From positions 1 through 37,155 of the forward strand of contig JAIPCT010000027.1 of assembly GCA_021738065.1 (NCBI GenBank): a stretch of 37,155 bases of DNA, read 5' to 3'. Each line of letters starts with the position of its first letter. Position 1 is the stretch's first letter. The stretch is from Burkholderiaceae bacterium. Lineage in GTDB: Bacteria > Pseudomonadota > Gammaproteobacteria > Burkholderiales > Rhodocyclaceae. The position numbers and the translations under genes were made by a program. This document shows, piece after piece, positions 1 to 37,155 of the stretch. Under the pieces are notes generated by a model. The model was not told the DNA's origin, did no database searches, and saw only the letters and a program-made list of their open reading frames with translations.

Positions 1-804
1 GCCAGCGCCGACTCCGGCGAGACGCTGGCCGACCCGGAGGCCGCCTACATTTCCCGCTACGCGCTGGGCCGCGACTATCACAAGCTGCTGCGCAGCCGGC
101 TGCAAAAGCTCGCCGATCGAATCACTGCCGAGGTCGGAGAATTTGCCTACCGGGTGTACACGGATTCGGCGCCGGTGATGGAAGTGGGCCTCGCAAAAAA
201 CAGCGGGCTGGGATGGCGCGGCAAGCACACGCTGCTGCTGGATCGCGAAGTGGGTTCCTATTTTTTCCTCGGTGAAATATTCACCGATCTGGCGCTGCGG
301 CCCGACTCGCCTGTCACCGACCACTGCGGCAATTGCACCGCCTGCATCAGCGCCTGCCCGACGGCCGCCATCGTCGCACCCTACCGTCTCGATGCCCGAC
401 GATGCGTGTCCTACCTCAGCATCGAACTGAAAGGTCCCATTCCCGAGCCCCTGCGCCCGCTGCTGGGCAACCGGATTTACGGCTGCGACGATTGCCAGTT
501 GGCTTGCCCGTGGAATCGCTTCGCACCGCTTACCCGCGAGCCCGATTTCGCGCCGCGTCACAATCTGGACCGGTCCCGCCTGGTCGAGCTATTCGCTTGG
601 GACGAGAATCAGTTCAACGAACGGCTGGCAGGTTCGCCGATCCGCCGCATCGGACATGAGCGCTGGCTGCGCAATATCGCGGTCGCACTGGGCAATGCGC
701 CGCGCAGTGAAGAAATCCTCGCTGCCTTGCGTTCGCGTGCCGCCCATGATTCGGCGCTGGTTCGCGAACACGTGGCATGGGCCTTACAGCAACACGGCGA
801 GTGA
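1..804 (+). CDS. queG: Epoxyqueuosine reductase QueG, 5'-truncated by window edge
   Basis: The frame is open from base 1, so the N-terminus lies outside the window; 267 codons remain. QueG reduces epoxyqueuosine to queuosine in the wobble position of GUN-anticodon tRNAs, using cobalamin and two [4Fe-4S] clusters, in the cytoplasm. Both ferredoxin-like cysteine clusters are visible: CGNCTACISACP (about 316-360) and CDDCQLACPWN (about 484-516). Upstream of them are the family segments SRYALGRDYH and VYTDSAPVMEV, and a HEAT-like C-terminal tail ends at ALQQHGE. The family is usually 350-380 residues, so about a quarter is missing. A dispersed intergenic repeat follows directly downstream. Identification is very secure. 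Confidence 0.96.
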   Translation, partial: ASADSGETLADPEAAYISRYALGRDYHKLLRSRLQKLADRITAEVGEFAYRVYTDSAPVMEVGLAKNSGLGWRGKHTLLLDREVGSYFFLGEIFTDLALRPDSPVTDHCGNCTACISACPTAAIVAPYRLDARRCVSYLSIELKGPIPEPLRPLLGNRIYGCDDCQLACPWNRFAPLTREPDFAPRHNLDRSRLVELFAWDENQFNERLAGSPIRRIGHERWLRNIAVALGNAPRSEEILAALRSRAAHDSALVREHVAWALQQHGE

Positions 805-811
805 ACATTGA

Positions 812-905
812 CCAACTCGTTCAAAGCGTCGGGCAATCGTCGAGTAAAGCAGCCAATGCGCGCCTCCCGCACGAGGGAGGATGGGAGAGACGAGACTTCC
901 TGTAT
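812..905 (+). repeat. Intergenic repeat, copy A
   Basis: About 95 bases after queG share a pattern with the copy at 24825-24952: an AACTCGTTC start, then AGCG, then GGC(A/G)ATCGTCGAG, then a CTCCC...GGGAG stem-loop followed by GATGGG. The hairpin arms are CCTCCC and GGGAGG around 863-880. It lies between the queG stop and the end of the convergent sulfurtransferase gene. I see no open frame of its own. Alignment was by eye. Confidence 0.6.
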
Positions 906-954
906 CAACGATGTTGTTTCATCGTCAGAGGTGCCGCTATCCGTGGTGTAAACC

Positions 955-1812
955 TTAGTCGGTCGCCACTGGCCGCGACGGATCAGAGCACCATTCGCTC
1001 CAGGAACCGGGATAGAGCTTCGAACCGGGAAAACCGGCCAGTTCCATCGCCAGCAGATTGTGGCAGGCGGTGACGCCCGAACCGCACTGCTGAACCAGTT
1101 GCGTCGGCGCCTTGCCATCGAGCAGCAGTGCAAATTCGTCGCGCAGTTCCTCGACGGGTTTGAAAAAACAGCCGTCATCGTCGAGGTTGTCAAAATAAAA
1201 ACGATTCACCGCACCGGGAATATGGCCGCCGACAGGATCGAGGGTCTCGTTCTGTCCGCGGAAACGCTCCGGACTGCGGGCATCGACGATCAGCATTTGC
1301 GGTGACTGAAGATTCGCCATGAGCTGTCCGACGTCGACCGTCATGTCGCGCGGCCGCGCCTGGAAATCCCGCAGCGGGACTTCCGGCAAGCTTTCTTCAA
1401 GCGCCCGTCTGCTGCGCTTCCAGCCGGCAAGCCCGCCGTCAAGTACCGCAACCCGTTCATGTCCAAGCCAGCGCAGCAACCACCAGAGACGCGCCGCAAA
1501 AATGCCACCCTCATTGTCGTAGGCGACCACTTGCGTTGTCGCATCGACACCGCATACCGACATGCTCCTGGCAAAGTCGGCAACCTCCGGCAAGGGATGG
1601 CGGCCGTTGCGGCCGTCGCACTTGCCGGAGAGATCTTCGTCGAGATGTAGGAACAAGGCGCCGGAAATGTGGCCGCGAGCATAGGCTGTTCGCCCGTACT
1701 CGGTATTCTGCAGATCGTGGCGACAATCAAAAATCCGCCACTCCGGATGCGCGGCGAGTTCGTCCACACTTACTATCAGAGTTTTCGGCACACCTGTCGC
1801 CATCCCGGTCAT
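955..1812 (-). CDS. sseA: 3-mercaptopyruvate sulfurtransferase (tandem rhodanese)
   Basis: 285 residues with two rhodanese domains, an inactive N-terminal one (about 10-135) and a catalytic one (about 160-285). The active-site loop reads CGSGVTA with the nucleophile at Cys243. CG[ST]GVT is typical of mercaptopyruvate sulfurtransferases, whereas thiosulfate rhodaneses usually have CRxGxT. It moves sulfur from mercaptopyruvate to cyanide or thiol acceptors. The domain-1 signature FDCRHDL and the pre-catalytic LIVDARSPERFRG are present. The start overlaps the stop of the upstream STAS-like gene by ATGA, so the two are probably translationally coupled. A second ATG three codons in is an alternative start. 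Substrate preference is inferred from the loop alone. Confidence 0.92.
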   Translation of the reverse strand: MTGMATGVPKTLIVSVDELAAHPEWRIFDCRHDLQNTEYGRTAYARGHISGALFLHLDEDLSGKCDGRNGRHPLPEVADFARSMSVCGVDATTQVVAYDNEGGIFAARLWWLLRWLGHERVAVLDGGLAGWKRSRRALEESLPEVPLRDFQARPRDMTVDVGQLMANLQSPQMLIVDARSPERFRGQNETLDPVGGHIPGAVNRFYFDNLDDDGCFFKPVEELRDEFALLLDGKAPTQLVQQCGSGVTACHNLLAMELAGFPGSKLYPGSWSEWCSDPSRPVATD

Positions 1813-2162
1813 TCGTCGTTTTCAGCCAGCCAGTTGCGGGCCTCGGTTTCATCGGCGAAAACCGTGACGTCGGCATTGACGAAAAGCTGCGACAGCCATG
1901 CACTCCAGGTCACCCATTGGCTGTCGGTAATGACTGCAATTCGCCTAAAGTCAGCCGCGTGTTGCCGCGAGAAGCGGATCTCCTCCCAGGCCATGTCAAC
2001 CGTGAAATCCGCCATATCGCGCAGGTCGACCAATAGATCCACGGGGCGAGAAAATTTTATTTCTGACAGGACCATGCCTTCAAATTCCTTGAAGTCGGCA
2101 AGGGTGAATTCGCCAAATACGGCGAATTCGACCAAGTGGTCCTGATGTTGGGTGGTGATCAT
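1809..2162 (-). CDS. STAS/SpoIIAA-like small protein
   Basis: 117 residues resembling the SpoIIAA-like (STAS/SEC14-type) family of small soluble proteins: a beta-rich N-terminus, a central LLVDLRDMADF strand-turn, an amphipathic helix (about 58-72), an IAVITDSQWVTW segment and a C-terminal FADETEARNWL helix. No phosphorylatable STAS serine is evident, so an anti-sigma antagonist role is not supported. Members have been linked to lipid binding or are uncharacterised. A strong AGGAGG Shine-Dalgarno sits 6-7 bases before the ATG. It is first in a two-gene unit with the sulfurtransferase (4-base overlap). Function is unknown. Confidence 0.8.
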   Translation of the reverse strand: MITTQHQDHLVEFAVFGEFTLADFKEFEGMVLSEIKFSRPVDLLVDLRDMADFTVDMAWEEIRFSRQHAADFRRIAVITDSQWVTWSAWLSQLFVNADVTVFADETEARNWLAENDE

Positions 2163-2320
2163 GGTGAGCCTCCTAGGCAGTGAGAATAATCAGCAGTGGT
2201 CGAAAAGACAATGGGAAGCTCTCTATTTTTTGCTCGCGCTGCCGGATTCGCGAAAAATACGCAAGAGCACCGCAGCGCTCACGCCGGGTCAATTTTGAAC
2301 AAACAAAAGATCTGTCGCAC

Positions 2321-2351
2321 AAAAAAGCGAAGGGCCCGCAAGCGGACCCTT
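2321..2351 (-). terminator. Rho-independent terminator of hupB
   Basis: On the minus strand, AAGGGTCCGC and GCGGGCCCTT form a hairpin with one G-U pair and a tight loop. CGCTTTTTT follows directly. It starts about 20 bases beyond the hupB stop, so it is a well-formed intrinsic terminator for that gene. Confidence 0.88.
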
Positions 2352-2372
2352 TCAGGCGAATAACTGTCACAC

Positions 2373-2663
2373 CTATTTCTTGGGTTTCTTTCCGGAAACA
2401 GCCAGCTTGAACCCCGTACCCGCGCTGAATTTCGGAACGGTCGTCGCCGGAATCTTGATGGTGTCGCCCGTCTTCGGGTTCTTGCCGGTACGTGCCGCAC
2501 GTTTGGCCGGCTTGAATGTGCCGAATCCGACGAGGGTAACGCTATCGCCTTTCGATACCGCCTTGACCACTGCGGCAATGATGCCGTCCAGCGCCTTGCC
2601 TGCTGCTGCCTTGCTGATGTCCGCATGCTTGGCGGCAATTTCAATCAGTTCTGCTTTATTCAT
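2373..2663 (-). CDS. hupB: DNA-binding protein HU-beta
   Basis: 96 residues with the HU/IHF fold: N-terminal helices starting MNKAELIEIAAKHADIS, the signature VGFGTFKPAKRAARTGKNP (about 46-64) and the beta-arm IKIPATTVPKFSAG. HU is a small histone-like dimer that bends and compacts DNA without strong sequence preference. Length is slightly above the usual 90, with a basic tail ending KKPKK. A strong AGGAGG Shine-Dalgarno precedes the ATG. It has its own promoter candidate and a clear terminator, so it is probably monocistronic. HU rather than IHF is favoured by the arm sequence and length. Confidence 0.95.
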   Translation of the reverse strand: MNKAELIEIAAKHADISKAAAGKALDGIIAAVVKAVSKGDSVTLVGFGTFKPAKRAARTGKNPKTGDTIKIPATTVPKFSAGTGFKLAVSGKKPKK

Positions 2664-2691
2664 ACTTTGAATTCCTCCTGAAATTTTTTAA

Positions 2692-2742
2692 GGGCATCCG
2701 GCCCAAAAATTATTCTAAACCCGATGCCCCTGTTATGTACAA
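2692..2742 (-). promoter_or_regulatory. Candidate hupB promoter within an inverted repeat
   Basis: The minus strand carries TAGAAT (2712-2717) as a -10 candidate, with TTGTAC (2737-2742) 19 bases upstream as a long-spaced -35. The -10 box lies between arms GGGCATCGGG (2720-2729) and CCGGATGCCC (2692-2701), complementary at 9 of 10 positions. The dyad could be an operator or a 5'-UTR hairpin. Spacing is not ideal, so the -35 is tentative. Confidence 0.45.
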
Positions 2743-2747
2743 GGAAT

Positions 2748-3848
2748 TTAGTCACTATCCGCGGCAGATGTGGCAATGATGCCGCCGCCCAGACAAACCC
2801 GTGACTCATAGAGCACCATGGATTGTCCCGGCGTCACCGCCCATTGCGGCGCAGCAAAGACCACTTCGCATTCGCTATCGGAAATTCGCTCCACTTCACA
2901 AGCTGCATCCGGCTGGCGGTAACGCGTTTTCGCCGCATATACCCAATGCGTATGTGGCGCACTGCCGACGATCCACGACAAGTCCTGTGCCACCAGGCGG
3001 GTGGACAGCAGCGCCGGATGCTCATGGCCTTGCACCACCCAAAGTATGTTCTTCTCCATATCCTTGCCGGCGACGAACCAGGGTTCTTCGGGCGCACCTT
3101 TGACGCCACCGATGCCGAGTCCCTCGCGCTGACCCAGGGTGTAGTACATCATGCCTTCGTGCCCGCCGATCACACGATCAGTGCCAAGTAAACGGATTTC
3201 TCCGGGTTGCCTGGGCAGGTAGCGCGCGAGAAACTCGCGAAAGGGTCGCTCGCCGATGAAGCAAATCCCCATCGAGTCCTTGCGCGCATGATTCGGCAGC
3301 CCGGCTGCCTCGGCCATGCGTCGCACATCGCGCTTGTATAGATGACCAACGGGGAAAAGTGTTTTTGCGAGTTGCGCCTGATTCAGTCGATGCAAGAAAT
3401 AGCTCTGGTCCTTGGTGCCGTCTTCACCCTTGAGCAACTGCCATTGCCCCAGAAACTCGCGTACCTGAGCATAGTGACCGGTGGCGATCTTGTCGGCGCC
3501 GAGCTCCAATGCATGATCGAGAAACGCCTTGAACTTGATTTCCGAATTGCACAGCACATCCGGATTCGGCGTACGCCCGGCCTGGTATTCGCGCAGAAAA
3601 TCGGCGAACACCCGATCCCGATATTCCGCCGAAAAATTCACGGCCTCGAATTCGATGCCGATCACATCGGCGGCGGCGGCGGCATCGACCAGGTCCTGAC
3701 GTGAAGAACAGTATTCGTCGTCGTCATCGTCTTCCCAGTTCTTCATGAACAGGCCGACCACCTCGTAGCCTTCGCGCTTGAGCAACAGCGCGGCGACCGA
3801 TGAGTCGACGCCGCCGGACAGACCGACAATGATTTTTCCCTTGGACAT
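2748..3848 (-). CDS. mnmA: tRNA-specific 2-thiouridylase MnmA
   Basis: 366 residues from the chosen start. It thiolates U34 of tRNA-Lys, tRNA-Glu and tRNA-Gln in the cytoplasm with ATP and a persulfide relay. The PP-loop SGGVDSS lies near the N-terminus. The catalytic cysteines are Cys100 in DVLCNSE and Cys196 in MGICFIGER, matching E. coli Cys102 and Cys199. The open frame extends 31 codons further upstream, but [16 protein letters not shown] is the family start and has an AGAAAGAAA purine tract before it. The upstream extension runs into a dispersed repeat. nudJ lies upstream on the same strand, as in many proteobacteria, but the repeat separates the two genes by 215 bases. Confidence 0.95.
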
Positions 3849-3868
3849 CGGCAGATTTCTTTCTATGC

Positions 3869-3990
3869 GATCAACGTCAAATAACGCGTTCGGAGTGACG
3901 GGTGGCTGCCGAGCGAAACGTGCAAAAGCCGTTTCCCCCACGCAGGAGACGAAGGGTGGGGACAGACCCGCTTGCGGTGTGCACCCTGGT
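3869..3990 (+). repeat. Intergenic repeat, copy B
   Basis: Begins ATCAACGTCAAATAACGCG and ends near CGGTGTGCACCC. It aligns along its length with copy D (24825-24952): matching TAAC(T/G)CGTTC, TTCCCCCACGC against CTCCCCCGCG, GGGTGGGGACAG against GGGTGGGGACGG, and CTTGCGGTGTG against TTTGCGGCGTG. It lies between nudJ and mnmA, upstream of the mnmA start. The sequence 3991-4063 downstream of it holds nothing I recognise. Confidence 0.65.
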
Positions 3991-4063
3991 TCACCCTCAA
4001 GTGCACCGCTATCCGCCGCATGAAGCGCATGAATGTTGGCGTCGCCATTTGGTGAGCGTCGAG

Positions 4064-4516
4064 CTAGCTGTAATGCCGGACAATATCCAGCGGATAACGC
4101 TGTCCGGCCAGATAATCGGCGACGCAGCGCGCCACCAATGGGCTGCGATGCCTGTCGCGACTGGCATCGATTTCCTCCAACGTCATCCAGACCGCGCGAT
4201 GAATTCCGGCGTCGAGCGCCCGCCCGTCCTCATGCGCGCCCAGTTCTCCCGCATAGGCGAAGCGCAGATAGGTAATGTCGCCCTGCGGACGTTGCCACTG
4301 ATAGATCCCGACCAGAGCGGTCGGGCGGAACGTCCATGCGGTTTCTTCGAGCGCCTCGCGCGCGCATGCCTCGACCAGCGATTCGCCCTCATCCAGATGG
4401 CCGGCAGGCTGATTGAAGCGCATACCGTCCTCGGTGTCTTCCTCGACCAGCAGAAATCGTCCCTCGCGCTCGATCAACGCGGCGACGGTGACATTGGGCT
4501 TCCAGACATGATTCAT
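4064..4516 (-). CDS. nudJ: Nudix hydrolase, NudJ-type
   Basis: 150 residues. The Nudix box begins [20 protein letters not shown] at about residue 38 and keeps the metal-binding REALEE. The usual glycine after EE is replaced: the box reads EETAW where EETGx is the consensus. NudJ hydrolyses nucleoside di- and triphosphates and, in E. coli, the thiamin precursor HMP-PP. The [18 protein letters not shown] start and position upstream of mnmA match the E. coli nudJ (ymfB) setting. ATG at 4514-4516. Its start is divergent from the ilvE leader, with only about 60 bases between them. Substrate is not predictable from sequence. Confidence 0.88.
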
Positions 4517-4576
4517 TCGCGCATTTTAGCGCCCCTGCTAGAATCCCACTTTACCCAACGCAATGCTGGAGAAAGT

Positions 4577-4657
4577 ATGTACCCCCAACGCTCACTTCGT
4601 TCGCTGCCCCCCGAGGGGGCGCATGCCTCCCTTGGGACGGCCCGGCGGGAGGCATGA
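4577..4657 (+). CDS. Possible 26-residue leader ORF before ilvE
   Basis: GGAGAAAG (4568-4575) precedes ATG 4577, and 26 codons follow (starting MYPQRSLRSLPPEG). The TGA at 4655-4657 overlaps the ATG at 4654. Nearly all of the frame is the hairpin repeat at 4581-4656, so the peptide itself is probably not selected. The frame may instead be the original ilvE initiation site, now cut off by the repeat. It would couple translation into ilvE. Existence of a functional peptide is speculative. Confidence 0.25.
   Translation: MYPQRSLRSLPPEGAHASLGTARREA
4581..4656 (+). repeat. G/C-rich double-hairpin repeat on the ilvE start
   Basis: Two hairpins in succession. The first is GCCCCC/GGGGGC (4606-4620). 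The second has perfect 10-base arms CATGCCTCCC (4622-4631) and GGGAGGCATG (4647-4656) with a 15-base loop. I recognise the pattern of GCTCACTTCGTTCGCTGCC followed by a C-run/G-run hairpin as one that recurs in betaproteobacterial intergenic regions. It differs from copies A-E. The right arm contains the only good ilvE Shine-Dalgarno, GGGAGG, and an ATG. Confidence 0.7.
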
Positions 4658-4659
4658 CC

Positions 4660-5580
4660 ATGTCCATGGCCGACCGTGACGGCTTTATCTGGTACGACGG
4701 CAAGCTCGTACCCTGGCGCGACGCCACCACCCATGTGCTGACGCACTCGCTGCACTATGGCCTGGCGGTATTCGAAGGCCTGCGTGCCTACGCGACGGCA
4801 TCCGGCCCGGCGATTTTCCGCCTCAAGGAGCATACCGACCGCCTGTTTGCCTCGGCGCATATCTACCGCATGCCCATGCCCTACGACAAGGCGACGCTGA
4901 TGGAAGCGCACAAGGACGTGGTGCGCAGCAACAAGCTTGAATCGGGCTACCTGCGGCCGATCGCGTTCTACGGTTCCGAGAAAATGGGCGTCAGCCCGCG
5001 CGGCGCGGCCACTCATGTCTCGATCGCGGCCTGGCCCTGGGGTTCGTATCTGGGCGAGGAAGGCATGGAAAAGGGCATCCGCGTCAAGACCTCGAGCTAT
5101 TCGCGACACCATGTCAATGTGAATATGGCACGCGCCAAGTTCTCGGGTACATACGCCAATTCAATACTCGCCAACATGGAAGCAACGGAAGACGGCTACG
5201 ATGAAGCGCTGCTGCTCGACGTCGATGGCTTCGTTGCCGAGGGCGCAGGCGAGAACCTGTTCGTGGTCAAGGACGGCACGATCTACGAACCGGAGATCGC
5301 GTCCGCGCTGATGGGCATCACCCGCAGCACGGTTATCACGCTGGCTGCAGAACTCGGTTACAAGGTTGTCGCCAAACGACTCACGCGCGATGACATCTAC
5401 ATTGCCGACGAGGCCTTCTTCACCGGCACGGCCGCTGAAGTCACGCCCATTCGGGAACTCGACAATCGTGTCATCGGTGGCGGCAGTCGCGGTCCGATCA
5501 CCACAAAAATCCAGGCCTTGTATTTCGACGTCGTGAACGGCAAGGTGCCGGCCCACGCCGACTGGCTTTCCCATGTCTGA
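4660..5580 (+). CDS. ilvE: Branched-chain amino acid aminotransferase IlvE
   Basis: 306 residues. A PLP fold-type IV enzyme that interconverts leucine, isoleucine and valine with their 2-oxo acids. The PLP lysine is Lys160 (RAKFSGTYANS), the same number as in E. coli. The family signatures EGLRAY, LRPIAFYG, EGAGENLFVVKDG and ADEAFFTGTAAEVTPI are present. ATGs lie at 4654, 4660 and 4666. I choose 4660 because GGGAGG ends 7 bases before it, whereas 4654 is only one base away. Both the Shine-Dalgarno and the first ATG lie in a perfect hairpin arm supplied by a repeat, so initiation may be structure-limited. No other ilv genes are nearby. Confidence 0.95.
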   Translation: MSMADRDGFIWYDGKLVPWRDATTHVLTHSLHYGLAVFEGLRAYATASGPAIFRLKEHTDRLFASAHIYRMPMPYDKATLMEAHKDVVRSNKLESGYLRPIAFYGSEKMGVSPRGAATHVSIAAWPWGSYLGEEGMEKGIRVKTSSYSRHHVNVNMARAKFSGTYANSILANMEATEDGYDEALLLDVDGFVAEGAGENLFVVKDGTIYEPEIASALMGITRSTVITLAAELGYKVVAKRLTRDDIYIADEAFFTGTAAEVTPIRELDNRVIGGGSRGPITTKIQALYFDVVNGKVPAHADWLSHV

Positions 5581-5596
5581 AGGTGAAGCGGTCGAT

Positions 5597-5730
5597 GGCG
5601 GCACCCCTAACGAAACAGGGCAAAGGCCGCAGGCAGGTCCATCCCTAACCTGTTCACCGGGGAGGCAAATCGTTTGCTCGCTTCGCGCTACGCTCATCCG
5701 TCGCGCCAAACGAGTTATTTCACGCTAATC
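5597..5730 (-). repeat. Intergenic repeat, copy C (inverted)
   Basis: Read on the minus strand it starts TTAGCGTGAAATAACTCGTT, matching the TTAACGTGAAGTAACTCGTT start of copy D. It continues through GCGACGG, GCGAAGCGAGC, CTCCCCGGTGA and GGGATGG to CTGCGGCC. It fills most of the 169-base gap between ilvE and the zinc-protein gene. Confidence 0.68.
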
Positions 5731-5749
5731 AGGTTTAAGGCAAATCATC

Positions 5750-5956
5750 ATGTCCGCTACCGACGAATCCCAGCGCCAGGTCAACATTACCGCCCACGAT
5801 CTGCCCCTGGCTTGCCCGCTTCCGGGCGCGCCCCTGTGGGCTCGCCACCCGCGCGTCTTCATCGACTTGCTGAAAAGTCCCACAGGCGAGGCCGCCTGTC
5901 CGTATTGCGGCACTCTGTATCGCTTTACGGGTGAGCGTCCCAAGGGTCATCACTGA
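5750..5956 (+). CDS. Zinc-finger (CHCC-type) small protein
   Basis: 68 residues. Spaced ligands run Cys22 (LACPLPG), His33 (RHPRVFI) and the C-terminal CPYCGTLYRF pair, the CHCC zinc-finger pattern also found in mitochondrial complex I subunit NDUFS6. Bacterial members are short stand-alone proteins of unknown role, common in proteobacteria. ATG with an AAGG about 10 bases upstream. It sits between ilvE and waaF, a placement I recall as frequent in betaproteobacteria. Family assignment is good; function is unknown. Confidence 0.85.
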   Translation: MSATDESQRQVNITAHDLPLACPLPGAPLWARHPRVFIDLLKSPTGEAACPYCGTLYRFTGERPKGHH

Positions 5957-6004
5957 CCCCGGCCGACGAAACGGCTTTCAGGGCGTCAACTGCCTTCAGC
6001 GAAC

Positions 6005-7015
6005 ATGAAGATTCTGGTTGTCGCTCCCTCATGGATCGGCGACACAATTCTCGCCCAGCCGCTTCTGGCGCTGCTCAAACTCAACAATCCGGGCGTTCGC
6101 ATTGAAGTGCTGGCACCGGACTGGTCGGCGCCATTGCTGGGACGCATGGCTGAAGTGGATGCCGTCATCAGCAATCCATTCCCTCACGGCGAATTCAATT
6201 TCACGGCGCGCCGCGCACTGGGTCGCCGCTTGCGAGCTGATGCGGCCAGCGCAGGCTTTGCGGCTGCGTATGTGCTGCCCAACTCCTGGAAGTCGGCCCT
6301 TGTCCCGTTTTTTGCCGACATACCCAACCGCATCGGCTATCAGGGCGAGAGCCGCTTCCTGCTCCTGAACCGGCGCCATCGGCTTGACGAGTCAAAGCAC
6401 CCGCAACTGGTGCAACGCTATGCCGCGCTGGCCGGGCCTTTGCCCACGACCTTGCCGCAGCCGCATCTCGGCTCGACAATCGAACAGCAGCAGGCTGCAC
6501 GCCGCGCGCTGGGACTCGACCAAAACACCGCACCCGTGATTTTTTGTCCCGGCGCCGAGTATGGCCCGGCCAAACGCTGGCCCGCGCGGCATTTTGCGGA
6601 GCTGGCATGCCTGATTGCGACGCCCCAGAATCCGGTATGGCTGATCGGCTCGGCCAAGGATGTCGCCGTCGGCGAAGAGATTGCCGCGGCGGCAAAAGGC
6701 GCGGCGCTCAATCTGTGTGGTCGCAGCACGCTGGAACAGGCGATCGACCTGATCGCCGCTGCGCGCTGCGTGGTGAGCAATGATTCCGGCCTGATGCATG
6801 TTGCCGCCGCGCTCGACAAACCGCTGGCGGCACTCTATGGTTCGTCCTCGCCGACCTATACGCCACCGCTGTCACCGCGCGCCAGCATCATTTCGAGAAA
6901 GCTTCCCTGCAGCCCCTGTTTCAAGCGCGAATGTCCGCTCGGCCATTTCAACTGCATGAACGGAATCACGCCGCAACAGGTCGCCTCCATCGTCGCCGAG
7001 CAGGCCTCGAACTAG
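6005..7015 (+). CDS. waaF: ADP-heptose:LPS heptosyltransferase II
   Basis: 336 residues, GT-B fold of glycosyltransferase family 9. It adds the second heptose to the inner core of lipopolysaccharide on the cytoplasmic face of the inner membrane. The N-terminus KILVVAPSWIGDTILAQPLL holds the family W-[IV]-GD motif. The donor-binding half shows PGAEYGPAKRWP and NDSGLMHVAAALDKP with YGSSSPTYTPPLSP. Type II (WaaF) rather than I (WaaC) is favoured by the PAKRWP and TPPLSP segments. A cysteine-rich CSPCFKRECPLGHFNC near the C-terminus is usual for the subfamily. Two bases separate its stop from the next gene. Confidence 0.93.
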   Translation: MKILVVAPSWIGDTILAQPLLALLKLNNPGVRIEVLAPDWSAPLLGRMAEVDAVISNPFPHGEFNFTARRALGRRLRADAASAGFAAAYVLPNSWKSALVPFFADIPNRIGYQGESRFLLLNRRHRLDESKHPQLVQRYAALAGPLPTTLPQPHLGSTIEQQQAARRALGLDQNTAPVIFCPGAEYGPAKRWPARHFAELACLIATPQNPVWLIGSAKDVAVGEEIAAAAKGAALNLCGRSTLEQAIDLIAAARCVVSNDSGLMHVAAALDKPLAALYGSSSPTYTPPLSPRASIISRKLPCSPCFKRECPLGHFNCMNGITPQQVASIVAEQASN

Positions 7016-7017
7016 CC

Positions 7018-7443
7018 ATGCCCAAGCCGATACTTTTCGCCAGCCCGCAGGATGCCGAAACCGCCTTCTACGAGGCGCTCGAACGCGGTGACATCGAGGC
7101 CATGATGGCCGTCTGGGCCGAAGACGAAGAAGTTGTCCTGGTGCACCCGGGCGGCCCGCGCCTGGTCGGCTACGCGTCGGTTCGTGAAGCCTGGCAGCGT
7201 GTCTTCAGCAATGGCAAGCAGCTCAGAGTGCGCCTGTCGCGGCAAACTGCGGTGACCACGCCCTTCGCCATGATCAGCACCGTGCTGGAACACATCGCGA
7301 CGATTGATGATGAAAGCATGAGCGCCCCGGTGGCCGCCACCAATGTCTATGTGCGCGGCGCCTTGGGCTGGCGCATGGTGGCCCATCATGCCTCGCCGGT
7401 ACCGCCCGACAGCATCGGCGAAGCACCGCGCACCCTGCATTGA
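7018..7443 (+). CDS. NTF2-like (SnoaL/DUF4440-type) protein
   Basis: 141 residues. The start AETAFYEALERGDIEAMMAVWAEDEEVVLVHPGG and the end WRMVAHHASP are typical of the NTF2-like cone fold (SnoaL or DUF4440 families). Such proteins bind small hydrophobic ligands or act as minor enzymes; no catalytic set can be assigned here. I chose ATG 7018, two bases after the waaF stop. The open frame extends upstream only inside waaF. The stop overlaps the TTG start of the next gene, so waaF, this gene and the hydrolase probably form one transcript. Function is unknown. Confidence 0.82.
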   Translation: MPKPILFASPQDAETAFYEALERGDIEAMMAVWAEDEEVVLVHPGGPRLVGYASVREAWQRVFSNGKQLRVRLSRQTAVTTPFAMISTVLEHIATIDDESMSAPVAATNVYVRGALGWRMVAHHASPVPPDSIGEAPRTLH

Positions 7444-8429
7444 CCGCAACCGGGCCCGCACACGATTATCTTGCCCCGGCCTGGCTGCCCGGTCGCCACG
7501 CCCAGACTATCTGGCCCCTGTTGATCAAGGGCTCGCTGCCAGCCTATCGGCGCGAACGCTGGGAAACACCCGACCACGATTTCATCGATCTCGACTGGGT
7601 CGCCGGCGAACCGGGCAGCGCATGCGTGGCGCTGTTTCACGGGCTTGAAGGCAATTCGCGCAGCCACTATTCGCGGCGCCTGATGCACGCACTCCGGCAT
7701 CTCGGCTGGCACGGCGTGGTGGTGCATTTTCGCGGCTGTTCCGGCGCGCCGAACCGTCTGCCGCGCGCCTACCATTCGGGGGATTCGGTGGAGATCGACT
7801 GGATCCTGCGTCGCCTGCAGGCGCGCGGCTTCCCGGCGCTATTCGCCGCCGGCATATCGCTGGGCGGCAACGCACTGTTGAAGTGGCTTGCGGAACAGGG
7901 CAGCGAGGCATCGCGCGTAATCGATGCGGCGGCAGCGGTCAGCGCGCCCCTGAATCTGGCGGCGGCCAACGCCGCGCTTTCATCGGGCTTCAATCGGGTC
8001 TATGCACGGCATTTCCTGCGCACCCTGATACCGGCAGCGCTGGCCAAGGAACGCAGCTTTCCGGGTTGCATCGACATTCAACGCGCGCGGGCTTCACGCA
8101 CTTTGCGCGACTTTGACGATGCGGTGACCGCACCGCTGCATGGCTTTCTCGGTGCCGACGACTATTACGCACGCAGCAGTGCCGGTCCGCTGCTGGCCGC
8201 GGTGCGCACGCCGACGCTGCTGCTGCATGCGACGAACGACCCGTTCCTGCCGGCCACCGCCTTGCCGTCCCGCGAACAAATGCCGGATGCGGTGACGCTG
8301 GAAATCCATCCCCGGGGCGGCCACGTCGGCTTCGTCGCCGGCGCTCCGCCGGGCCATCTCGACTGGCTGCCGCAACGCCTGCTGGCGCACTTCGGCGCCC
8401 ATCTGCCGCGCCAATTCAGCGTGCGATAA
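7440..8429 (+). CDS. YheT-type alpha/beta hydrolase
   Basis: 329 residues, AB-hydrolase family of the YheT/ABHD1-3 type. Visible elements are the YLAPAWLPGRHAQTIWP start, HGLEGNSRSHYSRRLM (oxyanion region), the nucleophile elbow GISLGGN, the acid in LHATNDPFLP and the histidine in PRGGHVGFV. Relatives act as esterases or lipases on short acyl or membrane lipids. The substrate here is unknown. The start is TTG, overlapping the previous stop (TTGA); no better start fits the N-terminal family motif. Cytoplasmic, with no signal peptide. Confidence 0.88.
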   Translation: MTATGPAHDYLAPAWLPGRHAQTIWPLLIKGSLPAYRRERWETPDHDFIDLDWVAGEPGSACVALFHGLEGNSRSHYSRRLMHALRHLGWHGVVVHFRGCSGAPNRLPRAYHSGDSVEIDWILRRLQARGFPALFAAGISLGGNALLKWLAEQGSEASRVIDAAAAVSAPLNLAAANAALSSGFNRVYARHFLRTLIPAALAKERSFPGCIDIQRARASRTLRDFDDAVTAPLHGFLGADDYYARSSAGPLLAAVRTPTLLLHATNDPFLPATALPSREQMPDAVTLEIHPRGGHVGFVAGAPPGHLDWLPQRLLAHFGAHLPRQFSVR

Positions 8430-8460
8430 TTCTCGCCTCCAAATCTGCTCGAACCCAGAC

Positions 8461-9843
8461 ATGCACACACCCGCAGCTGAAATCTTCAAGGCCTATGACA
8501 TTCGCGGCATCGTGCGCACGACGCTGACCCCGGAGACGGTGTGCCAGATCGGTCAGGCGCTGGGCAGCGAAGCCGTTGCACGCGGCATCAAGGCCATCGT
8601 CATCGGTCGCGACGGCCGGCTTTCCGGCCCGAGCCTGGCGCACGCGCTGGCCCAAGGCATCACGCAAGCCGGCGTCAATGTCATCGACATCGGCCGGGTG
8701 CCGACGCCGATGACGTATTTCGCCGCCCACGAACTGGATACCGGGAGTTGCGTCTCGGTCACGGGAAGCCACAATCCGCCGGAGTACAACGGACTCAAGA
8801 TGGTGCTCGGCGGCCAGACGCTGTACGGCGAAATGATCCAGGACCTGCGACGCCGTATCGTCAGCGCCGACTTTTCCCAAGGCCGTGGCCGGGTACGCCA
8901 CGCCAGCGTGCGTCAGGCCTATCTCGATCGCATCGTCGGCGACGTCAGGCTCAGCCGCCCGATGCATATCGTCATCGATTGCGGCAACGGCGTGGCCGGC
9001 AGTGTCGCGCCGGACCTGTTCCGCCGCATGGGCTGCAAAGTGACCGAACTCTTCTGCGAGGTCGATGGCAACTTCCCCAACCACCATCCGGATCCCTCCA
9101 AGCCGGAGAACCTGGCCGACCTGCAACGCGTCGTGCATGAGACGGGCGCGGAGCTCGGGCTGGCCTTCGATGGTGATGGCGATCGTCTTGGTGTCGTCAC
9201 CCGCGATGGCGAAATCATTTTTCCCGACCGACAGCTGATGCTGTTCGCCGCCGACGTATTGACGCGCAACCCCGGTGCCCAGATCATCCATGACGTCAAG
9301 TGCTCGCGCTGGGTTGCCGAATCGATACGCCATCAGGGCGGCCGGCCGCTGATGTGGAATACCGGCCACGCCCTGATCAAGACCAAGCTGAAGGAAACCG
9401 GCGCGCCGCTGGCCGGCGAGATGAGCGGCCACATGTTCTTCAAGGAGCGCTGGTTCGGCTTCGACGACGCGCTCTACAGCGGTGCCCGCTTGCTCGAAAT
9501 CGTCTCGCGCTGGGATAACGCCAACTGGCCGCTGAAGCATCTGCCCAATGCCATCTCGACGCCGGAACTCAACATCAAGATGGAGGAAGGCGAACCTCAC
9601 GCGCTGGTCGCCAAACTTCGCCAGGGCGGCAAGAAACTATTGCCCGGCGCGCGCGAACTGATCACCATCGACGGCGTGCGCGCCGAGTATGCCGACGGCT
9701 TTGGCCTGGCGCGCGCCTCGAACACCACGCCGGTCGTGGTGCTGCGCTTCGAGGCCGACACCGAGGCCGGGCTGCTGCGCATCCAGAACGAATTCAAGGC
9801 GGCCCTCGGCGCCGCCTGGCCGGGCATCGATACCAACTTCTGA
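8461..9843 (+). CDS. Phosphomannomutase/phosphoglucomutase
   Basis: 460 residues, alpha-D-phosphohexomutase family, AlgC/ManB-like. It interconverts the 1- and 6-phosphates of glucose or mannose for LPS, exopolysaccharide and nucleotide-sugar synthesis. The phosphoserine is Ser103 in VTGSHNPPEYNG, metal ligands are in AFDGDGDRLGV, the sugar-binding loop is GEMSGHMFF, and the C-terminal phosphate loop has RASNTTPVVVLRFEA. Length matches Pseudomonas AlgC (about 463). ATG 31 bases after the hydrolase stop. An antisense frame runs through most of it and is a codon-bias shadow. One copy of the dispersed 24-base motif lies at 8852-8875. Confidence 0.94.
   Translation: MHTPAAEIFKAYDIRGIVRTTLTPETVCQIGQALGSEAVARGIKAIVIGRDGRLSGPSLAHALAQGITQAGVNVIDIGRVPTPMTYFAAHELDTGSCVSVTGSHNPPEYNGLKMVLGGQTLYGEMIQDLRRRIVSADFSQGRGRVRHASVRQAYLDRIVGDVRLSRPMHIVIDCGNGVAGSVAPDLFRRMGCKVTELFCEVDGNFPNHHPDPSKPENLADLQRVVHETGAELGLAFDGDGDRLGVVTRDGEIIFPDRQLMLFAADVLTRNPGAQIIHDVKCSRWVAESIRHQGGRPLMWNTGHALIKTKLKETGAPLAGEMSGHMFFKERWFGFDDALYSGARLLEIVSRWDNANWPLKHLPNAISTPELNIKMEEGEPHALVAKLRQGGKKLLPGARELITIDGVRAEYADGFGLARASNTTPVVVLRFEADTEAGLLRIQNEFKAALGAAWPGIDTNF
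8852..8875 (+). repeat. Dispersed motif copy 1 (inside phosphohexomutase gene)
   Basis: CAGCGCCGACTTTT preceded by GCCGTATCGT. It matches 22 of 24 positions of the identical ubiH and pepP copies. It encodes RRIVSADF in the sense frame. Confidence 0.6.
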
Positions 9844-9957
9844 CGCCGCACGCCGTAGCGCCATCCGCAGCGGCGAGGAGAGCGTCTTCTGCTCGACCGC
9901 CCTGCTGCGCAGGGGCTTCACCAGCGCCGACTTTTACAGTTTCAGTTCGACCCAAGC
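9844..9957. other. Convergent intergenic gap between phosphohexomutase and alaS
   Basis: 114 bases between two converging genes. It holds a small hairpin CCCTGC/GCAGGG (9900-9914) without a T-run, so it is not a convincing intrinsic terminator. The dispersed motif core CCAGCGCCGACTTTT lies at 9921-9935 and lacks the extended flank of the in-gene copies. No gene seen. Confidence 0.6.
9921..9935 (+). repeat. Dispersed motif copy 2 (intergenic, core only)
   Basis: CCAGCGCCGACTTTT between two converging genes. The left flank does not match the GCCGTATCG seen in the gene-borne copies. Confidence 0.5.
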
Positions 9958-12555
9958 CTAGACCGAAGCCAGCGCCGCCGGCAAGTTCGCCGGATTGGTG
10001 CCACCGGCCTGCGCCATGTCGGGCCGACCGCCGCCCTTGCCGCCGACTTGTTGCGCGACATGGTTGACCAGTTCTCCGGCCTTGAGTTTGCCCGTGAGGT
10101 CGGCCGTAACGCCAGCAATCAGGCTCACCTTGCCCTCGCTGCTGCTGGCCAGCACGATGGCAGCGCTCTTGAGTTTGTCCTTGAGCTTGTCCAGCGTCTC
10201 GCGCAAGGCCGTGGCGTCGGCGCCTTCGAGCGTGGCCGCGAGGACCTTGATGTCTTTGACGTCGACCGCCTGAGCGAGCAGATCGTCGCCTTGCGAGGAA
10301 GCGAGTTTGCCCTTCAGCGCGGCCAACTCGCGCTCAAGTTTGCGCACCTGCTCCAGCACCGCAGCGACGCGCGCAGGCACATCGAGTGGCAGCACTTTCA
10401 GGGTGCCGGCAACGCCGCCCAGCGCCGATTCCATGCCTTGCATGTAGTCGAGCGCACGATCACCGCAGATTGCCTCGACGCGACGCACGCCGGCGGCGAC
10501 ACCGCCTTCGGCGACGATGCTGAAGAGCCCGATGTCGCCGGTGCGCAGCACATGCGTGCCGCCGCAAAGTTCGCGCGAGCTGCCGATATCAAGCACGCGC
10601 ACCTCGTCGCCGTACTTCTCGCCGAACAGCATCATGGCGCCCAACTGCTGCGCTTGGGCGATTGGCAGGACACGGGTTTCGCATTCCGTATTGGCGAGAA
10701 TCTCGGCATTGACCAGATTCTCGACGCGGCGGATCTCCTCATTGTTCATCGGTTGCGAATGCAGGAAATCGAAACGCGTTTTGTCCGCATCGACCTGGGA
10801 GCCCTTCTGCTGCACATGCTCGCCGAGGACTTCGCGCAGCGCCTTGTGCATCAGATGGGTGGCGGAATGGTGGCGCATTGTGCGAGCGCGTGCCAGGGTG
10901 TCGACTCTCGCCGTCACGCCATTGCCGACTTTCAGGGTGCCGGTGCTCACCACGCCGTGATGGCCGAATACAGCGGCCTGGATTTTCTGCGTGTCCTCGA
11001 GGGCGAAGATGCCGTGGGTCGAACGCAGTTCGCCGATATCGCCGACCTGGCCGCCGGATTCGGCATAGAAAGGCGTTTCGTCGAGCACCACCACGCCGAT
11101 TTCGCCTTCCTTCAACTCATTGACCGCCGTGCCGTCCTTGTATAGCGCCAGCACATTGCCCTTGGTCTCCAGTCCTTGATAGCCGTGGAAGGTGGTCGCA
11201 GGGCCGTCGTACTCGAGATTGGCCGCCATCTTGAATTTTCCGGCGGCGCGCGCCTGTTCCTTCTGCCGCGTCATGGCCGCATTGAAGGCGGCGCTGTCCA
11301 CGCTCATCTGCCGCTCGCGGCAGATGTCGGCCGGGAGATCGAGCGGGAAACCGTAGGTGTCGTGCAGCTTGAACGCAGTCTCGCCGTTGAAGATGGCGAC
11401 GCCGGACTTTTCCATCGCCTCCAGCTCGGCTTCGAGAATCGCCATGCCATGTTCGATGGTGGCGAAGAAGCGGTCTTCCTCCTGCTTGAGCACTTCCATC
11501 ACCCGCGTCTTGCCGCTCGCCAGTTCGGGAAAGGCCGCGCCCATTTCGTTCACCAGATCGGGAACCATGCGGTGAAAAAAGGCGCTGCGCGCGCCGAGTT
11601 TCCAGCCGTGACGAATGGCGCGACGGATGATGCGGCGCAGAACATAGCCGCGTCCCTCGTTGCCGGGGATCACGCCATCGGCGATGAGAAAGGAACAGGC
11701 ACGGATATGGTCGGCCAGCACGCGCAGCGAGGGGCTGTCCATGTCGGCGTCCGATGTCTCGCGCGCGGCGGCGGCGATCAGGGTCTGGAACAGGTCGATT
11801 TCATAGTTGGCGTGCACCTGCTGCAGCACCGCCGAAATACGCTCCAGACCCATGCCGGTATCGACCGAGGGTTTGGGCAGCGGATGCATCACGCCGGCCT
11901 CATCGCGGTTGAACTGCATGAAGACGTTGTTCCAGATTTCGATGTAGCGGTCGCCGTCCTCGTCCTCGCTGCCCGGCGGGCCACCCCAGATATGCTCGCC
12001 GTGGTCGTAGAAGATTTCGGTGCAGGGGCCGCAGGGGCCGGTGTCGCCCATCATCCAGAAATTGTCCGAGGCGTAACGCGCGCCCTTGTTGTCGCCAATG
12101 CGGATCACGCGCTCCGGCGGCACGCCGATCTCTTTGGTCCAGATGTCGTAGGCTTCGTCGTCCTCCGCATACACCGTGACCCAGAGCTTGTCGGCGGGCA
12201 GCTTGAAGACATCGACGAGCAGTTCCCAGGCGTACTTGATGGCGTCGCGCTTGAAGTAGTCGCCGAAGCTGAAGTTGCCCAGCATCTCGAAGAAGGTGTG
12301 ATGCCGCGCCGTGTAGCCGACGTTCTCCAGGTCGTTGTGCTTGCCACCGGCACGCACGCATTTCTGCGAGCTCGCGGCACGACTGTAGCTGCGCTTATCG
12401 AAGCCGAGAAAGACGTCCTTGAACTGGTTCATACCGGCATTGGTGAACAGCAGGGTCGGATCCTCATGCGGAACCAGCGAACTCGACGCCACCACCTGAT
12501 GGCCTTTCGACGCAAAAAAATCGAGGAACTGCTGACGGATTTCGGAGCTTTTCAT
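9958..12555 (-). CDS. alaS: Alanyl-tRNA synthetase
   Basis: 865 residues from the chosen start. Class II synthetase that charges tRNA-Ala, with an editing domain that clears Ser- and Gly-tRNA-Ala. Order: aminoacylation core from [19 protein letters not shown] with [15 protein letters not shown]; the GMGLERI motif; the editing domain with zinc ligands HSATHLMH and CGGTH; and a C-terminal coiled-coil and C-Ala end with [15 protein letters not shown]. The frame continues upstream to a TTG at 12579, but ATG 12553-12555 gives the family N-terminus. Its cognate tRNA-Ala(CGC) is in the same window at 19116-19191. Two long opposite-strand frames here are shadows. Confidence 0.97.
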
Positions 12556-12605
12556 GGCGGGGCGCGGACGTTGACGCAAAACGCCGATTTTACGTCAGCA
12601 GGATG

Positions 12606-12631
12606 CAAAAAGCCCGCGCACTGGCGGGCTT
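12606..12631 (-). terminator. Rho-independent terminator after the small secreted protein gene
   Basis: On the minus strand AAGCCCGC and GCGGGCTT form a perfect 8-base stem with loop CAGTGC, running directly into a T5 tract. It lies 17 bases past the stop of the gene at 12649-13008 and before alaS, insulating the two. Confidence 0.85.
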
Positions 12632-12648
12632 CGCTGGGTCAGGCCGGT

Positions 12649-13008
12649 CTACTTCTTTTTGCGCGGACGATCCGTTTTGCCGTCGTGATTGAGGTCGCGC
12701 TGACGATCATGCTTCTGCCGGTACACCTTATCACTCTGTTGGTTCTGTGCATGCTGCAGGCGCGCGCGTTCCTTTGCCGTGACGGTGCCGTCGGCCTTGG
12801 CCTTGTCTTCCATTGTCTGGATGCGTTCCTGGCCCTTTTCCAGGCGCGCCGCTTCCTTGCCGGTCAATTGCCCCGAACTGACGCCCTGGTCGATGCGCTG
12901 TTGTTGTTGCACCTGGCGCTGATCGACGCCCGGAGTATTGGTTTGCGCCAGAACCGGCAGGGAAATTGCGGCAAGCGCAACGATCAACAGGCTGGAAATG
13001 CGTTTCAT
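12649..13008 (-). CDS. Small secreted basic protein with an EF-hand-like loop
   Basis: 119 residues. A signal peptide MKRISSLLIVALAAISLPVLA with likely cleavage before QTNTPG sends it to the periplasm. The mature part is charged and helical, with two related segments: LTGKEAARLEKGQERIQTME and VTAKERARLQHAQNQQSDKV. Near the end DLNHDGKTD has the Dx[ND]xDG spacing of an EF-hand or dockerin calcium loop, followed by a basic RPRKKK tail. AAGGAG lies 6-7 bases before the ATG; the longer frame upstream is rejected because the signal peptide starts here. I know of similar uncharacterised betaproteobacterial proteins but no function. Confidence 0.8.
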   Translation of the reverse strand: MKRISSLLIVALAAISLPVLAQTNTPGVDQRQVQQQQRIDQGVSSGQLTGKEAARLEKGQERIQTMEDKAKADGTVTAKERARLQHAQNQQSDKVYRQKHDRQRDLNHDGKTDRPRKKK

Positions 13009-13107
13009 GTATTGCTCCTTATGAGTGACAGGGAACAGTCCCATGGGCAAGATAACGCCCGAGACTCGGGCGCGCTGACTTTGAAATGTAAGCTCGCGTA
13101 AGCAGCT

Positions 13108-13827
13108 TTACATTTCCGAGGGTCGCCAGAGATCGGGGCGGTCGGTGAACACCGCAGCGACGCCGATGCCAAACAAACGCTCGGCTTCCTCACGACGATT
13201 GACGGTGTAACACGCCAACAAGAATCCGGCGTCGAGAACGGCCGAATGCGCTCCCGCTTTCAAGCTCTGCGCCGCGCAGTGCAAGGCCTGCGCTCCCGAC
13301 TCGGCCATGCGCTCGCGCCAGTCGCCCGGAATCGTCTCGACCACCAGGGCGCGCGGCAGTTGCGGTGCCTGATCGGCTGCGGCGCACAGCGCAGCCAGCG
13401 AAAATGAAGACAAGAGCAGTTGGCCCCCGATTTCTGCCGCATGTCGGGCGACCACCCGGCCGGTCTCCACTTCCTGCTCTGTCGACGGCTTGATTTCCAC
13501 ATTCGCCCACAAATCCAGCTCGGCACAGAGGCGCAATGCCTGGTCGAGGGTCGGCACCGGTTCCCGGGCGAAGGCCGGGTGATGCCGGCTGCCGGCATCC
13601 AGTCGGGCGATGTGCTCCGAATCGATATCGGCCACCCCTCCCCGCCCCGAGGTCGTGCGCTCCAGCGTTTCGTCGTGCATCAGCACGGGAACGCCATCGG
13701 CGGCGAGCATGGCGTCAAACTCGACGCCGCGGCAGCCCAGGCGGGCGGCGAGACGCAGCCCAGCCAGGGAATTTTCCGGCGTCAGCGCTCCGCCACAGCG
13801 ATGCGCAATGATGCGCGGATACTTCAC
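13108..13827 (-). CDS. ugpQ: Glycerophosphodiester phosphodiesterase
   Basis: 239 residues, GDPD TIM-barrel, cytoplasmic UgpQ type. It hydrolyses glycerophosphodiesters to glycerol-3-phosphate and an alcohol. Catalytic and metal residues appear in IAHRCGGALTPENSLAG (HR and PEN), VEFDAMLAADGVPVLMHDETLERTTSG (the E-x-D and HD pairs) and NVEIKP. No signal peptide. The start is GTG, overlapping the stop of the solute-binding protein gene by four bases (GTGA), so the two are coupled. The pairing supports uptake followed by hydrolysis of glycerophosphodiesters, but the transporter channel genes are not here. Confidence 0.93.
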   Translation of the reverse strand: MKYPRIIAHRCGGALTPENSLAGLRLAARLGCRGVEFDAMLAADGVPVLMHDETLERTTSGRGGVADIDSEHIARLDAGSRHHPAFAREPVPTLDQALRLCAELDLWANVEIKPSTEQEVETGRVVARHAAEIGGQLLLSSFSLAALCAAADQAPQLPRALVVETIPGDWRERMAESGAQALHCAAQSLKAGAHSAVLDAGFLLACYTVNRREEAERLFGIGVAAVFTDRPDLWRPSEM

Positions 13828-15083
13828 CGGGGAGAAACGGGTACGGCGGTGGCCGGAGTGGCGATCGCCTCATTGACCCGTCGCACGGTATTGTCGAGGG
13901 CCTCTTTCGCCGCCCGGCCGTTGTCCCAGACAAAAACCACTTCTTCGCCAAGATACTCGTGTAATTTGTCGCGAATAAGGCCGTGGTTGGCCCGCGTGCT
14001 GCCCTTTTGCGATACCGACAAACGCTTTTCCGCCGCGTCAAGCAAGGCTGCGGGTATATCCGAGTCACGCAGCGCCGTGACGGCTCCCGCTGTCATGGGC
14101 AGGAAGCTGGTGGCGTGCACCCATATTTTCTGTACCTCCGGCCGCATCAGAAAAGCCACAAAACGGGCAGCCAGTTGATACTCGTTCTTGTCGTGCCCGG
14201 CCAACACCCAGAGACCTGCTCCGTCCGGCAGCACATCGTTCGGCCGCGGCGCGTAGACATCATCGTAGTAAGGCAAGGGAGACACAGCGACATCGATTCC
14301 GGCACGTTTCGCGTCGGCATACAGCGAGGATTCACCGGTCAGCATCGCGCATTCGCCACTGAGAAAACGCCGATTGCCCTCACGGCCCGGCCCCGAGTAA
14401 TGAAAATAGTTGCTCTTCTGCCAGCTGGCCAGCAAGGCGAGATGTTTGACGTTGACCATGCTGTTGGCCAGGACCTTGTCCAGCTTGCCAAGCTTTCCCA
14501 CCATCGCCTCGCCCGCCTGGGTCGATACGTTTTCCGAATGAATCCAGGCAAACCGCGCGGTGGTCAGCGGACACTTGCTGCCGTGATCATAAATTTTTCC
14601 GGCCAAAGCCTGCAGATCCCACCAGGTCTTCACCGACTGCTCCGGATCCAGCCCGGCACTGCGCAAGGTCGCGCGATTGACGAACAGCACCGGCAGGGAA
14701 AGCCCCAGCGGAAGCGCCTGAACGTGCCCGCTCGCGTCGTCCACTGCGTCGGCAACCTGGGGATAGAACTGGGCTGAGCTGAACTTTTGCCCCGACTTCC
14801 GCATGAGGTCATCCAGGGAACGAAAGCGCGGCCGCGTACCAAAAAATGCCATGCTGTCGTCTGGATCCAGCAATGCCAGATGCGGCAGCACCTGGCGGTT
14901 CTCGATCCCGCGGGCATCCTGCAAAAGCACCCTGGCCTTGCCTTTTTGTTCGTCGTTGAAGCGCAACACCAGTGTCGCCAGGGTATCCAGCGCCTTGCCA
15001 TCAAGATCGTGGCGCAAACTGATATCCTGAGCGAAGGCACTGAATGCCATGCTGCAGCCAAGCAAAGTTCCTAGAATTTTCAT
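13824..15083 (-). CDS. UgpB-like extracellular solute-binding protein (orphan)
   Basis: 419 residues, ABC-transporter substrate-binding family 1, closest in style to UgpB. A signal peptide MKILGTLLGCSMAFSAFA is probably cut before QDIS. LLGC looks like a lipobox, but it falls too early for a lipoprotein signal. Body motifs include PLGLSLPVLFVN, TWWDLQALAGKIYD, FLSGECAMLTGESS and LWVLAGHDKNEYQLAARFVAFLMRPEVQ. It ends in a TPATAVPVSPR tail. The coupled ugpQ suggests glycerol-3-phosphate or glycerophosphodiesters as ligand. No ugpA, ugpE or ugpC is present, so any permease lies elsewhere. Ligand is inferred from the neighbour only. Confidence 0.85.
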   Translation of the reverse strand: MKILGTLLGCSMAFSAFAQDISLRHDLDGKALDTLATLVLRFNDEQKGKARVLLQDARGIENRQVLPHLALLDPDDSMAFFGTRPRFRSLDDLMRKSGQKFSSAQFYPQVADAVDDASGHVQALPLGLSLPVLFVNRATLRSAGLDPEQSVKTWWDLQALAGKIYDHGSKCPLTTARFAWIHSENVSTQAGEAMVGKLGKLDKVLANSMVNVKHLALLASWQKSNYFHYSGPGREGNRRFLSGECAMLTGESSLYADAKRAGIDVAVSPLPYYDDVYAPRPNDVLPDGAGLWVLAGHDKNEYQLAARFVAFLMRPEVQKIWVHATSFLPMTAGAVTALRDSDIPAALLDAAEKRLSVSQKGSTRANHGLIRDKLHEYLGEEVVFVWDNGRAAKEALDNTVRRVNEAIATPATAVPVSPR

Positions 15084-15115
15084 GCATCGTCCCGGATTGA
15101 TTCAACAAGGCCGAG

Positions 15116-15144
15116 TTTATACGTGATCTCTTTCCTCCCGGAAA
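15116..15144 (-). promoter_or_regulatory. Candidate promoter for the ugpB-ugpQ unit
   Basis: Minus strand: TTTCCG (15139-15144), a 17-base spacer and TATAAA (15116-15121), about 33 bases before the start codon. The -35 is weak. The 116-base gap is shared with the divergent membrane-protein gene. Confidence 0.35.
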
Positions 15145-15199
15145 CATCGCCCTGGCATATGCTATCGATCCAGACTTTCGAATCCAAAAAAGGAAACGC

Positions 15200-15802
15200 G
15201 TGACTCGAACCGGCATCGGAAACTTGCTGAATACGGCACAAGGAATTGCGCTGGGCGTCGCAATCGCAAACCTGATCCTGCTGCTGCTCCTGCCACCCCA
15301 CGACTACATTTCGCTGCAGCAAGACAGTATCCCCACCTTCGATGGTTTCTACTTTGTATTTGGCGATCATCCGAATCGGATCGTAAACGCAAGCTTTCTC
15401 ACGCTAGAACTCATCGCCGTATTGATAAACGCCTGTATCGCCCTGCTGCTGCTGCGCGACCCTCCGCTGCGCAAACTCCGGCCACCCGGTGGAAATCGCA
15501 AGCAACGCGTGATACTGATACTGGTGGCTGTCAATCTGGTGCTGATCCTCCTGTTTCCGCCTTTCGAATATTTTTCGGCGATCACCAAAGCCGCCTTGCC
15601 GACTTTCGAAGGTTTCTACTTTCTGTTCGGCGACAATTCCCTGCGTCAGTTGGTCACACCGATCCTCTACATCGAATTCGCCCTGGTGATCATCAATGGC
15701 GCTTTGCTCTGGGTACTGTTCCAGGACAAAACGGCCACCGAGACTTCCGCCGAACAAATCCGCGCCCTCGCGCAGCGGGTCCGTGCCGAACAGAAAAAAT
15801 GA
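15200..15802 (+). CDS. Internally duplicated four-helix membrane protein
   Basis: 200 residues that I cannot assign to a named family. Two tandem units, residues 24-87 and 112-176, share a layout: a hydrophobic helix ending in NL(I/V)LxLLxPP, a loop with PTF(D/E)GFYF(V/L)FGD (45-56 and 134-145), and a second helix ending LL-RD or VLFQD. That predicts four membrane helices with the conserved FGD loop of each unit on the same side. A charged linker RKLRPPGGNRKQR joins them, and a basic helical tail ends EQKK. GTG start with AGGA at 15191-15194. Divergent from the ugpB-like gene. Function unknown. Confidence 0.75.
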   Translation: MTRTGIGNLLNTAQGIALGVAIANLILLLLLPPHDYISLQQDSIPTFDGFYFVFGDHPNRIVNASFLTLELIAVLINACIALLLLRDPPLRKLRPPGGNRKQRVILILVAVNLVLILLFPPFEYFSAITKAALPTFEGFYFLFGDNSLRQLVTPILYIEFALVIINGALLWVLFQDKTATETSAEQIRALAQRVRAEQKK

Positions 15803-15846
15803 GCCGCTGCTGCATGGCGCCGACCCGTCTGCCCACGTTCCACACC

Positions 15847-15874
15847 TTGTCATCGGCGATATCTTCGGTATAAT
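15847..15874 (+). promoter_or_regulatory. Sigma-70 promoter of tRNA-Arg
   Basis: TTGTCA (15847-15852), a 16-base spacer and a perfect TATAAT (15869-15874). The tRNA begins 14 bases downstream, giving a leader of roughly 7 bases. Confidence 0.85.
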
Positions 15875-15887
15875 CGCGCCCTCTTAA

Positions 15888-15964
15888 GCGCCCGTAGCTC
15901 ATCTGGATAGAGTACTTGGCTACGAACCAAGGGGTAGGGAGTTCGAATCTCTCCGGGCGCACCA
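15888..15964 (+). tRNA. tRNA-Arg(ACG)
   Basis: 77 bases including an encoded CCA. Acceptor arms GCGCCCG (15888-15894) and CGGGCGC (15954-15960), discriminator A. Anticodon stem CTTGG/CCAAG with loop CTACGAA gives anticodon ACG (15922-15924), read as ICG after deamination. T-loop GTTCGAATC is intact. Own promoter and terminator flank it. Confidence 0.97.
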
Positions 15965-15972
15965 AAAGTACC

Positions 15973-16007
15973 AAAGGGGTTGGTGACAGCAGTCACTAAC
16001 CCCTTTT
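15973..16007 (+). terminator. Rho-independent terminator of tRNA-Arg
   Basis: 15-base stem with one G-U pair: left arm AAAGGGGTTGGTGAC, loop AGCA, right arm GTCACTAACCCCTTT, running into a T5 tract. It starts nine bases after the tRNA CCA. Confidence 0.92.
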
Positions 16008-16426
16008 TCAGTTTCCGCGACCCAAGAGAATCTGGATTCCACGCTTCGCGCGGCCAAAACAGCTTTTGGGCGAGTTTGCCCCCGTCTCGGCAGCGCCGAT
16101 TTTTCCGGACGACGAAAGACGTGAGTTTTTCCGATTCAGCGCAGGCGCCAGGTACGATTTCCGTAACGCCAGCCTGGCGTTACCATTCCCGGTCAACTGG
16201 CATTGACACCGAACCGCCATCCAACTATTGTCATCCAAGCAGTGTTGCGCTCCTTGGTCGATGGTGCGGTCATCGGTTGGTCGCCGCACAGCGTTGATTC
16301 TGAGCGCGATCTGCCGAGCAAGGCAGGCCGCAAATTGCTGGTGGGCAATCCGGTTTGCAATGAATTCTCGGGGGTACCTCGAAATTTGAGCTCTGTCGAT
16401 TTCAAGCCACGCACCGGAAGGTAGAG
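16008..16426. other. 419-base gap with no convincing gene
   Basis: This is the only stretch over 300 bases without a gene. Short open frames exist on both strands (for example 16203-16424 +), but none has a recognisable motif or good start signal. It contains a perfect inverted repeat (16162-16182), a near copy of the dispersed motif (CAGCGCCGATTTTT at 16091-16104) and, at its right end, the GGAAGG ribosome-binding site of the cyclase. It looks slightly lower in G+C than its flanks. The cyclase promoter must lie here, but I cannot place it. Confidence 0.6.
16162..16182. repeat. Perfect inverted repeat GTAACGCCA-GCC-TGGCGTTAC
   Basis: Nine-base arms with a three-base loop. No T-run follows on either strand, so it is more likely an operator-like dyad or a decayed repeat than a terminator. 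It lies 245 bases upstream of the diguanylate cyclase. Confidence 0.55.
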
Positions 16427-17470
16427 ATGAAAATTCCAGATACTCCGGAAAATGAAGTGCAACGACTGGCGGCGCTGGACGCTATGGACGTCCTTTTCAC
16501 GCCGGGCGAAGAGCGTTTTGATCGCATCACGCGCCTTGCGCTGCAGGTGCTCGGAACGCCGATCGCATTGGTAAGTCTGGTTTCCGAGAAAAGCCAGTGG
16601 TTCAAGTCCGCGCAAGGTCTCGATGTTCCTGAAACACCGCGAGAGATTTCCTTCTGCGGTCACGCAATTCTCAGCGACGAAACATTCGTCGTTGAGGACG
16701 CGGCGCAAGATGAACGTTTCTTTGACAATCCACTGGTCACCGGAGGTCCAAACGTACGCTCCTACGCCGGGCATCCGCTGCATAGCATCGACGGCGATCG
16801 CATTGGTACGCTTTGCATCATCGATCGGAGCCCGAGGAAATTCACTTCTGAACAATTGCAAGCCCTGCAGGATCTTGCGGCAATCGCCGAAACCGAACTG
16901 CAACGCGGGCAGTTGAACGATGCCCAGCGTGAACTCATTCAGGAAATGGATGAGTTGAAACGCAAGGCCTCGATCGACGGACTAACACGTCTGTGGAATC
17001 GCGCCGCCGTCCTTGAACTGATGAGCGCAGAATTGAAGCGCGCCAAACGCGGGCTATCGATGTGCATCGCAATGATCGACATTGACAATCTAAAGAAAGT
17101 GAACGAACAGCATGGAAACGACGCCGGGGACCGCGTGCTGGTCGAAGTGGCCGCTCGCATTCGTCGAGTGCTTCGCGAGTACGACACCGTAGGACGATGG
17201 GGAGGAGAGGAATTCGTCGCGGTGCTAAGCAACGCCGCGCTGATAACCTCGATGAAACTGTGCCAGCGAATCAGGGTTTCAATCGAAAAAACGCCCATAT
17301 CGACGCCTGCCGGGCCGGTTAGTATCACTGTCAGCATCGGGCTGGTGCCCATTGTTTCAAAAAAACCTGACTTGGAACGTCTCATCGGAGAATCCGAAGC
17401 GGCGGTCTCCCGCGCCAAGAAGAATGGGCGCAACCGAGTTGAAACCGGGAATCTTGATGGTGCTGCTTGA
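16427..17470 (+). CDS. GAF-GGDEF diguanylate cyclase
   Basis: 347 residues. The N-terminal GAF domain (about 25-165) starts from EVQRLAALDAMDVLFTPGEERFD and includes SFCGHAI and the AGHPLHSIDGDRIGTLCIID segment. A short helical linker (about 166-185) leads into a GGDEF domain (about 186-340). The active-site signature is GGEEF at 259-263, so cyclase activity is expected: two GTP to c-di-GMP. REYD (250-253), five residues before it, is the inhibitory RxxD I-site, implying product feedback. No membrane segment, so it is a cytosolic sensor with an unknown GAF ligand. Good GGAAGG ribosome-binding site. No neighbouring EAL or PilZ gene. Confidence 0.93.
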   Translation: MKIPDTPENEVQRLAALDAMDVLFTPGEERFDRITRLALQVLGTPIALVSLVSEKSQWFKSAQGLDVPETPREISFCGHAILSDETFVVEDAAQDERFFDNPLVTGGPNVRSYAGHPLHSIDGDRIGTLCIIDRSPRKFTSEQLQALQDLAAIAETELQRGQLNDAQRELIQEMDELKRKASIDGLTRLWNRAAVLELMSAELKRAKRGLSMCIAMIDIDNLKKVNEQHGNDAGDRVLVEVAARIRRVLREYDTVGRWGGEEFVAVLSNAALITSMKLCQRIRVSIEKTPISTPAGPVSITVSIGLVPIVSKKPDLERLIGESEAAVSRAKKNGRNRVETGNLDGAA

Positions 17471-17610
17471 TTGAATCCCAGACTGATTTTTCTAACACAA
17501 GCGGCTCCAACTTGCTTGCTCGGAAACCTAACGCCCGGCACACCTGATGCATACGAGGCAGTTTCGTGACATCACGGCCCCTCCACCGAAAATCCCGTCG
17601 CGACCCGCCA

Positions 17611-18723
17611 ATGAACACCATAGAACTACTCGTCCGCAAGGACCAGCTCGCTCGCGTCGAACTGCGCGAGACACCTGCGATCCCGCTCGAAGAAGGCCAG
17701 GTACGTCTTGGCGTTGAAAGCTTTGCGCTGACCGCCAACAACATCACCTATGCCGCTTTTGGCGAGGCGATGAATTACTGGCGCTTTTATCCGGCGGAGG
17801 AAGGCTGGGGGCGCATACCGGCGTGGGGCTTTGCCAGCGTGCTTGAGTCACGGCATCCCGAGATCGCGCCGGGCGAAAAATTCTATGGCTACTACCCGAT
17901 GTCTTCCAGCGTCGTCCTCCTGCCCCATCGACTTTCAGCGAAGGGGTTCATGGACGGAGCGGAACATCGCGCGCAATTGCATTCCGTGTACAACGCATAC
18001 TTGCGTTGCAGTCATGACCCGTTCTATACCCCGCAGACCGAAGGGGCTCAGGCCTTGCTGCGGCCGCTTTTCATCACCTCGTGGCTGATTGATGATTTCC
18101 TGGCGGACAACGATTTCTTCGCCGCAAACGCCGATGGTCACAGCACGATGTTGCTGTCCAGCGCCTCAAGCAAGACAGCCTATGGCACGGCCTTTCAGCT
18201 GGCCCAGCGTGCCGGCATTGAAGTCGTCGGCCTGACCTCTGACGCCAATCTTGGGTTCTGCCAGGGCCTGGGTTGTTATCACCGGGCGCTGAGCTATAAC
18301 CAACTGGACCAAATTGCAGCCGCCACGCCTTGTGTGTATATCGACTTTGCGGGCAATGCCGATCTGCGTAGAAACATTCATTCCCGTTTCGGGAATCTGA
18401 GATACAGCAGTTCTATCGGCGGCACGCATGTCACGCAACTCGGCGGCGCGAAAGACCTTCCCGGTCCACGTGCCACGCTATTTTTCGCCCCGGCGCAAAT
18501 CAAGAAACGAAGCACCGAGTGGGGCGCCGAACGACTTGAGCAGAAGCTGCTGCAAGCATGGCATGGCTTCATTGTCAAAGCATGCGATGCGACATCGCCC
18601 TGGCTCGTTTTCAGACATCATCGCGGCCCGGAAGCCGCCAAAGTCGCCTATCTCGAAGTGCTCTCCGGAAACACCGATCCACGTCTCGGACACGTGCTTT
18701 CCCTGGCGCCCGGCGCTGCCTGA
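17611..18723 (+). CDS. DUF2855 family protein (MDR-like fold)
   Basis: 370 residues. The style is that of DUF2855, distant relatives of medium-chain dehydrogenase/reductases: LTANNITYAAFGEAMNYWRFYPAEEGWGRIPAWGFASV near the start, a YYPMSSSVVLLP segment, then a nucleotide-fold-like half with LLSSASSKTAYGTAF, VVGLTSDANLGFC and VYIDFAGNADLRR. The usual Rossmann GxGxxG is replaced by SSASSKTA. The start ATG at 17611 gives the MNTIELLVRKDQ terminus; the frame upstream has no support. A 140-base gap separates it from the cyclase. Enzymatic role is unknown. Confidence 0.85.
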   Translation: MNTIELLVRKDQLARVELRETPAIPLEEGQVRLGVESFALTANNITYAAFGEAMNYWRFYPAEEGWGRIPAWGFASVLESRHPEIAPGEKFYGYYPMSSSVVLLPHRLSAKGFMDGAEHRAQLHSVYNAYLRCSHDPFYTPQTEGAQALLRPLFITSWLIDDFLADNDFFAANADGHSTMLLSSASSKTAYGTAFQLAQRAGIEVVGLTSDANLGFCQGLGCYHRALSYNQLDQIAAATPCVYIDFAGNADLRRNIHSRFGNLRYSSSIGGTHVTQLGGAKDLPGPRATLFFAPAQIKKRSTEWGAERLEQKLLQAWHGFIVKACDATSPWLVFRHHRGPEAAKVAYLEVLSGNTDPRLGHVLSLAPGAA

Positions 18724-18759
18724 AGACCGATGCGCCTGTTGCGAAAGCCTCGCCGGAGA

Positions 18760-19014
18760 CTAGCCGCGTGGCGGGTTGCCCTTGGCAGTAGCCGATGACG
18801 GCGCTTGCCGTTGCTGTTTTGCCTTCTTGATGTCCACCACGATCTTTGCCGCCGCAACGACGTTCACCAGTGCCACGGCCAGCGCCGGCCAGAGGGGCAA
18901 CTCCTGACCGGACCTCAAACCATAGACGAGCAAGCCCAAAAGCGCGAGGCCGCCGATGAGCAGTGTCACGATGCTACCGCTGATGAAACCCTCTTGCTTG
19001 GAAATCAAAGCCAA
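18760..19014 (-). CDS. Small two-helix membrane protein
   Basis: About 84 residues. The open frame runs upstream into tRNA-Ala, so the first ATG at 19176 cannot be used. AGGGAGA just before TTG codons at 19014 and 19008 suggests one of these as start. The product has hydrophobic helices SIVTLLIGGLALLGLLVYGL and LWPALAVALVNVVAAAKIVV, then a basic tail KKAKQQRQAP. I recognise no family. Start and even reality are less certain than for neighbours, though the paired helices and the ribosome-binding site argue for a gene. Confidence 0.55.
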   Translation of the reverse strand: MALISKQEGFISGSIVTLLIGGLALLGLLVYGLRSGQELPLWPALAVALVNVVAAAKIVVDIKKAKQQRQAPSSATAKGNPPRG

Positions 19015-19115
19015 ATTCTCCCTGACAAATCCGTTTCGGACGGCAACCCGCCATACCGGACGCCCCTGCCTTGACCGCTTGTCCGGCAATGCGTGAAATG
19101 CTTGCAACTGGAAAA

Positions 19116-19191
19116 TGGTGGAGGTGAGCGGGATCGAACCGCTGGCCTCGACGTTGCGAACGTCGCGCTCTCCCAACTGAGCTACACCCCC
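19116..19191 (-). tRNA. tRNA-Ala(CGC)
   Basis: 76 bases including CCA. Acceptor GGGGGTG pairs with CACCTCC with one G-U. Anticodon stem CGACG/CGTCG with loop TTCGCAA gives anticodon CGC, reading GCG, a common codon in this G+C-rich genome. D-arm GCTCAGTTGGGAGAGC and T-loop GTTCGATCC are normal. Confidence 0.96.
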
Positions 19192-19205
19192 ATTAGACGC
19201 GGCGA

Positions 19206-19234
19206 ATTATAGCAACCGGCTTGCGCCTCGGGAA
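19206..19234 (-). promoter_or_regulatory. Promoter of tRNA-Ala
   Basis: Minus strand: perfect TATAAT (19206-19211) with TTCCCG 17 bases upstream (19229-19234). The tRNA starts 15 bases after the -10 box. The -35 is weak but spacing is right. Confidence 0.7.
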
Positions 19235-19275
19235 GTTGTCTGCCGGCGCTGCGATGTCCTGGAATCCGCTACAAA

Positions 19276-19545
19276 TCAGGCCAGGCTGACCTCATCCAGG
19301 TCGCACTTGGTCACGCCAAGCGCAGTACGCACCACCAGGGGATAGTCACTGCCAATGAATTGCCCGTACCTGGCAATGTTGTAGCCCACCACGACGCCGG
19401 GAACACTGCCGACCAGAACCTCGCGACCGACAACAAAACCCCGGTTGATCACATGCGTTATGGCCGCGGCGATGACTCGACCGTGCAATGCCGAATCGGG
19501 CTGAACACTTTTCCGAACCCAATCTCTGCTCTTTTTCTCAGCCAT
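19276..19545 (-). CDS. Uncharacterised 89-residue protein
   Basis: 89 residues, not recognised. The N-terminus is charged (MAEKKSRDWVRKS), followed by a mixed beta-like region rich in Val and Gly (GFVVGREVLVGSVPGVVVGYNIARYGQF) and ending KCDLDEVSLA. No signal peptide or full membrane helix. GGAGAG seven bases before the ATG strongly supports translation. It stands alone between tRNA-Ala and tsaC on the same strand. Confidence 0.7.
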   Translation of the reverse strand: MAEKKSRDWVRKSVQPDSALHGRVIAAAITHVINRGFVVGREVLVGSVPGVVVGYNIARYGQFIGSDYPLVVRTALGVTKCDLDEVSLA

Positions 19546-19632
19546 GAATTCTCTCCTTCAGGCGGACCATCCACCTCAAGGAAAATTATCGGCTGCTCTG
19601 GAAAAACCTTAGGTGCCGATGAGGGCGCGATT

Positions 19633-20598
19633 TCACTGCCTGTTCGATCCGGCCGCGGCCCGCCGCAGGCGGTCGACAACCGCGCGCCATGGCTCGGTGG
19701 CAGGCGGATTCGCGACGAGAATCAAGTCGCAGCCCGTTGCATCGAGCTCGCGCAAGCGGGCATACAAATCGTGAGCGAAGGCGGCGGCATTGGCGCTGGC
19801 GGCGCGCCAGACGAGCTTGTCGTGACTGAAGGCGGGAGGCTGCATCGCCAACACGGCAATACGCCGATTGGCCTGTATTGCTTTGTGCGCGGTCTCGGCG
19901 ATATCCGCGGCCGAAACCAGTTGCAGCGGAGTCGTCGGGGCATAGTGCGCCTCAAGGCTGCCCGAGACCCGCGGCTGGCCCTGTACGCCGCCGAAGGCCG
20001 GCGCGACTCCCAGTACCCCGGCGAGAGCGGACGCGTCCAGCATGCCGGGGCGCAGGATGCGTGGCTCGACGCCGGACAAGTCGAGTATGGTGGATTCGAT
20101 GCCGACCGCACACGGGCCGCCATCGAGAATCATCGACACGGAATTGCCAAGTTCCTCTCTCACATGCGCCGCCGTGGTCGGGCTGACGCGACCGAACCGA
20201 TTGGCCGATGGCGCCGCAATGCCGCCATCGAATTCACGCAGGAGTTGCAAGGCCAGCGGGTGGCTCGGCACGCGCAGACCGACGGTGTTCTGGCCGCCGG
20301 TGACAGCATCTGCTACCGCAGGGTGGCGATTCAGAATCAGGGTCAAGGGCCCGGGCCAGAATGCGTTGGCCAGCTTGATGGCCGCCTCGGGGACCTCGAT
20401 CGCCCAGCGTTCGAGGTGGGACACATCCGGCAAATGCACAATCACGGGATGATCCGCAGGCCGCCCCTTGGCGGCGAAAATTTTGGCGATAGCCTGCGAA
20501 TTGCTCGCATCGGCACCCAGGCCGTACACAGTTTCCGTGGGGAAGGCGACCAGTTCGCCGGCACGCAGCAAATCGGCTGCGCGTGACACCTCGGTCAT
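19633..20598 (-). CDS. tsaC: L-threonylcarbamoyladenylate synthase (Sua5 type)
   Basis: 321 residues: a YrdC domain (about 1-195) plus the C-terminal Sua5 domain. It makes threonylcarbamoyl-AMP from threonine, bicarbonate and ATP, the first step of t6A37 formation in ANN-decoding tRNAs. Visible motifs are AFPTETVYGLGADA, the KIFAAKGRPADHP substrate loop, the PSAN loop (GGIAAPSANRFGRVSPT), STILDLSG and the linker SGSLEAHYAPTTPL that joins the domains. The two-domain form would be called Sua5/YwlC elsewhere; E. coli TsaC lacks the second domain. It follows purK on the same strand, 65 bases on, and may be read with the purine genes. Confidence 0.93.
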   Translation of the reverse strand: MTEVSRAADLLRAGELVAFPTETVYGLGADASNSQAIAKIFAAKGRPADHPVIVHLPDVSHLERWAIEVPEAAIKLANAFWPGPLTLILNRHPAVADAVTGGQNTVGLRVPSHPLALQLLREFDGGIAAPSANRFGRVSPTTAAHVREELGNSVSMILDGGPCAVGIESTILDLSGVEPRILRPGMLDASALAGVLGVAPAFGGVQGQPRVSGSLEAHYAPTTPLQLVSAADIAETAHKAIQANRRIAVLAMQPPAFSHDKLVWRAASANAAAFAHDLYARLRELDATGCDLILVANPPATEPWRAVVDRLRRAAAGSNRQ

Positions 20599-20611
20599 CG
20601 GCGCCTCGCCG

Positions 20612-20700
20612 CCGGGCCGTTCAGAAAGGCCACCGACGATGCTGCCGAAGAGCGAATCAAACTCACACCGTTTCCCTGGAAGCGGGAAGGATGGACGGAT
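20612..20700 (+). repeat. Degenerate intergenic repeat overlapping the purK 3' end
   Basis: It resembles copy B: CCGTTCAGAAAGGCCACC, then CTGCCGAAGAGCGAATC, then CCGTTTCCC...GGGAAGGATGGACGG with hairpin arms TTTCCC/GGGAA. The right half lies within purK and encodes its last residues and stop. Similarity is clear at the hairpin plus GGATGG and weaker elsewhere. Confidence 0.4.
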
Positions 20701-21844
20701 CTTCCTCGATGCCGATCAGTCGCCGTGCCGCCAGCGCCGACTTTTGCACTTGCTGCGCGTCGCTGCCGATCACCGTGAAATGCCCCATCTTGCGTCCGGG
20801 GCGAGCGTGATGCTTGCCGTAGAGATGCAGCTTGAGATTGGGCACTGCGAGCAATTGCGTCCAGTCCGGCTCATGGCTGTGATGAGGATCGCGCAGGTAC
20901 CACAGGTCACCCAGGAGGTTCACCATGACGGCGGCCGAATGCGCCCGTGCCTCGCCCAAAGGCAATCCGGTGAGCGCCCGCACCTGCTGTTCGAACTGAT
21001 TGGTGACGCATGCATCGAGACTGAAGTGTCCCGAATTGTGCGGACGCGGAGCCATTTCATTGACGACCAGTTGCCCGCACACGATGAAGAACTCGACGGC
21101 CAGGGTGCCGACATAGTCCATTCTTTGCGCGATGCCTTCGGCGATTTCTTCCGCATTGCCCGCCAGACAGCCGCTGGTTCGCGCCGGAACGATGGAGACA
21201 TCCAGAATGCCGTGGCGATGACTGTTTTCGACGGTCGGAAAGCATTTCACCACCCCGGCCGAATCGCGCGACAGCACCACCGAAACTTCATAATCCAGTG
21301 GCAGCATCTGCTCCAGTACACAGTGTTCGCTCTTCGTCTGGCGATACGCGAGCAACGCCTCCTCGCGACTCTTGACCCGAACCTGCCCCTTGCCATCGTA
21401 GCCAAACCGGGCGACTTTCAAGATGCCGGGGAACAGCCCGGCGTTGGCTGCGGCGAGGTCTGCCTCGCTGCAAATATCGGCGTAGGGCGCGTGAGGAAAA
21501 CCGTGCTGCTTAAGAAAACCCTTTTCGGCGCTGCGATTCTGACTGATGGCGACGGCGTCGGCGCCGGGACGCACCGGAATGAACTTGGACAGATAGGCCA
21601 GGCTGCCGGCAGGAACATTCTCGAACTCGGTGGTCACGGCGGCGCAGGATTCCGCCATCCGGTTCAAAGCGTCGGGATCGTCAAACGCCGCCACCAGATG
21701 CTGATCGGCGATGCGCCCCGCGGGGCTCTGCGGATCGGGATCGAGCACCAGTACGCGGTAACCCAGTTCATGAGCAGCGATTACAAAGAAGCGGCCAAGT
21801 TGGCCGCCACCCAGCATGCCGAGCGTGGCGGGCGGCAGAATCAT
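20663..21844 (-). CDS. purK: N5-carboxyaminoimidazole ribonucleotide synthetase
   Basis: 393 residues, ATP-grasp fold. It carboxylates aminoimidazole ribonucleotide to N5-CAIR in purine synthesis. Motifs: LGMLGGGQLGRFFV at the N-terminus, TTEFENVPAGSL, GYDGKGQVRV (glycine loop), EVSVVLSRD and NEMAPRPHNSGHFSLDACVTNQFEQ. I start at MILPPATLG; its ATG overlaps the purD stop by ATGA, whereas the frame further upstream lies inside purD. The C-terminal tail EEDPSILPASRETV is encoded by a degenerate intergenic repeat. A copy of the dispersed 24-base motif lies at 20722-20745. purE is not in the window. Confidence 0.95.
   Translation of the reverse strand: MILPPATLGMLGGGQLGRFFVIAAHELGYRVLVLDPDPQSPAGRIADQHLVAAFDDPDALNRMAESCAAVTTEFENVPAGSLAYLSKFIPVRPGADAVAISQNRSAEKGFLKQHGFPHAPYADICSEADLAAANAGLFPGILKVARFGYDGKGQVRVKSREEALLAYRQTKSEHCVLEQMLPLDYEVSVVLSRDSAGVVKCFPTVENSHRHGILDVSIVPARTSGCLAGNAEEIAEGIAQRMDYVGTLAVEFFIVCGQLVVNEMAPRPHNSGHFSLDACVTNQFEQQVRALTGLPLGEARAHSAAVMVNLLGDLWYLRDPHHSHEPDWTQLLAVPNLKLHLYGKHHARPGRKMGHFTVIGSDAQQVQKSALAARRLIGIEEDPSILPASRETV
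20722..20745 (+). repeat. Dispersed motif copy 3 (inside purK)
   Basis: CCAGCGCCGACTTTT preceded by GCCGTGCCG; 21 of 24 positions match the ubiH and pepP copies. In the purK frame (other strand) it encodes KSALAAR. Confidence 0.6.
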
Positions 21845-23109
21845 CGCTTGATGGCGCGAAACCCTATGTCGCGACGGCACTGCATGCCGTCGAAACTGAT
21901 CGGATCGAGCACTTCATAGGCGCGCTTCTGCGCCGCCTTGACGTTGTCGCCCAGCGCGGTCACGCAGAGCACACGCCCGCCGGAGGTGACGACTTCACCG
22001 TCCTGCTCTGCAGTGCCGGCATGGAAAACGTGGCTGTCTTCACTCGGCGCGGGCAGGTGGTGGATCACATCGCCCTGGCGCGGGGTTGCGGGATAGTTTG
22101 CCGCAGCCATGACCACGCCGAGCGCGACCCGCCTGTCCCATTTGGCTTCGACCTGATCGAGACGGCCATCGATGGCGGCGTCGATCAGCTCGACGAAATC
22201 GCTCTTCAGCCGCATCATGATCGGCTGGGTTTCCGGGTCGCCCATGCGGCAGTTGAATTCGAGCACGCGCAAACTTCCATCCGGCTTGATCATCAGCCCG
22301 GCGTAGAGGAAGCCGGTGTAGACGATGCCATCGGCGGCCATGCCATTGATGGTGGGCATGATGACTTCGCGCATGACACGGGCGTGGATTTCGGGCGTGA
22401 CCACCGGTGCCGGCGAATAGGCGCCCATGCCGCCGGTGTTGGGACCCTGATCGCCATCGGCAAGCCGTTTGTGATCCTGGCTGGTGGCCAGAGCCAGCGC
22501 GTGCCGGCCGTCGGCCATGACGATGAAACTGGCCTCCTCGCCGTCGAGAAACTCCTCGATGACAACGCGCGCACCGGCATCGCCCAGGGTGTTGTCGGCC
22601 AGCATCATGTCGACCGCGGCATGGGCCTCGGCCACGTTCTCGGCGACCACCACACCCTTGCCCGCCGCCAGGCCGTCGGCCTTGACGACGATGGGCGCGC
22701 CTTCGGCATCGATGTAGGCATGCGCGGCGGCGATATCGGTGAATGTTTCGAACTTGGCCGTCGGTATGTTGTGGCGCCTCATGAAACGCTTGGCGAAATC
22801 CTTGGAGCTTTCGAGCTGTGCGGCGGCCTTGGTCGGCCCGAAAATGCGCAGGTTGCGGGCCCGGAACACATCCACGATGCCTTGCGCCAGCGGTGCCTCG
22901 GGACCGACCACCGTGGCGTGCACCTTTTCCCGCGCCGCGTAGTCCGCCAGTTCGTGGATGTCGCTGAGCGGCAGGTTTTCCAGTTCCTGTTCGCGCGCCG
23001 TGCCGGCGTTGCCCGGTGCGACATACACCTTCTGCATGCCTGGCGCCTGGGCCAGACGCCAGGCCAGCGCATGCTCGCGCCCGCCGGAACCGACGACGAG
23101 GATTCTCAT
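21841..23109 (-). CDS. purD: Phosphoribosylamine-glycine ligase
   Basis: 422 residues, GAR synthetase, ATP-grasp. It joins phosphoribosylamine and glycine in the second step of purine synthesis. Motifs are VGSGGREHALAWRLAQ at the N-terminus, FGPTKAAAQLESSKDFAKRF, VVKADGLAAGKGVVVA, EEFLDGEEASF, PNTGGMGAYSPAPV and LEFNCRMGDPETQ. GGAGG precedes the ATG. The 109-base gap to purH holds a short fragment (GTGTTCAGAAAGGCGGGATGG, split as 23181-23201) resembling the head of repeat copy E. The stop overlaps purK. Confidence 0.97.
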   Translation of the reverse strand: MRILVVGSGGREHALAWRLAQAPGMQKVYVAPGNAGTAREQELENLPLSDIHELADYAAREKVHATVVGPEAPLAQGIVDVFRARNLRIFGPTKAAAQLESSKDFAKRFMRRHNIPTAKFETFTDIAAAHAYIDAEGAPIVVKADGLAAGKGVVVAENVAEAHAAVDMMLADNTLGDAGARVVIEEFLDGEEASFIVMADGRHALALATSQDHKRLADGDQGPNTGGMGAYSPAPVVTPEIHARVMREVIMPTINGMAADGIVYTGFLYAGLMIKPDGSLRVLEFNCRMGDPETQPIMMRLKSDFVELIDAAIDGRLDQVEAKWDRRVALGVVMAAANYPATPRQGDVIHHLPAPSEDSHVFHAGTAEQDGEVVTSGGRVLCVTALGDNVKAAQKRAYEVLDPISFDGMQCRRDIGFRAIKR

Positions 23110-23218
23110 GACGTGACCTCCAAACCACCCCAGGGCAGCTCGGTCCGGCTGGTTCCAGAGAAACGAACCGCGATCGCTCCGTGTTCAGAAAGGCGGGATG
23201 GAAGGCTGTTGGTCATGT

Positions 23219-24811
23219 TCAGTGCCTGAAGTGGCGAAAGCCGGTGACTACCATCGCCAGGCCCTGCTCATCGGCCGCGGCAATGACCTCAGCGTCGCGC
23301 ACCGAACCGCCGGGCTGGATCACCGCCGTGGCTCCCGCCTTGGCCAGCACATCGAGGCCGTCGCGGAAAGGAAAAAATGCATCCGACGCAGCGACCGAAC
23401 CGACCACTGTCAGTCCGTTGTTCTCGGCCTTGATGGCGGCAATGCGCGCGGAATCGACGCGACTCATCTGGCCGGCACCGACGCCGACCGTCATGCCGTC
23501 CTTGCAATAGACGATGGCATTCGACTTGACGTATTTGGCGACCCGCCAGGCAAACAGCAGATCGCTCATCTCCTGGTCGGTGGGCGCGCGCTTGGTCACC
23601 ACCTTGATGTCGGCCGGCGTGATGCGCGCCTCATCGGCGCTTTGCAACAACAAGCCGCCGCCGACGCGCTTGTAGTCGAAGACGCCCGCGCTCTTGCCGG
23701 CACTTGCCGCCAGGGGTACGACGAGCACCCGCAGATTCTGCTTCGCGGCAAAAACAGCGCGGGCTTCCGCAGTGATCTCGGGGGCAATGATGACCTCCGC
23801 AAACTGGCCGGCGATGGCTTCCGCAGCCGCTTTGTCGATGGCCACGTTGAAAGCGATGATGCCGCCGAAAGCCGAGGTCGGATCGGTCTTGAATGCCCGG
23901 GTATAGGTGTCTTCCGCATTTGCGCCGACGGCAACACCACAGGGGTTGGCGTGCTTGACGATGACACAGGCGGCCGGACCGACCGCGCCATCGAAGGCCT
24001 TGACGCATTCCCATGCCGCATCGGCATCGGCGATGTTGTTGTAGGACAGTTCCTTGCCCTGGATCTGCTGGTAGCTGGCTATGCTGCCGGCAAGCACCGC
24101 GGTCTCGCGATAAAACGCGGCCTGCTGATGCGGGTTCTCGCCATAGCGCAGGGTTTCCACCTTGTCGAACGCAAGTTGCAGCTTTTCCGGAAAAATGCCG
24201 GGCTGATTCTGTTCGTCGAGCGCGGTCAGCCAGTTGGCGATGGCGGAGTCGTAGCGCGCCGTGTGGGTGAACGCCTTTTTTGCCAGGGCAAAACGGGTCT
24301 TGTAGGAAAGTGCGCCGCCCGACTTGAGTTCTTCAAGTATCGGTGTGTAGTCTTCCGGATCGGTGACCACGCCAACGCCGCCCTGTTCGTTGCCGTGATT
24401 CTTCGCCGCCGCGCGCACCATGGTGGGGCCGCCGATGTCGATGTTCTCGATCGCATCGTCGAGCGTGCATCCGGGCTTGGCCACCGTCTCGCGGAAGGGA
24501 TAGAGATTCACCACCACCAGGTCGATTGGAGGAATGCCATGCTGCGCCATGACCGCGCAATGCTCGGGAAGATCGCGCCGCCCGAGGATGCCGCCATGCA
24601 CCTTGGGATGCAAGGTTTTGACGCGGCCGTCGAGCATTTCCGGAAAGCCCGTGTAGTCGGAGACATCGGTGACATCGAGCCCGGCATCGCGCAACAGTTT
24701 GGCGGTACCGCCGGTGGAAAGAAGCTTGACGCCCAGTTGGGCCAGGCCGCGGGCAAAATCCACCGTGCCGCGCTTGTCGGAAACGCTGATCAGCGCTTGT
24801 GTGACTTTCAT
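23219..24811 (-). CDS. purH: AICAR formyltransferase / IMP cyclohydrolase
   Basis: 530 residues, bifunctional, catalysing the last two steps to IMP. The N-terminal MGS-like cyclohydrolase domain (about 1-195) shows [40 protein letters not shown] and VNLYPF. The C-terminal AICARFT domain shows [38 protein letters not shown] and [13 protein letters not shown]-type residues ([14 protein letters not shown]). GAGAGG precedes the ATG. First purine gene of purH-purD-purK; fis lies upstream with a repeat between. Confidence 0.97.
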
Positions 24812-24824
24812 GAAAACCTCTCGG

Positions 24825-24952
24825 GATTTAACGTGAAGTAACTCGTTCGCAGCGACAGGCGATCGTCGAGCTCAGCGAGGAAATCAATAAGCTCCCCCGC
24901 GTCGGGGAGGATGGGTGGGGACGGCCCTGTTTGCGGCGTGTGCCTTGTGTCA
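24825..24952 (+). repeat. Intergenic repeat, copy D
   Basis: The clearest copy. It begins ATTTAACGTGAAGTAACTCG, has ATCGTCGAGCTCAGCGAGG, the hairpin CTCCCC/GGGGAG (24892-24908) and GATGGGTGGGGACGG, then a TTTGCGGCGTG tail. It fills most of the 173-base gap between fis and purH, so it would be in the 5' leader of purH or within a dusB-fis-purH transcript. Confidence 0.68.
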
Positions 24953-24984
24953 TCGTAGCGGGGCCTCCATTCGTCGCATTTGCC

Positions 24985-25215
24985 TTAGATCAGTTCGTGA
25001 TCGACCAACATGCGGCGCAGGGTACCGCGGCTGATGCCCAGCATGTCGGCCGCAACGGTCTGGTTGCCACCGGCCTGCTTCATGACGACTTCCAGCATGG
25101 GCAGTTCCACGCATTTCAGGACCATGTCGTAGATGGCGTGCGGTGCCTGGCCGTCGAGATCACGAAAATAGCGATTGAGGCTGCGCCGCACGCATTCCGG
25201 GATTTCGCTGCTCAT
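24985..25215 (-). CDS. fis: Nucleoid-associated regulator Fis
   Basis: 76 residues. The C-terminal helix-turn-helix QTVAADMLGISRGTLRRMLVDHELI is the conserved Fis DNA-binding end, preceded by LEVVMKQAGGNQ. Fis bends DNA and controls rRNA and growth-phase genes. It is shorter than the 98 residues of E. coli Fis, lacking most of the flexible N-terminal arm, as is common in betaproteobacteria. Its ATG overlaps the dusB stop (ATGA), the conserved dusB-fis arrangement. Confidence 0.95.
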   Translation of the reverse strand: MSSEIPECVRRSLNRYFRDLDGQAPHAIYDMVLKCVELPMLEVVMKQAGGNQTVAADMLGISRGTLRRMLVDHELI

Positions 25216-26246
25216 GCGGCCATCATTTCCGGAACCTGCTCTGCGCAGCGATCCTCGTATTGCAAGTGCTCGTTGGCCGCGGCATGACCGAGGAAAAATT
25301 CGTCGGTGGCGCTCAACTGTTCGTCGACGCCCTGCATCTGGTTCATGGCATGGCGGAAACCTGCCGCGCCGGCCAGGCCTTTGGTGTACCAGCTGATGTG
25401 CTTGCGCGCGATGCGCACGCCCGTATCTTCACCGTAGAAAGCGTAGAGATCCGCCAGGTGGCCGCGCAGAATATCGTGAATCTCCGCGACCCGCGGCGGC
25501 GGCAACAATTCGCCGGTCTCGAGGAAGTGTTCGATCTCGCGAAACAGCCAGGGACGTCCCTGGGCGGCACGACCGATCATGACCCCGTCGGCGCCGGTGT
25601 AGTCGAGAACGAACCGGGTTTTCTGCGGCGTACCGATGTCGCCGTTGGCGATCACCGGAATCCCGACTTGCGATTTGACCAGCGCGATGGTGTCGTATTC
25701 GGCACAACCCATGTACTGATCGGCGCGGGTGCGGCCATGAATGGCGATCGCACGGATGCCCGACTCCTCGGCGATGCGGGCGATTCGCGGGGCATTGCGG
25801 TTCTCGCGATTCCAGCCGGTGCGAAACTTGAGGGTGACCGGCGTATCCGGCACGGCAGCTACCACCGCTTCGAGAATTTTCGCCACCAGCGCCTCGTTTT
25901 GCATCAACGCCGAGCCGGCCATGACGTTGCAGATTTTTTTTGCCGGGCAGCCCATGTTGATGTCGATGATCTGCGCGCCGTTGTCCGCATTGTGCCGCGC
26001 GGCCTGCGCCATCATGGCCGGATCGGCGCCGGCAATCTGCACCGAAACCGGATCGACCTCTCCGGCATGGTCGGCACGACGGCGAGTCTTGGCGCTGCCG
26101 TACAGCAAGGAGTTGGATGTCACCATTTCGGACACCGCCAACCCGGCGCCGAGCTTTTTGCACAACTGGCGAAATGGTCGATCCGTCACCCCGGCCATGG
26201 GCGCGACAAACAGATTGTTGCGCAACTGGAAGCCGAGAAAATCCAT
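25212..26246 (-). CDS. dusB: tRNA-dihydrouridine synthase B
   Basis: 344 residues, FMN-dependent TIM-barrel. It reduces uridine to dihydrouridine in the tRNA D-loop. Motifs include LFVAPMAGVTDRPFR, the catalytic-cysteine loop INMGCPAKKICN, VTLKFRTGWN, AIHGRTRADQYMG and IANGDIGTPQ, then GADGVMIGRAAQGRPW at the phosphate site. Followed by fis with a four-base overlap. The upstream gap to ubiH contains repeat copy E and no clear promoter. Confidence 0.96.
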   Translation of the reverse strand: MDFLGFQLRNNLFVAPMAGVTDRPFRQLCKKLGAGLAVSEMVTSNSLLYGSAKTRRRADHAGEVDPVSVQIAGADPAMMAQAARHNADNGAQIIDINMGCPAKKICNVMAGSALMQNEALVAKILEAVVAAVPDTPVTLKFRTGWNRENRNAPRIARIAEESGIRAIAIHGRTRADQYMGCAEYDTIALVKSQVGIPVIANGDIGTPQKTRFVLDYTGADGVMIGRAAQGRPWLFREIEHFLETGELLPPPRVAEIHDILRGHLADLYAFYGEDTGVRIARKHISWYTKGLAGAAGFRHAMNQMQGVDEQLSATDEFFLGHAAANEHLQYEDRCAEQVPEMMAA

Positions 26247-26391
26247 ATCGGAATTGGGAAGGTATACGAAGGGACGGCGCGATTTTAACGCAAAGCGCGG
26301 TGGCCGTTATCGAGACTGCTTATTGCAGACCAAACGCTCATGGCACCACGCTCCACCCGCAGAAGATGAAACACGCAAGAAAACAAATTGA

Positions 26392-26478
26392 AGGCCCGCC
26401 CCCCATCCCCCCTCACGGGGGGCTACTGATCGGCTCGCTTCGCTCGGCTATTACCCGTCGTTCTGAACACGTAAATCA
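26392..26478 (-). repeat. Intergenic repeat, copy E (inverted)
   Basis: On the minus strand: TTTACGTGTTCAGAACGACG, GCCGAGCGAAGCGAGCC, then hairpin CCCCCCGTGAGGGGGG followed by GATGGGGGG. It shares the GCGAAGCGAGC block with copy C and the C-run, G-run, GATGGG layout with all copies. It lies between ubiH and dusB. Confidence 0.6.
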
Positions 26479-26490
26479 TTCGTTAAGGCA

Positions 26491-27672
26491 TCAGGGCCAG
26501 GCACGGGCGCCATAGATCATCCGCTTCGCCACAAAAGCGCGCAGCGACGGCATCAGATCGAGCGCCAGCAGACCGACCCCGCGCGCATGTTTCAAGGGGC
26601 CGAAATCGGAGGCAAAACTGTCCAGCAGCAGATTGGTAAAGCCGATCGCACCGCGCCGGTCGACCCGGCGGCCTTGTGCGTAAGCGGCGAGCACCTCGGG
26701 CGCACCGGGGTCGGCGACGCCATCCAGGTGTTGCGCCAGTTCCCAGATGTCGCGCAGTGCAAGATTGAATCCCTGGCCCGCCACCGGATGCAGGGTCTGC
26801 GCCGCATTGCCCAGCCAGACCTGCCGCTCGCCCACCGGATCCTGACGATAGCGCAGGCCGAGCGGATAGGCGCTGCGCGGGCTCGCCGCGGTAAATCGAT
26901 GCCGGGTGCCGAAGCGCTGTTGCAACAGCGCGAGAAATGCCGTGTCGTCCATCGAGCGAATCTCGGCCACTCGTTCATCGGCACAGGTCAGCACCACCGA
27001 ATAGCGCTCGCCGAGCGGCAGCAGTGCGACCGGTCCCTCACTGGTGAATCGCTCCCAGGCGACATTGCGATGCGGCGCGGCCACGCTCACGGAACACAGC
27101 ACGGCATGTTGCCCGTAGTCGCGCACAATACCGGCGTCAGGATCGACGGCGCCCTCGGCATAGGCGGTGAGCGCATAGCTCGCCGTATCGCCAGCGCCGA
27201 CTTTCTGCTTGTCCCGATAGGCGATAGCGGCCGCGGTCACCGCTGTGTCCAGCGCCGCGATCAGATCGCCCGCCGGCAGCACCCAGCCCAGCGCGTCGAG
27301 TCCGTGTTCGGCGGCGCGCAGACAGCTGCGTCCGAAACCGCCGCGCTGCGAGATATGAATAGTCTTGATCGGCGTCGCCGCAAGAGCCGGCCAAACGCCG
27401 AGCCATTCGAGAACCTGACGCGCGCCATCCGACAAGGCCAGCACGCGCCCGTCCTGGCGCACGGCATCGCGTTCGCGGGCCTCAAACAGTTCAGCACTCA
27501 CGCCATGAAGTTTCAGCGCGAGCGCCAGCGCCATTCCTGCCGGACCACCGCCGACGATGGCAACCCTGGGGTTGCCATCGTCGGCGGCCGGGTCGCGAAC
27601 TACTTGGCCGCCTCCCCGACTGACATCCGAATTCTCAAACAAGCCTGGAGAGACGTTTGACAAGCTATCCAT
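26491..27672 (-). CDS. ubiH: UbiH/UbiF-type FAD-dependent ubiquinone hydroxylase
   Basis: 393 residues from the chosen start. A flavin monooxygenase of ubiquinone ring hydroxylation. Visible are the FAD motif VAIVGGGPAGMALALAL, the DG-type strand RSAYPLGLRYRQD, and the second FAD motif VWLGNAAQTLHPVAGQGFNLALRDIWEL, which is very characteristic. Whether it is UbiH, UbiF or UbiI cannot be told from sequence alone. ATG 27672 has GAAGGGA six bases upstream; the frame extends to 27816, inside pepP. Even so, about 35 residues precede the FAD motif, more than usual, and part of them is encoded by a palindrome. A dispersed motif copy lies at 27182-27205. Confidence 0.88.
   Translation of the reverse strand: MDSLSNVSPGLFENSDVSRGGGQVVRDPAADDGNPRVAIVGGGPAGMALALALKLHGVSAELFEARERDAVRQDGRVLALSDGARQVLEWLGVWPALAATPIKTIHISQRGGFGRSCLRAAEHGLDALGWVLPAGDLIAALDTAVTAAAIAYRDKQKVGAGDTASYALTAYAEGAVDPDAGIVRDYGQHAVLCSVSVAAPHRNVAWERFTSEGPVALLPLGERYSVVLTCADERVAEIRSMDDTAFLALLQQRFGTRHRFTAASPRSAYPLGLRYRQDPVGERQVWLGNAAQTLHPVAGQGFNLALRDIWELAQHLDGVADPGAPEVLAAYAQGRRVDRRGAIGFTNLLLDSFASDFGPLKHARGVGLLALDLMPSLRAFVAKRMIYGARAWP
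27182..27205 (+). repeat. Dispersed motif copy 4 (inside ubiH)
   Basis: GCCGTATCG followed by CCAGCGCCGACTTTC. All 24 bases are identical to the reverse complement of 29100-29123 in pepP. In the ubiH frame (minus strand) it encodes KVGAGDTA. Confidence 0.7.
27548..27587. repeat. 40-base palindrome at the ubiH FAD motif
   Basis: Perfect 19-base arms (27548-27566 and 27569-27587) with a two-base centre. The arm reads CCGCCGACGATGGCAACCC. One arm encodes VAIVGG of the FAD motif; the inverted arm encodes the unusual residues just before it (ADDGNP). Confidence 0.85.
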
Positions 27673-27805
27673 CTTGATCCCTTCAACTTCGGCATCGTTC
27701 CCACCAGGATGAGCATCAGCCTGCACCGAAACTCCGCTGTGCTCCGCGCTCCGGGAAACGGGGCGACTATTCCGGCTCGCCTCGCGTGGGATCAGAGGAT
27801 CGGGA

Positions 27806-29161
27806 TCAGCCGGCACGTGCGTCGCGCATCAGCGCCTCGATGTCCGCAATCGTCTTCGGCGCGGCGGCGGTAATGATTTCGCAGCCGGTCGCCGTCACGA
27901 CTGCGTCGTCTTCGATACGCACGCCGATATTCCAGAAAGCTTCGGGCACATCGTCGGCAGCGCGGATGTAGCAGCCGGGCTCCATGGTCAGCACCATGCC
28001 GGGCACCAGCGGGGCCCAATTCTCGCCGGCTTTGTACTCGCCGGCATCGTGCACATCCTTGCCCAGCCAGTGACTGGTGCGATGCATGTAGAAGCGCTTG
28101 TAGGTCTCGGCTTCCATCACTCCATCCAGCGACCCGTGCAGCAGGCCAAGGTCGATCATGCCCTGCGCCAGCACCTTCAATGCGGTCTCGTGCGGATCGG
28201 CAAAAGTGGCGCCGGGGCGCACCGCGGCGATTGCCGCTGCCTGTGCATCCAGCACCAATCGATAGACATCGGCTTGCGCGCCGCTGAAGCGCCCGTTGAC
28301 CGGAAAGCTTCGCGTAATGTCCGAGGCATAACCGTTGAGTTCGCCGCCGGCATCGATCAGGAGCAGGTCTCCGTCGCGCAGGATTTGATCGTTGCCGACG
28401 TAGTGCAGGACGCAGGCATTGGCGCCACCGGCAACGATGGATGTGTAGGCCGGAAATTCGCAGCCGCGGCGACGAAATTCGTGCAGCAGTTCGGCTTCAA
28501 CCTCGTATTCGTAGCGTCCCGGCGCGACAAAGCGCATGGCCCGAATGTGGGCGTCGGTCGATAGGGTTGCGACGCGACGCATGATCGCAAGCTCGGCGTC
28601 ATCCTTGATCAGCCGCATGGCGTCCAGTTCGGCGCGGACATCGCGTATCGCGGCAGGCGCACGCTTGCCGCTGCGACTCGCCGCGCGCACGGTGTTCAGC
28701 GCCGTCGCGATGCGCTGATCCCAGCCGGCATCATGGCCAATGGAAAACCACAATGCCGGTTGATCTGCGAGCATTTCTCCCAGCTTGGCATCGAGTTCGC
28801 CAATGGCAAACGCCTGATCGAAACCGAAAGCTTCGCGGGCGCCGTCGGGGCCATGGCGAAAACCGTCCCAGATTTCCCGATCAAGATTTTTCTCGCGGCA
28901 AAACAGGATGGATTGCGGCGACCCGCCCCCATCACCAACTGCAATCACCAGCACGGCTTCGGGCTCGACAAAACCCGTCAGATACTGGAAGTAGCTGTCT
29001 GCCCGATAGGGGAAATGCGCATCGCGGTTGCGTGTCTGCTCGGCCGAGGTGGGAATGACGGCAATGCCGCCGCCGCCCTTTGCCATGCGATCGATCAGGG
29101 AAAGTCGGCGCTGGCGATACGGCTCGCAGGAGCTCTCAAGTGGCGGGTGCGGTGTATCCAT
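27806..29161 (-). CDS. pepP: Xaa-Pro aminopeptidase
   Basis: 451 residues, M24B metallopeptidase with the N-terminal aminopeptidase-P domain (about 10-150). It removes N-terminal residues before proline. Metal ligands are seen in LLIDAGGELNGYASDITRSF (two Asp), HRTSHWLG (His), TMEPGCYI (Glu) and GVRIEDD (Glu). The long upstream frame is rejected: MDTPHPPLESS lies just before the conserved YRQRRLSLIDRM, and the upstream part lies inside murU. Order murU-pepP-ubiH on one strand suggests a shared transcript, with only seven bases between murU and pepP. A dispersed motif copy is at 29100-29123. Confidence 0.93.
   Translation of the reverse strand: MDTPHPPLESSCEPYRQRRLSLIDRMAKGGGGIAVIPTSAEQTRNRDAHFPYRADSYFQYLTGFVEPEAVLVIAVGDGGGSPQSILFCREKNLDREIWDGFRHGPDGAREAFGFDQAFAIGELDAKLGEMLADQPALWFSIGHDAGWDQRIATALNTVRAASRSGKRAPAAIRDVRAELDAMRLIKDDAELAIMRRVATLSTDAHIRAMRFVAPGRYEYEVEAELLHEFRRRGCEFPAYTSIVAGGANACVLHYVGNDQILRDGDLLLIDAGGELNGYASDITRSFPVNGRFSGAQADVYRLVLDAQAAAIAAVRPGATFADPHETALKVLAQGMIDLGLLHGSLDGVMEAETYKRFYMHRTSHWLGKDVHDAGEYKAGENWAPLVPGMVLTMEPGCYIRAADDVPEAFWNIGVRIEDDAVVTATGCEIITAAAPKTIADIEALMRDARAG
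29100..29123 (-). repeat. Dispersed motif copy 5 (inside pepP)
   Basis: Minus strand GCCGTATCG followed by CCAGCGCCGACTTTC, identical over 24 bases to the ubiH copy. In the pepP frame it encodes PYRQRRLS. Confidence 0.7.
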
Positions 29162-29168
29162 CGAAGGA

Positions 29169-29903
<735 letters not shown>

Positions 29904-30941
29904 CTATCCACGACGACTTCCTAGTTGATTGGCATCCATGGTGTAGCCGAGAACCGTGACCTTGTCCTCGACCCGGTCAAGCAACTTTCGCAGCGGCGCA
30001 AGCTCGTTGTAGCGCTCGCATGCCTTGCGCAAATAACGCGCGACCCGGGGCAGATCCTTGAGGTAGCCATCCTTGCCGTCGCGATGAAAAAGTCGGGCGA
30101 AAATCCCCAGTACCTTGATGTGTCGTTGCACGCCCATCCACTCGTAGTCGCGAAAGAAATCGCCGAAGTCGGCGGCAACCGGCAGGCCCGCCTTGCGCGC
30201 CTGCTCCCAGTAGCGCACCAGCCAGTCGAGCGCGAGATCCTCGTCCCAATCGATGTAGGCATCCTTGAGCAGAGAGACCATGTCGTAGCTGATCGGTCCA
30301 TACACGGCATCCTGAAAATCGATGATGCCGGGATTGACTGCGCCCGGTGAGCCGATATGCATGAGGTTGCGCGAATGGTAGTCGCGATGAACAAAGACTT
30401 TCGGCTCGGCAAGATTTGTCGCCAGAATGCGCTGGAACACGGACTCGATCGCGTTCCTGTCGCTGTCGCTCAAGACTATCTGATGATGCCGGACGAGAAA
30501 CCACTCGGGGAACAAGTCCAGTTCGCGGCGCAACAGTGCGCTATCGTACTCGGGCAGCACGCCGGGACGGCTGGCACGCTGAATCGACACCAGCGCACTG
30601 ATGGCGTCCGCATAAAGCGCCACGGCGTTGTCGGCATCGAGCGCCTGCAAATAGGTGGTGTTGCCCAGATCCGAAAGCAAAAGGAAGCCACGTTCCAGGT
30701 CTTGCGCGAGGACTTCAGGGACATGCACCCCCGCCGCCAGAAACACCTGCTGCACTTTCAGCCAGGGTCGGCAATCCTCATTTGCCGGCGGAGCATCCAT
30801 GACGATGCGCGTGGTTTGATCGTCGAGCGTGACTCGAAAATAGCGGCGAAAACTGGCATCGGCCGAAGCTGGCGCCATGTTGAAATCGCGCCCCGGCCAC
30901 AATGCCGAAAGCCATGTCTTGATCTGCTTCTGGCGTTCCAT
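29904..30941 (-). CDS. amgK: N-acetylmuramate/N-acetylglucosamine anomeric kinase
   Basis: 345 residues, aminoglycoside-phosphotransferase-like kinase. It phosphorylates MurNAc and GlcNAc at C1 for peptidoglycan recycling, feeding MurU 30 bases downstream. The catalytic loop is VFVHRDYHSRNLM and the metal-binding segment IIDFQDAVYGPISYD. The N-terminal SADASFRRYFRV is the P-loop-like region. I start at MERQKQIKTWL, which matches the family. The frame upstream crosses the divergent promoter region and is not supported. Head-to-head with lptD. Confidence 0.9.
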   Translation of the reverse strand: MERQKQIKTWLSALWPGRDFNMAPASADASFRRYFRVTLDDQTTRIVMDAPPANEDCRPWLKVQQVFLAAGVHVPEVLAQDLERGFLLLSDLGNTTYLQALDADNAVALYADAISALVSIQRASRPGVLPEYDSALLRRELDLFPEWFLVRHHQIVLSDSDRNAIESVFQRILATNLAEPKVFVHRDYHSRNLMHIGSPGAVNPGIIDFQDAVYGPISYDMVSLLKDAYIDWDEDLALDWLVRYWEQARKAGLPVAADFGDFFRDYEWMGVQRHIKVLGIFARLFHRDGKDGYLKDLPRVARYLRKACERYNELAPLRKLLDRVEDKVTVLGYTMDANQLGSRRG

Positions 30942-31004
30942 AAGGGAGCCGCGGGAAAGGCGCAAAAGCTTTGTCGGACGGCGCGTTCCGCAGGCATGAA
31001 GTGA

Positions 31005-31021
31005 TAGAATTCGCGATTCTA
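31005..31021. promoter_or_regulatory. Symmetric -10-like element between amgK and lptD
   Basis: TAGAATTCGCGATTCTA is a 17-base palindrome that places TAGAAT, a good -10 hexamer, on both strands. It lies 63 bases from the amgK start and 104 bases from the lptD start. I find no strong -35 for either direction, so a divergent promoter is plausible but unproven. No clear sigma-E-type box was seen. Confidence 0.4.
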
Positions 31022-31125
31022 GCATCGGCCGGCAAAGGCATTTCCAGCATGCAGTTCGCGTAGCGCGACATGCGGGTTTTTGTCCACGCCTCTCTGTCAC
31101 CGCTGCAACAACTTATCGATACGGC

Positions 31126-33921
31126 ATGTCTCAATCGCATCGCGGACAACTCGGCGCCGGCTCACTGTTTGCCTTGCTGGCTCTGAGTGCTGGTACTTCC
31201 ACGGCAGACACGCTGCCGCCTTTGCGCGTTGATCCCGCCCTGCTGGGCGCCGGAGCATTGCCATCGGCCGCACGGATTCCGGTGCTTGAACCGGTGCCCG
31301 TGGCGAAACCACCGGCGGCCGCAACGATCCGGGTTGAGCCGATTCCGGCACCCGTTGTCGAGGTTCCCGCACAGGCCCGCCCAATCGAGACACCTGCCGC
31401 CGGGCAGCCAGCCAAGCCGATTGCCCGCGTTGCCCCCGCGACCAGAACCCCTGTACCCCTAGTGGCCGAAAAGACCGCCGACGACAAGTCCAAGTCGCCG
31501 CAGCCGCCGCTGCCTCCCAACCCGCCGCCCAGCGCGGCGGATATACCGCGCCGGCAGGAAGAAGCTGCTGCAAGTCGTCCGCTACAGCCGGCATCGACGC
31601 TGTCTGCGATCCAGCAGCCGCAGGAGCCGCCGCAAGTCGTCGAACGTCCGGTGCTGCCGCCGCTGTATTCGGCCCACCTCGCTGCCGGGAACCTGCCCGA
31701 AACCAGGCTGCGGAGATCGCCCGGCATTCAGCCCTACCTAAAAAAACCCGGCGAACTGCTGCCGACCTTCATCGCCGCCGACCACATTTCAGGCCAGACC
31801 AATGTCGAGGTTGTCGCCGAGGGTGACGTGGAGATTCGCAAGCGCAATTCGATCCTGCTCAGCGATCGCGCGACGTACTGGCAGGAAGCGGATGAAATGG
31901 AGGCCGAAGGCAATGTCCGCCTTTCCCGCGACGGCGATCGCATTCGCGGCCCCAAAATGCGCATGAAGATGGAAGACAGCACCGGCCATTTCGAGCAGCC
32001 CGTGTACAGCATTCGTCGTGTCAAGACCGGTTCCGTCGCCACCTTGTGGACCGGCGACGAAGAGCCGGTATCGTCGAGTCTCACCAGCGGCCATGGCGAG
32101 GCGACACGCATGGATTTCGAGGGTGAGGGCAAGTACCGGTTGACCAACGCCACCTACAGCACCTGCACCCCCGTCGCCGGCCGCGATCCGGACTGGTTCG
32201 CGCGCACCACTGATTTGCACCTCGACTACGATACCCAGCAAGGCACGGCGCGCAATGCAACGCTGTACTTCCAGGGGATGCCTTTCCTCTATTCACCGTG
32301 GCTGAGCTTCTCGCTCAACAACGAACGCAAGAGCGGCCTGCTGAGTCCCACCTTCGGCTCCACCAGCAACGGCGGCATCGAATACACGCAACCCATTTAC
32401 TGGAATATCGCACCCAACATGGATGCGACAGTGTCGCCGCGCTTCATGGCCAAGCGCGGCACCTTGTGGAACGGCGAGTATCGTTATTTGCAGCCCACCT
32501 ACTTCGGCAACGTCACGGGGCAGTACCTGCCGGGCGACAAGTTGACGGACACGAACCGTTCGTCCTATTCATTGACGCATTACCATAACCTCGGCTATGG
32601 ATTCGCGGCGTCGCTGCTCGTCAACGGAGTGTCCGACAGCACTTTCTTCAGTGATCTGGCGAACGGTTCGACCGCGGTTGCCCAGACCAACCTGCTGCGT
32701 CAGGGAATGCTCACCTACGGCAGCACCTGGTGGTCGGCCAGTCTCATGGCACAAAGCTACCAGACGCTGCAAGACCCCTCCCTGCCACCGATCACCGAAC
32801 CCTACCGGCGCCTGCCGCAACTGAATGTGGTTGCCAATCGTTCCGACCTGCCTCTTGGCCTGGCCTTCGCATTCAACGGCGAGCATGTCAACTTCCGCAA
32901 CCCGACACTGGTCGAAGCTCGGCGCGTGACCCTATACCCGCAGCTCTCGCTGCCTTTGCAGACCGAAGTATTGAGCATCACGCCCAAGATCGGTCTGCAT
33001 TCCACCCGCTACCAGCTCGACCGCCAGGCCGCCGGCACGCCAGACCAATTGAGCCGCAACGTGCCGATCTTCAGCGTGGATACGGGTGTGACGTTTGAAC
33101 GCGACATCGATTGGCTGGGTGACACGCTGACCCAGACGCTGGAACCTCGCCTCTTCTACCTCTACGTGCCGGAGCGGGATCAGAGCCTGTACCCGGTGTT
33201 CGATACCGGAGCAGCCGGCTTCGATTTCGCCCAGATCTTCAGCGAAAACCGCTATTCTGGCGGCGACCGTATCGGCGACGCCAATCAGCTGACGGCGATG
33301 CTCACGTCGCGCCTGCTGGATCCGGAAACCGGTGCGGAATCCGTGCGTGCGGCCTTTGGTCAGCGCTTGTACTTCAGCACACAAAAGGTTGGATTGCCCG
33401 GCGAAGTGTTGCGCAGCGATCGCCAGACGGATTTCCTTGGCTCGCTTTCCGGCCTGGTTTTGCCGAAGACCTATGCCGATGTCGGCGTCCAGTACAACCC
33501 GCGCCTGAACCGGATGGAACGTCTGAACTTCGGCGCGCGCTATCAGCCCGAAACCGGCAAGGTATTGAATGCCGGCTACCGCTACACGCGAGACCAGCTC
33601 GGCCAGATCGATATTTCCGGACAATGGCCGATCTTCGGCGGTTGGCATGCCGTCGGGCGTTTCAACTATTCGACCAAAGAGAGCCGCATGATCGAAACCG
33701 TCGCGGGCTTCGAATACGACGGTGATTGTTGGGTCGGCCGCATCGTCATGCAGCGACTGGCGACACAGACGCAGGCCTCGAACACCGCCCTGTTCTTCCA
33801 GCTTGAATTGAACGGTTTCGCAAAAATCGGATCCAATCCGCTTGGCATTCTCAAACGCAGCGTTCCGGGCTATGGCGTTATCAACCAGCCGGATGCCGAC
33901 TCGCCATTCACGACACAATGA
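31126..33921 (+). CDS. lptD: LPS-assembly protein LptD
   Basis: 931 residues, the outer-membrane beta-barrel that inserts lipopolysaccharide. A signal peptide (about 1-27, ending STADT) is followed by a proline/alanine-rich segment (about 30-190) that is not part of the core family. The LptA-like jellyroll domain (about 215-340, IAADHISGQTNVEVVAEGDVEIRKR) and the barrel follow; the barrel end is GYGVINQPDADSPFTTQ. It has only two cysteines, Cys347 (YSTCTP) and Cys868 (GDCWVG), so only one interdomain disulfide is possible. No lptE is present here. The stop overlaps surA. Confidence 0.95.
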   Translation: MSQSHRGQLGAGSLFALLALSAGTSTADTLPPLRVDPALLGAGALPSAARIPVLEPVPVAKPPAAATIRVEPIPAPVVEVPAQARPIETPAAGQPAKPIARVAPATRTPVPLVAEKTADDKSKSPQPPLPPNPPPSAADIPRRQEEAAASRPLQPASTLSAIQQPQEPPQVVERPVLPPLYSAHLAAGNLPETRLRRSPGIQPYLKKPGELLPTFIAADHISGQTNVEVVAEGDVEIRKRNSILLSDRATYWQEADEMEAEGNVRLSRDGDRIRGPKMRMKMEDSTGHFEQPVYSIRRVKTGSVATLWTGDEEPVSSSLTSGHGEATRMDFEGEGKYRLTNATYSTCTPVAGRDPDWFARTTDLHLDYDTQQGTARNATLYFQGMPFLYSPWLSFSLNNERKSGLLSPTFGSTSNGGIEYTQPIYWNIAPNMDATVSPRFMAKRGTLWNGEYRYLQPTYFGNVTGQYLPGDKLTDTNRSSYSLTHYHNLGYGFAASLLVNGVSDSTFFSDLANGSTAVAQTNLLRQGMLTYGSTWWSASLMAQSYQTLQDPSLPPITEPYRRLPQLNVVANRSDLPLGLAFAFNGEHVNFRNPTLVEARRVTLYPQLSLPLQTEVLSITPKIGLHSTRYQLDRQAAGTPDQLSRNVPIFSVDTGVTFERDIDWLGDTLTQTLEPRLFYLYVPERDQSLYPVFDTGAAGFDFAQIFSENRYSGGDRIGDANQLTAMLTSRLLDPETGAESVRAAFGQRLYFSTQKVGLPGEVLRSDRQTDFLGSLSGLVLPKTYADVGVQYNPRLNRMERLNFGARYQPETGKVLNAGYRYTRDQLGQIDISGQWPIFGGWHAVGRFNYSTKESRMIETVAGFEYDGDCWVGRIVMQRLATQTQASNTALFFQLELNGFAKIGSNPLGILKRSVPGYGVINQPDADSPFTTQ

Positions 33922-35231
33922 CAATTCGCTTTCTGCTGCTTTGCTTCCTGTCCAGCCTGGCCATCCAGGCCCATGCCCAGACGCGGCGTGCCGTGCCGAT
34001 TGAGGTCGACCGCATTGTCGCGGTGGTCAACGATGAAGCGATTACCGCTTTCGAGTTGCGCGCCCGCCTTGCCCGGGTGGAACGCCAGCTGCAGGATCAG
34101 AAAGTCCAGCCGCCGTCGCGCGACGTTCTGGAGAAGCAATTGCTCGAGCGCATGATCAGTGATCGCGTGCAGTTGCAGTTTGCCAAGGAAACCGGCTTGC
34201 GCATCTCCGATATCGAACTCGATGCGGCCATGCGTCGCATCGCCGAAGGCAATCGGCTCTCCTTGCAGGAGTTTCGTGCCGCACTGGAGAAAGACGGCAT
34301 CTCATGGAGCAAGTTCCGCGAAGAAATTCGCGAAGAAATGCTCCTCTCGCGTCTGCGCGAGCGTGAGGTTGAAAGCCGGATTGTCGTCTCCGATGGCGAA
34401 ATCGACAACTATCTGGCCAATCCGGATCAGGGAATCGACGCCGGCAATGCCGAAGTCCAGACCGCGCATATTATTCTGCGGGTTCCGGAACAAGCCACAC
34501 CCGATCAGCTGATGCGCATCGGTGCCCGTGCCAATACAGCGCTCGACCAGATCCGGCGCGGTGAGGACTTCGCCAAGGTCGCCGCCAGTTACTCCGACGC
34601 ACCGGACGGACTCACCGGTGGCGCCATGGGCAGCCGCCAGCTTGATCGTTTGCCCGCACTTTATGCCGATGCGGTGCGCAAGCTGAAACCCGGTGAAGTC
34701 AGCGACATTCTGCGCAGCCCGGCCGGCTTTCACATTGTCAAACTGATCGCGGTGCAGGGCGAAGGTCGAGCCAAAAACCCGCTGCCGCTGAAGCAAACTC
34801 GTGCCCGTCATATTCTGCTCAAGATCAATGAACTCGTATCGGAGGCCGAGGCCCGGCACAAGCTGATTGAACTCAAGGAACGGCTGGACAACGGCGCCGA
34901 CTTTGCCGAGCTGGCGCGTCTGCATTCCAACGACCTGTCGGCCGCCAAAGGCGGCGACCTGGGGTGGTTGAATCAGGGCGACACCGTGCCCGATTTCGAG
35001 AAGGCGATGGATGCGCTCAAGATCAACGAGTTCAGCGGGCCGGTCAAGTCGCCCTTCGGCTTTCATCTGATTCAGGTACTCGAGCGCAGAACCGAGGATG
35101 GCAACGGAGAGCGTCAGCGCCTTACCGCGCGGCAGGTATTGCGCGAGCGCAAGTCCGACGAAGCGTATCAGGACTGGGTCCGGCAAATGCGCGACCGCGC
35201 CTATGTCGATTACCGCAGCGAAGAACGCTAG
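33918..35231 (+). CDS. surA: Periplasmic chaperone and prolyl isomerase SurA
   Basis: 437 residues. A signal peptide MTIRFLLLCFLSSLAIQAHA is cut before QTRR. The N-terminal chaperone region holds VDRIVAVVNDEAITAFEL. Two parvulin domains follow: VQTAHIILRVP to GFHIVKLI (about 175-275) and TRARHILLKIN to GFHLIQVLERR (about 290-390). A C-terminal helix QDWVRQMRDRAYVDYR returns to the chaperone part. It guides outer-membrane proteins, including LptD, through the periplasm. Its ATG overlaps the lptD stop, coupling client and chaperone. Confidence 0.96.
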   Translation: MTIRFLLLCFLSSLAIQAHAQTRRAVPIEVDRIVAVVNDEAITAFELRARLARVERQLQDQKVQPPSRDVLEKQLLERMISDRVQLQFAKETGLRISDIELDAAMRRIAEGNRLSLQEFRAALEKDGISWSKFREEIREEMLLSRLREREVESRIVVSDGEIDNYLANPDQGIDAGNAEVQTAHIILRVPEQATPDQLMRIGARANTALDQIRRGEDFAKVAASYSDAPDGLTGGAMGSRQLDRLPALYADAVRKLKPGEVSDILRSPAGFHIVKLIAVQGEGRAKNPLPLKQTRARHILLKINELVSEAEARHKLIELKERLDNGADFAELARLHSNDLSAAKGGDLGWLNQGDTVPDFEKAMDALKINEFSGPVKSPFGFHLIQVLERRTEDGNGERQRLTARQVLRERKSDEAYQDWVRQMRDRAYVDYRSEER

Positions 35232-35247
35232 CGCAATTCGTTCGGCG

Positions 35248-36225
35248 ATGCCGGTAATCGCCGTCACGTCGGGCGAACCTGCCGGCATCGGCCCCGACAT
35301 CTGCCTGCGCCTGTCCGAGCGCAGTTGGCCGGCGCGTCTGGTGATTCTTGGCGATCGCCAACTCTTGAGCGAACGTGCACGCGTCCTCGGACTCGATACC
35401 CGGCAGCTGGAGATTTGTCATATCCCGCTGGTTGCAGCCAGCAGTCCCGGCAAGCTCGACCCGCGCAATGCGGCTTACGTTCTGCGTCTGCTCGACGTCG
35501 CGCTGGCAGGTTGCCGCAGCGCCGAGTATGCGGCGATGGTGACTGCTCCCGTGCACAAAGGCATCATCAACGATGCCGGGATCGCCTTCAGCGGACACAC
35601 CGAATACCTCGCCCAACATACGGACACACCGCGCGTAGTCATGATGCTGACCGCGCAACTGAAGGATGTCTGCCTGCGCGTCGCGCTTGCCACGACGCAT
35701 CTTGCGCTGAAGGATGTTCCGTCCGCGATTACGCACGCCGATCTGGAAACCACGCTACGGATCCTCCATGCCGACCTGCAGGCCAGGTTCGGCATTGCTC
35801 GCCCGCGCATCCTGGTTGCCGGGCTCAATCCCCATGCCGGTGAAAGTGGCCACATGGGGCGCGAAGAGATCGAGGTCATCACGCCGGTGCTCGACAAGCT
35901 TCGCGCCGAAGGCATGGACCTGGTGGGCCCCTTGCCGGCCGATACGCTGTTCACACGGCACGTCCTGGCCGGCTCCGATGCGCAATTGGCGATGTATCAC
36001 GATCAGGGGCTGGCGGTGCTCAAGTATGCGGCATTTGACCAGGGCATCAACGTCACGCTGGGTCTGCCGATCATTCGCACCTCGGTCGACCACGGCACCG
36101 CGCTGGACCTTGCGGGCAGTGGCCGGGCCTCGCCCGACAGCCTGTTCGCGGCAGTCGATGCGGCAATAAGCATGGCGCGGCGTGGCCATGCCGCGCAAAC
36201 GGCCAAACCGCAGCGAGAGGCCTGA
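35248..36225 (+). CDS. pdxA: 4-hydroxythreonine-4-phosphate dehydrogenase
   Basis: 325 residues. An NAD-dependent oxidative step of pyridoxal phosphate synthesis. Motifs are VTSGEPAGIGPDICLRL at the start, VTAPVHKGIINDAGIAFSGHTE, the zinc ligands ATTHLALKDVP, NPHAGESGHMG and HDQGLAVLKYAAFDQG, with IIRTSVDHGTALDLAG at the end. ATG 35248 lies 16 bases after surA; the longer frame upstream lies inside surA and is rejected. The surA-pdxA-rsmA order is conserved in many proteobacteria, but here a GATase gene is interposed before rsmA. Confidence 0.95.
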   Translation: MPVIAVTSGEPAGIGPDICLRLSERSWPARLVILGDRQLLSERARVLGLDTRQLEICHIPLVAASSPGKLDPRNAAYVLRLLDVALAGCRSAEYAAMVTAPVHKGIINDAGIAFSGHTEYLAQHTDTPRVVMMLTAQLKDVCLRVALATTHLALKDVPSAITHADLETTLRILHADLQARFGIARPRILVAGLNPHAGESGHMGREEIEVITPVLDKLRAEGMDLVGPLPADTLFTRHVLAGSDAQLAMYHDQGLAVLKYAAFDQGINVTLGLPIIRTSVDHGTALDLAGSGRASPDSLFAAVDAAISMARRGHAAQTAKPQREA

Positions 36226-36227
36226 GC

Positions 36228-37013
36228 ATGTGCCAGCTGCTCGGCATGAACTGCAACACGCCCACCGACATCTGCTTCTCGTTCGAGGGCTTTCGCACCC
36301 GCGGCGGGCTGACCGACATCCACCGCGACGGATGGGGCATCGCCTTCTTCGAGGGGGCGGGCTGCCGGGTATTTCTCGATGTCGAGCCCTCGGCACAGTC
36401 CGCCGTGGCGGAACTGGTGCACAACTATCCGATCCGGTCGCGCAATGTCATCGCCCATATTCGCAAGGCAACGCAGGGGCGGGTCACGCTGGAAAACACC
36501 CACCCCTTCCAGCGCGAATTGTGGGGCCGCTACTGGATATTCGCCCACAACGGCAACCTGAAGGAATTCTCACCGCCGGCGGATGGCAGCTTCACGCCTG
36601 TCGGCGACACGGATTCCGAACGCGCCTTCTGCCACATTCTGCAGGAACTGCGTCAGCGCTTTCCCGGCGGGATGCCATCGCAGGACGCCTTGTTTGCGAC
36701 GCTCACAAAACTGGCCGGACAAATTTCCCGCCACGGTGAATTCAACTTTCTGCTTTCCAGCGGCGATTGTCTGTTCGCGCACTGCGGCAGCAAGCTTTGC
36801 TACATCGTGCGCAAAACGCCTTTCACGGTCGCCCATCTCAAGGATCAGGATGTCAGCGTGGATTTCAGCGAAGTCACCCATCCCGATGATCGCGTGGCGG
36901 TGGTTGCCACGCTGCCGCTGACCGACAACGAAACGTGGACGACGTTGGCTGCCGGCTCCCTGACCCTGTTTCACGACGGCTTGCCGGTACGTAGCGCGGC
37001 CAGCAACGCATGA
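36228..37013 (+). CDS. Class II glutamine amidotransferase (YafJ-type)
   Basis: 261 residues. The start [22 protein letters not shown] places Cys2 as N-terminal nucleophile after methionine removal. [18 protein letters not shown] and [18 protein letters not shown] are family segments, and the glutamine pocket is FAHNGNL. No synthase domain is fused, so it is a stand-alone amidohydrolase or amidotransferase like E. coli YafJ, of unknown acceptor. It starts two bases after pdxA and its stop overlaps rsmA by ATGA, so it is embedded in the lptD-surA-pdxA-rsmA transcript. Confidence 0.9.
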
Positions 37014-37155
37014 CGGAACAGCGCGAGGATCAGCGCAGTCACGTCGCGCGCAAGCGGTTTGGGCAGAATTTTCTGGTCTCGCCCGGCGTCATCCACAAGA
37101 TCGTGGATGCCATCGCAGCGCGCCCCGGCGACACCGTCGTCGAGATCGGACCGGG
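37010..37155 (+). CDS. rsmA: 16S rRNA dimethyladenosine transferase RsmA, 3'-truncated by window edge
   Basis: The first 48 codons are present. [22 protein letters not shown] has the family KRFGQNFL motif, and VVEIGPG at the window end is the SAM-binding motif I. RsmA (KsgA) dimethylates two adjacent adenines near the 3' end of 16S rRNA. It overlaps the GATase stop by four bases. Identification is firm despite truncation. Confidence 0.94.

Follow-up and report, generated by a model that had tools for sequence, protein, structure and literature searches.

The window analysed here is a stretch of 37,155 nt. It carries on its + strand a phosphohexomutase gene with PGM/PMM domains I-IV (8461-9843) and on its - strand alaS (9958-12579), purK (20663-21880), a UbiH-like FAD-dependent monooxygenase gene (26491-27816, matching FAD_binding_3, the name UbiH being that of the initial annotation) and pepP, which encodes aminopeptidase P with AMP_N and Peptidase_M24 (27806-29425). 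A 13-mer, CAGCGCCGACTTT, occurs exactly five times in the window, at 8862, 9922, 20732 and 27192 on the + strand and at 29101-29113 on the - strand, and twice with one mismatch, at 16091 and 34892. All the positions listed by the initial annotation were recovered, 34892 being additional. In 100 dinucleotide shuffles, copies with at most one mismatch averaged 0.10 and never reached 7.

The best-studied copy, ACGCCGTATCGTCAGCGCCGACTTTT (8850-8875, + strand, 1 mismatch to the full motif), lies in sense orientation inside the phosphohexomutase gene and encodes RRRIVSADF; of the 29 orthologues in the genus, 21 retain its position at 3 mismatches or fewer. Two copies are antisense to their host genes, namely TCGCCGTGCCGCCAGCGCCGACTTTT (20720-20745, + strand) in purK, encoding KSALAARR, and TCGCCGTATCGCCAGCGCCGACTTTC (27180-27205, + strand) in the monooxygenase gene, encoding KVGAGDTA. 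A further copy, GAGCCGTATCGCCAGCGCCGACTTTC (29100-29125, - strand), is sense in pepP and encodes YRQRRLS. The 9922 copy (CAGGGGCTTCACCAGCGCCGACTTTT, 9910-9935, + strand) matches in its right part, with a differing left arm, and is intergenic, the phosphohexomutase stop (9843) lying on one side of it and the end of alaS (9958) on the other. Four of the five exact copies are thus genic, as had been proposed, and the peptides IVSADF, KSALAAR, KVGAGDT and RQRRLS initially read from them were found again. Two degenerate copies complete the set: CCCCCGTCTCGGCAGCGCCGATTTTT (16079-16104, + strand, with the 13-mer at 16091), called intergenic, and TCGCCGTCACGCCATTGCCGACTTTC (10908-10933, + strand, 4 mismatches), antisense in alaS, encoding KVGNGVTAR and detected by the weight matrix described below, which did not pick up the 34892 copy. 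The alaS copy is perhaps partly constrained by the protein, since a match of 20.6 bits sharing this right end is present at L111, a motif-negative locus.

The repeat is not particular to this window. In the genome to which the window belongs, that of a Sulfuritalea relative (3.396 Mb), 328 exact copies of the 13-mer were counted (175 and 153 by strand), against 2 (1 and 1) for the reversed pattern. The 13-mer forms the core of a non-palindromic motif of 25 nt, CGCCGTnTCGCCAGCGCCGACTTTT, found on both strands of a 422-kb sample with a site about every 4 kb; the weight-matrix, frame, intergenic and DUS/USS word counts given here come from this sample. At a threshold of at least 14 bits, the weight matrix detected 107 motif sites in this sample and none in one order-2 Markov null set, and the top 11-mers in samples of three genera (G000, G038 and G148) correspond to the motif. 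Within called CDS (356 kb), 36 exact 13-mers were found; synonymous shuffling left 0-2 and shuffling of the codon order 0-1, in 20 runs each, which rules out chance and codon usage as the source. The counts thus lie clearly above the shuffled expectation, bearing out the initial claim of a repeat beyond chance, and are of the order known for DNA uptake sequences (hundreds to thousands of copies). Copies inside genes occupy all six frames and encode differing peptides, which also rules out protein homology as their cause. The mismatch spectrum is all-or-none: 105 sites have 5 mismatches or fewer, and from 6 mismatches upwards there is no excess. The spectrum of genome G256 is broader.

We then considered the placement of the sites. 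Intergenic sites account for 39 of 101 (one array collapsed), against about 16% of the sequence (p = 6e-8), their density being highest between convergent genes (1.06 per kb) and lowest between divergent ones (0.32 per kb). Gaps between sites are fairly even (CV 0.79 over 82 gaps). Orientation about the origin was counted in G069, a single-contig genome, over 67 sites of two patterns: 29 are leading and 38 lagging (p = 0.33), and the chromosome quarters hold 21, 13, 13 and 20 sites. The bias about the origin that the initial annotation had proposed to test is therefore not seen. Genic copies lie on both strands. Fairly even spacing, conserved fixed positions and low density between divergent genes would all suit a motif with an intracellular reader, a protein that organises the chromosome or acts in segregation or recombination, its sites being kept by natural selection as for KOPS, matS or Chi. 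Chi and KOPS are words of 8 nt, strand-biased about the origin. The present motif resembles them as an asymmetric word abundant on the chromosome, but it is much longer at 25 nt and strand-neutral in G069, and this absence of bias disfavours the segregation or recombination guide suggested initially, taken as one of KOPS or Chi type. Moreover, all quarters are occupied, unlike a macrodomain mark such as matS, and the dialect of three genomes and near absence in single species described below would be odd for such a reader. We therefore regard an intracellular chromosome reader as unlikely.

The origin of the copies was investigated by aligning orthologues at 55 coding sites. Of 1620 alignments usable with motif-negative loci, 1501 run through the site without a gap, and only 1 of these 1501 has 5 mismatches or fewer; among motif-positive loci, 256 of 364 ungapped alignments do, the pairs being non-independent in both sets. 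A gap falls inside the site in 119 of the 1620 alignments with negative loci and in 52 of 416 with positive ones, and the phosphohexomutase site aligns without gaps. These alignments show that coding copies came about mostly through in-place substitution and not by insertion. Some changes were not pure substitution, since in four genomes of the genus (G069, G001, G181 and G679) the phosphohexomutase site carries unrelated sequence within a match that exceeds the gene of the window by 12-39 nt. Base composition is flat beyond the 25 nt, so that no conserved body extends past the motif. A small element that moves or copies itself and inserts the copies, such as a MITE, a REP or a minisatellite-like unit, would account for copies that are nearly full-length and all-or-none, and for the one head-to-tail array observed, of seven copies spaced by 24-25 nt. 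However, homologous codons are mostly replaced at no extra length, the inserts would lack any body around the motif, and a base change common to hundreds of sites in three genomes is unexpected for insertions. The copies thus do not behave as MITE- or REP-like insertions, and the mobile-DNA remnant considered initially is disfavoured; we judge it very improbable.

We next examined the distribution among relatives. Of the 68 genera of the family that were sampled, six (g1, g8, g19, g38, g46 and g64) carry the motif in abundance, and in the rest it is near background. Among the 297 genomes of the family, 39 belong to these six genera. The count is 25-509 in 37 of these 39, at most 13 in each of the other 258, and at most 3 in each of 368 genomes of the class outside the family. 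In a phosphohexomutase tree, the 14 motif-positive rows all fall within one group of 18 rows (SH-aLRT 97), a grouping that persists when the columns of the site itself are removed. Copies are therefore found genome-wide, in relatives and at an orthologous position, and the initial proviso that they might be confined to this window does not hold. A scan of viral contigs also returned 59 stretches with the motif.

Within the genus, a dialect, CAGCGCCAACTCT (CAACTCT), is present at 239 copies in G256, 184 in G294 and 217 in G680, and at 0 or 1 in the remaining 28 genomes; the phosphohexomutase gene shows the change in the same codons. Clade restriction and dialects among relatives, both traits of uptake sequences, are thus observed together. 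A TAT variant, CAGCGCCGACTAT, was rejected as a second dialect because it is a minor form present at 2-44 copies in each of the 31 genomes. Two motif-poor species, G242 and G247, are nested in motif-rich genera and seem, from this distribution, to have lost the motif. Samples of G242, G247 and G023 contained no conspicuous replacement word. The top word of G242 scores like the motif in the G148 sample and was discarded, 7 of its 8 copies being repeated locally on a single contig of 4 kb.

The reading that we favour, with a probability of about 0.8 on the strength of these sequence comparisons, is that these repeats serve, throughout the genome, as the DNA uptake sequence of the Rhodocyclales lineage around Sulfuritalea and Rugosibacter. 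Of the initial proposals, the uptake-like signal is thus the preferred one, and the protein-binding site stands in the wide sense that some protein must read the motif; as to which, we infer the uptake machinery. A receptor on the cell surface, probably one of the minor type IV pilins, would prefer DNA bearing CGCCGTnTCGCCAGCGCCGACTTTT, and fragments of dead kin with the motif would more often be taken up and enter the chromosome by recombination. A better copy would thereby give its allele an advantage, and copies would accumulate and persist at fixed places, inside genes wherever the protein tolerates the encoded residues. Were the receptor to shift its preference, the copies would follow, as we propose for the CAACTCT dialect; were preference or competence lost, they would erode, as may have happened in G242 and G247. 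Several observations count against an uptake sequence. If a 25-nt word built up gradually, intermediates should be seen, and the spectrum is all-or-none, if broader in G256. Some alignments are gapped inside the site, and four genomes have unrelated sequence at the phosphohexomutase site. Opposed pairs are rare, ComEC and DprA occur in the motif-poor genomes too, the motif-rich G001 gave no strong DprA match, and no receptor was found among the candidates compared below. A self-mark for a defence or restriction-like system, or for another intracellular reader of self-DNA, would require the same pattern of high density, both strands, dialects and loss. Assembling 24 fixed bases in place within genes would not be easy by such selection, and known restriction and BREX-type marks are much shorter; we hold this alternative to be extremely improbable.

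Interpreted as an uptake sequence, the motif can be compared with two known systems. According to PMC12616744 (2025), Neisseriaceae and Pasteurellaceae are the only families known to possess uptake motifs. That paper and PMC3630211 describe DUS and USS as present in hundreds of copies, lineage-restricted and with dialects following phylogeny, and inverted pairs acting as terminators as frequent, though not essential, in these genomes (PMC12616744). The Neisseriaceae DUS is defined in PMC3630211 as a GCCGTCTGAA-type word with a CTG core and an A at +10. Like the DUS, the present motif is non-palindromic, occurs hundreds of times on both strands, in genes and between them, and is lineage-confined with dialects differing at few bases between relatives. 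It differs in length, the DUS reaching about 13 nt and being read by the minor pilin ComP, the motif here being about twice as long, and in the rarity of opposed pairs: only 2 closer than 300 bp were found among 107 sites, so that the frequent inverted pairs used as terminators have no counterpart in frequency here. The word GCCGTCTGAA has 0 copies in the 422 kb (reversed control 1), and CTG is absent from CGCCGTnTCGCCAGCGCCGACTTTT in the orientation given, occurring once in the reverse complement. The stretch TGCCGTCT, common to the DUS and to some L102 sites (GTGCCGTCTCGCC), was not taken as homology because the CTG core does not come next. Like the present motif, the Pasteurellaceae USS is genome-wide, spans more than two helical turns and has two dialects in its family, its receptor being predicted only; it is built of a 9-nt core with AT-rich tracts, up to 32 nt, unlike the single contiguous GC-rich block found here. 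The USS cores AAGTGCGGT and ACAAGCGGT have 0 and 4 copies in the 422 kb (reversed 5 and 12), and this absence or background level of the known words excludes a simple relative of DUS or USS.

A literature search did not find the motif described, the matches listed dealing with other subjects or with the uptake sequences of the two known families, and those listed for the motif letters being unrelated plant papers. It is likely that we are dealing with a third, independently evolved system of self-DNA recognition, in environmental Rhodocyclales, with a contiguous word about twice the length of the DUS, its own dialects and a putative receptor, or, more boldly, with a chromosome-wide 25-nt mark having a novel intracellular reader. 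If the uptake reading is true, such bacterial mate choice would have evolved repeatedly, this third case having no core in common with the other two, and a new, much longer word would become available for studying how a pilus receptor reads DNA. Related species with another dialect or almost no copies would open receptor-motif coevolution to comparative genomics, and protein segments such as RRIASADF, KVGAGDTA and AVSPAPTF would apparently have been reshaped through a drive at the DNA level.

Finally, we searched for the uptake machinery and a candidate receptor. ComEC was found in 13 of 13 genomes and DprA above the cut-off in 20 of 22, the motif-poor G242 and G247 being included in both cases; DprA gave no strong match in G001 (310 copies, 99% completeness) and none above the cut-off in G294 (83% complete). 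The PF16732 (ComP_DUS) profile was uninformative as a receptor marker, matching 273 of the 297 family genomes, motif present or absent. Comparison across the genus of the PilE-like pilin of G000 revealed no family tracking the motif or the dialect, and neither did any pilin picked by pattern in 20 stretches, a pattern that missed some, for example in G242. Among the loci read, which were only some of those in the other genomes, a separate pilin cluster is common to G256, G294 and G680, possibly a single sub-lineage.

The five exact 13-mers that the initial annotation had reported, together with their near copies, are present in the window at the places assigned to them. An exact count in the window's own genome (3,395,880 bases, 148 contigs, 87.6% complete) gave 175 forward-strand and 153 reverse-strand copies of the 13-mer, against one per strand for a reversed-letter control. 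A sample of 422,383 bases was formed from the window and 20 stretches picked from contigs already known to carry copies, and its 68 exact 13-mers were aligned. The resulting motif is sharp-edged and 25 nt long, CGCCGTnTCGCCAGCGCCGACTTTT, often preceded by T, with flat base composition beyond these 25 nt. A weight matrix seeded with the 68 aligned 13-mers was then iterated. At a cut-off of 14 bits it retrieved 107 sites, a density of roughly one per 4 kb; a single order-2 Markov set yielded none. Extrapolated genome-wide, this corresponds to some 860 sites, an upper guess only because the stretches were selected for having copies. Compared with the 24 fixed positions, 105 sites had 0 to 5 mismatches (reversed control: 0), 1 had 6 (control: 2) and 23 had 7 (control: 24), the last two being at control level. 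Copies are either good or absent.

The copy at 8850..8875 (+), inside the phosphohexomutase gene (8461..9843, +), is found at the same location in many species. The protein alignment is gapless across the site, reading RRI(A/T/V)SADF or near it in motif-bearing species and, for instance, RRIADNDL in others; some species have indels shortly after it. Among the 31 genomes of the genus searched, two (G676 and G681) gave no usable orthologue; 21 of the other 29 carry the site with at most 3 mismatches and the remaining ones have 5 to 15, four of these (G069, G001, G181 and G679) giving matches 12-39 nt longer than the window's gene. The homologous places of 55 coding sites from 14 motif-positive loci were located by their flanks, with the site masked and non-spanning matches discarded. 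Counting alignment pairs, many of which repeat the same few sites, 364 of 416 were ungapped across the site in motif-positive loci, the motif being kept in 256 of the 364, and 1501 of 1620 were ungapped in motif-negative loci, where one of the 1501 had at most 5 mismatches and 21 more had 6. The mostly ungapped alignments and the kept positions show that copies mostly arise by substitution and then stay in place.

According to a crude gene caller, which called 84% of the sample coding, 60 of the 107 sites are fully genic, 45 intergenic and 2 lie across a gene edge. Once one seven-copy array was collapsed, 39 of 101 sites were intergenic, an excess over the roughly 16% share of intergenic DNA in the sample (p = 6e-8). 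Intergenic density per kb was 1.06 in convergent, 0.64 in tandem and 0.32 in divergent spacers (convergent versus divergent, 13 versus 5 sites, p = 0.018). Coding copies occupy all six frames, some being favoured: antisense KVGAGDTA-like (25 copies), sense AVSPAPTF-like (14), sense RRIASADF-like (9), antisense KSALARR-like (8) and two rare frames (2 each). Exact copies within coding sequence number 36, versus 0-2 under synonymous shuffling. Orientation was analyzed in G069, a single-contig genome starting at dnaA-dnaN-gyrB, its terminus being assumed opposite. For 67 sites of two patterns, only part of the total given 195 copies of the main 13-mer by itself in this genome, 29 were leading and 38 lagging (p = 0.33), and the chromosome quarters held 21, 13, 13 and 20, none being empty.

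Across the family, 297 genomes of 68 genera were drawn evenly, the window's own included. Six genera (g1, g8, g19, g38, g46 and g64) account for 39 of them, and 37 of these carry 25-509 copies of the 13-mer, the exceptions being G242 (6 copies) and G247 (0). The remaining 258 have at most 13, a maximum reached in G056, a 730-contig assembly in which three contigs hold 9 of the 13, perhaps through contamination. In 368 other genomes of the class, at most 3 copies each were counted. We also scored 80 phosphohexomutase loci of named records. Thirteen were positive, each having one or more matches of at least 32 bits, and were titled as MAGs named Sulfuritalea, Rugosibacter, Propionivibrio dicarboxylicus, Rhodocyclales/Rhodocyclaceae bacterium and uncultured beta proteobacterium; the top match in the other 67 was 20.6 bits. 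One locus, L092, was scored negative but is just 3.7 kb long. The weight matrix gave no match in stretches of Thauera, Azoarcus, Aromatoleum, Zoogloea, Azonexus, Methyloversatilis, Azospira or Accumulibacter, and in those of Dechloromonas only one 13-bit match (D. agitata). In a tree of 81 phosphohexomutases, all 14 positive rows, counting the window, fall in one 18-row group (SH-aLRT 97), unchanged when the columns of the site are omitted; motif presence requires three changes. The row nearest to the window is a Sulfuritalea MAG (90% identity). Strict matches also occur in 59 IMG/VR viral stretches (L210-L268), either phages infecting such hosts or DNA of the hosts themselves.

A second dialect was found within the window's genus. 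G256 has just 32 main-form 13-mers, yet 17 weight-matrix sites in the 100 kb examined; A replaces the G of CGACT in 16 of the 17, 11 reading exactly GCGCCAACT, and the dialect form ranks first in de novo word counting. CAGCGCCAACTCT occurs 239 times in G256, 184 in G294 and 217 in G680, and at most once in each of the remaining 28 members of the genus. Main-form counts cover G256 and G294 (25 copies). All three dialect genomes read GCGCCAACTATT (SANY) at the phosphohexomutase site, and all 18 other orthologues with at most 3 mismatches have CGACT. The same base change being common to hundreds of sites, the dialect points to a single trans-acting reader. As for probable loss, the 144 kb examined of G242 contain 3 weak sites, and no site was found in 136 kb of G247; since individual species can be almost without the motif, the chromosome does not depend on these sites. 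In L102, a 21-kb stretch of a Rhodocyclaceae MAG, the usual start CGCCGT is replaced by GTGCCGT at six of seven sites and by CTGCCGT at the seventh; this may be a further dialect, differing at its left end.

We know of only one process by which substitutions spell out a long word in hundreds of genes, on either strand, in a lineage-specific manner and with dialects: biased uptake of DNA and subsequent recombination. The repeat itself, its distribution by clade, its origin mostly in place and the second dialect are established, and we consider it probable (about 0.8) that the motif serves DNA uptake: motif-biased uptake followed by recombination would write the copies into genes. We class it as working like an uptake sequence that is neither the DUS of Neisseriaceae nor the USS of Pasteurellaceae, whose words differ from it and are not enriched in the 422-kb sample. 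According to PMC12616744, Neisseriaceae and Pasteurellaceae are the only families in which uptake motifs are known; for the DUS, PMC3630211 reports eight dialects that have CTG as their core. No earlier report of the motif was found in searches of open-licence papers, nor any receptor for it with the ComP_DUS profile over family genomes or in pilin comparisons across the genus and sampled stretches. ComEC was present in all 13 genomes checked and DprA above cut-off in 20 of 22, motif-bearing or not; the machinery alone is therefore no predictor of the motif. G001, of the window's genus, has 310 copies at 99% completeness and no strong DprA match, reflecting an assembly gap or a real loss.

Some arrangements stand apart. 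The seven-copy array, the sole one in the sample, lies at 11466-11637 of L039 (contig C38 of the window's genome), with head-to-tail copies spaced by 24-25 nt, the outer ones degenerate, in sequence called intergenic. Opposite-strand pairs spaced by 175 bp occur in the window's genome (C3:18760/18935 and C35:2724/2899) and in G008 (C1:18680/18855), two in +/- and one in -/+ order and in different contexts; the equal spacing may be chance. Window 9886-9935, L042 and L096 (minus strand) share a longer block, GCTCGACCGCC-TG--GCGCAG--GCTTCACC, ahead of the right part of the motif. Because the L042 counterpart reads as coding (EKSALVKQLR), the copy in the window is perhaps what is left of a gene. 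Finally, 3934-3993 and 24893-24952 of the window form a 60-nt repeat, 73% identical and with no relation to the motif.
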